Source of the DNA: Apium graveolens
Lineage: Eukaryota > Streptophyta > Magnoliopsida > Apiales > Apiaceae
NCBI RefSeq assembly: GCF_009905375.1
Contig: NW_027420698.1
Coordinates: forward strand, 1-64,000
Length of the DNA stretch: 64,000 bases
Direction: 5' to 3'
A program made the translations under genes and the position numbers. The notes under the pieces were generated by a model, which was not told the DNA's origin, did no database searches, and saw nothing but the letters and a program-made list of their open reading frames with translations. Positions 1 to 64,000 of this stretch are shown piece after piece (positions within the stretch are counted from its first letter, which is position 1; every line of letters begins with the position of its first letter).

Positions 1-97
1 AAATTAAAACCCAATTAAAAATAGGAGAATGAAAAAAGAAAACAGCCCCAAATCGAAGAAAGTACACATAAATCGATGTGGGTGTGTATGAAGTGTA

Positions 98-300
98 TTG
101 GTTCTGGTTGTAAGATTGAGAGAGAGGGAGATAGAGGGGGAGAGACGGAGAGAAGGAGAGAAGGGAAACATTGAGAAGGGAGATTGTATGATGAGATTGA
201 ATAGCGGCGGCCGGGTATTATATTTAGGGATTGAGAAAGAAGGGGGGAAACCAAAATCTGAGAAGGGGGAAATGAAATATTGGCCGGTGGAGGGAACCTA
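98..300 (-). promoter_or_regulatory. GA-rich (CT-rich on minus strand) leader of element A
   Basis: This is a purine-rich stretch of GAGAGAGGGAG-type runs ending with GGGGGGAAACCAAAA and GGGGGAAATGAAA blocks. The same blocks occur at 23165-23390 in element B. On the minus strand this is a pyrimidine-rich tract typical of plant 5' leaders, so it is probably the promoter-proximal leader of a minus-strand gene lying before base 1. The short frames through it are composition artefacts. Confidence 0.45.
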
Positions 301-446
301 ATCTTAGTCATGATTTAGTAAAAAATATCAAATTTACAAGTAGCTGCATTTAAATAATAATAACATCAAATAATTTTCAGTATAAAAATTGAAAATTGAA
401 AATTATTTTTTACAGTATTAAATGTAATAACATTAACATTCTACAA
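301..446. other. AT-rich spacer between leader and array
   Basis: AT-rich DNA with no recognisable gene or motif; it separates the GA-rich leader from the first degenerate satellite monomer. Confidence 0.4.
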
Positions 447-3400
447 GATCATCGGAAAAATATCTTTTTAAAAATTAATCTTGTAAATCGGGAACGAGTC
501 TCGTTGTCGGGAGGGGTACTTTTACCGGATTTTTCTAATCCTGACATGCAAGATGAAGTTCATATTTTTTAATAATTTTTTCATATGACTAAAATTGATA
601 TATCTTAACATCCGTACGGTTGGATCGTCAAAAAAATCATTTTAAAAATTAATCTTGTAAATCGGGAACAAGTCTCGTTGTTGGGAGGGGTACTTTTACC
701 GGATTTTTCTAATCCTGACATGCAAGATGAAGTTCATATTTTTAATAATTTTTTCATATGACTAAAATTGATATATCTTAACATCCGTACAGTTGGATCG
801 TCGAAAAATTCATTTTAAAAATTAATCTTGTAAATCGGGAACGAGTCTCGTTGTCGGGAGGGGTACTTTTACCGGATTTTTCTAATCCTGACATGCAAGA
901 TGAAGTTCATATTTTTAATAATTTTTCATATGACTAAAATTGATATATCTTAACATCCGTACGGTTGGATCGTCGAAAAAATCATTTTAAAAATTAATCT
1001 TGTAAATCGAGAACGAGTCTCGTTGTCGGGTGTGGTACTTTTACCGGATTTTTCTAATCCTGACATGCAAGATGAAGTTCATATTTTTAATAATTTTTCA
1101 TATGACTAAAATTGATATATCTTAACATCCGTACGGTTGGATCTTCGAAAAAATCATTTTAAAAATTAATCTTGTAAATCGGGAATGAGTCTCGTTGTCG
1201 GGAGGGGTACTTTTACCCGATTTTTCTAATCCTGACATGCAAGATGAAGTTCATATTTTTTAATAATTTTTTCTTATGACTGAAATTGATATATCTTAAT
1301 ATCCGTACGGTCGGATCGTCGAAAAAAATCATTTTAAAAATTAATCTTGTAAATCGGGAACGAGTCTCGTTGTCGGGAGGGGTACTTTTATCGGATTTTT
1401 CTAATCCTAACATGCAAGATGAAGTTCATATTTTTTAATATTTTTTCATATGACTAAAATTGATATATCTTAACATCCGTACGGTTGGATCGTCGAAAAA
1501 ATCATTTTAAAAATTAATCTTGTAAATCGGGAACGAGTCTCGTTGTCGGGAGGGGTACTTTTACCCGATTTTTCTAATCCTGACATGCAAGATGAAGTTC
1601 ATATTTTTTAATATTTTTTTCTTATGACTAAAATTGATATATATTAACATCCGTACGGTCGGATCGTCGAAAAAATCATTTAAAAATTAATCTTGTAAAT
1701 CGGGAACGAGTCTCGTTGTCGGGGGGGTACTTTTACCGGATTTTTCTAATCCTAACATGCAAGATGAAGTTCATATTTTTTAATAATTTTTTCATATGAC
1801 TAAAATTGATATATCTTAACATCCGTACGGTTGGATCGTCGAAAAAATCATTTTAAAAATTAATCTTGTAAATCGGGAACGAGTCTCGTTGTGGGGAGAA
1901 GTATTTTTACCGGATTTTTCTAATCCTGACATGCAAGATGAAGTTCATATTTTTTAATAATTTTTTCATATGACTAAAATTGATATATCTTAACATCCGC
2001 TACGGTTGGATCGTCAAAAAAATCATTTTAAAAATTAATCTTGTAAATCGGGAACAAGTCTCGTTGTTGGGAGGGGTACTTTTACCGGATTTTTCTAATC
2101 CTCACATGCAAGATGAAGTTCATATTTTTTAATAATTTTTTCATATGACTAAAATTGATATATCTTAACATCCGTAAAGTTGGATCGTCGAAAAAATCAT
2201 TTTAAAAATTAATCTTGTAAATCGGGAACGAGTCTCGTTGTCGGGAGGGGTACTTTTACCGATTTTTCTAATCCTGACATGCAAGATGAAGTTCATATTT
2301 TTTAATAATTTTTTCTTATGACTGAAATTGATATATCTTAACATCCGTACGGTCGGATCGTCGAAAAAATCATTTTAAAAATTAATCTTGTAAATCGGGA
2401 ACGAGTCTCGTTGTCGGGAGGGGTACTTTTACCGGATTTTTCTAATCCTAACATGCAAGATGAAGTTCATATTTTTTAATAATTTTTTCATATGACGCAA
2501 ATTGATATATCTTAACATCCGTACGGTTGGATCGTCGAAAAATCATTTTAAAAATTAATCTTGTAAATCGGGAACGAGTCTCGTTTTGGGGAGGGGTACT
2601 TTTACCCGATTTTTCTAATCCTGACATGCAAGATGAAGTTCATATTTTTTAATAATTTTTTCTTATGACTAAAATTGATATATCTTAACATCCGTACGGT
2701 CGGATCGTCGAAAAAATCATTTTAAAAATTAATCTTGTAAATCGGGAACGAGTCTCGTTGTTGGGAGGCGTACTTTTACCGGATTTTTCTAATCCCAACA
2801 TGCAAGATGAAGTTCATATTTTTTAATAATTTTTTTCATATGACTAAAATTGATATATCTTAACATCCGTACGGTTGGATCGTCGAAAAAATCATTTTAA
2901 AAATTAATCTTGTAAATCAGGAACGAGTCTCGTTGTCGGGAGAGGTACTTTTACCGGATTTTTCTAATCCTGACATGCAAGATGAAGTTCATATTTTTTA
3001 ATAATTTTTTCATATGACTAAAATTAATATATCTTAACATCCGTAAAGTTGGATCGTTGAAGAAATCATTTTAAAAATTTATCTAGTAAATTGGGAATGA
3101 GTCTCGTTTTTTGGAGTTGTACTTTTACTAGATTTTTTCTAATCCTCACATGCAAGATGAATTTGAAATTTTTTAATAATTTTTTCATATGACTAAACTT
3201 GATATATCTTAACATCTATACGGTTGGATCATCCAAGAAATCATTTTAAAAATTAATCTTGTAAATCGGGAATGAGTCTCGTTGTCGGGAGGGGTACTTT
3301 TATCGGATTTTTCTAATCCTGAAATGCAAGATGAAGTTCATATTTTTTAATAATTTTTTCATATGACTAAAATTGATATATCTTAACATCTGTACGGTTG

Positions 3401-5377
3401 GATCGTCGAAAAAATCATTTTAAAAATTAATCTTGTAAATCGGGAACGAGTCTCGTTGCTGGGAGGGGTACTTTTACCCGATTTTTCTAATCCTGACATG
3501 CAAGATGAAGTTCATATTTTTTAATAATTTTTTCTTATGACTAAAATTGATATATATTAACATCCTTACGGTCGGATCGTCGAAAAAATCATTTTAAAAA
3601 TTAATCTTGTAAATCGGGAACGAGTCTCGTTGTCGGGAGGGGTACTTTTACCGGATTTTTCTAATCCTAACATGCAAGATGAAGTTCATATTTTTTAATA
3701 ATTTTTTCATATGACTAAAATTGATATATCTTAACATCCGTACGGTTGGATCGTCGAAAAAATCATTTTAAAAATTAATCTTGTAAATCGGGAACGAGTC
3801 TCGTTGTCGGGAGAAGTATTTTTACCGGATTTTTCTAATCCTGACATGCAAGATGAAGTTCATATTTTTTAATAATTTTTCATAGGACTAAAATTGATAT
3901 ATCTTAACATCCGTACGGTTGGATCGTCAAAAAAATCATTTTAAAAATTAATCTTGTAAATCGGGAACAAGTCTCGTTGTTGGGAGGGGTACTTTTACCG
4001 GATTTTTCTAATCCTGACATGCAAGATAAAGTTCATATTTTTTAATAATTTTTTCATATGACTAAAATTGATATATCTTAACATCCGTACAGTTGGATCG
4101 TCGAAAAAATCATTTTAAAAATTAATCTTGTAAATCGGGAACGAGTCTCGTTGTCGGGAGGGGTACTTTTACCCGATTTTTCTAATCCTGACATGCAAGA
4201 TGAAGTTCATATTTTTTAATAATTTTTTCTTATGACTGAAATTGATATATCTTAACATCCGTACGGTCGGATCGTCGAAAAAAATCATTTTAAAAATTAA
4301 TCTTGTAAATCGGGAACGAGTCTCGTTGTCGGGAGGGGTACTTTCACCGGATTTTTCTAATCCTAACATGCAAGATGAAGTTCATATTTTTTAATAATTT
4401 TTTCATATGACGCAAATTGATATATCTTAACATCCGTACGGTTGGATCGTCGAAAAAATCATTTTAAAAATTAATCTTGTAAATCGGGAACGAGTCTCGT
4501 TGTCGGGAGGGGTACTTTTACCCGATTTTTCTAATCCTGACATGCAAGATGAAGTTCATATTTTTTAATAATTTTTTCTTATGACTATAATTGATATATC
4601 TTAACATCCGTACGGTCGGATCGTCAAAAAAATCATTTTAAAAATTAATCTTGTAAATCAGGAACGAGTCTCGTTGTCGGGAGGCGTACTTTTACCGGAT
4701 TTTTCTAATCCTAACATGCAAGATGAAGTTCATATTTTTTAATAATTTTTTCATATGACTAAAATTGATATATCTTAACATCCGCACGGTTGGATCGTCG
4801 AAAAAATTATTTTAAAAATTAATCTTGTAAATCAGGAACGAGTTTCGTTGTCGGGAGAGGTACTTTTACCGGATTTTTCTAATCCTGACATGCAAGATGA
4901 AGTTCATATTTTTTAATAATTTTTTCATATGACTAAAATTGATATATCTTAACATCCGTACGGTTGGATCGTTGAAGAAATCATTTTAAAAATTTATCTA
5001 GTAAATTGGGAATGAGTCTCGTTTTTTGGAGTTGTACTTTTACTAGATTTTTTCTAATCCTCACATGCAAGATGAATTTGAAATTTTTTAATAATTTTTT
5101 CATATGACTAAACTTGATATATCTTAACATCTATACGGTTGGATCATCCAAGAAATCATTTTAAAAATTTATTTAATAAATCGTGAACGAGTCTCGTTGT
5201 TTGGAGTTGTACTTTTACTAAAATTTTCTAATCTTCACATGCAAGATGAATTTAATTTTTTTTATAATTTTTCATATGAATAAAATTGATATATCTTAAC
5301 ATCCGTACAGTTGGATCTTTGAAAATTTCATTTTAAAAAATTTATCTAGTAAATCGGGAACGAGTCTCGTTGTTTGG
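447..5377 (+). repeat. Tandem satellite array 1, about 28 monomers of ~173 bp
   Basis: The monomer carries, in order, CATCCGTACGGTTGGATCGT, a TTTTAAAAATTAATC block, GGGAACGAGTCTCGTTGTCG, a GGAGGGGTACTTTTACC block, CATGCAAGATGAAGTTCAT and TTTTTTCATATGACTAAAAT. Spacing measured between the conserved ATCGGG sites is 172-174 bp in the first units. Each monomer has the dyad AACGAGTCTCGTT and the palindrome CCGTACGG. Variant positions (CATATG/CTTATG, TTGG/TCGG before ATCG, ACCGG/ACCCG) are not random: they form an 11-monomer higher-order repeat. Outer monomers near 3090-3240 and 5000-5377 are most diverged. The frames 1213-1413 and 4169-4369 are made only of this repeat and are not genes. Confidence 0.95.
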
Positions 5378-6710
5378 GTATTGTTAAAGACCATTTATGT
5401 GGTACTTACCCCTATATCGAAATAAATTAAGAAAAAACAATATATTCAAATGGATAGATATTAAATGGCTCATTTGACTTTTCTTTCCTCATACAGTGTC
5501 TGTCTGTAATATTTTAAACTTAACAAGTCCTGAATCATTCATATGTATAGTTATCGACTATATTTCGAAAGTAATGACGAGATCTACGTATGTATATGAT
5601 TACGATACAACATATTATAACGAAAAAATATAAGTTATTTATTTCGTATAACCTTAGTGATATTTAAACATGTGTTTGATAATGTGAGTTTTTACATGCC
5701 AATCACTTCTCTTGTAGCACATTTTGAAAGCGTACGGTATCGATTCAAGTCCCATTCAAGTCTTTGGGATTGTCAAGAAATTTGATGTCAATAGACAATG
5801 GCTTTAACGAAAAAGACTTGTTTGTATAGGTTCTTACAGTGGATTTTCGCCCAACTCGTTGCCTTATATTTTGTCAAAAAGGTTGATGTCATGACACAAT
5901 GGTTTCCTAAAAAAGGCTTGTTTGTACACTTTCGTACAATGGTTTAATTTTAAAACTATTGTCTTATATTTTAGAAAATCATTCTTCCAAACCTAAATCA
6001 CCTTCAAAAAAAATTCAAATTTTTTTTAAAAATTCAGGCAGGAATCTAAATAAAATAGAGGGGAAACGAAAATTTTAATTTTTTGTAAATCAACGGCTCA
6101 GAATAGTCTATTCATAATCCAACGATAAAGAAAATGTGACTTTTTTTAATTTTATATAAATAAAATTTACAGTAAAATAATTCAAGCCCTGTGAAAATTA
6201 GACACCTATTTTTCATGAAAGTTGTTGTAACATATTTTCTAATGCAGGTTATTCAGACAACGAGTAAGACACCATTGTCTGAAACTCTTTTACTCAACAG
6301 AGGTGATAAACTATTGTTTGTTATGCTTTGTTTCTAACATTGGTTTTTCTGCACCATTGTCTCAAATAAATAACACATTGGTACCGGAAAACCATTGTCT
6401 AAGTTGCACAACAGTCCTTAAAACCCATTGTGTAAAACAATAGAAAACACACCGGTTTATTGTGACCTAAACAACACTTATACCAATAGAAGTCACACAA
6501 TGAGGATGAATACAACCATTGTCTCATTGGAGCACAGGGGCACCATTTAGACAATATTTTTGAATAAGTTGAATCACCATTGTGTGAAACAGAATGATAC
6601 AAGGCTTTTTGGTCAACTACCAAATAACCGTTATCTAATTTTTTGGGACAACAGTTTTTTTGGCCACCATTGTGTAACAGGTGTTGTCTGATTCAGTTTC
6701 TGGTGTAGTG
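5378..6710. repeat. Subterminal repeat region of CACTA A
   Basis: There are many short motifs of the type ACAATGGTTT, CCATTGTCT and TTGTCTGA in both orientations, most dense from about 5780 to 6700. Such subterminal motif clusters are where the En/Spm TnpA-type protein binds in studied CACTA elements. The first ~400 bases (5378-5780) are AT-rich with no clear motif. The frame 6399-6623 lies in this repeat and is rejected as a gene. Confidence 0.6.
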
Positions 6711-7228
6711 ACACATAGTTTTCAAGGCCTCTCAGGCCTCTTTTAGTGTTCCTTTTTCCGCAATTGAGGTAACATATTATCTGGCCGACCCTGATACAAG
6801 TTGTGTACTTATTCTTGGCCAGTGTTGGATAGCTCAAACCTATCGACCCTCCTTGTTTGGCTTTGTTTATATCCATTACTGATATTTCCGACTTTCTCCG
6901 AGAAATCCTAAGCTCTGATACCAAATATTGTCAATATATTTATATTAACTGAATGATATAAAACTAAGAAAAGCAAAACACAGCTTTCCAAAAAAATACA
7001 CCTTCTTATTTCTGCAAACTGAGGCAATAAAAAAGAAATACACTAGGAAACTGAAAATACTAAAAATCAGGACACGATCACCTGCCCACAACCTACACTA
7101 ACTCTATTTCCTTTACTCAATCAAAACTCCTAAAACAACGGACCTGAAAACAAACACTACACAAAATAGACGTTGGTAACTCTTTATTCGAAAATAACGT
7201 ATAACCCAAAGTTTAAGATTCACCAACA
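6711..7228 (-). mobile_element. Copia-4 5' stub in duplication copy 1 (LTR, PBS, start of gag)
   Basis: This holds a 303-bp LTR (6926-7228) followed on the minus strand by the primer binding site TGGTATCAGAGC (6912-6923), which matches initiator tRNA-Met primed Copia elements, then the start of a gag frame (about 6711-6900, reading MDINKAKQGG). The same sequence lies at 46771-47288, where the rest of the element follows. Here the gag is cut at 6710 by the end of CACTA A. The bases after the LTR, GTACT (7229-7233), match the TSD of the copy-2 element. Confidence 0.85.
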
Positions 7229-7238
7229 GTACTTTCAT

Positions 7239-8040
7239 CCTATGAAATTTTGTCTAAAGAACTAACCTTTAGTTATAATTTTTTTTCTTGTGGAAAATAA
7301 ATTTTGGTAAAATAGTAATATTGTTCTAATATACTTAGTATCCAGTACTCATTTAGGTTTTTACTCTTCTAATATACTTAGTTTTTAGCACTCATTAAGT
7401 ATTTTAGAAGTAGAAGGACCTAGATTTTGGATGTGGGTTACAATTAAGTTGTTCTAATTTCATGTTTCTTTGGTTTATTTTTGTTGTAGTATTATCCCTT
7501 ATTGTTGGCTGTAGTATATGCTCATCACGCTTTTCTCATGGGGATATTCGAATTTATGTATACATAGTTTATTTTTCCTTTATATGTGTATTCTAATGGC
7601 TTACAATTTGTGAGAGAAATCCATTCTTATAACGATCAAAGACAATACTAATATGTGCACGTTCTTTTTTATATGATAACAATAAACATAATATATTATA
7701 TAAATAGTTTATTATGAGATATATAGCTATACCCATATATAATGTACTTTGCATTTACCTGCCATGTTTAATCCTAACACCACAGTGGTACATGTTAGTA
7801 TATTTGAGATACCAGGAGATTGTTGGTACCCTTAAAACCCCCTCCCCCTCTCCCTCTCTTCTTGTAATTTTTTTTATGTTTTTTCTTAAATTCAATTCTC
7901 ATGAAAAACTGCGTACATTTGGGTATTGTTTCTAATTTTCTACTATATCAATTTTAATTTGATGCAATCTATTTAGATGTCTCTATATATAAATTTATTG
8001 GTTTTTCATAATTTTAATGACTTTATTTGTTATCTGAATT
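7239..8040. other. Non-coding stretch left of PHO1 fragment
   Basis: AT-rich DNA. 7239-7463 is unique to copy 1; 7464-8040 is matched at 47306 onward. A CCCTCCCCCTCTCCCTCTC run sits near 7841. The frame 7714-7935 shows no family features and differs between the copies, so I do not call it a gene. Confidence 0.5.
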
Positions 8041-8046
8041 AAAGTA

Positions 8047-8578
8047 ATGATCCACACTATGAATGGTTGGATAGTGCTAAGGAGATAACTCATCTTGCTT
8101 CCGATGTTTCTACTAAAACTGCTTCACTAGCAGCTTCTACTCCTTATGCAAGTACTAACTCTTTCTATATATTTATATATCTTTATATATACTTATACTT
8201 TTGTATTTGTCTCCTTATTTCCCCGAAGACTCATTATATATGCTAACTTTGCAGGTAGTTAAGGTAATTGACAGGGTTGAAGCCACTTTTATTAAGCATT
8301 TTTTAAATTCTAATAGAAAGAAAGGGCTTAGCATTCTAAGACCAAAAGCTAGGAAGGAAAGACATAGAGTAACTTTCTCTTTAGGTACATGTATATATCT
8401 AATTTTTTTTCTTTTACATTTTTGCTATATATTCCTGTTTCCTTCGGACAGTTTTATGTCTTGGTATATAATTCATCTCCATACAACTACCACTACAGGT
8501 TTCTTTGTCGGGTGCACAAAAATGTTCATTTCTGCTCTTGTTTTTCTCATTCATGCTCACCATCTTCTAAACAAATAA
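8047..8578 (+). pseudogene. PHO1-type phosphate exporter fragment (SPX-EXS family), copy 1
   Basis: Two exons with good splice borders are readable. Exon 8255-8384 starts after TTTGCAG and ends before GTACAT; it reads [16 protein letters not shown] followed by a stretch ending [20 protein letters not shown]. Exon 8499-8578 starts after CACTACAG and reads [20 protein letters not shown], then a stop. The motif [12 protein letters not shown] and the SILRPKA-ERHRVTF block followed by GFF-GC and a hydrophobic segment belong to plant PHO1 proteins, just before their first membrane helices. A third open piece (8047-8150, reading YEWLDSAKEITHLASDVSTK) may be an upstream exon. The fragment covers only a small part of the family's ~750-800 residues, so it is a DNA-level captured remnant, not a working gene. 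Confidence 0.75.
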
Positions 8579-8619
8579 GTCCAAGTACAGTATATGATAA
8601 CAATGTTTCCTTTGTATAG

Positions 8620-8950
8620 GTCATTTAGAGCTCAATTCCTTAGTATTAATCTGATCGTATTATGCTACCAAGTGCGTGTAACTAACAAACATATTTGTTT
8701 ACTTTCTTCCTCTGGAGCTTGATTTTGTCATATCTCATAGCGGAATCATACTTACATGTGCATTTCATTGCATCAAGTAACTATTTAACGGACGTAAAAG
8801 ATCAGTTTTGTACTAGTGAAACCACATCAACTAACTAGAAAATATTGCTTAAGCATACAAGTCTTCCGAATAACTTAAAACGTAATCTACTACAAAGCAT
8901 GTTCTTTTTGTAACCAACCATATAATAATGTCTTAAGCTGGATAGCAAAA
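8620..8950. other. Intergenic stretch between PHO1 fragment and minus-strand exons
   Basis: No gene, repeat or RNA signal seen; duplicated at about 48457-48780. Confidence 0.5.
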
Positions 8951-8974
8951 GGTTAAGTTGGATTACCATCAGCT

Positions 8975-9151
8975 CTGTGTCGCTTGAATACGAGTAATTT
9001 TCTCTCGTGTTGGGGAAACATTTTTAGGTGGTTGCCCTTCCTTCGGTACCTCGCTCGGGGCAGGCAACTTGCCAGGTAAAAATATTTTAAAAGACTTCTT
9101 TCTTGCCTCAGCTTCCTCTGATGCAAACATACGAGCTGCTTCAATTCACTC
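8975..9151 (-). pseudogene. Unrecognised captured exon (EAARMFASEEAEARKK), copy 1
   Basis: On the minus strand an exon-like stretch follows the acceptor AATGACAG at 9151 and reads, after an early stop, IEAARMFASEEAEARKKSF, then a proline-rich part with KNVSPTREKITRIQATQS. It is charged and low in hydrophobic residues. I do not recognise the family. It lies downstream, on the same strand, of the exons at 9875-10228 and may belong to the same captured gene. In copy 2 a 5-base loss breaks the frame. Confidence 0.4.
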
Positions 9152-9874
9152 CTGTCATTAATAATATATACTAGTTAAAAGTGTTTCCATGAAAACATTT
9201 ATACTACAAATTAACAACATATGTGTAAATGCCATAAAAATATAAATGTTAACGCACATGCAATCAACGGGCTAAAAGAGAATCTATACTATCATATATG
9301 TCAAAATTATGAAGCAAGCACAAGAACATTAAAATTTTAAACCACAGAACACATAATTTTCATAGCATAAGTATACAGGCTCCAACTATAGGAAGATAAC
9401 TTTTTGTTACATATAAAAGTTACTCTAACCTATGTCAATAAAAACAACCACTCAGTTAATTGGTAAAAAAGGACTGACCTTTTGTTAAACTTACTTGAAA
9501 TCCAACACACACAGTGATTTGAGTTTATAGATAACATACAATCGATAGTTAGGTTTCTTGGTAATGTTGTTATCGATCACACGAAGGAACATGAGCTTCA
9601 AGAGATATGCAAGCGGAGTTAACATTCTATTCCATTCCGCCGAACAATATAGAGCAATAAAGTATTGTTGTCACTAGCTATCCAAATTTTTTTGTGACAG
9701 TAAGATGTAAAGAAAAATTGGATAATAACATATATGTAACATAGTGGCATAAAAAAATAAACAATCATGAAAAGAACATTGTAATCTATAAAAATAATTT
9801 AAAGGTTTATAACAAATTAGTGCTACTAGAGATATTTCTCCTCTGCTGCTAATTCTGCAGGGTGTTTGTTGTAC
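9152..9874. other. Intron-like / non-coding stretch
   Basis: AT-rich DNA between two minus-strand exon-like segments. No gene seen; the frame 9674-9889 overlaps the edge of the next exon and continues past its donor site. Confidence 0.4.
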
Positions 9875-10228
9875 TTGCCATTCTCGCATTAATTCATCAA
9901 TGAGAGCTTGGCCATAGGGACAGCTTCTGTTTAATTTCCGTGAAGGCTTAACAATACGAGAAGTCTGACCAATTGCTTTTCTGATCTCCTTAGGTTGTAT
10001 GTCAAATTCTTCAGCTGCAAAAAGTAAGGCGACTCTGATTTAGCAAAAAAGAGTAAGGAGGCATTGAACTAAAAACCATATTTAGATAGAAAATATTATT
10101 AAAGAAAAAAAATTAGAAGTCTAACCATCATCTTCAATGTCAATGATGATAGTTTTACGCTTGTCTAAACAAGGTTTTTTTCTGCTTGTCCCAGAGTATT
10201 TGTTGTCGGTTCCGGCCTCCTCCAAGTT
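9875..10228 (-). pseudogene. Unrecognised two-exon captured gene fragment, copy 1
   Basis: Two minus-strand exons: one ending at donor GATG|GTTAGAC (about 10126-10228) that in copy 2 reads GTDNKYCGTSRKK and then KTIIIDIEDD; the other 9875-10014, after acceptor TTTTTGCAG, reading AEEFDIQPKEIRKAIGQTSR and ending ALIDELMREWQ before GTACAA. Both exons and both splice sites are kept in copy 2 (49705-50066). The protein is acidic then basic and probably nuclear or cytosolic; I cannot name its family. Intron retention shows genomic capture. In copy 2 it is joined upstream to an F-box-like exon, so the unit looks chimeric. Confidence 0.45.
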
Positions 10229-11387
10229 ACACCCTTAGAGGAAAAATATATATTAGTGAATACTCCATAAGCATAACATTAGAGGAAAAATTACTAGATT
10301 GGATTTGGCCGAGAAATAACTATTTGGGGTTTCAAGGGGAGAGACAAAGAAAGGGATTCTTTTTAAGAAAACAAGAGGCTCTACACCTTTAGTAAGGATA
10401 AAAGAGGCTTTATAAGGGGAGGGAAGGAGGGCTAGGACAAGGGAAGAAGGAGGCTAGGAGAAGAAGGTGCTTTGAACTTTAATGGACCCTATATATTAAA
10501 ACCCTAATTTAATAGACGACCTAGACTAAATAATTTAAAAAATCCCTAATTCTAATGGCTGATTAAAATACTAATTAAAATTTACAACTCACATATCTAG
10601 CAAATTCACTGGTCCATCATATTCACTAAATCAAAAAAAATCAATCATATCATATTTCTGCAAATAAAACTTTAAATCATGAAAAATAATTAATAAATAC
10701 TAGAACATTTTTTACCAAGTTAATATTATATTTTTTAGTAAATTATATATTTACGAGACTGCAAATTATTTTTCTTAATTTTGATGTTGATTATTAATAA
10801 AAAAATATTTAATTTTGGAATATATTTTAATTTTTACTATTAATTTATTATATGACACTAAAATATAAAGTTTACTTTTTCTTTACAACACTGCTCAGTA
10901 AAAAATATTTTTTAAAAATAGGAAGTGATATTTTTTTTATTTATGAGGCATGCATATAAATATTATCTTTTCTTAATTCTATTATATGATAAAAAAATTA
11001 TTTTTCTTTTTACGAAATGAATATTATTTTATACTACTATAATACAATGTAATACCAATATAATAATTTTGTTTATGCAAATCACATTTATCTATGTGGG
11101 TCTTGTGTGTATATTTTAAAATTTATAAAATTTAATTTATTTCACAAATTGGTAATGCAAAATGATTGAAATTCAAGAAATAATATAAATAAAATGTATT
11201 GAGGAATTAAATTATTTCTTAATTTAATGTATGGACTTATAAATTAAAATATACTTAAAAAGGAATTAAAATGAGTACCTTTTAATTGTTAATCTTTAGA
11301 TATTTTTAACAACATGAACGATAAATGTAGAAGAATATAAATAAAATTCGTTATTATATAAATTTTACTACATTAGTGTACCGTAAC
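10229..11387. other. GA-rich then very AT-rich spacer, copy 1
   Basis: 10320-10480 is purine-rich (GGGGAGGGAAGGAGGGCTAG) and resembles a leader read on the minus strand. 10500-11387 is AT-rich with poly-A/T runs and no coding signal. It is matched at 55196-56327. The frame 10186-10392 runs through the GA-rich part without family features. Confidence 0.45.
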
Positions 11388-13500
11388 TGTAATATCCGGG
11401 ATATCGTGTAAAATTATTTTTATCAATAATTCAATTATTATTTTATTATTATTATGTAAATTTTGGTGAATTATCTGATGATTGATAAGATATGAGTATA
11501 TTAATTATACTATGCCCAAGATAAAATATAGATAATTGTGATATTTTTCTGGTAATTTTTGGATCATTATATGATTTTATAATGATTTATAGATTTAATA
11601 ATTGTTTTTTGAATAATTATAAAAATTACATTATAAAGTCGAGAATCGTCCAACCTCAACCATTTTTACATTTTTACAACCCGAAACTCTTCGGAAAACT
11701 CCTTCCTAACCCAATCTGGTAATTCCGTATATTTGCCGTGTTTTGACTTTTTCGATCCGGATTACAATTTAACCCGTACGCATCCCCGTGTACAATATTC
11801 GACACACTAATTATTTCGATATATCAACAAAATCCATATTATTGAAAGATGAGATAATATTACATTATCTTCATATAAAGTATTTTATAAAAAGCCCGGT
11901 TTGGATAATTATCCAATATGGGTATTAAATCATATCATTTTTTACAGTTACTTAGCGGCTAAGTAACTAATTTATCGATCCAAAATGATCCAATACGAAC
12001 CAATATTCCATAAATATATGAAGCCCTTTTATTATTTCATTTTATTCGTATAATCATAATGGATGAGTAGAAATATAGAATTTATAGAGAAAAACCCCAA
12101 AAACGTCGCGTTCTTCATAATCAAAGGCACAAACGAAGTCGTTATCGAACTCCGATTTAAGCGTGCACAATATATCAAATCGAAGTCTTGAAAGACTCTT
12201 TCTGAATCCACCATCTATTCAAGTGTAGAAATCAAGGTATTTTTCTTATTTAATTATTTTAATTTGAATTATTTATGGATTAAATTAGGAATTTTTGTTG
12301 TTGATGTTTTTGATGTGATTAGATGGCAGAATCATGTAGATCTTTTCTTCCTCATAATTTTGGTATATTATATGATGAATTTGGAGTTCAATAACATGTA
12401 GAAATTGATGTTAGATTATTGGATTTTAAAATTAAGGTTCTTGATATGAATGTTCTAAAGGTTATTGATGTATTGGAAAGGTATTTTGTTTTATTAAAAT
12501 TGGTGTTTTTGACATAATTTATGTATACATATTGTATTTAGAGGGTATTCTAGAATATATTGAAATGTGACATAAAAGTGTTGGTGGGTAAATTTGAGAT
12601 TTGTTAGTGAGTAGCAAATAGCGGAAAATCATATTAGTTTTAGGATAAATTAATTGCATTATTCGAAAGTAGAGTAAAATTTAATTGCCAAGTGAATCGA
12701 AGATTTGGTATCGAAAAGGATAGATATTATTTAATAAATCTATTTTATAAGCACAAATATAGAATTAATTTTAAATGAGTTAATATGGAAAATGATTAGT
12801 ATACGCTAAAGGAATGTTATTAAATTTTATTAAAATATGAAGTGAAATGTTTGTTCAATTTATGTCATAATTTTTCAAAGTGTAAGTATTGATCTAGTAG
12901 TCAATATTTATGAATTATTAAACTATTAAATAAAAATAGTATAAGAATTCGTGGTTTAATTATTTTATACTGAAATATTTTCTGGAGATTATTATTTTTA
13001 GAATTTCTCCACGCGAGAAGTATTTAAGTAGGAAGAGGTGAGATTTCTTGAGCAGTGAGCTAATAAACTGAAATATTGCAAGTTTTATCTCCTCCCTTTC
13101 CTAATTTTGATGTTGGTAATTGTTGTGCCTATTTTAAATTAAAATTTACAAGTTTATTATTTGAGCTTTATTCGCGATTATATATAACACAAAACATTTT
13201 CCCTCATTCGAGACACCCGGTTAAAATGTCTTATTTATATTGACAAAATAAATTTATTTTCTTACGTGACTATCCTATTGTTCAGGACAATTTTTTTATT
13301 TCCTATTGATGGACAGAAATTTCTATTTTTTCTTCAAATTTATTTCAAAGTCTTGAATCGATTTATTTTCAGGATCAATTTTTTAATTTCTATCAAGTTT
13401 TAAAATAATAATTTATCAATCCGTTAACCCTTCCAAAACTCATGAATCATAAATCGATTACTTATTCTACCTTTATTTTTTCAGATATATATATACTGGT
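11388..13500. repeat. Possible decayed LTR-type repeat, copy 1
   Basis: It begins TGTAATATCCGGGATATC, a start resembling long Ty3/gypsy LTRs (TGTAA followed by a C/G-rich block). No matching end or TSD can be placed, and no gag or pol follows. The interval is AT-rich; the frame 12032-12214 has no recognised features. The same sequence lies at about 56328-58480 in copy 2, so it predates the duplication. Confidence 0.3.
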
Positions 13501-13535
13501 CAACGTGGGGTTTGACCTCCGATTATATATATATG

Positions 13536-13800
13536 ATTAAAGTTCTATGGAGTCCACCGTTTAATTGGAGTCCTCTGAGTCCATCTATATTTTACAAATA
13601 AAATATTTTTTAAAACATGTTATATTGAAAAATATGTTTCACAAATATCATTATTTCAATAAAATTATACAAATCTCATACATTTACAAGTACAATATAT
13701 TTCTTCTGCAACATGACCATTTATGTTCTACAAACTAAACGTATTTTGTTAAATAATATATGTTGTAATATTATACTTGTAAAATGTATACAATGTGCAA
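13536..13800 (+). mobile_element. Truncated MULE-type MITE, copy 1
   Basis: It starts AAAGTTCTATGGAGTCCACC and continues with GGAGTCCTCTGAGTCCATCT, the same terminus as the complete element at 38155-38562. Only the left terminus and part of the interior are present; CACTA C begins 15 bp further right. The same truncated piece is at 58518-58780. Confidence 0.65.
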
Positions 13801-13979
13801 GATTTTCAAACAATCACTACTAGAAATAGTGCCTACAACATCACCCCTTTTACATCGGTTAGAAATGTCACCGATGTTAAAAGCAGTTTTAACATCGGTT
13901 ACTTTAAAACCGATGTTAAAGGTGTTGTAAGACATCAGTATCGAAACCAACTGATGTCAATAATCATTTTTTTTAAATA

Positions 13980-14215
13980 AAATAAAAAATGCCCGCTTCA
14001 TTCTTTCCCCTGTAAATACATCAAAAAATTCCCCGTTAACCAAATTTTTTATTCTCAGTTTCCCCCCTCTCCCTCTCTCTCAGCTCTCTCATTCTCTCAT
14101 CTCTCATTCTCTCTTCTCCTCTGTTCTCTCTTCTTTCTCACTGTCTTGTTTCTCTTCTCTCTCATTTCTCACTGTCTCTTTTCTCACTCACTCTCTTTAA
14201 CCTAAAACCCCTAAA
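13980..14215 (+). promoter_or_regulatory. Pyrimidine-rich leader of C, left side
   Basis: TTTCCCCCCTCTCCCTCTCT-type sequence followed by AACCTAAAACCCCTAAAA, typical of a plant 5' leader reading rightward into the ABCC fragment. The duplicate (58965-59225) has the same with small repeat-number changes. Confidence 0.4.
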
Positions 14216-14841
14216 ATTTATATGAATTAATAAACTCGATTAATTCATAAATCGTGGTTGATTGGTGCTGAAGAGCCTTGAAGGAAGTCTGGACCACTCG
14301 ATTAGTGTGTGAAAAATATGTTTTTTCGAATTTAATTTCAAATTTTATGTTTTGATTTTAATCGAGTTCATTTTTTCTATTTTATGTTTTTTCGAGTTTG
14401 ATTTTAGGTTTCTGGAGCTGGTTTGGTTAATCTTGACGTGGGTTTGCTCGATTAGGTAAGATTTCACACGCATTTGTACATTTTTTACTTTAATAGATGC
14501 ATGTGTTCCTCTTTAGTCTTGTCTAATTTTAATAGACGCATGTGCATGGATCCTGTGTAGTTTATGTTGAGTATGTTCTTGTTATGTTTAGTTTATGTTA
14601 TTTATGTTGTGTTCCTCACTATATATTTTTGTTCTTGTTTATGTTCTTGTTTATGATCTTGTTTAGTTTAGGTATGGAATTGTATATGTGTAAACATGTG
14701 TAGCTGTAATAATTAATTTATATGTTTAATTATGCGTGTTACAAGCATTCATATTAAAAGCTTGATGAGGACGATATGTATTATGTTTTACTGTTATATA
14801 TCTGATTTGGCATACATCATTTGACAAATTTTGTGTGACAG

Positions 14842-16435
14842 GAGTGCTTACTGGGTCTTCTGGAGTCGAAGACAGTGATTTATGTAACTCATCAAGTTGA
14901 GTTTCTACCTGTTGTAGACCTCATCCTGGTGAGCTAGACTTCTTCTTTGTCTCCTTCATCATTATATATGATCATATATTTTGAGATAATTCCATCTTAT
15001 TAGGTTATGAAAGATGGCCGAATCACACAATCCGAAAAATATGGCAAATTACTTGATTCAGGGAATGACTTTATTGAACTTGTGGGTGCACATAAGACAG
15101 CTTTATCTGTACTCATCTCTTTAGATGCTGGGCCAGCTTCTAAATCTTCTAATCGCGGTGAGAATAGAGTACAGGGAGTTTTCGGGCCTCGTAACAGACT
15201 GTAGATGTTCAGAGCACTGAACCACCAGATGAAACAGTAGGAACGAAAGGACAGCTTGTTAATGAAGAAGTAAGGGAGAAAGGGAGAATCAGTTTCTTAG
15301 TCTACTAGAAATATGTGATAACAGCATATCGGGGTGCACTCATACCCGTTATTCTGTTGTCACAAGTTTTTTTTCAAGTACTTCAGATTGGAAGTAATTA
15401 CTGGATGGCCTGGGAAACTCCTGTGTCAAGGAGTGTGGCTGCTGCAGTTAAAGTTTCTACTTTAATAATATTTTATGTAGCCTTGGCAATCGAAAGTTCT
15501 TTTTGCATACTTGGAAGATCCCTATCTCTTGCAATCGTTGGATACTAGACAACAACACTACTCTTCTACAAAATGCATGCTTGCATTTTTCGTGCTCCAA
15601 TGTCTTTCTTTGATTCTACTCCAAGTGGACGCATCATAAATAGAGTAAGTGCATTGAACGGATGGTACATTTAATACAAAAACATGATGTCTCGTGTAAA
15701 CTTCAGTGTTGGTATAGAAAATATTCAGAAGCATACAAGTTTCGAGCATAATTATATTTTCCATAGTAACTTGTCCTTTATCCTGAGCTACATGTCAGAT
15801 TTTTATACTTCAGCAATATTATCTACCTTCAGCACGTGAGCTGGCTTGTTTAGTTGAAGTGCGTCAAGCTCCAGTTATACAAAATTTTTCCGAAACAATC
15901 TCAGGATCAACCACGATTAGGAGTTTTGATCAAGAAAGCAGATTTCGGGAAAGAAATATGAAACTAATCGATGGAAGCTCCCGGCCAAAGTTTCACAGTT
16001 TTAGTGTAAGGGAGTTGTTGAACTTTCACTTGGATATATTTTCTTCTCTAACATTTTTATTCTCGTTAGTTTTCCTGATATCTATTCCTCATGGAACAAT
16101 AGATCCAAGTATGTGGTTTGATTCTTGGTACTTCTCTATAGCACATAATTTTTATTTTGCATCTGATTTTGCTCCTCCACATCCTCAGTTTTTTCGCCAA
16201 CATTGGTGACATATCGGTTTGCAGACATAGCAGGCTTAGCAGTTACTTATGGCCTCAACCTAAACCAGTTACAAACATGGGTAATATGGAGCCTCTGTAA
16301 TCTCGAGAATAAAATTATATCAGTTGAAAGGATGTTCCAATACACTTCCATCCCAAGTGAGCCTCCTCTTATCTTGGAAATCAAATAGGCCAGTTGATCA
16401 CTGACCATTGGATGGTAAAGTTGATGTCTAGAACC
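14842..16435 (+). pseudogene. ABCC (MRP-type) transporter fragments captured in C
   Basis: Four exons with GT-AG borders match a plant ABCC (MRP3-like) transporter from the end of nucleotide-binding domain 1 into transmembrane domain 2. 14842-14928 reads ECLLGLLESKTVIYVTHQ and ends at DLIL; 15004-15644 starts VMKDGRITQSEKYGKLL and reaches FFDSTPSGRIINR; 15814-16108 reads QQYYLPSARELACL and contains ETISGSTTIRSFDQESRF; 16225-16435 reads IAGLAVTYGLNLNQLQTWVI and ends near PSEPPL. The exon between SGRIINR and QQYYLPS is lost, there are several stops (for example 15202-15204 and 15546-15548), and the second nucleotide-binding domain is absent. It is cut at 16436 by the D-type end. Membrane segments remain visible around 15340-15540. 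Non-functional. Confidence 0.88.
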
Positions 16436-17640
16436 CACTACGCCATAGATGGCCTATAGCAATAGCAAGAAAATGTTACAACAGACCTAAAAAAAATGTT
16501 ACCATAGCCAATAAAAGCCCTAAGGTAACATAAAAATTAAGTTACTTTTTTTCGAGTTACCTTTTGCCCCTAAGGTAACATTTTTTTGCCCTGTTGCAAC
16601 CTTGAATTTTGTGTTACAATAAGCTTCAAAGGTAACATCAAAGTACGTCTATAGTATCACACTATACATGTTACCTTTGCACTTAAAATTTGAAAAAAAG
16701 GGCCCCACATGTAAGGCCAATGTGGGCCCCACATGTGGATCACCAAATCATTATAACAATTTTTCCCTACTGTAACAGCTTTTAAATGATTTGTATTATA
16801 TTATACTAATTTGTTTGTAATATTGAAGTAACTAATCTAACATATTTCTCAAAAAATAAAATTTGACATGATTTGTTTGTAAATTGAACATGCCATAAAC
16901 CTCTTTTTCATACAAGTCAATAAAATAAACAATTCAAACCACCAAACTTCAAATTGGTACAAACCCCCGCCAAATACTATTTCAGTTTTCACACAATCAC
17001 CATCAACTCCACATAATCCAAAAAATAGGTACATAGTCTATAATCTAGGACGATATCAACTAAAATTTGACGATCAGTTTGATAATAATTTAGCAAGGCA
17101 CGAGCTATTCGGATCTGTTCCTGCTCATCATTATTTTCTGATTAAGAGGATAAAGTAGTATCATGTTTACCCACTGCAGGAAACAAATCAGTGAATATAA
17201 ATTCTAAGTAAAAGAGTGCACTGAAATTAATTAGAAACTAGATATATGAGACTAAAAGAAAAATCCAGGATACAACTAAAGCAATCAACTGCCATTTGCA
17301 CAATAAACACGTGGTACTGACAAACCAAAAATTTAAAATAATATGCATATTCAGAATTATGTAGAAAGTGAGTGACATGTATCAAAGTTTGCATGATCAT
17401 AACCTGAAGTTTAACACTTGACCACCAAACAAATTATCTTCAAGTGAAACTGTAAGGTTACGAGTTTCCTTGTACGAATCAGTTGGCATCTTGATGTAAA
17501 ATAGACCTACAATCAATGTTATGAGATGATTACAAGTCTTAAAGGGGGTGAAGAAACAGAGAAAACAATTTCCTACCATCAAAGCATTGCAGAATTTGTA
17601 TCTTTAGAGTTACTAGTATCAGGACAAAGTTGTGGATCCA
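16436..17640. other. Left subterminal part of D and unassigned DNA
   Basis: GTTACAACAG / GGTAACAT subterminal motifs to about 16690, then GGGCCCCACATGT repeats near 16700-16740, then AT-rich DNA. On the minus strand 17397-17495 reads MPTDSYKETRNLTVSLEDNL before a stop; it could be an exon but I do not recognise it. Confidence 0.4.
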
Positions 17641-18279
17641 ATAACTTGTTCATTCGCAGTATACAGGGGACGTGCCAAGTTGGAAGGCTTCAAAGTGAAG
17701 GCAAAAATTAATATTGACCAAAATAATGGAAGACCTGGCACAAAACAAATTAGGGTCTGATTTAATAGCTTTCAGAACCAAGCCTACACTGACTAGTCCA
17801 TATTCAAGTCATCTGTAAAATAGGTATTAGAAAATTAAGGCAAGAGGGGTAAAAATAGAGTAAGCTGGATTACTGTTAGCATCCAAGTGGTGTTTTTAAC
17901 TTCGCGAGGATTGGATTGCACTTATCGATGGTTAAATGTACATCCTGAGTGCATGTCCACTTTGTGGTCATCTCGTAGATGTGAAACCAGAAAGGGAATA
18001 GTGCCAATTACAGCGCATTCTGATCCAGCATATGGGCAACTGTATGGTTTAAAACTGCATCATTCTTCGTGTTTAAGTTTGCTGTCATATGGAAATATCT
18101 CCGGACATCCTAGTGTGTAATACTTACAAGGAAGTTGAAGCAATTCTGCTACATTCTCCTGAGCCAGGCACCTGATATATCCCAGTTTTTGTCTACAAGT
18201 AGGACATCGATTATGAACCTGCACTTTACAGGTTAAACAGAAACAAAGTGTGACCGTTGGGACACAGCAAGGATGCATT
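17640..18279 (-). pseudogene. SINAT-type RING E3 ubiquitin ligase fragment, intron retained
   Basis: Minus strand. Exon 17874-18279 begins after acceptor CTCCACAG. It encodes the RING end (TCKVQVHNRCPTCRQKLG), then LPCKYYTLGCPEIFPYDSKL, then the SINA zinc-finger part CPYAGSECAVIGTIPFLVSH and DDHKVDMHSGCTFNHR, ending at WMLT before GTAATCC. A GT-AG intron (17735-17873) follows, and the next exon (from 17734) reads VFHYFGQY, then after a frameshift FCLHFEAFQLGTSPVY. This order is that of plant SINAT (seven-in-absentia) ligases. Defects: a frameshift in the RING, stops after SKLKHEE and after FNHR, a frameshift in the last exon, and loss of the C-terminal half. The kept intron rules out reverse-transcribed capture. 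Confidence 0.88.
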
Positions 18280-19595
18280 CTGTGGAGAAAGGTAAATCTC
18301 TAGTACTGCCAACATTTGAGAGGAAGATAAATCATAAACACTTATAAGTGAAACAACAGTAAACTGAGTGGCTAAAGTGGTAGAAGAAATTAGAGCAACT
18401 TGCCTCTTCCATGCATGTGGATCTTAATCATACATGCACTCGTATACTCACTGAGCAGTCCAACTCTCAGTCCACAACATAGGCTTGTTGGGACCAATAC
18501 ACAAAGGCAGCATTCCGCAAAGCCCAGCTTTAGAAATCCAATAAATAGGTAATAGATAAAACAGAATGCACAACACCGCAACCAAAGAAAATGCAACTTT
18601 TCACATTAAAAAACAAACCTGAAATCCCCATTGCAATTAAATAAAGATTGGTCTAAACAACAAGTTAGCATTATCCACTTCTATATCAATACAAAACAAT
18701 CCAAATTCAACAAAAACAATCTTTCGATATAAAAATCAAAACTTTAGAAGTTAAAATACTGATTAAATTACTGAATAACCTGACAGAAGTAGTAGAATTA
18801 TCAGAAAGTTAAGGCTGTGGTGCTGATAAACTGCAAAAGCAACGACCCCTTTTACCATAATCACTAAACAACTCAGCCCTTTTCTAGAAACCCCTCTGAA
18901 TTCTTCAAGAACTTATAAAATCACAAGCAAAATCAGCAAAACAATAGATACAATATACATACAAATACAAGAAATATGAATGTATATGTGTAGAAAAAGA
19001 GGGGTAAAGAATAATAGAAGTACATGAGTGGGGAAGTAGCGGAGAGATTTAGAAAGTGAGAGAGAATTGAAGTGTGGCTCATCCTTCTTCGATTCTTAAG
19101 CAAACCCCAAGATTTTGGTTTTTAGAGTTTACAATTCTCAGTCCACAGCAGTGCCTTCCATTGCATGTTTCTATCTGAAAGTTGAAAGTTCCAGGAATTA
19201 GCACTTATTTATACAAGGCACTCGGACAATCGTATAAACACTCGGACACTTTAGGCCAAAAAGATGTAAAAAAAATAAAATATTGCCCCGAGTCTGATAC
19301 TTCTTACACATGCCCGTGTTTAAAAACTACTCTAACAAAGAACATTTCATATTTTGCTACTTCATATCACTGTACTTAAAGCTTTCTTCAGAACTTATAA
19401 TAATAGCAAGCATCACAAATTCATATGTAAGTAATTACAGATTAGCTTTGTGAAAGTAATTCAAAGCACATTGTTAATTTGCAATACAATACAATCAGAA
19501 AGTACATTAGCTCTGTAGAAACACACCATTTGCCACATTATTACTGCAGTAGAAATGCATAATCTAGAAATCTGTAACAGACACATGTTCAGTAC
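18280..19595. other. Leader / spacer between SINAT and CDKA fragments
   Basis: 18280-19180 is probably upstream (intron and 5' leader) DNA of the SINAT fragment read on the minus strand. 19182-19595 shows no gene. The frames 18390-18596 and 19182-19379 have no family features. Confidence 0.35.
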
Positions 19596-19779
19596 CTGAC
19601 AATATTTCCTGCTACATCTCCTTTAGTAAAGAAATTTCTCTAATAACAGTGCTTGGCACTCCTTCATCTTCCTGCTCTAGTCGAATTTTCTTTAAAGCAA
19701 TGGTTTCATTTATGACGCGGTCACGAGCCTAATAAACTACTCCATATGTTCCTTCACCAATCTTCTCAACTTTTTCATA
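19596..19779 (-). pseudogene. CDKA (cdc2-type kinase) N-terminal exon
   Basis: Minus strand, 184 bp between acceptor ACATTGCAG and donor CAG|GTACTG. It reads YEKVEKIGEGTYGVVY, stop, [16 protein letters not shown] and then the cyclin-binding helix as [20 protein letters not shown] is the ATP-binding loop, ALKK holds the catalytic lysine, and PSTAIRE is diagnostic of A-type CDKs (here A to V). Exon borders match plant CDKA genes, where the exon starts at Y of YEKVEK and ends after NIVR. Two stops (the usual K of VVYK, and Q after KEM) and a one-base loss near the end inactivate it. It is joined in phase to the upstream exons at 19888 and 27204. Confidence 0.9.
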
Positions 19780-19887
19780 CTGCAATGTTTAAAAATTCTG
19801 GTAAATATAGGAAGAGAATATTTACAAGTATAATAAGATGAATTCTATGTAAACTTTGCAAATGATAGACTGACAAGTTCTGAGTAC

Positions 19888-19975
19888 CTTCACTTGGCTA
19901 GCCAATTCTGCTTCCTCGGCCTCTAAGAAAGTTCTTAAAATCACAAGATCTGCAAAGGCTTTTCCCAGGTCTTCA
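19888..19975 (-). pseudogene. Coiled-coil-like exon of a chimeric gene, part 2 (split by B)
   Basis: Minus strand. It reads AEDLGKAFADLVILRTFLEA then EEAELASQVK and ends at donor AAG|GTACTC. The exon's first bases are on the other side of element B (27126-27133, after acceptor CCTATCAG). With B and its TSD removed conceptually, the frame is open and in phase 0 with the exon before (27204-27308) and with the CDKA exon after. The sequence is acidic and heptad-like; I do not recognise the family. Confidence 0.55.
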
Positions 19976-21030
19976 CACTACAAGGAAAACAAGCTTCAAC
20001 AACGGTTTATGTCCGTTGTCTGATACCCTATTTTCCCGTTGACTATTGAGCCGCCGTCTGTTAGTTGGATCAGACAACGGCTAAAAAACATTGTCTGAGA
20101 TTATACAGACAATGATTATGGATTAAGCCCGGTGTATTACATCCAGAAAAGATAACATTTTTTGCTTGTTTTCGTCGTAACAAGCGACATTACTCAAGGG
20201 TTCTCAGAAACTCAGAAAACCGTTGTGTAAGGTATAACATTAAAGCCAATCCTACAACACTTATTGTTGTATAAACGTTGTTGTGTATTCAGATAGACAA
20301 CAAAAATGAAATTGAGCTCGTAGAACTCTTGTAATAAATTTCTACACACAACAGTTTTGGATTTTAATGTATGGCATGATCAGATACATACAACTGTTTA
20401 TTTGTCCAAACGTATTGCATGAATACCTTTGATACAATATCTTAATATTATATAGACAATGGTTTACTAGTGTTGTGAAAGTTAATTTTGCACCAAAGTT
20501 TTGTGTTCGAAAGCATTGTTTTAGTATTAAAGACATGATATTTTAATGAAGCTTGGTTCTTAAAAGCGTTGTCTTACACAAAATATAACAAGTAATCAAA
20601 TGAAATTAACTTTGCAAATCTAAACAAAAGTTCTAAAGTTAATCCATGATCGAAAATCACAACAACATAGTTATACAAAAGCTAAAAGCATATTGATATC
20701 ACTGCCTTCATGAGTCTAAGATTTCTACTAAAAATTAAAGAAAATATAGAGTCTACAAGGATTTGATGTTGGCTACTCAGAGCTCATTTGGCCTTTTCAG
20801 GTTCTCTTCACATTTTCCGTAAGAGCTATGTTGTCCTTGCAATATCATTACAGCTTGTGATAGGCAATTTCCCAATCTGGAGAAAACAATCTTCAAAATA
20901 AATCGACAACCACTCTTAAGTTAATATTCTTTTCCTTCCTGCATTATAAGAAAAACAAAGAACTGGATCTCTTAATATAAAGTGAAATCAAACCAAGACG
21001 TAATAGAAAATAAACAAATGCCCATAGTGT
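19976..21030. other. Left subterminal region of B
   Basis: To about 20600: motifs such as ACAACGGTTT, CCGTTGTCTG, ATTGTCTGAG and AACGTTGTTGTG. From 20740 to 20930 there is broken exon-like sequence on the minus strand with several stops and no recognised family. The frame 20342-20536 is repeat-derived and rejected. Confidence 0.5.
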
Positions 21031-21032
21031 CA

Positions 21033-21194
21033 CCTGGCTCACTTCCATGAAGAGACTGTCAATGTCCTGCTTTGTAAAGATACCACCTTTCCTCGCAGTT
21101 TCTCTTGGTGAAGATTGGGAGGTCCCGCTTGTAACAACTTCATCTTTTCCTCTTTTGTCAACCTCCTTTTTCAAATCATCTATCCCGAAAATCT
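21033..21194 (-). pseudogene. Exon-like segment inside B
   Basis: Minus strand, acceptor CTCTATAG and donor CAG|GTGACA. It reads IFGIDDLKKEVDKRGKDEVV, continues through TSGTSQSSPRETARKGGIF and ends KQDIDSLFMEVSQ. It is charged, with a serine/threonine-rich middle. It may come from a captured host gene or from a diverged CACTA TnpA-type protein; I cannot tell which. Confidence 0.4.
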
Positions 21195-22730
21195 ATAGAG
21201 AAAGTCGAAGTACACATAAAATTCACTTAAAATAAGATTGACAAACTACATGCTAGGTTCTCAAAATTTCCAAATAAAAGGAGGCCTCAAACATATACAG
21301 AAGGCAATTTGTAAACCAGGGCACATAGATTTGTAAAGTAATCCATAATTATGCTTCTTTTTTCGTAAAAAGTTCAGCTGCTTTGTAGCTAGCTGATTAC
21401 CTAAAAATAGTTTCAAAAACCCTTAAAATAAACGTCCATATGTCAACATTTAAGGTTACAGACACTACTACAGAAACGTACAGTACTACTGGCATAATGT
21501 TCTCCCATCAGTACATCATTTGAAAACACCTGTTCAACACATCATCATTAGTGTTGCTAATAAATGAGTACATAGACTTCTTAAGCTACATTGCTACGTC
21601 ATACCTTCACTTGTACACTGAACTTATGAAGTAAAAGCGATACATATTATTTTGCCTAAGAAATAAGAACTCTCTTAATACTATAATATAACAACTTATA
21701 TTTTTCTTTCACGGATATTTTCTATGCATAAAATAAATAAATGTTATACTTTATGGGGGAACTGAACTTAAAATTCAGGGGACACAATTATGAATATTGT
21801 TAGTTGAGTGGGAGAACAATACGAACTGCAGGATGCAAAAGAGCTAGTCACACTAAATCTATATACATTATTAACAAGAATAATTTGTTATGTACATTCT
21901 CCAAAAGTGAAATATCAGGAATTCTATAAAAATGTATCCCCACGGGTGCTCATAGCTCTTAAGTCGCAATCCAGACTGCACCTTAATCAACTTATGCTCC
22001 AGGAGAACAAATAAGCCTGCTAGATTAACTATACCTACTGGTAGACACTACTAGTAACATATCTTGTTTTGTTCACTAGTTGAATAAAAAGAAACCATCT
22101 GCCATTGCAAAATCATTCAACAGTTGTCTCAAGATAGATCATTTTTATATCACAATTTCAATCTTACTAGTTACTAAATGAAGTCAACTAAGAACTAGAC
22201 TATTTCTTTAATATCTTAACTGGCGAGAAAATTTTAGAAATGAATAACAAATGAAAGATACAAGTAAAGATGTGATACAGTTCAGGCCATATCATACAGT
22301 TTCGTATTTGAGGAGTTTCAGTCTCTTCCTTCTTTGTTTGTCATTCTGAAATTCCTGTTTCATGACCACAAGTATAAGGGGTTTAGCATGCTAAAAGCTA
22401 ATACTGATGACTGTTTTGACTTTTTATGAAGCAAATGAATAGGAGTAATGATACCGTAACATAGAAGTGGGAAGATTGAAAAAAATAAAGAACAACCAAC
22501 CTCATACATTACTTTCTTATTGACTGGTGCAGTGTTAGCCACTGAATGGTTGCTTTCAGTTTTAAGAACTCGCCCTCACTTTCGTCATCTACGGACTATA
22601 AAATTAGAATCAATCAGCAATTGCAAGATAATCTTGAAATTATAACTCAACAATAATAATAATAAAAAAGAAAAAAGAGGGTAACAAGTTTCAGACCTCC
22701 TGGTATAGTTGTGACGAGTGAGAGCGTTGT
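21195..22730. other. Intron-like DNA with weak exon signals inside B
   Basis: AT-rich DNA. On the minus strand near 22500-22610 there is a short readable piece (DDESEGEFLK, then HSVANTAPVNKKVMYE one frame over) ending near a GTTGGT donor. Nothing else recognised. Confidence 0.3.
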
Positions 22731-22738
22731 TGAGTTTA

Positions 22739-22951
22739 GACATTGACAATGTGTTTGACAATATCCCTGAGCCAGAGACTGTCCGTAATCTTTGTAACAA
22801 AATCTCCATTCTCTCTATCCTTAATTAAATCATGAAAAACATAATTATTTTCAACTTCAGCTACTGAGATGGTGATTTTGTTGGATAGAGATGAAGTAAC
22901 AAAACGAGGAAGGGGAATGGGATAGAGAGAAATAGAAGGTGTTCCCATGGA
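22739..22951 (-). pseudogene. First exon-like frame of the minus-strand gene in B
   Basis: An ATG on the minus strand at 22949-22951 opens MGTPSISLYPIPLPRFVTSS, continuing to DLIKDRENGDFVTKITDSLW before a stop. The start (serine/proline rich, few acids) is the type seen in organelle-targeted proteins. It lies ~210 bp downstream of the GA-rich leader, so this ATG may be the natural start of the element's gene. Family not recognised. Confidence 0.4.
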
Positions 22952-23164
22952 GTAAATTAAGCACAACAAACATATAACCTAACCTTGCAAATGATAAACA
23001 GGTACTAATCAGTCATGCCCTGAGCTTGAAAGGTTTGAACTCCAAAAAATATTCCTCAAAATTGTCGCTTTGAACTTGAAAATCAAGGAGATTAGAAATT
23101 CCAACCTTCAATTTTCTAATTGAGAAGCTGAATTCATATGTAATTTTGTGAAAGAGAAACAAGA

Positions 23165-23390
23165 TTGGGTGAGGGAGATGGTCAAGATTTAAAAACTAAA
23201 AAACCAGACAGAGAGAGGAGAGAGATGAGTCGTGGGAGAGAGATGGAAGACTACGCAGAGAAAGAATCAGGAGGAGAAGAGGAGTCAGATCTAACAAAGG
23301 GGAATGGGAGAGATAAGGGGAAAATGAAAATTAGAAGGAAGGGGGAAATGAAAATTAAAGGGGGGAAACCAAAAATTGTGTAAAAATGAA
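23165..23390 (-). promoter_or_regulatory. GA-rich leader of element B
   Basis: Purine-rich runs (GAGAGAGGAGAGAGATGAG) ending with GGGGGAAATGAAAATTAAAG and GGGGGGAAACCAAAAA, shared with 98-300 of element A. It lies between the exon-like frames and the satellite array and reads as a CT-rich 5' leader on the minus strand. 23391-23637 after it is AT-rich spacer. Confidence 0.5.
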
Positions 23391-23637
23391 AAAATCATAA
23401 ATTAATTTATTTATTTATATATTATAATTAAATACTTATCTTTATTTTACTTTATATTAATAGAATATTATTTATTTTAAATAATTTCACATAATTTTTT
23501 ATATAAAATTATTTGAAACAAATTTGAAAAATTTCAATATTTTTCTATATAACTAACGTTAATATATATTAATATTATGCAAAATGATCCTAAAACCATT
23601 TTTTAAGAAAGTAATTATTTAATCAAGAAAGAGACTT

Positions 23638-25112
23638 ATTTTTCATATGACTAAAATTGATATATCTTAACATCCGCACGGTTGGATCGTCAAAAAAATC
23701 ATTTTAAAAATTAATCTTGTAAATCTGGAACGAGTCTCGTTGTCGGGAGGGGTACTTTTACCGGATTTTTCTAATCCTGACTTGCAAGATGGACTTCAAA
23801 TTTTTTAATAATTTTTTCATATGACTAAAATTGATATATCTTAACATCCGTACGGTTGGATTGTCGAAAAAATCATTTTAAAAATTAATCTTGTAAATCG
23901 GGAACGAGTCTTGTTGTTAAGAGGGGTACTTTTACCGGATTTTTCTAATCCTGACATGCAAGATGAAGTTCAAATTTTTTAATAATTTTTTCATATGACT
24001 AAAATTGATATATCTTAGCATCCGTACGGTTGGATCGTCAAAAAAATCATTTTAAAAATTAATCTTGTAAATCTGGAACGAGTCTCGTTGTCGGGAGGGG
24101 TACTTTTACCAGATTTCTAATCCTGACTTGCAAGATGGACTTCAAATTTTTTAATAATTTTTTCATATGACTAAAATTGATATATCTTAACATCCGTACG
24201 GTTGGATCGTCGAAAAAATCAATTTAAAAATTAATCCTGTAAATCGGGAACGAGTCTCGTTGTCGGGAGGGGTACTTTTACCCGATTTTTCTAATCCTGG
24301 CATGCAAAATGAATTTCAAATTTTTTAATAATTTTTTCTTATGACTAAAATTGATATATCTTAACATCCGTACAGTTGGATCGTCGAAAAATCATTTTAA
24401 AAAATTAATCCTGTAAATCGGGAACGAGTCTCATTGTCGGGAGGGGTACTTTTACCAGATTTTTCTAATCCTGGCATGCAAAATGAATTTCAAATTTTTT
24501 AATAATTTGTTCTTATGACTAAAATCGATATATCTTAACATCCGTACGGTTGGATCGCCGAAAATCATTTTAAAAAATTAATCCTGTAAATCGGGAACGA
24601 GTCTCGTTGTCGGGAGGGGTACTTTTACCAGATTTTTCTAATCCTGGCATGCAAAATGAATTTCAAATTTTTTAATAATTTTTTCTTATGACTAAAATCG
24701 ATATATCCTAACATCCGTACGGTTGGATCGTCGAAAAATCATTTTAAAAAATTAATCCTGTAAATCGGGAACGAGTCTCGTTGTCGGGAGGGGTACTTTT
24801 CCCAGATTTTTCTAATCCTGTCATCCAAAATGAATTTCAAATTTTTTAATAATTTGTTCTTATGACTAAAATCGATATATCTTAACATCTGTACGGTTGG
24901 ATCGTCAAAATTTTTTTTAAAAAATTAATCATGTAAATCGGGAACGAGTCTCGTTGTTGGGAGGGGTACTTTTACCAGATTTTTCTAATCCTGACATTCG
25001 AGATGAATTTCAAATTTTTTAATACTTTTTTCATGTGACTAAAATGAGTAATTATTAACATCCGTACGGTTGGATCCTCTAAAAAATCATTAAAAAAATT
25101 TATCTTTTTCAT
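23638..25112 (+). repeat. Tandem satellite array 2, about 8.5 monomers of ~173 bp
   Basis: Same monomer as array 1: CATCCGTACGGTTGGATCGT, TTTTAAAAATTAATC, GGGAACGAGTCTCGTTGTCG, GGGGTACTTTTACC, with a spacing of 174 bp measured between the first two units. The right-hand monomers form a subgroup (GGCATGCAAAATGAATTTC, AAATCGATATATC, AATCCTG), showing local homogenisation. A lone partial monomer follows at 25354-25432. Confidence 0.93.
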
Positions 25113-27125
25113 CAGGTATGAAAAAAATCTAGTACGAGGCAACAGCCAACGGTTTTTTATGAAAAAGTCTTGTCTGAAATAAATTGTGACAACAGTTTTT
25201 TTGAAAAAAACCGTTGTCTTAGATGATCAACTTTTTTAAATCTTAAGCCTGATATTAAATCTACTTTTAATCAACGGCTCTAATTACACTAACTCAACAA
25301 TCCAAGTGAATGTTTTTTCACCAATCACATGGTGCCACCTCATCACAAGCAACACTGGTTGGATCGTCGAGAAAATCATTTTAAAAATTAATCATGTAAA
25401 TCGGGAACGAGTCTCGTTGTCGGGAGGGGTATTTTTTTTAATATTTAGGAACTACCACTTTAATTACATTTTCGGTAATTTCAAGCAAGATATATTTGAA
25501 AATTTTAAAATATTTTTTAAGTGAATAAAAACAATATATATTAACATCAACAGTTTAAGGAATATATATTAATAAAGTCAAAAAAATATATGGCATTAAA
25601 AATTATTGTCTGAAATTTAAAATGTGTTGTCTTAACAAAAGTCATACAACAGTTTTTAATATAAAACAATTGTCGGATGTAATATCAACCAAATAAATAG
25701 TGCCAAATTCATACAACGGTTTATAACCAAAAAAGGTTATTTAAAAACAATGTCAATAACGGTTTTCAAGCAAAAAACCGTTGTTGAATCACACAATGGT
25801 ATTTTTAAAAAAGCCTGTTGTGCATAGTTTTATACGACAACGTCTGAGAAAGAAAACCGTTGTAAAAATGTGCCCATTTTTTAGCTTATTTATTCATAAA
25901 TATTTATTATTTAACATTATTAACGATCTGATACACGTTATCGGTATTATGTTATTAGTAGGTTTTAATTATTAGGTATATTTGAAATCTTAATACACAC
26001 AAATTAATTTAGTGTAAGTTATTGGTTACTCGTATAAATTAATTAACGGTGGCATATAAATTTTCCGAAAAAAATTTAAAACTAGTAAAAATATAGACAA
26101 CGTTTTTTTCTAAAATCATGTTGTGGTAAGTTACTTTACATAAGTGTTTTTTAGGAAATGTCGTTGTTGGAATTCTACAACAGTTTTTTCTTTAAGATTG
26201 TTGTAGTATTACATATTTTACAACAGATTATAAATATCGATAACCGTTGTCTAACTGTTACAAGTGTTTTATTTTAAAAATACTTGTATAAGGTAGATTA
26301 ATATAACGTTCTTTTTTGAAAAACACTTGTTTGGATTGAACAATTAACAATGTAAACTTGAAGCACTTGTGATTAATTTTTTATTAATTATAAAGTAGAT
26401 AATTAAACTATTTTGTAATATAAAATTTAAATATTTAATCTAGATGAAAGTGGAATTAATTAGAGTTTTTTGTTTTTAAAAAATTTAAAATGAATTGTTT
26501 GGAAATTATTTTTTCTGAAATTATTACTATTTTTATTGTAATAAACTAGACAACGATTTATTTGAATATTTTGTTGTGCAACACATTTTTAAATTTAGTA
26601 AGAAAGACAACGGTTTTAAGAATTAGACTATTGTCTGATATAGGTGACATATAATATATGTAGAACACTTGTCTATCAAGTATCATTTAGACAACACCTA
26701 ATTTGTACATTGTGTGATTCGAGCTTAACTAACTAGTAGAAAAAATACTTGTCTCATTTCCACAACCGTTAAACAAGACGTTATCTCAATCATTTTCAGA
26801 CAATGGATTTTAAAAATCGTTGTACGATTTTACTCATTTGCACAACATCACCTTAGAAAGGGTTGTCTGTCTCCATCAACTAGACAATGGGTTTTAAAGC
26901 GTTGTAGTAATACTAAAGCCTTCCCATTCACACAACATCTTAATTTTGAAAACACTTGTCTGATTTGTTTTACTAGACAACATTTTTTTATCGCTTGTAG
27001 TAATCAACGTCAGACAACGCCAATTTTTTGGTTGCAAAAAAACTGTTGTATGAAAAATTCGGGCAACACTTTTTTGGTCGAGTGTTGTCTAATCGGTGTT
27101 GTCTGATTGCATTTTTCTTGTAGTG
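25113..27125. repeat. Right subterminal repeat region of B
   Basis: Dozens of copies of ACAACGGTTTT / AAAACCGTTGT / TTGTCTGA / AACACTTGT motifs in both orientations. These are the expected subterminal binding repeats of a CACTA element. The partial satellite monomer at 25354-25432 is embedded. The frames 25306-25524 and 25781-25975 are repeat-derived. Confidence 0.7.
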
Positions 27126-27308
27126 TCAGCAATCTGATAGGTCGAAAGAAGAGAGGAAAAGAGCAATATAGACCTACTGAGAGTAAAATAAATGCATTCT
27201 TACCAAAGTGAATGCTTGTTCTGTGCTCACTCCCTGTGCTTGGTATTGAGAAACTTCTGCAGAAAAGCGATTCAATAGATCCCTCTCTCTCAGGCATAGA
27301 ATATCCAC
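27126..27308 (-). pseudogene. Coiled-coil-like exons of the chimeric gene, part 1
   Basis: Minus strand. Exon 27204-27308, 105 bp (35 codons), between acceptor ATTCCCAG and donor TTG|GTAAGA, reads VDILCLRERDLLNRFSAEVS and ends QGVSTEQAFTL. Then an intron, and the first 8 bases (27126-27133) of the next exon, which continues at 19975 beyond element B. Both introns are phase 0. The upstream DNA (27420-27750) is GA-rich, leader-like on the minus strand. The protein is not recognised; its helix-forming, charged composition suggests a coiled coil. Confidence 0.55.
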
Positions 27309-28239
27309 CTGGGAATGATCAATTGTGAGCAACAAATGTAACTTAAAATTCAAAACTTCAATTTGAAACTTAAAATTCTAAAAACAAACTAATATATCAA
27401 TATGCATAAAAACAGTGTAGCATACACACAAAATCAGAGAGAGGAGGAGAGGTAGGATATACATATACACACAAAATGAGAGAGAGAGAGAAGAACCACA
27501 AAAGGATATGACCCAAAATTCGCAGTAAATAAAAAATCCCCAATTCCAATTTAAAACCCTAATTTTGTTTGAAATTTGAATCTGTGAGATTTTATCGATA
27601 TAAACCCCTAGCTCGAATAATCAATCTGTGAGGTAATCAATCTGTGAGGATGATTAGATTCGATTCAATTGAAAGCTTATTGAGGGAGAGACTGTGTGAG
27701 AGGAGAGAGTGATCAAGAGAGAGGGAGATTCTGGAAGCCGAGAGAGGGAAATTTTGTCTTTGTCTGCGAAATTGCCGCTTCTCCAAATATTTTAAGCCGA
27801 GCCCAACATTTCTAATTTCACTTTATTTTTATTTTTTTAAAATTTTTAAATTTAAATACTGTTCAAATTTTCCGTTAATAAAAACTGTGAGTTATTATAT
27901 AGTACAGTTTATAAAATTAAACAAAAAAATATAATTTATAAATCTTAGCTAATATTAATATTATTAATTAATTATATTACCAAAATAAATTAATTATGAA
28001 GTCATATAATTATATAAATTTTATTGTTTGTAAAATATTATTTTTTTATCCATTAACACCCTATTGTAACATAGTATGTTACGGTATGTAACACTTTGAA
28101 ACTATAGTAACATGTTATAAATGATATGGTAACAATTAAAATACTATGTTGCGGTAGGCTAAGATGAGCATAGCTAAGGTAACATAATTTTGTAACACGC
28201 ATGATTAAACCATTGTGATAGGCAATCTATGTCGTAGTG
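27309..28239. other. Leader and right end of D
   Basis: 27420-27750 holds GAGAGAGGAGGAGAGG-type purine runs (a CT-rich leader on the minus strand). 27800-28060 is AT-rich. 28060-28239 has GTAACA motifs and the D terminal repeat. The frame 27010-27297 crosses the TIR of B and is an artefact. Confidence 0.45.
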
Positions 28240-28497
28240 TTTAACAATTTCCACGTAATTTTACACGATCATATAACCTATAATGATTAGGTGAAATACT
28301 GCAGCTATCTTTATTCTGAAAAAACGTACTTAAAACAGTAATGGAAGATAATTGTTAGAAATCATGCCTATCAACAAGAACATTGACCAAGGTTGAATTC
28401 TCATGCTTCTTGTATGGGAACTTAAATAAAATAAAAAAATTTCCTTCTCAAATCTAAATAAGCAAGGATTATATTCATGAAAAAATTGACTAAATAC

Positions 28498-28724
28498 CTC
28501 AACTTGTGGTTTTAGTGATTGAACATAATTAATGATTTCATCCAACATAACTGCTTTACCACTAAACTGAAAATATCAACAGCAATCTTGAGTGAACTTC
28601 AAAAGAAGCACTTTACATGTATAAGGAGCTATAGTTAACGGTTACCCAATTATTTTTTGAATAAACTAACCTTGCTACAACCTGGTACAAGATCCTGAAG
28701 AAATTTCATTCTTTCAGTGATCTT
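28498..28724 (-). pseudogene. bHLH transcription factor fragment, two exons
   Basis: Minus strand. Exon 28671-28724 reads KITERMKFLQDLVPGCSK and ends AAG|GTTAGT; exon 28498-28566, after acceptor ATTTTCAG, reads FSGKAVMLDEIINYVQSLKP, then QVE before GTATTT. These are helix 1/loop and helix 2 of a plant bHLH domain of the BPE/CIB/bHLH49-like group, in which ERMKFLQDLVPGC and GKA-MLDEIINYVQSL are near invariant and the exon borders fall at the same places. The basic region and the rest of the protein are missing or diverged. It lies between D's right end and the right end of C. Confidence 0.88.
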
Positions 28725-29877
28725 CACAAATATTCACAACACCAATAGAGACACGTATACAAATATTCACAAATCCACTAGGATTTGTATTGAAAACATC
28801 TAAAAAGTATTTTGTTCCATAGAAACTAGCATATAAATGTTGTGCAACTATTACATAAATTAACAAGAAACAGGGAAAGATAGTCAAATACGAGATCAAA
28901 AGCCGAGGTTTGCACTTGAAACCAACACAATGTATTACTGAGATTGGATTGTTGAACCTATCAAAAAACATTGTGAAAAATAAATCAGAAAATCAAACAC
29001 ATAAGAATCACATAAAATATCAAACAATACTAATATATAACTTACAGCCCGAGAGAGCAGCTTGTTTAGCAGTGCAACACTCCGAAAGAACACCATTTCC
29101 GAAAGAACACACATCAACACCCAAATACAGATCTGATTTGTTCACATTAAAACTTAACAGGGAAAAATGAAAAGAAAAAAACAAGGTATTGAATTTCATA
29201 AAACTGATTGGAAGGCCTTAAAAAAATTATAGTTCCAAATCAACTATTTAAACTAATTAAAATTAACTGATTAAAAAATTAGGGTTTCAGATTAAACCCC
29301 CTACTTCAAAAATTGAATTTTAAAGAATAACCAATTCAAGATTTGGACTCCTTAAGCTTTAAACTCCGATTTAAGCTTTAAATTAACTCTGATTCTGACC
29401 TTTTTAATACTTTTTCAACCTCCGAAGAAAAGAACTGGGTTGGGGAAGGAGGTATTAGATCGATAGAGAGGAGAGAGTCGGGCACAAAGAGCAAAGAGAG
29501 TCAGTTCTCTAGTAGATAGAAATGAGTGTAGAGAGTTCTTCGGTCAAGAGAGTAGAGAGAGAAGAGAGAGAGAAGAATCGAGAATGATTAGTGTTTTTAT
29601 TTTTGTTTTATGTTTTTAGATAAGGGAGGGGGATATTTGGATACTTGAAATCGGGGGATTTTTAAGAGGGAACGAAATATTTGGTTAATGGGAAAATGGA
29701 GGGCGCTAAATCCTTTTTTTAAAATAGGCTTATAAGATCGGTTGGGCTAAAAAATCAATGTCTATATTAACAAAAGACATCGGTTGATTAAAAATGATGT
29801 CTAAAAACCCTTTTACATCGGCTCCAGGAGCAACCAATGTCTAAGAGGGGATGTCTATTCTACTTTTTCTAGTAGTG
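28725..29877. other. Right part of C: AT-rich DNA, GA-rich leader, subterminal end
   Basis: 28725-29430 has no recognised gene; the frames 28714-28971 and 28910-29170 overlap each other on opposite strands and show no family features. 29430-29600 is GA-rich (a leader for a minus-strand transcript). 29700-29877 is the subterminal region with ACATCGGTTGATT and ACATCGGCT motifs. Confidence 0.45.
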
Positions 29878-30040
29878 ACTTGTCAATTTGTGATGGTATT
29901 TGGTTGTATTATCCGATTTAATTTGACTTGTCCATTTGAGGAAGTATTTTTTGATTGCTAGTCTATTGGTCAGATGATTTATGATTTGTAAATTTCATGG
30001 TTGGATAGTTTTAGATTGGTTTTATGGGGCATTGATATGT

Positions 30041-30583
30041 ACAAGTAATTTTTTTTATTGCCATTACTCAACAGACAACGGTTACTCTCGCAATCTGTAA
30101 AATAGTCTTCGAAATGAGGTGTTCAGACAATGGTTCTATAGACTCATTGTTTGAACCACATTTACCAAACAGTACTAATAACCATTGTCTATATGAGCTT
30201 TCCATTTAATGCCATTTAACAATGGTATGCAAAAATCATTGTTTGATGACTAACCATACAACTATTATAATAAACACTTGTTTGAATTACACAACATAAA
30301 GGCCAAAACTGTTGTCTCGGACTACAAAAACTTAGTTTATTAACAACAGTGTTGTGGTTAAAGACATTTTACAATAATGCATTTTAAAACGGTTGTCTGA
30401 CTTGGTAATTGAACATCAAAAAGATAACACTTTCAAAAACCAGCTATAACTGTTGTTATAGAACCCATCAGACAACGGTTTTTCATGTCAAAGAAATCCA
30501 CCATTGTCAGTCAATTTCAGACACCGGTGTTTTTTTCCACCGTTGTTTAAGAGGTGTTGTCTGATAGCAAAATCCTAGTAGTG
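30041..30583. mobile_element. Short CACTA remnant of the A/B family
   Basis: The right end on the minus strand is CACTACTAGGATTTTGCTAT followed by CAGACAACACC, as in A and B. The interior is almost entirely ACAACGGTT / CCGTTGTCTG-type subterminal repeats. The right flank is TCA. The left end is degenerate (perhaps near 30062, CATTACTCAACAGACAACGG), so a full MITE-like element of ~520 bp is probable but not proven. Confidence 0.55.
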
Positions 30584-33500
30584 TCAGTAACCTTATCTTG
30601 ATACCTAAAAGTTATTTATCCCTTAAAAGTCATACATGATTGCTTGATAACCCTATTCTTACTCCTAAAACATGATACCCTGTTATACTTTGAACTTATG
30701 CTCACCTTCTTTATATTTCAATACCTATGTCTTATATGTCTATCCTACCAGAATTTCCCGTCTTATGAAGTAATATCACCTATAAGAATGGATTCGAGAG
30801 CTACAACATATGGTGACTACACGAGATATTAAGAAGGGTGATAAGAAACCTAAAGAGAAGATTCATGTGTTCCGTAGAATAACTGCTACCAGGTTATATG
30901 GAGCTACTAGTAAGTATTCCACCTATGGTTATCTTATGGTGTGGGATAGATGGATTTCAAAGAAGTTTGAGAAAATTGGAAATCAAAAGTTTTCTTGGAA
31001 ATAGATGATGATGTTATGACCAAGCACGATACTTATAGAAGTAATGTGATGTGATATTAGTCGACCTTGTTTTATAAAATAGATTTGATGGTTATTAGAT
31101 AGACTTGTTATACTCAATAATCGTAAGAGATAATGATAAGAGTGTTACTAGTATGGAAGACTGGAAGTGAAGTTATGAATAAGATAATATGCAACGGTAA
31201 CTTGAGTTTTTGTCGACCAATAAAGACAAAATGAACACAATAAAGGATAGAAGGTATATGGAAAGGAATGAGCTCATATCTTAATATTTCCTAATTTGAT
31301 ACTTGGTAGTGGATAAGAAGGACTACAACCAACTCATATAGTAATGACGACCAGGCGTGTGATTTCCAAAATTTTAAACAGTTTTCAAAAGAGATTTTCT
31401 TAACAAAATTTTTCTAAAAGTCCTTTAAACAAAACAAGTTTTGAAAACTTGGTTGTCAAACTACTAATTTAGTTTCTTGTTTGCTATAAGATTCAGATTA
31501 TCCAGAAGAATACTTGTTCTAGAAGTTAGAATGCTTCATTTAGCAATCCAAGTGGACCCGCTATTGTTGAGAAGATTTAATTGTTCCTAACAGGAGTACA
31601 AATATTGCTTGATAAGTTTAACGACAGAACCAATGTACGGAGAAACTATTCATCCAATTTCTGAGATTATTAAAGTTCAAAGAATACGTCAATTTACAAG
31701 AAGCCGATATGTTGAGAGAATCTCCAGACTTTTCTAAAGGAAGAATGTTATTACCAAAGGAGTCGATATGTTGAATGATCGGTAGCGTAGGAAAAATTTT
31801 AAGTTATGATTGTAAATCTCGTTAGAGTGCAAATAGGGTCAAATTATAAAATATTAAGCACGGAAGCGTGATGTTAAAGATATAAGACCTAATGAATGGG
31901 AATTTATTCTAATGATCAATTAAAGTAGGTATTTCAGTGAACTTTCAAAAGTTAATATACGACTCGGAATGGGATCTATTGATCGGACAAGCGTTGAACC
32001 TGTAAATAGATGAAATGTGGATGGCGACCAATGATATCATTCTTTTCTATACTAATATATATTTTTATAAATATTGAATAAAGTATGAACTTCTTTCATG
32101 ATCAGCTCTATGAGGTGATAAGGAAATTGTTGTATTTCTTTCAAAATCATTTTTCCCTCAAATTTTATTTTCTGAATGAGACAAGTAGTGTTATGATGTG
32201 ACACTTTGTTGAAATGATGAGGAGTTTGGTGGGACGCCACCTAATCATGTGTTGTATGCCATATATTATGAAAGACTGGCCATCTTGAGTACAAATATGG
32301 TTGTCTAACTCATATCCAAATCATCATTTATTCCTTCCAATTGTTTTCTTGTACTCTTATTCCTTACAAAAAGGGTTTCCGGTCAGAATCATATACACAA
32401 ATTCCTTCATGTGTAATGTCTATTCTTTGAATATTTTAAAAGGAAGTTAAATGAACCCGTATAGGAGATGGAGTTAAGTGGATAATTGCAAGCCAATAAA
32501 GGGTGGACATTTACGTGCAAAGAAGAACCATTATGCCGATAATGTGTTTGTTATGAGGACATCAAATCAGAAGCGGAAATCTTTATACATGATACATTGC
32601 AAGTATGAGATTTTTGCTTGAATTGGAGTAATTAACGAACCATATGAGGTAAATTAACTAGAAGAATAAGAAAGTGAAGCTGCGTATATTGGATAAGGCA
32701 AAGAATTGATTGGACAACGGAAGCGAATGAAGAAATTCTTAATAATAACAAGATAATCGATTAATACATTATGAAAATGAAACATACCTCAATCATGTGA
32801 GAGATATTTTTCATGAAGATTCAAGATCGAAGAAGTTCTAGTTACGAATAAACTTCAAGGGTATTCTTCAAGGAATGGTTGGGTTTTCCCACTAAAGTAA
32901 ATGAGTTATGGAAAATTTGATACTCATAACCGAACCGGTGAAGGAAGTTCAGTATAAAAAGGCATAAGTGGAGGATGAAGGTATGGTGGTTTAACTGTAA
33001 TAATTTTTAAGAAATAATGTTTTAACACCAAATAAATTCTTTTATAAGATCATGATAGTTGAGACCATGTGTTGGTTATCAAAAGTTGAACAAGTTAACA
33101 AATAAGAATAAGTGTATGTTTTCAGAGATGGATAAATTGTTAATTAGAAAGCTTGAATCGAAACACGAACTAGAAGGATTCTAGAATAATTTATAATTGT
33201 ACTCAGTAGTGATATTTTGTTATAATCAGAAGATATGAGAAAATGTATGGTATAATAAGAATTGTTTGCTATAATCTTAAGTTGAACTAAAGATATGAGT
33301 TATACGGGTTAGTATTATGTATGGTGGTGAAATGGTGAGTTTAGAAGGCGGCAGTTGATTGGTCTACTTCTGGGTTGATTGTTGGTTGTGTAATTGATTG
33401 TTGGTGTCAGTTTGAGTCCGACTTGTAGTCAATAATATAAAGGAGATGTTGCCCAAATTTTCATAAAATACCCTACTCTTAAAAATAGAAAGTATACTTC

Positions 33501-34472
33501 CATGTGTTATTGATATTCATGTTGATACTCCAAACAATTGTGATCTCGGCTCTTAAAAAAAGGGTAGTTATAGCAAATTTGAATATATATAATTGGTCTT
33601 TGATTTCATTTAGCTAGTCATCACTTGGTGTAATTGATCAATTAAGTGAGATAATTGGCTAATTTTACCAATTAATGGTAAGTTAGATGGAAATCGATTC
33701 CAATTAGATTAAGTCAAATTTTGATATGACTTTCAAATTCGAAATCAAAGCAATGAGAAATTTGGAGAAAGTAAGGAATAAGTAGAATTCGTACATTACT
33801 ACAAGTGTGTGAAGCTTTACTTGATTGAATATTCCCTTTTTAATGGACAAGAGAAATGAAAAGTTATTTGAATGGACAAGAATGGACAACTGAGAGAAAT
33901 GTTCTCAAGAACTAAAGGTTTAAAATAGAGCAAAGAGAAGGAAGGAATGAAGGAATGAAAGGAAGAAGGGAGGTGGAATAAACAAGAGATTAATAACTAC
34001 ACCAATACGGATTTTATTAGACAATCAAAGAGATTTTATCATCTGTAATAAAGTTTATTAAAGGACGTCATGTTTCTAAATTGTTTTGATAATCATACAA
34101 TAAATGATTTACCAAGTATTTCTGTTTTGGATAAAATGTGAGATACAGTTTTAATTCAGTTTCTTATTGATGTTGATACTTAGGTTGTTGTTAAATATCG
34201 AAAGTGGTATTAATATAGGTGATTGATGTTTACTTTAAAATTGGATATTGTGAGCATCAAAGTTCGTATTGATATCTAATTTAATATGACAAAATTTCAC
34301 TAAGAGCATAGTGTGAAATTTAGAATTAAGTTTAGTTACACTTTATTTATTAAAGTAATCAAGTTCAAATGATTGAAAATTCTTGAAATTTTGGGTTTAA
34401 CATTTTTTTCTAACCATTTTAACATATGCACAATTGGATCATTCTCTATCTATTCCGAATAAGTGGACCTTT
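30584..34472. other. 3.9 kb without a recognisable gene
   Basis: Moderately AT-rich with many short frames, all under 65 codons. I looked for gypsy or copia pol motifs on both strands and found none I could defend. The texture (coding-like composition broken by many stops) suggests an old decayed retroelement. The frame 30810-31004 (MVTTRDIKKGDKKPKEKIHV) is unassigned. Confidence 0.35.
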
Positions 34473-34860
34473 CACTACACCATAGATTGCATTAAGTAAC
34501 CCCATAATTGTGTTGCTATATATATGACCAAAAAAATGTTGCTAAAGACCCAAAAAGGGCTAAGGAAACAACAGAGCTATGTTGACTAGTAGCTAATTAA
34601 TATAGATATCTATAGCAACATAGAAACTACTCTATTGCAACATACTAATCTCTGTTACAATAGATCTCAATAGAAACATATTTTTGACTCTATAGTACCG
34701 TACTTAGTGTGTTGCAAAAGATCTTAGAATTTCTTTCAGAATTGTGGGGCTCATTGGGGGCCTACTTGCGGGGCCTATCTGTGGGGCCCATATGTGTGAC
34801 CTATATGTGCGGCCCACATATGGACCTAGTTATTTACCTATGGCAACACACCTGAAAAAT
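34473..34860 (+). mobile_element. Left end of a D-family CACTA element
   Basis: CACTACACCATAGATTGCAT followed by GTTGCTA/GCAACA motifs and a GGGGCCTATCTGTGGGGCCC-type block, as at the left end of D (16436, with GGGCCCCACATGT). No right end was found. Confidence 0.5.
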
Positions 34861-34959
34861 AATTGAAATACACCTCCAGAATATTGCATTTCCTAAAATA
34901 TATATCAAGCAATTTCAAGGAATATTCATTCATACAACCAGTTATACACATCAAATTTA

Positions 34960-35290
34960 CTAGTACAAAATCAAACTTTAATGTCTCCTAATTTACGTCG
35001 CTCATAGAAGAATCCGACGTATATAAGACTTCATACATCAGGTTTTTTAAAAAGGCGACGTATATTAACCTTCTGAAAGTACCATTTATGTTGGTTCAGT
35101 AAACAACCAATATATAAGGGTGACATATACGTAGTCTCTAAATTGGTCTACGTATAAAAACTCATTTACATCAGGTTCGGTTCACCATCGTATAAGATCA
35201 TTACAAATACTTAGCATATACGTCGGTTTTTGAGCACACGATATATATGTGATTGAATATATGTTGGCTGTCCCTAATCCGACGTAAAAT
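34960..35290. repeat. Subterminal-like cluster with CGACGTATAT motifs
   Basis: Repeated ACGTCGG / CCGACGTATAT / GGCGACGTATATTA motifs in both orientations, like CACTA subterminal regions but of a different motif family from A/B, C and D. No terminal repeat placed. Confidence 0.35.
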
Positions 35291-35375
35291 AAATATTTTA
35301 ATTATTAAAAAAATTGTTTAACTAAAACTTAATAGTGGTCGGGCCTATTTTAGTCTATTCTTCATTCATCTATCA

Positions 35376-36335
35376 GAGCAATTTCCTAACTTACATTTTT
35401 GGTATGAAGTATGTCAATACTTACGATTGAATATGTATACATAAATAGCCATGTAACAAATTTTTTCTTGTTAATTTTCCCATCAGTTCTACCTAGACCT
35501 GGAAATTCGGATAACCGATTCGGTTTCGGATCAGATCAATTTTGGATCGGATCAATTTTGGATCGGATCTACTTTCGGATTATGATATATTTTAAGATTA
35601 TTCAGATCGGATCAGATGTGATTCAGTTCGGGTATAATTCAGATTAAAATCGGATAAAATTTGGATTAAAATCGGACAAAATTATGTTCGGATTAAATTC
35701 GGTTTGGATATTTTCTGATCATAACTTATTTATTTTTTTAATTTTTGAGATTTAAAAAAATATATTTTTTATTTAATTTAGTATTTTTAATATAATATAA
35801 TATACTTTTACAAAAGAATATGATTAAATAAGTATGTTATCATAAACATAAAATAGTTTAAAGTATAAATTTTGCTTATTTCGGGTCATATTTGGTTCGA
35901 GTAATATAATATTCGATTTTAATCGGTTCCAAGTTATAATCAAATCTTGTATTTCAGATAATTTTCGGTTAAATTTTCGGTTCAGATATTTTTCGGATCG
36001 GTTAAAATCAGTTTTCGGATAATTATCGGATTGTATAATTCGGATCTCGGATCGAATCTCGGTTTCATGAATTTCGGTTCAGTTCTTCGGATCCAAACCC
36101 ATTTTTCGAGGTCTACCTAATTGGGTTTGTTAACTTCTTTATCCTAGACCGTTGCACTCGTTGTTGGTAATCTCCCTTCCCCCTCTCTCCCACTCCCTGT
36201 CTCCCTTTTTTCTCTTCTCTGCTCTTCCTTTACCTTCCCATTCCCGTCCCTTTGTTTTCCCGAATCTAATTATGTTACAAACAAATATATTTGGGTGTTG
36301 ATTAAAATTTGATATGTAATCCTTATTATTTTGAC
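35376..36335 (+). repeat. Repeat paralogous to 43297-43643, with insertion
   Basis: 35376-35494 plus 36112-36335 match 43297-43643 (GCAATTTCCTAACTTACATT at the left, GATTAAAATTTGATATGTAA at the right). Both contain a CCCTCTCTCCCAC-type pyrimidine leader. The copy here carries the 617-bp insertion listed separately. Confidence 0.75.
35495..36111. mobile_element. 617-bp TTCGGAT-rich insertion with direct-repeat flanks
   Basis: Absent from the paralogous site at 43.4 kb, where TTCTACCTAATTGGG is uninterrupted. Flanked by TCTACCT (35488-35494 and 36112-36118). Ends are imperfect inverted repeats: AGACCTGGAAATTCGG at the left, AGACCTCGAAAAATGG on the minus strand at the right. The interior is dominated by TTCGGATCGGAT-type repeats. 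The size of the duplication and the TIR type suggest a hAT-like non-autonomous element, but the exact class is uncertain because terminus and TSD overlap in sequence. Confidence 0.6.
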
Positions 36336-36549
36336 ACAATATGGAGTTGTAATACGGAGTTGTAGGAGTAAATAATAAATTTATTATTTAGTTGGATCAT
36401 TCATTATCTATCGTGGACCTAGTTTCTAGGGATATCAACTCCTAAATTCAATTTTGTATAAATAAATAATATTTGTATACTTAAATTAGTTGATTTTTTC
36501 CGGTAAACTCTTTACTTTTGAGAATAATCACATCCATACCCTAAATTCT

Positions 36550-36672
36550 AAATTCTAACTCTAATCCATACCCTAAATCTTAAATCCATAACTAGTAAAT
36601 TATATATCTAAATTCTAACTCTAATCCATACCCTAAATCTTAAATCCATAACTAGTAAATTATATATCTAAG
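36550..36672 (+). repeat. Exact 60-bp tandem duplication with telomere-like motifs
   Basis: Two 60-bp units (36550-36609, 36610-36669) are identical. Each contains ACCCTAAATC, and the first is preceded by ACCCTAAATT; CCCTAAA is the plant telomere motif but here it is isolated. Confidence 0.85.
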
Positions 36673-38154
36673 AATACTAACTATTCATATGTATCGATTT
36701 AAGAACAACTTTATTATTAGCTAAATAATTCTTTTCTAAAAAAATTATAGTGCATGAAGCACATAGATTTGAAACTCTAGAAATTTTTCTTAATTTTTCA
36801 AATATATTAAACAAATATTTAAACTTTAAAATGTTATCAAAACAAAATGAAAATTCTCCTATAATATATGATATTGTTTAACTTTTTAAGTTTTTCTGTG
36901 TTTTTTGTTCACTAAATACAAGTGCTTGCAATCACTTTTATTAATTCAACAGATTTAGGTTGAAATCATTTTTTTACATTTGGCTGTTTCTTTTTTCCCT
37001 TTTCACCAAATTCAAACAAAATAGAAAATTGGACATCTTTGGTTTAGTAGTCACATCTCATAAACAAACAAAATTTAAAAACATTTGTTTGAAAATGGTG
37101 TATCTTATAAAGTTTGTTGGACATGTTGTAGTTTGAAAAAAAATGCTGAAAAATGATGTAATGTGATTATGTTTTATGGTTTTATGACAAATTTACTTTT
37201 GCTCTATTGATATTGACTTAGTATTTAAGTTATTATTGGTAGACACATGTTTTAGTACATTCTAAGTTAAAATTTTTGACTAATTTTCAAAGGGGTTAAG
37301 CAAGGATTTAATGCTTGATCAACTATAACATATCACATATTTGTCTATTTTTTTATTATCATGGCATGGTGGAGTAAGCCATCTTATAATATAGCCAAAG
37401 TAAACTGTAAAGGTGTGTTTGATAGGAATAAAATGAGCTTCTATAGGTTGGGCGATAAGAAAAAGTGGAGGGGAATACATTAAGGGGGCTAGGTATGGTA
37501 GTGCCACTCTTTGTGGAACTTTGGTCCATATTTTATGGGATAAAGTTGGCTTGTGATATAAGTGATACACAAACATGTTGTCCTACAATTTGGTTCTCAA
37601 AAGGCCGTAAATGAAATTAATAATATGAATCCAAAATTTTGCTTTGCGGAATTTGGTGGTGTTGATCAAAAATCTAGAGAATGAGGCTTGAGAGTCATGT
37701 CACATTAAGCATATTTCCAAAGCTAAAAATGAGGTTATTACTACTCTTGTATGAGAATGCTCTCAACTTGATGTTAAAGGTGGAGTCATGGAGCTTGCTA
37801 GGTGTTGTCCCTGCTTTCATATAAAAACCATTTTTGTTGTTGATTTTGCTTTATTGCCCTACTTATCCTTGTTTCTTCGTGCCCTATTTGTTAGTTTACG
37901 TTTCATTCTAAGTCTCTGATATGGTGAAACAAGATTGGAGTGGTGTTTTGTTAAATATAATCTATTATCATTTCTGTTATTAAATAACTAAATATATTCC
38001 ACACTCAAACATACTCGTACATTTAACATGACCATGGTTATAACATTATGAGAAATGAGCAATAGAAACATAATGCTTTATTTCTCAACAAGAGTAATGA
38101 ACTAGATAATTTCATGTTTTTTAATAAATGTATTAATGTGCACAAATGAGCATA
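36673..38154. other. 1.5 kb without recognisable gene
   Basis: AT-rich DNA; only short frames (37319-37576, 85 codons on the minus strand, no family features). Nothing called. Confidence 0.45.
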
Positions 38155-38562
38155 GAGTAAAGTTCTATGGAGTCCACCTTTAATTGGAGTCCTCGGAGTC
38201 CATATATGTTCTGCAAGTAAAATATAGCTTAAAATATTGCAAAACATATTATTTTTCGACAAACATCACTATTCTATCAAAAATCTTGTAGATTGCATAC
38301 ATTTTACAAGCAGAACATTGCAAAAATATATATTCTACAAAACATGTTTAGTTTGCAGAACATAAATGTTCATGTTGCAGAACATATTGCAGAACATACA
38401 TATTGTACCGTAAATATATGAGATTTCCATGATTTTGTTGAAGTTATGCTATTTGTGTAACATGTTTTGCAAAATAACACGTTTTACAATATATTTTATT
38501 TGCAGAACGTAGATGGACTCCGAGGACTCCGATAAAAAGGTGGACTCCATAGAACTCAGCCC
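38155..38562. mobile_element. Complete MULE-type MITE with 10-bp TSD
   Basis: Termini carry AGTTCTATGGAGTCCACC in inverted orientation, extending through GGAGTCCTCGGAGTCCA, about 40 bp in all. Flanked by the direct repeat AATGAGCATA (38145-38154 and 38563-38572). A 9-10 bp duplication and long TIRs are the marks of Mutator-like elements. 408 bp, no coding capacity. Truncated relatives lie at 13536 and 58518. Confidence 0.85.
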
Positions 38563-38799
38563 AATGAGCATATTATAAAAATAAACAAGGAAATTACTCC
38601 TTTACACTTAGCCTATGTATTTCATGGCTCAATCTTAGCCATTGAATCTTAACCGTTTCAACCTCAAACGTTCATTTCAAAAGTGCCCTAAAAGAAGCTT
38701 CTTTTGGAACCCAAATCCATTTTGGGCGCCTATGTAAAGAGTCACACTACACTCTTTTTTTTGTTTTTATCATTTTCCCGCAACTAAACACAAACAACT

Positions 38800-40863
38800 T
38801 GTAAAGCCCGAGAAAAATTCTAGGAAAAATATTGTTGATATAGTTATTGTTGATATAGTTAATTTGTTAGATAAGGGATCATCATCGCGCAACTAGTATG
38901 ACCATTGGGGTTGAGTAATAAATAATGTTGTTTCCCATATTATTTAATCAGTCCAGAATCTATTATTTTTACTTATGGGACTCAAATGAATATTCAACTC
39001 GTATGTTTAATTTGATAATTGACTAGTGCTATTTTAATAAATTCAATTGTTATGCTAATTGTTCTAATTTTTTTAGCTTTTATGTAATAAAGGGTGTATA
39101 TGTAATTATAATTAGTACTTTCGACATTTAAAATTTTAGTTGACATTCCCTTAAGTAGTAAATTAATTCTTTAAAGTGATAAGAAGTATTACATTATTCT
39201 TTTGAGAAAAAACATAATAGAGGAATAATTTGGCATAAGTATACATACAAAATCTTGTCATCATTTTATTTTATTTTATTTTATTTCAACCTTTTTATTA
39301 TCAAATTATTCAATTTTTTTTAAAAACAAATAGTTTTCAAAAATTTATAAAGTCTTTATTTCATAAAAATATTTCCTAAATATATTGGGACTTTAGTTAA
39401 TTTTCTTAAAAGGTGAGTATTTAATTATTTTCGTAAATTGTATTTTCTTTTCTATTAAATGAGTAAATAGGAAATTATAGGTAAATTATAATTAATTAGA
39501 AAACTCTAGATTTATCAATTAAATATAGATAAATCAACTTATTATTCAATATAAATAATTATTACAAATTTTTAAACCCTAAAATAATTTTTAAATAATT
39601 GTTTAAGTAAAAATCAGAATTAAACATGATTTTTCTAAAAATTTTGGAATTAAAATGAATTTATTATGATTTATTGAAAATAATTTAATTAATTATCAAA
39701 ATAATTAATCATTTTTAAATAATTAATAAATAACAATCTCCGATCAAACCGACTTAACTTTCCGGCCAAAATCCTATCTTTTGATTCTGTACATTAAACT
39801 TGATGATTTATAGTGCAAATCAAAGCTAAAGAACAGTATAATCAAACCCCTACATATCAGGAACCAAAGATTCACCAAAATCACGAAGCTATGTTTCGAA
39901 AATCAAGCATAATCCCTAGTAATTGAATATTACTATCCAAACATCGTTTGTGCAATAAAACACCATGAATCGATTGCAAATAACATCGGGAAGCTATATC
40001 AATCATAAAAACAACATAATAACCCTAGAATAAAAAACGATGCATTAAATCATGAAATTGATGCTAGAAACAGAAAGAACAGATCAAAAATTTTGATTTG
40101 GGTACTGGAATCACTTGATTTGATGCAGTAATCTGCTCGAAATCACCGGTTTAATTCTTGACCCGACCGTGTTCTTTTCGACCCGATTTGCAAAGAATTT
40201 TGTAATTTTCTGATTTTTAATTACTTAATTAATAATAATTAAATAAAAAATTAGGCTATTTATAGTAGTAAAATTAATACTCCTAGTTAAAATTAAGGCC
40301 CTAATTCTACATCTTTTAAAATTAATAAGCCCCTATTTTTATAATTTTTGAGTATTAAAATTTAATTTATAAATATTTTATATATAAACAATATATATGC
40401 TAAAATTTCCCAAAAATTGTGAATAATGCAAAAATACAAAGAAATGGTACAAATGAAAGTCCTATAATTTTGTAAAAATAAAAATGTGAATTTTGTGGGG
40501 TTTTTAACACCCAATGGGGCCCGGAAAAGTCATTTTTTGCGAAACGAGAAAATTTGTAAAATACCTAGATGTTCAGAATAACGCAATGGTAAAAGTCTTT
40601 TGATGAAAAATATAGCCCATTATTTTATTTGAAATATCACATATAAAATCATGATTCGGGTCGTAAAACTTTTGAAATGAAAGTTATGAATGCAAAATAA
40701 AATATCTTAAAAATATCTTAAAAATACCGACACGACAAAGAATGAACGTAAGACATAGCATAGCAATTAGGGTTTGACAGTTAATTACACATATATGACA
40801 CATTAACACACATAATTCATTATAAACATGTTATAATAAAGACGTAATTTCCTAAACGTTACA
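38800..40863 (-). repeat. Possible solo LTR, ~2.06 kb
   Basis: The ends form TGTAAAGCCCGAG at 38800 and CCTAAACGTTACA ending at 40863, i.e. TGTAA...TTACA. On the minus strand the right-hand part would be LTR start and the left-hand CTCGGGCTTTACA the LTR end, a form common in long gypsy LTRs. No TSD (CAACT versus CATGA), and no internal domain nearby. Alternatively two unrelated ends. Confidence 0.3.
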
Positions 40864-41847
40864 CATGATGCTGGTGAATATAACGATATAGTATCTACTC
40901 CTGCTCTGTTTAAAAAATCAACTCAAAATTTCATGGTTGACATGACCAAACCTGACAAGGTGGCCTGATCTGTGTCGCTTGTAGACATGCCACCTTGATA
41001 TTCTTTATATATTAAGACCAGCTTGCCACTTGGCCAGATATGCGTTGTCCTTAAATTGATCATGCAGCAGATCTTATCAACACCACAAATGTGCCACCTT
41101 GCAGAGGTATTTACTACGCAAAACTATAGGGGTTTTATGTTTTCTGAACTCAGGAATCACAAATAGCCTTACTCCGAAGGAAGTGTGAAGAAGTAACATT
41201 TTAGTGAGGATCGAGAACATGGGTAATTATCACAAGCTTCAAATTTATGCAATTAATCATATTTTGAAGAAAATAGCTTACTAGAAACCATTCTTTCGTG
41301 GCAGGATCAGGACGGCCACGTCCTCCACTTGGTGTAATCCATTTGATTTTTAATCCACTCCTGCAATTTGAATTTAATAAGAACATGTCTTTGGAGTAAA
41401 CCTTGGCACTGAATAAACTATTCCCTAATCTTTTTGTATGTTTAAGATCATGAATTCAGTAAGTAAATCTCGACCATTTCATCATTTATTAAACTGCAGC
41501 GTTCTTGTTGATATAATAAATTAATAATAAAGGTATGTAAGAACTACAGTTTGAAAGTAACAAAAACAAGAAAGTATTCAAACTAATTCCCAACCGAAAG
41601 TACCAAAATACCCTCTACTCCCCTAACCAACGGAAACTCCTGCTTATTATGCAGCACATGAGTAATGGCAGCAGCCCTCGGAATTCTAACAGTGTGCATT
41701 AATATAAGCAAACTAATACCAAGTAAAAGATAACAAACAAATAATAGTTAGTTTAGGACTCTACAAAAATACACACAAAGCAACATTATACAAAAAACTG
41801 TAAAGTATGTGCTAGTGTGAGTAGTTCTAGGTAATAAGAAAAGCACC
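40864..41847. other. Unassigned stretch with one exon-like segment
   Basis: Mostly unremarkable. On the minus strand 41282-41360 is bounded by acceptor AATTGCAG and donor CTA|GTAAGC and reads SGLKIKWITPSGGRGRPDPA, then TKEWFL. I do not recognise the family; it may be an exon of the same gene as the open frame at 41848-42213. Confidence 0.35.
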
Positions 41848-42213
41848 TTACTTTTCGCTCTTCTTTTCATCATTCTTCGCTACTTTCTGGACCTTGGCTT
41901 CTTCAACCGCCTTTTCAACATGAACACCTTTTGAAATCTTTTCGAGCTTCTCAACCTTTCCGTTATCATCAACAAGTTTCTGTCCACCACCAAACCTCCA
42001 TCCACCGTAACACAGCGCGTCGCGCCATCGACAGACTTCATCTCCACCGGTTCCAACAATCCCGGTTCGAGTGACGAGGTGGAGAAAGTGGTTATGAACC
42101 CGAATTTCTGGAACGGGTCCTTTTCTCGATGTCAGGTTGAGAGGGGCTTCATCGTCAACAATCAGATCAAACTGAATGGTGGCCTGTTTGGGTTTGAAAA
42201 GAGAATCTCGTAT
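41848..42213 (-). pseudogene. 121-codon open frame without ATG, unrecognised protein C-terminus
   Basis: On the minus strand an uninterrupted frame of 121 codons ends at TAA (41848-41850) and is preceded by an in-frame TAA (42214-42216), with no ATG inside. It reads FKPKQATIQFDLIVDDEAPL, later FLHLVTRTGIVGTGGDEVCR, then CYGGWRFGGGQKLVDDNGKV and a lysine-rich tail ending DEKKSEK. Base composition here is richer in G and C than the neighbours and the codon pattern looks coding, so this is probably the last exon of a host or captured gene. The overlapping plus-strand frame 42079-42273 is its shadow. No function is proposed. Confidence 0.5.
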
Positions 42214-42882
42214 TTAGGAAAAGGCGAAAAACTTGATTGTAACAGTGGGTTTATTGTAACAGTGGGTCTGTAAATAGGTATATGAACCAACCGTCAGCAT
42301 TTCCCCAAATTGTGCTTCTTTAAACGGATTAGATGGTCCAGATTAAAATTGAAATGGGTGATCCACCTGATACATTCATCATCCAATACTCTTTTGCCAC
42401 TTAATGAGCTAAGGGGCTGATTTTCTATTTTCTATTTACTAAATTAAAGACTAATTAAAAATCAATATAAAATAGCTAGAAAGTTTTAAAAATTCCACAA
42501 AAAATACTATACACTTAAACAATTGGCTAGATAATTATAAAAATTAAAATCATATTTTTATTTTTTTTAACCATTTTTTCAAAATCTGTCAAAAAATCTA
42601 ATATATAATTTAAACATTTAGAAAATAAATATTACATAAATAGAAATAGTTAAATATAAAAAATGGATTTATTACGAAATAAAAATAGGTCTTAACAATT
42701 TAGGGGGGAATATACCGCCTATATTTTAACTTGGGAGGAATATGTTGCCTATATTTTTATACAAAATTTTCTTTTTTAATATATTTACTACATTGTTTTT
42801 TGTTATGATACGGCACAAACCGGGAATTATATTTTTTTTATTATTTTTTCCCAACACTAGAAGGCTATTTAATATCATATGT
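42214..42882. other. AT-rich spacer
   Basis: AT-rich DNA, no gene or repeat recognised. Confidence 0.4.
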
Positions 42883-43297
42883 ACGGTTGGATTTTCAAAA
42901 ATTCATTTAAAAAAATAGAATCACCAACAGGGACAAGACTTGGTTATAGGAACCCGTGTTGACCATAATTTGACTATAATAAAACATATGTTATCAAATC
43001 TAATTTTTTTTAAAAAAATTTACACATCTCTAAAATTAGTAGATAACATCATCCGTATGGTTGGATCATCGAACAAGAATTTTAAAAAAATAGAATTATC
43101 ATTGGGACAAGAGTTGGTAATAGGAATCCATGTTGAACGGAATTTGACTTTTAATAAAACATGTGCTATAAAATCTATTTTTTTAAAAAAATTACAAATC
43201 TCAAAAATTAGTAGGTATCATCATCCGTACCGTTGGATCGTTGAACTAAAATCACCACTCGAGGAAAGACTTGGTTAGAGGAACCCGTGTTGACCGG
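42883..43297 (+). repeat. Diverged satellite patch 3, ~2.4 monomers of 172-174 bp
   Basis: The conserved core (TACGGTTGGAT, TATGGTTGGATCATCGAA, TACCGTTGGATCGTTGAA) recurs at 42885, 43059 and 43231, i.e. at 174 and 172 bp, the period of arrays 1 and 2. The GGGACAAGACTTGGTTATAG block corresponds to GGGAACGAGTCTCGTTGTCG. The frame 42940-43278 (112 codons) is simply the repeat read through. Confidence 0.7.
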
Positions 43298-43643
43298 AGC
43301 AATTTCCTAACTTACATTTCTGGTATGAAGTATGTCAATACTAACGATCGAATATGTATACATAAATAGCCATATAACAGATTTTTTCTTGTTATTTCCC
43401 ATCACTTCTACCTAATTGGGTTTGTTAACTTCTTGGATCCTAAACCGTTGCATTCGTTGTTGGTAATCTCCCTCCCCCCTCTCTCTCACACCCTCTCTCC
43501 CTTCTTTTTCTTTCCTGCTCCATGTTCTCTTTCTTTACCTTCCAATTCCCGTCCCTTGTTTTCTCGAATCTAATTATGTTACAAAAAAAATATTTGGGAG
43601 TTGATTAAAATTTGATATGTAATCTTTATTAATTTGATACACC
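43297..43643 (+). repeat. Paralogue of 35376-36335 without the insertion
   Basis: See the entry at 35376. It contains a CCCTCCCCCCTCTCTCTCAC leader-like pyrimidine tract at about 43470-43560, immediately downstream of satellite patch 3. Confidence 0.75.
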
Positions 43644-44238
43644 ATTTTTATATTTTATTATGAAACATAATCGGAGTAGAATTACTAATTATATGATTTA
43701 TTCTCTGGTCAATAGTGTGTCTGCTGCTGCAAATTCGGTTGCAAAGAATGTCAATGGTGTAAATATAAGGTACACATTCGGTTTATGGGATTCTTTCTTT
43801 CGAGCATCTTTAGCGTAATAATTTTCCGCCGTGTTTGTGATGAATTCACATGATTGTGTAATGATTATTTGTTTCGTATGTTTGAGTGTTCTGTTTCATG
43901 TTAACTACTAGCATATTCGATGATATGAAATAAAGTATAATAAGGTATATTTTTTAATATATTGACCAGTGGATCGATTAATATACTTCTCTGCTCTTTT
44001 TTGTATCTAGATATTTACTTAACAATTTTTTTGAATTTAGCCATCTTTTTTGAAAGATTTAAATTACAAAAAAAAAAATATGGGTTCCAATATATATTGC
44101 ACATATATGGGTTCGAATTGTTGGGGCTTTTAATTTATATGCTATAATTTGCTCATCTTTTGCATATACAATAACTTCAAATAAAAGTTCATTTTGAAAC
44201 TAAAGTGAAAGTTATGCTCAAACAACATGTGTGGTACT
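43644..44238. other. Spacer with one small exon-like segment
   Basis: 43716-43769 lies between CAATAG and AAG|GTACAC and can read VSAAANSVAKNVNGVNIR on the plus strand. Downstream of a pyrimidine leader it could be a small captured exon, but 18 codons cannot be assigned. The rest is AT-rich; the frame 43962-44147 is unsupported. Confidence 0.3.
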
Positions 44239-47200
44239 TATTGTAAATATATTTATAATAACTGAATGATATGAATCTAAGAAAACCAAAACACAGCTGG
44301 CCAGAAAAACACATTTTCTTATTTCTGCAAATTGAGGCAATATAAAAGAAATACAAGGAAACTACGAAACTGAAAATGCAAAAAAATAGGACACGATCAC
44401 CTGCCTACAACCTACACTAACTCAACTGCCTTGACTCAATCAAAACTCCTAAAATAACGGACCTGAAAACAAACACTACACAAAATAGACGTTGAAAACT
44501 CTTTATTTGAAAATAACATATAACCAAAGTTTTAGATGTCCACTACTCATATGCTCCAGAACAATGTCTCATCTCTCAATACATTCCCTTATGAAGTGAT
44601 ACCTAATATGTATGTGTTTTCTCCTGCCATGAAATACATAATTATTTGCCAAATCAATAGATGATTTATTATCGATAAATAATACAACTGGTCCAATGTA
44701 GTATGATGTTATCTGACTTAAAATATCACGAATCCATATAGTCTGGTAAGTTATTGTAGTTGCGGCCATAAACTCCACCTCACAAGATGATAAAATAACA
44801 AACCTTTGTTTCTGGGACATCGAGATGGCGAACTTCCAATTCGTTCTTAGTAACCAAAGCTAATAGAAAATGAACCATTTCAGGCCTTGTCACAGGAGCA
44901 AAAACTTCGTCAAAATCAACTACACGCTCTTGAACATAACCTTTGGGTATTAATCTTGCTTTATGCTTCACAATTCTTCCCTCAACATCATTTTTTAACT
45001 TGAATATCCATTTCAGGCCTATAACTTTCTTCCCAGGTGGCAGTTTAGACAATTTCCAGTTCTGATTTTCTTTAATTGACTGCATCTCTTTCTTCATGGC
45101 TAATTTCCAATTTATGTCCTTAGCTGCCTGTAAAAAATTCATAGGTTCCTCGATTCCCATAAGGTATAACTCCTCGTCCAGTTGCTGCTCCTCAGTCTCA
45201 TTATAAATTTCACTTAAATTTATGATTCTGTTTAGTTCTGAACTATCATCGTAATTCTCCGGGTTCAGTTGTTGCACAGGTGATTGCAGTATTGGAGACT
45301 CTGCTGACTTGTTACTTTCAATGTCACTTTCACTAAAATTAGTTTTAACACTTCATGATTCCCTTCCTTTTACCTCAGCCATACCCTCAATTATAAACAT
45401 GGAAGCTTCACTAACATCATTTGTCTCCCAAGACCACGAATTATTTTCCTCAAATATAACATCTCGGCTCACGAAAACCTTGTTAGTATTGGGATCATAA
45501 AGGCGATAAGCCTTAGTTCCCGGTTCTTTACCCAGATTCACCATCGGTTTACTCCTGTCATCCAGTTTGCTCATTTTCTGACTTGGAATTCTCATGTAAG
45601 AAATAGACCCAAAGACCTTGATAAATCCAACTTGTGGCTTTTTCTCATTCCATGCCTCATATGGAGTTATTCCTGACAGAGCTCTCTTTGGAAGATTGTT
45701 CAGCAAATACACGGAGTGTCTAACAGCTTCACCCCACATAAAAGAAGTGAGTTTCATCTCTTTTAAACAAATCTTGGCCATCTCCACAACAGTCCGATTT
45801 CGACGTTCCATAACACCATTCTGCTGTGGCGTATATGGTGCAGTGTAATGTCGTGTTATATTATTCCGAAGAGTAAGGATATGTTATACATCGTCAAGGA
45901 TTCGAACTTCTCTATTTTGAGTGAAAGATACAGAACCCTTTACCTCTATCTTCATAGTAGAACCATCCCTAAAACTCACCTATCCAGTAATCTTCTCATA
46001 TAATTCTGTGAATTTTGATTTGAAACCCGTCATATGACTACTTGTTCCGTTATCCAAATACCAAATGTTCGATTTATTTTGAAATTTTATAAATTGAGAG
46101 GGCATTACCTACTTTTCACATAGGCGTGTAGCATCTGCATCGTCATACTTTTCCAAGAGAAGAGTTGATTCCTCATCTTCATTGGCCTTGGACATTTTAT
46201 AACTTCCTTTAAATCTCTTGTACGCCTTGGTTTATGATAATCAGCAGCAAAGTGACCATAGGCAGAACAATTGTAACACTTCAAAGCACTTTAATCACGA
46301 CCTCCACAATTTATAAAACTTGACGATTAGTTATATGTGTTGATGCGATTATTTATTTTTAGCCAATGTTCACGAGTCAACAACAATTTCCCATCACTAC
46401 TCTCACATTTCTGCCATTCTTCCTCGGTGAGCATGAGTTGTCCTCCATTTGATTCACCTTTCTTACCCCCTTTCATTCATTCTTCATGAGCTTTCAGATA
46501 TCCTACTACCTCTTCCACATATAGAGTTTCTAAATTTCTAAAATGCTCAAAAGTCAAAACAATTTGTAGTAATTTGGTTGGCATTGCAGGAAGCAGTTTT
46601 TTGACCACATAGGCTTCTTTCATTTCTTCGCTGAGTGCTCTTATATTAGTCACCAACCCATTCAACCTCAGGTAGAAGTGATCGAGCTGTTCGCTGTCTT
46701 TCATGCACATTGATTCAAACTCTAGTCTCAATGTGTGAACCTTAGCCTTCATCATGCGTTCTGCACCTTGACACATAGTTTTCAAGGCCTCTTACGCCTC
46801 TTTTAGTGTTCCTTTTTCCGAAATTGAGGTAACATATTATCTGGCCGACCCTGATACAAGTTGTGTACTTATTCTTGGCCAGTGTTAGATAGCTCAAACC
46901 AATCGACCCTCCTTGTTTGGCTTTGTTTATATCCATTACTGATATTTCTGACTTTCACCGAGAAATCCTAAGCTCTGATACCAAATATTGTCAATATATT
47001 TATATTAACTGAATGATATAAAACTAAGAAAAGCAAAACACAGCTTTCAAAAAAAATACACCTTCTTATTTCTGCAAACTGAGGCAATATAAAAGAAATA
47101 CACTAGGAAACTGAAAATACTAAAAAACAGGACACGATCACCTGCCCACAACCTACACTAACTCTATTTCCTTTACTCAGTCAAAACTCCTAAAACAACG

Positions 47201-47288
47201 GACCTGAAAACAAACACTACACAAAATAGAAGTTGGTAACTCTTTATTCGAAAATAACGTATAACCCAAAGTTTAAGATTCACCAACA
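44239..47288 (-). mobile_element. Copia-4, decayed Ty1/copia element with TSD GTACT
   Basis: Left LTR 44239 to about 44545 and right LTR 46986-47288 (303 bp) are homologous but well diverged. The right LTR, which is the 5' LTR on the minus strand, is followed by the primer binding site TGGTATCAGAGC (46972-46983). Flanking GTACT at 44234-44238 and 47289-47293 is a clean 5-bp TSD. At ~3.05 kb it is shorter than the intact element at 50244, so parts of pol are deleted. Its 5' portion is also present at 6711-7228. Confidence 0.9.
44569..46936 (-). pseudogene. Copia-4 gag-pol remnants
   Basis: In minus-strand order: a gag start (46742-46936, reading LSYLTLAKNKYTTCIRV), a gag core (46477-46785, ERMMKAKVHTLRLEFESM), a broken zinc-knuckle/protease part (46000-46330, CYNCSAYGHFA-like, with stops), integrase (45353-45811, beginning [19 protein letters not shown], the region after the last catalytic glutamate), reverse transcriptase start (44780-45277, GLKWIFKLKNDVEGRIVKHK and VFAPVTRPEM), then directly the RNase H end (44569-44820, SSCEVEFMAATTITYQTIW). 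The central RT with the YVDD box is missing. Multiple frameshifts; non-functional. Order GAG-PR-INT-RT-RH identifies Ty1/copia. Confidence 0.88.
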
Positions 47289-48093
47289 GTACTTTCATGT
47301 TTCTTTGGGTTATCTTTGTTGTAGTATTATCCCTTATTGTTGGCTATACTATATGCTCATCACGCTTTTCTCATAGGGATATTCGAATTTATGTATACAT
47401 AGTTTATTTTTCCTTTATATGTGTATTCTAATGGCTTACAATTTGTGAGAGAAATCCATGCTTATAACGAACAAGGACAATACTATTATCTGTACATTCT
47501 TTTTTATATGATAACATTAAACATAATATATTATATAAATAGTTTATTATGAGATATATAGCTAAACCCATATATAATGTACTTTTCATTTACCTGCCAT
47601 GTTTAATCCTAACACCATAGTGGTACATGTTAGTATATTTGAGATACCAGGAGATTGTTGGTACCCTTAAACCCCCCCCTCCCCCTCTCCCTCTCTCTTC
47701 TTGTAATTTTTTTATGTTTTTTCTTAAATTCAATTCTGATGAAAAACTACGTACATTTGGGTATTGTTTATAATTTTCTACTATATCTGTTTTAATTTTA
47801 TGCAATCTATTTAGATGTCTCTATATATAAATTTGTTGGTTTTTTATAATTTTTATGACTTTATTTGTTATGTGAATTAAAGTGAATGATCCACACTATG
47901 AATGGTTGGATAGTGCTAAGGAGATACCTCATCTTCCTTCGGATGTTTCTACTAAAACTGCTTCACTAGCAGCTTCTACTCCTTAAGCAAGTACTAACTC
48001 TTTCTATATATTTGTATCTCTTTATATATACTTATACTTTTGTATTTCTCTCCTTATTTCCTTGAAGACTCATTATATATGCTAACTTTGCAG
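47289..48093. other. Non-coding stretch, copy 2
   Basis: Matches 7229-8254 except that the 225 bp corresponding to 7239-7463 are missing. A CCCTCCCCCTCTCCCTCTCT run is at about 47678. 47888-47987 matches the exon-like piece at 8047 but ends in a stop (TAA where copy 1 has TAT). No gene called. Confidence 0.5.
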
Positions 48094-48415
48094 GTAGTTA
48101 AGGTAATTGACAGGGTTGAAGCCACTTTTATTTAGCATTTTTTAAATTCTATTAGAAAGAAAGGGCTTAACATTCTAAGACCAAAAGCTCAGAAGGAAAG
48201 ACATAGAGTAACTTTCTCTTTAGGTACATGTATATCTCTAGTTTTTTCTTTTACATTTTTGCTATATATTCCTGTTTCCTTCCGACAGTTTTATATCTTG
48301 GTATATAATTCATCTCCATACAACTACCACTACAGGTTTCTTTGTCGGGTGCACAAAAATGTCCATTTCTGCTCTTGTTTTTCTCATTCATGCTCACCAT
48401 CTTCTAAACAAATAA
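48094..48415 (+). pseudogene. PHO1-type fragment, copy 2
   Basis: Exons 48094-48223 (130 bp) and 48336-48415 correspond to 8255-8384 and 8499-8578 with the same splice borders. It differs by a stop in the [12 protein letters not shown] motif (the lysine codon is TAG) and by substitutions such as NSIRKKGLNILRPKAQ, so it is more decayed than copy 1. Confidence 0.75.
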
Positions 48416-49704
48416 GTCCAAGTACAGTATATGATAACAATGTTTCCTTTGTATAGGTCATTTAGAGCTCAATTCCCTAGTGTTAATCTGATCTTATTAA
48501 GCTACCAAGTCCGTGTAACTAACAAACATATTTGTTTACTTTCTTCGTCTGGAGCTTGATTTTGTCATATCTCATAGCGGAATCATACTTACATGTGCAT
48601 TTTATTGCATCAAGTAACTATTTAACGGACGTAAAAGATCAGTTTTGTATCGTGAAACCACATCAACTAACTAGAAAATATTGCTTAAGCATACAAGTCT
48701 TCCGAATAACTTAAAACGTAATCTACTACAAAGCATATTCTTTTTGTAACCAACCATATAATAATGTCTTAAGCTGGATAGCAAAAGCTTAAGTCGGATT
48801 ACCATCAGCTCTGTGTCGCTTGAATAGGAGTAATTTTCTCTCGTGTTGGGGAAACATTTTTAGGTGGTTGCTCTTCCTTCGGTACCTGGGGGCAGGCAAC
48901 TTGCCAGGTAAAAATGTTTTAAAAGAATTCTTTCTTGCCTCAGCTTCCTCTGATGCAAACATACGAGCTGCTTCAATTCACTCCTGTCATTAATAATATA
49001 TACTAGTTAAAAGCGTTTCCATGAAAACATTTATATTACCAATTAACAACATATGTGTATATGCCATAAAAATATAAATATTAACGCACATGCAATCACC
49101 GGGCTAAAAGAGAATCTATACTATCATATATGTCAAAAATATGAAGCAAGCACAAGAACATTAAAATTTTAAACCACAGAACACATAATTCTCATAGTAT
49201 AAGTATAGAGGCTCCAACTATAGGAAGATAACTTTTTGTTACATATAAAAATTACTCTAACCTGTGTCAATAAAAACAACCACTCAATTAATTGGTAAAA
49301 AAGGAATGACCTTTTGTTAAACTTACTTGAAATCCAACACACATAGTGATTTGAGTTTATGGATAACATACAATCGATAGTTAGGTTTCTTGGTAATGTT
49401 GTTATCGATCAGACGAAGGAACATGAGCTTCAAGAGATATGCAAGCGGAGTTAACATTCTATTCCATTCCGCCGAACAATATAGCAATAAATTATTGTTG
49501 TCACTAACTATCCAAATGTTTTAGCGACAGTAAGATATAAAGAAAAATTGGATAATAACATATATGTAACATAGTGGCATAAAAAAATAAACAATCATGA
49601 AAAGAACATTGTAATCTATAAAAATAATTTAAAGGTTTATATCAAATTAGTGCTACTAGAGATATTTCTCCTCTGCAGCTAATTCTGCAGGGTGTTTGTT
49701 GTAC
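48416..49704. other. Unassigned stretch, copy 2
   Basis: Matches 8579-9874. It includes the minus-strand EAARMF-type exon at about 48800-48990, where the loss of 5 bases after GGTACC shifts the frame. No other gene. Confidence 0.45.
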
Positions 49705-50192
49705 TTGCCATTCTCGCATTAATTCATCAATGAGAGCTTGGCCATAGGGACAGCTTTTGTTTAATTTCGGTGAAGGCTTAACAATACGAGAAGTCTGACC
49801 AATTGCTTTTCTGATCTCCTTAGGTTGTATGTCAAATTCTTCAGCTGCAAAAAGTAAGGTGACTCTGATTTAGCAAAAAAAGTAAGGAGACATTGAACTA
49901 AAAACCATATTTAGATAAAAAATATTATTAAAGAAAGAAAATTAGAAGTCTAACCATCATCTTCAATGTCAATGATGATAGTTTTACCCTTGTCTAAACA
50001 TGGTTTTTTTCTGCTTGTCCCACAGTATTTGTTGTCGGTTCCGGCCTCCTCCAAGTTACACCCTTAGGCAGAGTTGTCACAGCCTCTGGAAAGTTCACAA
50101 TCAACCAACTTTTAATTCTTTCCCAACATCTTCCAACTGGTAGAGCCAGTGACCAAGGATACATAGCAAACTTGGAGGAAGAACTAAAATAA
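49705..50192 (-). pseudogene. Chimeric captured gene: F-box-like exon joined to unknown exons, copy 2
   Basis: Minus strand. The first part (50067-50192), after acceptor TATTTTAG, reads SSSKFAMYPWSLALPVGRCW, then ERIKSWLIVNFPEAVTTL. This resembles the segment after the F-box of plant SKIP16-type proteins (MYPW-L--RVKRCWDRLK-WL-NFPEA-TTL-KG). It runs directly into the unknown protein's exon (49955-50066) and, after an intron, 49705-49844 (AEEFDIQPKEIRKAIGQTSR to ALIDELMREWQ). The junction near 50065 is not a splice site, so two genes were joined at DNA level. Copy 1 lacks the F-box-like part. The family call is from memory and moderate. Confidence 0.5.
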
Positions 50193-50243
50193 ATTAGTTT
50201 TCACAAAATTAAATTTCTTGAAATATTTCCTCCAGGTAGATTT

Positions 50244-50544
50244 TATTAGATAAAATGAATATGCAAGTGACACAAGTAATTAGCTAACTTGGATACTCAA
50301 CTCAAAGGCTGGTGGATTACTCTCTTAATTCGAAAAGAAATTACACAGTGATATTTAAACTGTCAAGCTAAGTGTCACAGCTAAAAACCAGGAGCATACT
50401 CCCGTTAGTGCCACACGACTCTCCTACCCAAACTCAACTACCAGAGACCTATTCTTATGCAACTACGTACAGGTGTAGCTGACTTATTCTAATGCAAAAT
50501 ACAATTCATAAAATAATATGTTTAGATTAATATATAATCCAACA
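50244..50544 (-). repeat. Copia-2 3' LTR
   Basis: 301 bp. Read on the minus strand it starts TGTTGGATTATATATTAATC and ends CATTTTATCTAATA, so the terminal dinucleotides are TG...TA rather than TG...CA. Confidence 0.97.
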
Positions 50545-50556
50545 TATTCCCCCTTA
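50545..50556 (-). promoter_or_regulatory. Copia-2 polypurine tract
   Basis: On the minus strand TAAGGGGGAATA lies directly upstream of the 3' LTR; this is the plus-strand priming site of the family. It follows the end of the coding region within a few bases. Confidence 0.9.
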
Positions 50557-50558
50557 AT

Positions 50559-53500
50559 CTAAACGTGTTTGAGGTTTTTAACTCCAAGCAACTCGCGCAT
50601 CTTTTCGAACTTGGCAATGGACATTGGCTTCGTTAAAACGTCGGCTCTCTGCTCGTTGGTACTGATGTATTTGATAACAATTGAGCCCTTCTCTACGCAC
50701 TCTCTAATAAAGTGATAACGCACGTCTATGTGCTTACTACGACCATGGAAAACAGGGTTCTTAGCCAGGTCAATGGCTGACCTGTTATCTATATAAATTG
50801 TTACAGGTCCAACTGGTGTATCTGCAATGTTGCTGAGAACTCTCTGTAGCCAGATTCCCTGACAAGCTGCTGCAGTGGCAGCCATAAACTCAGCTTCGCA
50901 TGAAGATAGAGCTACGCACCGCTGCTTCTGTGACACCCATGTAATCAGCGACTCATCCAAGTAAAATGCCATGCCCCCCGTGCTCTTCCTATCATCTAAA
51001 TTTCCTGCTAAATCACTATCTGAGAATCCTGACAGTAGATAATTTCCACGACCCTTCACATATGTTAACCCATATTCTAGTGTGCCTTTGACGTAACGCA
51101 AAATTCGTTTTGCAGCACTCATATGTAACGTCGTGGGTCTCTCCATATACCTGCTTACCACTCCAACTGCGTAGGCTATGTCCGGTCTGGTGTGAACCAA
51201 GTACCTCAGCCCTCCTACCATGCTCTTAAACTCTGTTGAGTCAACTGGACTGCCCTGTTCATCCTTGTGCAGCTGAAACTTTGGGTCCATTGGGTACCTA
51301 ACTGGACTACACTCAGTCATACCGGATTTTTCAAGAATTTTCTTTGCATAAGACATTTGCTTCAACTCAATAAAACCACTTCCCTGAGCTACTTCCAGGC
51401 CAAGATAGTATGACAATTTTCCGAGATCACTCATCTCGAATTCATTGTTCATCTATTTCTTGAATTTTGTGATACTTGTTACGCTTGAACCGGTGATGAG
51501 CAAATCGTCGACATACACCCCGATTATAAGTGACTCATTTCCTTCACGCCTTGTATAAACAGCCTGCTCAAAAGGACACTTGACAAAGCCTAATTTTTCA
51601 AGACATTTATTCAATTTAGCATACCAAGCCCGTGGGGCTTGTCGTAAGCCATATAGCGCCTTGAACAATCTGTAAACCTTCCTTTCATGACCTTCTATCA
51701 CATATCCCTCCGGTTGATTCACGTAGACTTCCTCTTGCAATTCTCCGTTTAAAAACGCTGTTTTCACGTCAAGATGGTGAATTTCCCATGCATTCCTTGC
51801 AGCAAGTGCTATCAACAAACGCACTGTCTCTAATCTAGTAACCGGAGCAAAGACCTCCTCATAGTCGATGCCACACTTCTGCACATAACCTTTTGCGACT
51901 AAGCGGGCCTTGTGTTTTACAATGTCTCCGTTGGTATCCCTTTTAAGTTTGAAGACCCATTTTAAGTCTATGGCCCTTTTTCCTGGTGGTAATTCTGTCA
52001 GCTTCCACGTTCCATTTTTCTCGATGGCATCAAGTTCAGCCTTCATAGCACCTCGCCAAACCTTTTCTTTTACCGCTTGACTATACTTCACTGGTTCATC
52101 CATTTCCAGCAGTAACAGTTCATCAGCAAGCTCCACTTCTTCCGTGCAGTTGTATATTTCATTGAGTCTCCTGAATTTTGTTGGCTCGCTGCTTTCACTG
52201 GACATTGTCTGTAGAGTTTGTGAGCCTGATTCAATCGAGATTGATCTGCTTGGCAAACCACATTCTGTGCTCCCTGTTTCATGACTTTCACTGAGATCTG
52301 CAACTTCATTCTGCGAAACTGGTGTACTCGGCAAACCACTTTCTGTGCTCCCTGTTTCATGATTTTCACTGAGATCTGCAACTTCATTCCCCCCATCTCC
52401 TGAACCTGTTTCGGCTTGATACCCAGTCACTGTAAACATGCTTCCTTGTTGCTGGCTTTCTTTTTCCTTTCCCTTCCACTGCCAACCTTTTGCCTCTTCG
52501 AAGATAACGTCCCTACTAACATATATGGCCTTTGTGTTTGGATCGAACAATCTGTATGCTTTTGTCCCGGGTTCTCTTCCCAAATGAACAACCATTTTAC
52601 TTCTGTCGTCTAATTTTTTTACTTGCACACTTGGCACTTTCATATGAGCAATGCACCCGAACACCTTCAAGTACTCGATCTGTGGTTTCTTCTTCGACCA
52701 TGCTTCGTATGGAGTTAATTCTGTTAAAGCTCTCGTTGGCAACCTGTTTAGCAGAAACACAGCATGTCTGACTGCTTCACCCCATATCCATGAAGGCATA
52801 TCTCGTTCTTTTAATAAGCTCCTGGCCATTGCCACCACGGTTCTATTGCGTCTCTCCACGACTCCGTTCTGCTGTGGGGAATAGGGAGCCGTGAAGTGCC
52901 TGGTTATTCCAACATTTTCACAGAACGCTGAGAATTCTTTAGAGCAAAATTCACCCCCTCTGTCCGTTCTCAGCACCTGTATCACCTCCTTTGACTCATT
53001 TTCGACCAATGCTTTGAATTTTTTGAACATACTCAAAGCCTCATCTTTTGTCTTTATCATAAACACCCACATGGCGCGGCTGAAGTCATCAACCAGTAGC
53101 AAGAAGTATCTATTCCCAGCTGGAGTTGATGGCAATATTGGGCCACAAATATCTCCGTAAATCAGTTCCAAACGCTTTGTAGCAATGAACCCAGTTTTAG
53201 ATGGGAATGGGCGTCGGGCTTGTTTTGACAATAAACATCCATGACAGCTTTCCTTTGGGTAAACAATGTTTGGCAAGCCATGTACCATTCCACTTCTGGA
53301 CATAAGACCCATTGCCTGAAAGTTTACATGGCCTAGGCGTAGATGCCAGAGCCATGATTTTTCTTCTGTTTTTGACAACAAGCAAGCATTTCTGTTTTCC
53401 TCGATAACCAATTTATACAAACGATTATGAGACTTCTTTACTTTTATAAATAACTTTCCATTCTCATCATATATCCACAAATATTCACCGCTTAAAATTA

Positions 53501-54782
53501 CTTTGTTACCACTCTCAGATAATTGGCCCAAACTAATTATGTTATTACAAAGTGTAGGGATAAAGTATACCTCTTGCAGGGCTCGTTCCTCTCCATTCTT
53601 GCAAGTGAAGTGCACTGTCCCTTTTCCTTTTATATCAACTGTGGATCCGTCCCCGAACCGCACCTTGCCAGTTATTCCTTCGTTCAAGTCTCGAAACTTC
53701 GATCGTTGCCCGGACATATGATTACTCGCCCCGTTATCTAAGTACCAAACATTTGATTCTCCAGTTTGGCTGCCAATATTCGACTCCATCTTTGGGTTCA
53801 CTCCACTTTCATTCAACAGAACCGTACCCTTTTCTTCGCTTCCACACTCCAGTACAAGAAGTGCAGGCTCATCATCTGTTGTCTGGGTCAGGTTCACCTC
53901 AGAATTTTGTTCTCTATTTCTCTTTGGTTTTCTGCACTCTACTGCATAGTGTCCGAAGGCATGACAGTTGTAACACCTCAATTTGTTTCTGTCACGTGGT
54001 CCACGTCCATAATCTCTACCACGATTCTCATTACTGGTTCGAGCCACTCCTTTGTTTGCCTTTTTCAGCCATTCGTCTTGTGACAACAGCAACTGTCCTT
54101 CACTGGCTTCTCGCTTTGCCCACTCCTCTTCAGTAAGTAATAGTTGTTGCCCTACATTGGTCTCTGTCTGTCCCTTTAACCTCTCCTCGTGAGCCTTGAG
54201 TGAGCCCACGATTTCTTCCACAGACATAGTATCCAGATTTCCAAACTGTTCAATTGCTGAAACAATTTGCAGGAACTTTGTTGGCACTGCTCTCAGTAAT
54301 TTCTTGACCACGTATGTTTCTTCAATTACTTCGCCTAGTGCTCGAATGTTCGTCACCACACCATTTAATCTCGCACAAAAGTCATCAAGTTGCTCTGTCT
54401 CCTTCATGGTCATTGACTCAAACTCAACTTTAAGAGTTTGAGCTTTTGCCTTCTTCACCTTATCAGCTCCTAAGCACATGGTTTTTATGGCATCCCAAGC
54501 TTCTCTCGCCGTTTTCTTCTCTGCAACAGATAATAATGTCTCCTCGGGAATTGCTTGATAAATTGCTGCCATTGCGATCTTGTCTATTCTCTCCTCTACT
54601 GTTGCATTTGGATCCTTCTGCTCGATTGCTCCCCACACGCCATGCGCTTGCATGAAAACTCTCATCTTTAGTGCCCATGTTGTGTAATTGGTTTTTGTGA
54701 GCATTGGGTAGGTTAGGCCAACTGTGTTTTCTTTTGTTTTGCTGGGTTCCATGGTTACTAATTTTGGCATATACTTGGGCAT
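50559..54782 (-). pseudogene. Copia-2 gag-pol polyprotein, one nonsense codon
   Basis: A single frame of 1407 codons is broken only by a TAG at 51453-51455, giving parts of 1109 and 297 residues. Domains by residue: gag 24-205; CCHC zinc knuckle [14 protein letters not shown] 270-283; aspartic protease LDNGAS with D349; integrase HHCC (H480, H485, C513, C516) and D544, D607, E643 with 35 residues between the last two; reverse transcriptase from about 925 ([11 protein letters not shown]) with YVDD at 1090-1093. In the second part, RNase H includes SSCEAEFMAATAAACQGIWL and KHIDVRYHFIREC. The stop falls shortly after YVDD, before the end of RT. The 26-residue block beginning NEVADLSE (799) is tandemly duplicated. 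Starts at 54782, with further in-frame ATGs soon after. Confidence 0.95.
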
Positions 54783-54803
54783 TCACCAGGGTTACTTACT
54801 GAA

Positions 54804-54815
54804 GCTCTGATACCA
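54804..54815 (-). promoter_or_regulatory. Copia-2 primer binding site
   Basis: On the minus strand TGGTATCAGAGC, complementary to the 3' end of initiator tRNA-Met, begins two bases after the 5' LTR. Confidence 0.95.
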
Positions 54816-54817
54816 GA

Positions 54818-55118
54818 TATTAGATAAAATGAATATGCAAATGACACAAGTAATTAGCTAACTTGGATACTCAACTCAAAGGCTGGTGGATTACTCTCTT
54901 AATTTGAAAAGAAATTACACAGTGATATTTAAACTATCAAGCTAAGTGTCACAGCTAAAAACCAGGAGCATACTCCCGTTAGTGCCACAAGACTCTCCTA
55001 CCCAAACTCAACTACCAGAGACCTATTCTTATGCAACTACGTACAGGTGTAGCTGACTTATTCTAATGCAAAATACAATTCATAAAATAATATGTTTAGA
55101 TTAATATATAATCCAACA
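54818..55118 (-). repeat. Copia-2 5' LTR
   Basis: 301 bp, differing from the 3' LTR at four single bases. It should contain the element's promoter. Confidence 0.97.
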
Positions 55119-55123
55119 GATTT

Positions 55124-58100
55124 TGGAGCATTTTCTTCATTGTTTAATTATTAAGAAAAGGATACAAAGAGTAGATATAGTAAATATATATATTACTGAA
55201 TACTCCATAAGCATAACATTAGAGGAAAAATTACTAGATTGGATTTGGCCCAGAAATAACTATTTGGGGTTTCAAGGGGAGAGAGAAAGAAAGGGATGCT
55301 TTTTAAGAAAACAAGAGGCTCTACACCTTCAGTAAGGATAAAAGAGGCTTTATAAGGGGAGGGAAGGAGGGCTAGGACAGGGGAAGAAGGACGCTAGGAG
55401 AAGAAGGCGGCCGTTTGAACTTTAATGGACCGTATAGATTAAAACCCTAATTTAATAGACCACCTAGACTAAATAATTTAAAAAATCCCTAATTCCAATG
55501 GCTGATTAAAATCCTAATTAAAATTTACAACTCACATATCTAGCAAATTCACTGGTCCAAAAAAAAATCAATCATATCATATTTCTGTAAATAAAACTTT
55601 AAATCATGAAAAATAATTAATAAATACTAGAACATTTTTTACCAAGTTAATATTATATTTTTTAGTAAATATTATATTTAAGAGACTGCAAATTATTTTT
55701 CTTAATTTTGATGTTGATTATTAATAAAAAAATATTTAATTTTGGAATATATTTTAGTTTTTACTATTAATTTATTATATGGCACTAAAATATAAAGTTT
55801 ACTTTCTCTTTACAACATTGCTCAATAAAAAATATTTTTTAAAAATTGGAAGTGATATATTTTATTTATTTATGAGGCATGCATATAAATATTATCTTTT
55901 CTTAATTCTATTATATGATAAAAAAAATTATTTTTCTTTTTACGAAATGAATATTATTTTATACTACTATGATACAATGTGATTCCAATATAATAATTTT
56001 TTTTATGCAAATGACATTTATCTATGTGGGTCTTGTGTGTATATTTTAAAATTTATAAAATTTAATTTATTTCACAAATTTCTAATGCAAAATGATTGAA
56101 ATTTAAGAAATAATATAAATAAAATGTATTGAGGAATTAAATTATTTCTTAATTTAATGTATGGACTTATAAATTAAAATATACTTAAAAAGGAATTAAA
56201 ATGAGTATCTTTTAATTGTTAATCTTTAGATATTTTTAACAACATGAACGATAAATGTAAAAGAATATAAATAAAATTCGTTATTATATAAATTTTACTA
56301 CTTTAGTGTACCGTAACTGTAATATCCGGGATATCATGTAAAATTATTTTTATCAATAAATGAATTATTATATTATTATTATTATGTGAATTTTGGTGAA
56401 TTATCTGATGATTGATATTTATATTTACATGTTTATATTTGATAAGATATGAGTATATTAATTATACTATGCCCAGAATAAAATATAGATAATTGTGATA
56501 TTTTTCTGGTAATTTTTGGATCATTATATGATTTTATAATGATTTATAGATTTAATAATTTTTTTTTGAATAATTATAAAAATTACATTATAAAGTCGGG
56601 AATCGTCCAATCTCAACCATTTTTACATATTTATAACCCAAAACTCTTCGGAAAACTCCTTCCTAACCTAATCTGGTAATTCCGGATATTTTCCGTGTTT
56701 TGACTTTTTCGATCCGGATTACGGTTTAACCCGTACGCATCCCGATGTACAATATTCGATACGCTAATTATTTCGATATATCAACAAAATCCGTATTCTT
56801 GAAAGATGAGGTAATATTACATTATCTTCGTATAAAGTGTTTTATAAAAAGCCCGGTTTGGATAATTATCCAATATGGGTATTAAATCATATGGTTTTTT
56901 ACAGTTACTTAGCGGCTAATAACTAATTTATCGATCCAAAATGATCCAATACGAACCAATATTCCATAAATATATGAAGCCCTTTTATTATTTCATTTTA
57001 TTCGTATAATCATAATGGATGAGTAGAAATATAGAATTTACAGTGAAAAACCCCAAAAAACGTCACGTTCTTCATAATCAAACGCACAAATGAAGGCGTT
57101 ATCGAACTCCGATTTAATTGTGCAATATATCAAATCAAAGTGTTGAAAGATTCTTTCTGAATCCACCATCTATTCAAGTGTAGAAATCAAGGTATTTTTC
57201 TTATTTAATTGTTTTAATTCGAATTATTTATTGATTAAATTACGAATTTTTGTTCTTGATGTTTTTGATGTGATTTGATGGCATAATCTTGTAGATCTTT
57301 TCTTCCTGGTCATTTTGGTATATTATATGATGAATTTGGAGTGCAATAACATGTAGAAATTGATGTTTGATTCTCGGATTTTAAAATTAAGGTTCATGAT
57401 GTGAATGTTCTAAAGGTTATTGATGTATTGGAAAGGTATTTTGTTTTATTAAAATTGGTGTTGTTGACATAATTTATGTATACATATTGTATTTAGAGGG
57501 TATTCTAAAATATATTGAAATGTGACATAAAAGTGTTGGTGGGTTAATTTGAGATTTGTTAGTGAGTAGTAAATAGCGGAAAATCATATTAGTTTTAGGA
57601 TAAATTAATTGCATTATATAGAAGTAGAGTAAAATTTAATTGCAAAGTGAATCGAAGATTTGGTATCGAAAAGAATAGATATTATTTAATAAATCTATTT
57701 TATAAGCACAAATATGAATTGATAAATAGAATTAATTTTAAATCAATTAATATGGAAAATGATTAGTATACGCTAAAGGAACATTATTAAATTTTATTAA
57801 AATATGAAGTGAAATGTTTGTTTAATTTATGTAATAATTTTTCAAAGTGTAATTATTGATCTAGTAGTCAATATTTATGAATTATTAAACTATTAAATAA
57901 AAATAGTATAAGAATTCATGGTTTAATTATTTTATACTGAAATATTTTGTGTGGATTATTATTTTTAGAATTTCTCCACGCGAGAAGTATTTAAGTAGGA
58001 AGAGGTGAGATTTCTTGAGCAGTGAGCTAATAAACTGAAACATTGCAAGTTTTATCTCCTTCCTTTCCTAATTTTGATGTTGGTAATTGTTGTGCCTGTT

Positions 58101-58517
58101 TTAAATTAAAATTTACAAGTTTATTATTTGAGCTTTATTCGCGATTATATATAACACGAAACGTTTTCCCTCGTTCGAGACACCCGGTTAAAATGCCTTA
58201 TTTATATTGACCAAATAAATTTATTTTCTTACGTGACTATCCTATTGTTCAGGACAATTTTTTTATTTCCTATTGATGGACATAAATTTCTATGTTCGTC
58301 AAATTTATTTCAAAGTCTTGAATCGATTTATTTTCTGGATCAATTTTTTAATTTCTATCAAGTTTTAAAATAATAATTTATCAATTCATTAACCCTTCCA
58401 AAACTCATGAATCATAAATCGATTACTTTTTCTACCTTATTTTTTCAGATATATATATATACTGGTCAACGTGGGGTTTGACCTCCGATTATATATATAT
58501 ATATATATATATATGAT
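55124..58517. other. Copy-2 continuation: GA-rich and AT-rich DNA
   Basis: Collinear with 10240-13535: GA-rich leader-like segment (55270-55430), AT-rich DNA, the possible LTR start TGTAATATCCGGGATATC (about 56317), and a (TA)n run at 58490-58513 that is longer than in copy 1. No gene. The first ~70 bp belong to the 245-bp segment missing in copy 1. Confidence 0.6.
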
Positions 58518-58780
58518 TAAAGTTCTACGGAGTCCACCGTTTGATTGGAGTCCTCTAAGTCCATCTATATTTTACAAATAAAATATTTTTAAAACATGTT
58601 ATCTTGAAAAACATGTTTCACAAATATCATTATTTCAATAAAATTATACAAATCTCATACATTTACAAGTACAATATATTTGTTCTGCAACATGACCATT
58701 TATTTTCTACAAACTAAACGTATTTTGTAAAATAATATATTTTGTAATATTATACTTGTAAAATGTATACAATGTGCAAG
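58518..58780 (+). mobile_element. Truncated MULE-type MITE, copy 2
   Basis: Same truncated terminus as 13536-13800 (AAAGTTCTACGGAGTCCACC). Confidence 0.65.
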
Positions 58781-58793
58781 ATTTTCAAACAAT

Positions 58794-60168
58794 CACTACT
58801 AGAAATAGTGCCTACAACATCACCCATTTAACATCGGTTAGAAATGTCACCGATGTTAAAAGCAGTTTTAACATCGGTTACTTTAAAATCGATGTTAAAG
58901 GTGTTGTAAGACATCAGTATCGAAACCAACCGATGTCTATAATCATTTTTTTTAAATAAAATAAAAAACGCCCGCTTCATTCTTTCCCCCGTTAATATAC
59001 CAAGAAATTCCCCGTTAACCAAATTTTTTATTTTCAGTTTCCCCCCATTAACCAAAACAGTTTCCCCCCTCTCCCTCTCTCTCAGCTCTCTCATTCTCTC
59101 ATCTCTCTCTCATTCTCTCTTCTCCTCTCTTCTGTCTTCTCTCTCACTGTCTTGTCTCTCTTCTCTCTTCTCTCTCATTTCTCACTGTCTCTCTTCTCAC
59201 TCACTCTCTTTAACCTAAAACCCCTAAAATTTATATGAATTAATAAACTCGATTAATTCATAAATCGAGGTTGATTGGTGCTGAAGAGCCTTGAAGGAAG
59301 TCTGGACCACTCGATTTGTGTGTGAAAAGTATGTTTTTTCGAATTTTATTTCAAATTTTATGTTTTGATTTTAATCGAGTTCGTTTTTTCTATTTTATGT
59401 TTTTTCGAGTTTGATTTTAGGTCTCTGGAGCTGGGTTTGGTTAATCTTGCTCGATTAGGTAAGATTTCACACGCATTTGTATATTTTTTTACTTTTATAG
59501 ATGCATGTGTTCCTCTTTGTTCTTGTTTAATTTTAATAGACGCATGTGTATGGATCCTGTTTAGTTTATGTTCAGTATGTTCTTGTTCTTGTTATGTTTA
59601 GTTTATGTTGTTTATTTTGGTTTCCTCACTGTATGTTTCTGTTCTTGTTTATGTTCTTGTTTATGTTCTTGTTTAGTTTAGGTATGGAATTGTATATGCG
59701 TAAACATGTGTAGCTGTAATAATTAATTTATATGTTTAATTATGCGTGTTACAAGCATTCATCATGTAGACCTCATTTGGCATATATCTGATTTGGCATA
59801 CATCATTTGACAAATTTTGTGTGACAGGAGTGCTTACTGGGTCTTCTGGAGTCGAAGACAATGATTTATGTAACTCATCAAGTTGAGTTTCTACCTGTTG
59901 TAGACCTCATCCTGGTGAGCTAGACTTCTTCTTTGTCTCTTTCATCATTATATGTGATCATATATTTTGAGATAATTCCATCTTATTAGGTTATGAAAGA
60001 TGGTCGGATCACACAATCCGAAAAATATGGCAAATTACTTGATTCAGGGAAGGAATTTATTGAACTTGTGGGTGCACATAAGACAGCTTTATCTGCACTC
60101 ATCTCTTTAGATGCTGGGCCAGCTTTCTAAATCTTCTAATCTCGGTGAGAATAGAGTACAGGGAGTTT
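58794..60168 (+). mobile_element. Left part of CACTA C, copy 2
   Basis: CACTACTAGAAATAGTGCCT with the same left flank (CAAT) as at 13815, ACATCGGTT subterminal motifs, pyrimidine leader (58965-59225) and ABCC exons. Interrupted at 60170 by Copia-3; the rest must lie beyond the window. Confidence 0.85.
59828..60164 (+). pseudogene. ABCC transporter fragment, copy 2
   Basis: Exon 59828-59914 (ECLLGLLESKTMIYVTHQ) and the start of the next exon from 59990 (VMKDGRITQSEKYGKLLDSG) with the same splice borders as 14842-15004. An extra T in CCAGCTTTCTAAATC shifts the frame near 60120, and Copia-3 cuts the exon at 60169. Confidence 0.85.
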
Positions 60169-60169
60169 T

Positions 60170-60448
60170 TGATAGATATGAACCAGATATACACACACAT
60201 ATAACAGAAAGAACAACGAAAAATGCAAGTTGCTGATATTACTTCTTAAAGATAAAACAGTACAATAAGGAAACTAAATAACGAAATACAACGTTCTCTA
60301 AAAACACTCCTGCAAACTCTCCATGAGTCCTACACGTACGCAACTCTCTTATAAAACTGAAACAAACTATGACTTATTCTTGCTGCTACAAACCAGGACA
60401 ACAGCTATTTTATTTAAAACATACTAAACTTAGATTATAAACCCAACA
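60170..60448 (-). repeat. Copia-3 3' LTR
   Basis: 279 bp. On the minus strand it starts TGTTGGGTTTATAATC and ends CATATCTATCA, i.e. TG...CA. A polypurine tract TAAGGAGGAATA lies at 60449-60460. Confidence 0.9.
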
Positions 60449-60462
60449 TATTCCTCCTTAAT

Positions 60463-63400
60463 CTAAGTTGAGTTCTGCAGATTCTGAATCCCCAGTAACG
60501 CGCGCATTCTTTCAAACTTCGTCACAGACATCGCTTTGGTCAAGACATCAGCACGCTGCTCCTCCGTACGCACATGTTTTATGACAATTTCCCCCCGTTC
60601 AACACACTCGCGAATAAAGTGATATCGTATGTCTATGTGTTTACTTCGACCGTGGAAAACCGGATTCTTAGCAAGGTCAATCGCTGATTTGTTGTCAACA
60701 TAAATCACCACAGGACTGCGATTTGTATCAGTAATTTGGCTCAGCAGATTCCTCAACCACACACCTTGGCATGCCGCAGCAGTGGCCGCCATAAATTCAG
60801 CCTCGCACGAAGATAATGCAACACAACGCTGTTTTTGTGAAACCCATGTAATCAAGCACTCGTCCAGGTAGAAAGCCAACCCACCTGTGCTTCTCCGGTC
60901 ATCAACATTACCTCCCAAGTCACTATCCGAGTAGTCACTATCCGAGTACCCACACAACAGATAATTTCCCTTTCCTTGAGTGTATATCAGCCCGAACTCC
61001 ATTGTTCCCTTGATATATCGCAGAATTCTTTTCACTGCATTCAAATGCAACACAGTTGGTCGTTCCATGTAGCGACTCACGATCCCCACTGCATAAGCAA
61101 TGTCAGGACGTGTAAGTACTAAATATCTCAGTCCTCCCACGATTGATTTGAATTCAGTTGGGTTGACTGCCTTGCCCTTTTCATCCTTCACTAGCTGCAA
61201 TTTTGGTTCCATAGGATACTTCGGGGAATTGCAACCCAACATTCCAGATTTCTCAAGTAATTTCCGTGCATAGGCAGATTGTCTGAGCTCGATACGACCC
61301 TCCTTTTGATCCACCTAGATGCCTAAATAGTATGCCAATTTGCCGAGATCGCTCATGTCAAATTCCTCTCCCATCTGCCTTTTGAATTTATTAATCATTG
61401 ATACGCTTGTTCCTGTGACAAGAAGGTCATCAACATAAACACCAATAATCAGCGCTTCTTCTCCTTCCCTCTTCGTATATACAGTGTGTTCATAAGGACA
61501 CTTGGTGAATCCAATCCTTTTAAGATATTTGCTTAGACGAGCATACCAAGCCCGGGGTGCCTGTCGTAATCCATATAGCGCTTTGACCAACTTGTAGACT
61601 AACCCTTCTTTGTTTGGTTCAATAAAGCCTTCAGGTTGGGTCACATAAACAGTTTCTTCTAAATCTCCGTTAAGAAAGGCCGATTTTACATCTAAGTGAT
61701 GTACTTCCCACTTCTTTTTTGCTGCAAGCGCCAATAGTAAACGCACCGTTTCAAGACGTGTCACAGGTGCAAATACCTCTTCAAAATCAATCCCTTACTT
61801 CTGTACATATCCCTTGGTGACTAACCTCGCTTTGTGTTTGATCACCTCTCTAGTCGTATCTCGTTTAAGTTTATACACCCATTTCAGACGCACTGCCTTG
61901 TATCCCTTCGGGAGTTCCACCAAAGTCCATGTGTTGTTTCTCTCAATCGCACTAATCTCGTTCTTCATTGCTTATTCCCAGGCTGGGTCTTTAACAGCTT
62001 CACTGTAATTCATAGGTTCATCAACTCCTAACATAAACAATTCATTTTCAGCTTCGACTTCTTCTGTCTCGTCATAGATTTCACTTAGTAAACGAAATTT
62101 GGTTGGAACACTGCTACTACCACTAGATGAGCTGCTACTCTGTTCAGTACTGAGACTTTCAGAAAGATTACCGTCACCGTGAGAGAGAGTACTGCCACCA
62201 CTCATTGACACCTGGTATGGACTATTTTCCCCATTTCCTGACACTTCCTCGCTAGTTTCAGTGTTAGTCTCACTAGCAGATCCCTCCCCACCACCAGATT
62301 GACGAGTTCCCAGTACCACAAACGAGCCATGAATCTGAGAGTCTTCTCTTTGTCCTTGTTTATCCCACAACCAAGCTCGCTGTTCTTCAAAAATGACATC
62401 CCGACTTACATGTATCTGTCCAGATATAGGATCGTAAAGTCGGTACGCTTTAGTTCCAGGCTCTTTACCGAGATGTACAATGAATTTACTGCGATCACTA
62501 AGCTTCGTCGTATGGACGCTCGGTAACTTCATGTGAGTCACGCATCCGAACACTCTAATGTGATTTACATCCGGTTTAATTCCTTTCCAAGCTTCATAAG
62601 GTGTTTTGTCGGATAATGCTCTAGTAGGCAGTTTATTTAACAAATAAATGGAGTGGCGTACAGCTTCTCCCCAGAACAAGGCAGGCATGTGCATCTCTTT
62701 TAACAGACTCCGAGCCATTGCAACCACAGTTCGATTTCGTCGCTCTACGACCCCATTTTGTTGCGGGGTGTAGGGTGCTGTGAAATGTCGACTTATACCA
62801 GCACTTTCACAATAGACTGTAAACTCATTAGAAGTAAATTTTCCCCCTCTATCTGTTCGAAATACTTTAATCTCCTTGCCTGAGTCTTTCTCAACCTTAA
62901 CTCTGAACCTTTGGAAAGCTTCCAACGCCTCGCTTTTGTTTTTCAGTAGGAAAACCCACATCATACGACTAAAATCGTCAACAAGTAAAAAGAAATATTG
63001 GTTACCTGCTGTTGTCCTTGGTGTTATGGGTCCACAAAGATCCCCATGAATTAATTCCAGAGGCTGTTTGGCTTGAAACTCCGTCTGGAGAGGAAAAGGT
63101 TGTCTGGCTTGTTTTGACAGTAAGCACCCATCACAAACTTCCTTTGGTAAGACAAACTCAGGAAGGCCATATACCATTTTACTAGTTGACATCATCTTCA
63201 TGGCTCCAAAATTAACATGGCCGAGTCGTGCGTGCCACAACCATGTTGACTCCTCTGTTGTTGTCAACAAACAGATAGGCCTGACTGTCTCGAGAATAAT
63301 TTTATATAGTCTATTTGATGAGCGCTGCACTTTCATAATTAATCTGTCACGTTCATCATATATCCATAAAAACGTACCTTTAAAAACAACCTTTTTCCCG

Positions 63401-64000
63401 TTCTCTGACAACTGACCAAGTGATATGATGGAGTTACACAGGCTTGGTATATAATAGACGTCGTGAAAGATGAGCTCCTCTCCATTTTTGCATTTGAATC
63501 CAACTGACCCCCTTCCTTGTATTTCAACAGTGGACCCGTCGCCAAATCTCACCTGACCCATTACTCCTTCATCCAGACTCTTAAATTTTGATCTATATCC
63601 CGTCATATGATTAGAGGCTCCGTTGTCTATATACCACATATTAGATTCTCCCAATTTCTCAGCAGTTGCGCTCAGCCTTGGTCGTACAGTTTGTTCATTA
63701 AGCATCAATTCTTTCTTTGTTTCTTTCATGTGTTCAACCATCAACAAGGCTGGCTCATCGTCATCATGAATGCGTGTCAGATTCACTTCCGTTTTCTGAT
63801 CCTTGTCTTTACCTCGACGAGGCTTACGACACTCCGCCGCATAATGTCCGTATAGATGGCAGTTAAAGCACTTAACCTTACTTCTGTCACCTCTGATCGT
63901 TCGTCCTGCCTCACCCCTATAATTACTAATGTTTCCTTGGTACCTAGACCCAGATTGCGTATCTGCCTTGTTTGATCTCTTCAACCATTCCTCTCTTGTG
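60463..64000 (-). pseudogene. Copia-3 gag-pol, three nonsense codons, no frameshift
   Basis: One frame is kept from 64000 to 60463, interrupted only by TAA at 61972-61974, TAA at 61795-61797 and TAG at 61315-61317. Visible, counting residue 1 at 63984 (the frame continues upstream as REEWLKRSNK): zinc knuckle CFNCHLYGHYAAEC 39-52, protease IDNGAS with D120, integrase D315, D378 and E414 with correct 35-residue spacing, reverse transcriptase with VYVDDLLVTG (61315-61764 part), and RNase H with SSCEAEFMAATAAACQGVWL. The residue after GG in TDRGGKF is lysine where the relatives have glutamate. RNase H has a duplicated block (YSDSDYSDSDLGG). Translation would end before RT, so not autonomous. Confidence 0.93.

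Follow-up and report, generated by a model that had tools for sequence, protein, structure and literature searches.

A 174-bp satellite-like array carried as a length-variable module near the right end of a CACTA transposon family in Apium graveolens

How satellite DNA starts and spreads is the question raised by two transposable elements, A and B, which lie in one stretch of the Apium graveolens genome (3.33 Gb) and carry the same tandem repeat. The window, meaning the whole stretch of DNA that was analysed, comprises bases 1-64000 of contig C3650; labels such as C1, C5 and C7 denote contigs, and labels such as L042 and L059 denote the loci read. A preliminary description of this sequence placed element A at 1-6710 and element B at 19976-27125 and gave both the same order from the right: a terminal inverted repeat (TIR), a subterminal region, an array of a ~173-bp monomer and a GA-rich leader. 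This layout was confirmed (Table 1), and the array sizes, described as about 28 versus 8.5 monomers, were measured as 28.3 versus 8.4. The period required correction to 174 bp. Element B is complete within the limits first given, whereas A is the right part of an element, truncated at its left because the contig starts at window base 1.

Table 1. Coordinates of elements A and B, their parts and the related empty site in the window
Feature	Position	Strand	Observation
Element A, right part of a non-autonomous CACTA element	1..6710	+	ends ...GTAGTG at 6710, then ACA
GA-rich leader of A with GGGGGGAAACCAAAA	1..446	+	98% identical in the C7 paralog, abutting the array there
174-bp tandem array of A	447..5373	+	TRF, 28.3 copies, duplicated 11-monomer block
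Single copy of the ~590-bp unit	5408..5991	+	same unit tandem in 29/37 full-length relatives of the A right end
Right subterminal region and TIR of A	5992..6710	+	subterminal motif TYAGACAAYGGT; ATCAGACAACACC at 6680-6692
TSD ACA of A, right copy	6711..6713	.	ACA flanks the C7 paralog on both sides
TSD TCA of B, left copy	19973..19975	.	TCA before the start of B
Element B, complete non-autonomous CACTA element	19976..27125	+	CACTACAAGG... / ...CTTGTAGTG, TCA on either side
Left terminal and subterminal region of B	19976..20650	+	termini, subterminal motif sites
Interior of B without a transposase-size reading frame	20651..23000	.	from ORF scan of the C7 copy of B
GA-rich leader of B	23001..23638	+	next to the array, and abutting it, in copies of B type (97-99%)
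174-bp tandem array of B	23639..25104	+	period 174, 8.4 copies
Subterminal-type segment, ~239 bp	25105..25356	+	C8 element: doubled together with the array; skipped in 4/8 sampled B right ends
Last, degenerate monomer, inside the B right region	25357..25600	+	first 80 bp ~80-96% to array monomers; profile match over 1-164
Right subterminal region and TIR of B	25601..27125	+	last 526 bp at 98-100% in the 40 places scored out of 452, B included
TSD TCA of B, right copy	27126..27128	.	TCA after the end of B
ACA of the paralogous empty site of A	46771..46773	.	copia-like DNA; flank matches

The arrays of A and B are 88-90% identical by BLASTN, and outside the arrays no match between the two elements was found at E ≤ 1e-5. 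The terminal sequence ATCAGACAACACC occurs on the minus strand of both elements (6680-6692 in A, 27095-27107 in B); at two or fewer mismatches it has 7 matches in the window against 1.36 expected, a number reached in 0 of 100 shuffles. Elsewhere in the window, divergent relatives of the monomer occupy 42831-43252, where no adjacent CACTA right end was noticed; they include a more divergent pair of 172-bp repeats at 42906-43246.

Several features identify the type of element. Terminal inverted repeats that start with CACTA are present at B (CACTACAAGG/CACTACAAGA) and at the C7 copy of A (CACTACAAGA/CACTACACCA), and 3-bp TSDs flank six insertions: ACA for A on C7, TCA for B, and TCA, TAA, ACT and TGT for insertions on C5, C4, C1 and C8, respectively. 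The subterminal motif TYAGACAAYGGT was located at 143 sites in eight terminal regions, allowing up to three mismatches on either strand, and its core is enriched over the window background. These subterminal repeats occur in both orientations at both ends, in agreement with the 10-20 bp repeats by which CACTA elements are recognized. Transposase_21 (tnp2), the remaining mark of the class, was not encountered in the C7 copies of A and B or in the C8 element; to the left of the array, none of the three has an open reading frame reaching 110 aa, and they are therefore non-autonomous. When the interior reading frames were compared with Pfam, a 93-aa frame in the C7 paralog of A matched DUF7722 at 9e-8 and is probably a captured gene piece, the C7 copy of B gave a Nic96 match below its cut-off, and the C9 element gave no match. 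The 8.4 kb to the left of the C9 array did not reveal the left end of that element. Taken together, these features place A and B, both non-autonomous, in one large family of CACTA (En/Spm-type) elements.

Two elements that share a monomer and nothing else at the BLASTN level could have inserted independently into satellite arrays that already existed, an alternative that the preliminary description had itself named. The insertion sites speak against it. A complete paralog of A on C7 (L042:3241-9921, 6681 bp) has ACA at both ends; its left flank corresponds to window positions 46300-46775 at 97%, and the right flank of the window copy of A recurs from 46769 within the same window. Because the flanks of the A copies match around 46769-46775, the ACA found there represents the empty site of A. 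The DNA around this site looks like a decayed copia element, judging by the likeness of its reading frames, and A is a clean insertion. B-type or closely related insertions on C5, C4, C1 and C8 carry the duplications listed above at both ends, and their flanks are unrelated to those of B, the comparison being with B and not among the four. The matching TSDs at five insertions, four of them with flanks unlike those of B, indicate that the array moves with the element. Moreover, conserved junctions bound the arrays within the elements, and satellite DNA beyond the termini was not seen at the junctions read. Independent insertion into existing arrays is contradicted by the copia-like empty site and by the B-type copies with unrelated flanks, and we leave it next to no probability.

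The junctions of the array were compared across loci. All 29 array loci with the right side read have a CACTA right region beginning 26-66 bp past the final monomer, and in 27 of the 29 sequence matching the A or B leader, in some cases a short stretch, lies within 900 bp on the other side of the array. The two leaderless loci are C3:293.9, where the left array edge is outside the read, and C9:33.87, which shows weak likeness only. These loci amount to fewer independent events than 29 and are not a random sample, because paralogs, tandem duplicates and alternative contigs are among them, most stem from 36 scored candidates out of 3775, and some (A, B, C8, C9) were themselves the sources of the features searched for. 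Two pieces of C7:259.8 are omitted from the count; the right end of that array was seen separately.

The leaders of A and B, taken as common to both in the preliminary description, do resemble each other, over 54 bp at 78%. Their score exceeds those of all 60 shuffles, a result shared by 27 of the 45 leader pairs tried; 4 of these 27 involve a GA-rich stretch of a different family included for comparison, so this likeness is weak evidence. The leader of the C11 element, which resembles those of both A and B, gives better support.

A reverse test was made from the right end. The last 526 bp of B was used to pick eight right ends, among those unread before, from the 39 other places matching it (40 of 452 candidates were scored, B included, all at 98-100%). 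Monomer sequence was found at the homologous place in all eight: seven hold several monomers, and L061 holds 80 bp of one together with the degenerate last monomer. B itself carries an extra monomer piece (25357-25436) that continues as this degenerate monomer within the right region, and in L059, L062, L063 and L064 the degenerate last monomer joins the array directly. With 29 of 29 junctions, eight of eight right ends and the TSDs, the array is borne out as a module of the element family that varies in copy number.

Genome-wide counts were obtained with short exact probes. A 22-mer of the monomer has 14,714 exact matches in the genome (reversed control, 0); given that 27-100% of monomers contain it in the seven arrays with a sound ratio, this corresponds very roughly to 15,000-55,000 monomers. 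The first 100 places listed for this 22-mer cover the first 111.4 Mb of C1, that is, 111 Mb of 3.33 Gb, and form 12 clusters, the last of them incomplete. A signature of the right end has 815 exact genome matches (control, 1), 19 of them in the sampled C1 stretch. A correctly oriented signature lies within 3.5 kb of 9 of the 12 clusters and within 12.5 kb of 10, while two null models, random placement and circular shifts, gave means of ~0.003 and ~0.012-0.013 for these distances and never more than 2 in 20,000 trials. Of nine clusters followed for 750 bp past their ends, seven led into the right region, one array extended past the end of the read, with its signature in place, and cluster C1:12.998 runs into an inverted leader with the right-end signature in the wrong orientation and is rearranged. 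In total, 11 of the 12 clusters lie within such elements, 10 by sequence and one by signature, three having been known beforehand, and one cluster is rearranged. The concern that most arrays might lie outside the elements was not realized in this sample, in which none of the 12 clusters, one of them rearranged, was shown to be outside.

The preliminary description suggested that such elements could seed satellite DNA around the genome. No free-standing satellite block was found in these 12 clusters, which represent 111 Mb of the 3.33 Gb and a sparser part of it. The 22-mer density is 0.9 per Mb in the C1 sample versus 4.4 genome-wide and about five times higher in the rest than in the sample, so more or larger arrays are expected outside the sampled stretch. 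Conversely, an array containing the exact 22-mer lies beside 10 of the 19 right-end signatures of the C1 stretch and is missing from the other 9; by this exact-22-mer test the module is common but not universal. A 23-mer of the monomer had no match in viral contigs. A 17-mer searched in bacterial genome contigs returned four bacterial or metagenome-bin records, which were taken as chance.

The length of the array differs between copies of one insertion. One and the same insertion of A, as recognized from the right junction and flank, comprises 28.3 monomers in the window and on C3195 and C2379 versus 11.3 on C7; the three 28.3-copy contigs may be one locus, and the left flank of A in the window lies beyond the contig start. 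Contigs C3650 and C3195 start at the same base of A. Monomers 1, 28 and 29 of the array correspond one to one between the window and C7 copies. One divergent monomer, present a single time in the C7 copy, has two counterparts in the window, at positions 16 and 27, which are 11 apart, and an offset of 11 gives the highest identity within the window array. These lengths are taken from the assembly, and tandem arrays can be mis-sized. That the arrays and their sizes are artefacts of assembly, an idea to which the identical start of C3650 and C3195 lends some support, is nevertheless highly improbable, since large contigs show the same junctions at numerous loci whose flanks differ.

Arrays also differ in homogeneity, with a mean within-array identity from 86% for C9 to ~97% for C3 and for a piece of C7:259.8 comprising 24 monomers. 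The array at C3:293.914-293.941 Mb, a span whose left edge is outside the read, has a mean identity of 97.2%, includes a retrotransposon insert of ~9 kb, and is a runaway array. An 85-mer typical of this array has 418 genome matches; at least 48 of the 100 matches listed fall in it.

Other units are repeated in tandem at the same place. Among 37 full-length or nearly full-length A-type right ends, obtained from 40 of 347 candidates scored, the 590-bp unit, by our tally, is tandem in 29, with 2-10 copies including partial ones, and single in 8, including A and its five nearest relatives. In the C5 element read, 3.8 copies of the 174-bp monomer precede 3.0 copies of the 590-bp unit; in the C1 element read, 10.0 copies of that unit follow what is left of the 174-bp array. 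In the C8 element two copies of the 239-bp subterminal unit occur in alternation with 174-bp arrays, and degenerate monomers are found beyond the leader. Subterminal motifs exceed chance in the 239-bp unit (0 of 300 shuffles) and in the 590-bp unit (3 of 300). The 174-bp monomer was likewise considered as a multiplied subterminal motif, an idea that was rejected, since of 300 shuffles 33 (A) and 30 (B) did as well as its best site.

These observations bear on where the array came from. A free satellite may have been captured once by an ancestral CACTA element and then spread passively, as proposed for the quinoa elements discussed below. Such an origin would suit a monomer without a significant subterminal motif, as well as the divergent relatives at 42831-43252. 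On the other hand, the C1 sample holds no free array, and amplification within the element is favoured because degenerate monomers lie in the right region of B and beyond the C8 leader and because the 239-bp and 590-bp units are tandem at the same place. Capture is still a serious contender, although we lean against it.

The array could also serve the element, for example as extra transposase-binding sites, as a spacer or as a nucleator of heterochromatin. The monomer sequence kept in all eight sampled right ends and the motif content of the 239-bp and 590-bp units are consistent with such a role. A function is nonetheless unlikely, as the 174-bp monomer itself has no motif excess, copy number is highly variable, the right end of L061 is reduced to 80 bp of monomer and the degenerate last one, and 9 of the 19 C1 signatures have no exact-22-mer array.

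Satellite arrays within transposable elements have been described in other organisms, and the comparisons that follow hold for the parts of the cited papers considered here. In quinoa, Belyayev et al. described a CACTA element of 16.5 kb in which a 171-bp monomer is repeated 32.5 times past the coding region, close to the 3′ end (Belyayev et al., 2022; PMC8978399). The quinoa array was found in elements of four scaffolds (three further ones), FISH signals were dispersed along the chromosomes, and the authors proposed that an existing satellite had been captured and spread by the elements (PMC8978399). The preliminary description knew of tandem repeats inside some transposons but not of this case, for which the quinoa element is a close CACTA precedent (PMC8978399). 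As in Chenopodium quinoa, several elements here carry the array between their complete termini and adjacent to the 3′ end, whereas the quinoa element has coding sequence and A and B are non-autonomous. Kinship of the 174-bp and quinoa monomers was rejected, a local score of 16, with the monomer taken as 169 letters, being reached by 193 of 200 shuffles. The TSDs, the empty site, the size change in place and the further tandem units go beyond the parts of the quinoa report considered here.

Jozin CACTA elements of Chenopodium are likewise linked to a satellite family, the 40-bp CficCl-61-40, whose start monomer is a fragment of the tnp2 transposase region (PMC7320549); in contrast to this, the array here is a non-coding module beside the right end. 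The foldback transposon Tetris of Drosophila virilis has TIR-220 repeats from which satellite-like arrays were amplified, as seen by FISH (PMC4079207). Like A and B, it is apparently a non-autonomous DNA transposon and contains tandem repeats close to its ends; unlike them, it is a foldback element with the repeats within the inverted repeats, and the arrays here are known from sequence. Ogre LTR retrotransposons of Lathyrus sativus were the source of nine satellites, which expanded mainly in the primary constrictions (PMC7004042). They resemble the present case in having short tandem arrays in a dispersed element with occasional expansion, and differ in being LTR retrotransposons instead of CACTA elements.

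The arrays of A and B belong to the same kind as the quinoa CACTA arrays, with an unrelated monomer. They add direct evidence of co-transposition, which was inferred in quinoa, together with length change between fixed edges and the amplification of several units at one place. No report of Apium or Apiaceae satellites with CACTA elements was found in a search of the open-licence literature, part of which also failed to return the quinoa paper, so that this negative carries little weight.

The best explanation of the whole, to which we assign a probability of about 85%, is a slot in CACTA elements for tandem repeats that are moved as cargo and resized in place. The slot between the GA-rich leader and the right subterminal region would hold the repeats. 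Element and array would be cut and pasted together with a 3-bp TSD, as the junctions indicate, presumably by a transposase acting in trans. After insertion, the array may change its length between fixed edge monomers through block duplication, most simply by unequal exchange or replication slippage; the outcome is visible in the assembled copies, and these would be the processes behind it. Amplification appears to be independent of one sequence, as the neighbouring 239-bp and 590-bp subterminal units are also tandem in relatives. Occasional arrays may then run away to tens of kb of nearly identical monomers, and the outcome would be a satellite-like repeat dispersed through transposition.

A bolder proposal, which we consider doubtful, is that the stretch from leader to right end is a place-specific nursery of satellites. 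Any sequence located there (so far units of 174, 239 and 590 bp) would be prone to tandem amplification, perhaps via slippage started by transposase cutting or repair synthesis at the repeat-rich end, and hundreds of dispersed copies would then seed arrays of tens of kb.

With hundreds of dispersed right ends (the 815 exact signatures), many of them with an array, the mode and the rate at which arrays grow could be compared copy by copy. An empty site, one insertion with differing array lengths and at least one runaway array are all present in one genome. Such a resource could be used to ask whether chromosome position decides which arrays run away.

Comparison of the window with itself revealed a large segmental duplication, in which the stretch 6709-15182 recurs at 46769-60169 (93-98%). 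A long reading frame of copia-like type interrupts the latter copy from 50067 to 55176, and on both sides of this frame lie 305-bp repeats that are 98% alike. More versions of this duplication were found on three other contigs of the same genome, C3195, C2379 and C7, the last near 200.79-200.85 Mb.

The DNA hosting element B (19000-19975) has a putative likeness to a minus-strand gene for a CDKA-type kinase. Elsewhere in the window, a 172-bp repeat about 75% like the satellite monomer stands twice in tandem at 42831-43252, and no CACTA right end was noticed adjoining this pair. It is followed at 43297 by a repeat with another copy at 35376.

Additional CACTA-like termini in the window
Feature	Position	Remark
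CACTA-like right end	29878-30583, ending at 30583	carries ATCAGACAACACC
Second CACTA-like end	ending at 29877, adjoins 29878-30583	subterminal motif differs

Two loci lie on contig C1. At C1:12996977-12999494, the array leads into an inverted leader with a wrongly oriented right-end signature, apparently a rearranged element. At C1:163303900-163310900, the left part of an A-type element is fused to a different CACTA right end, making it either a chimaera or a nested copy.
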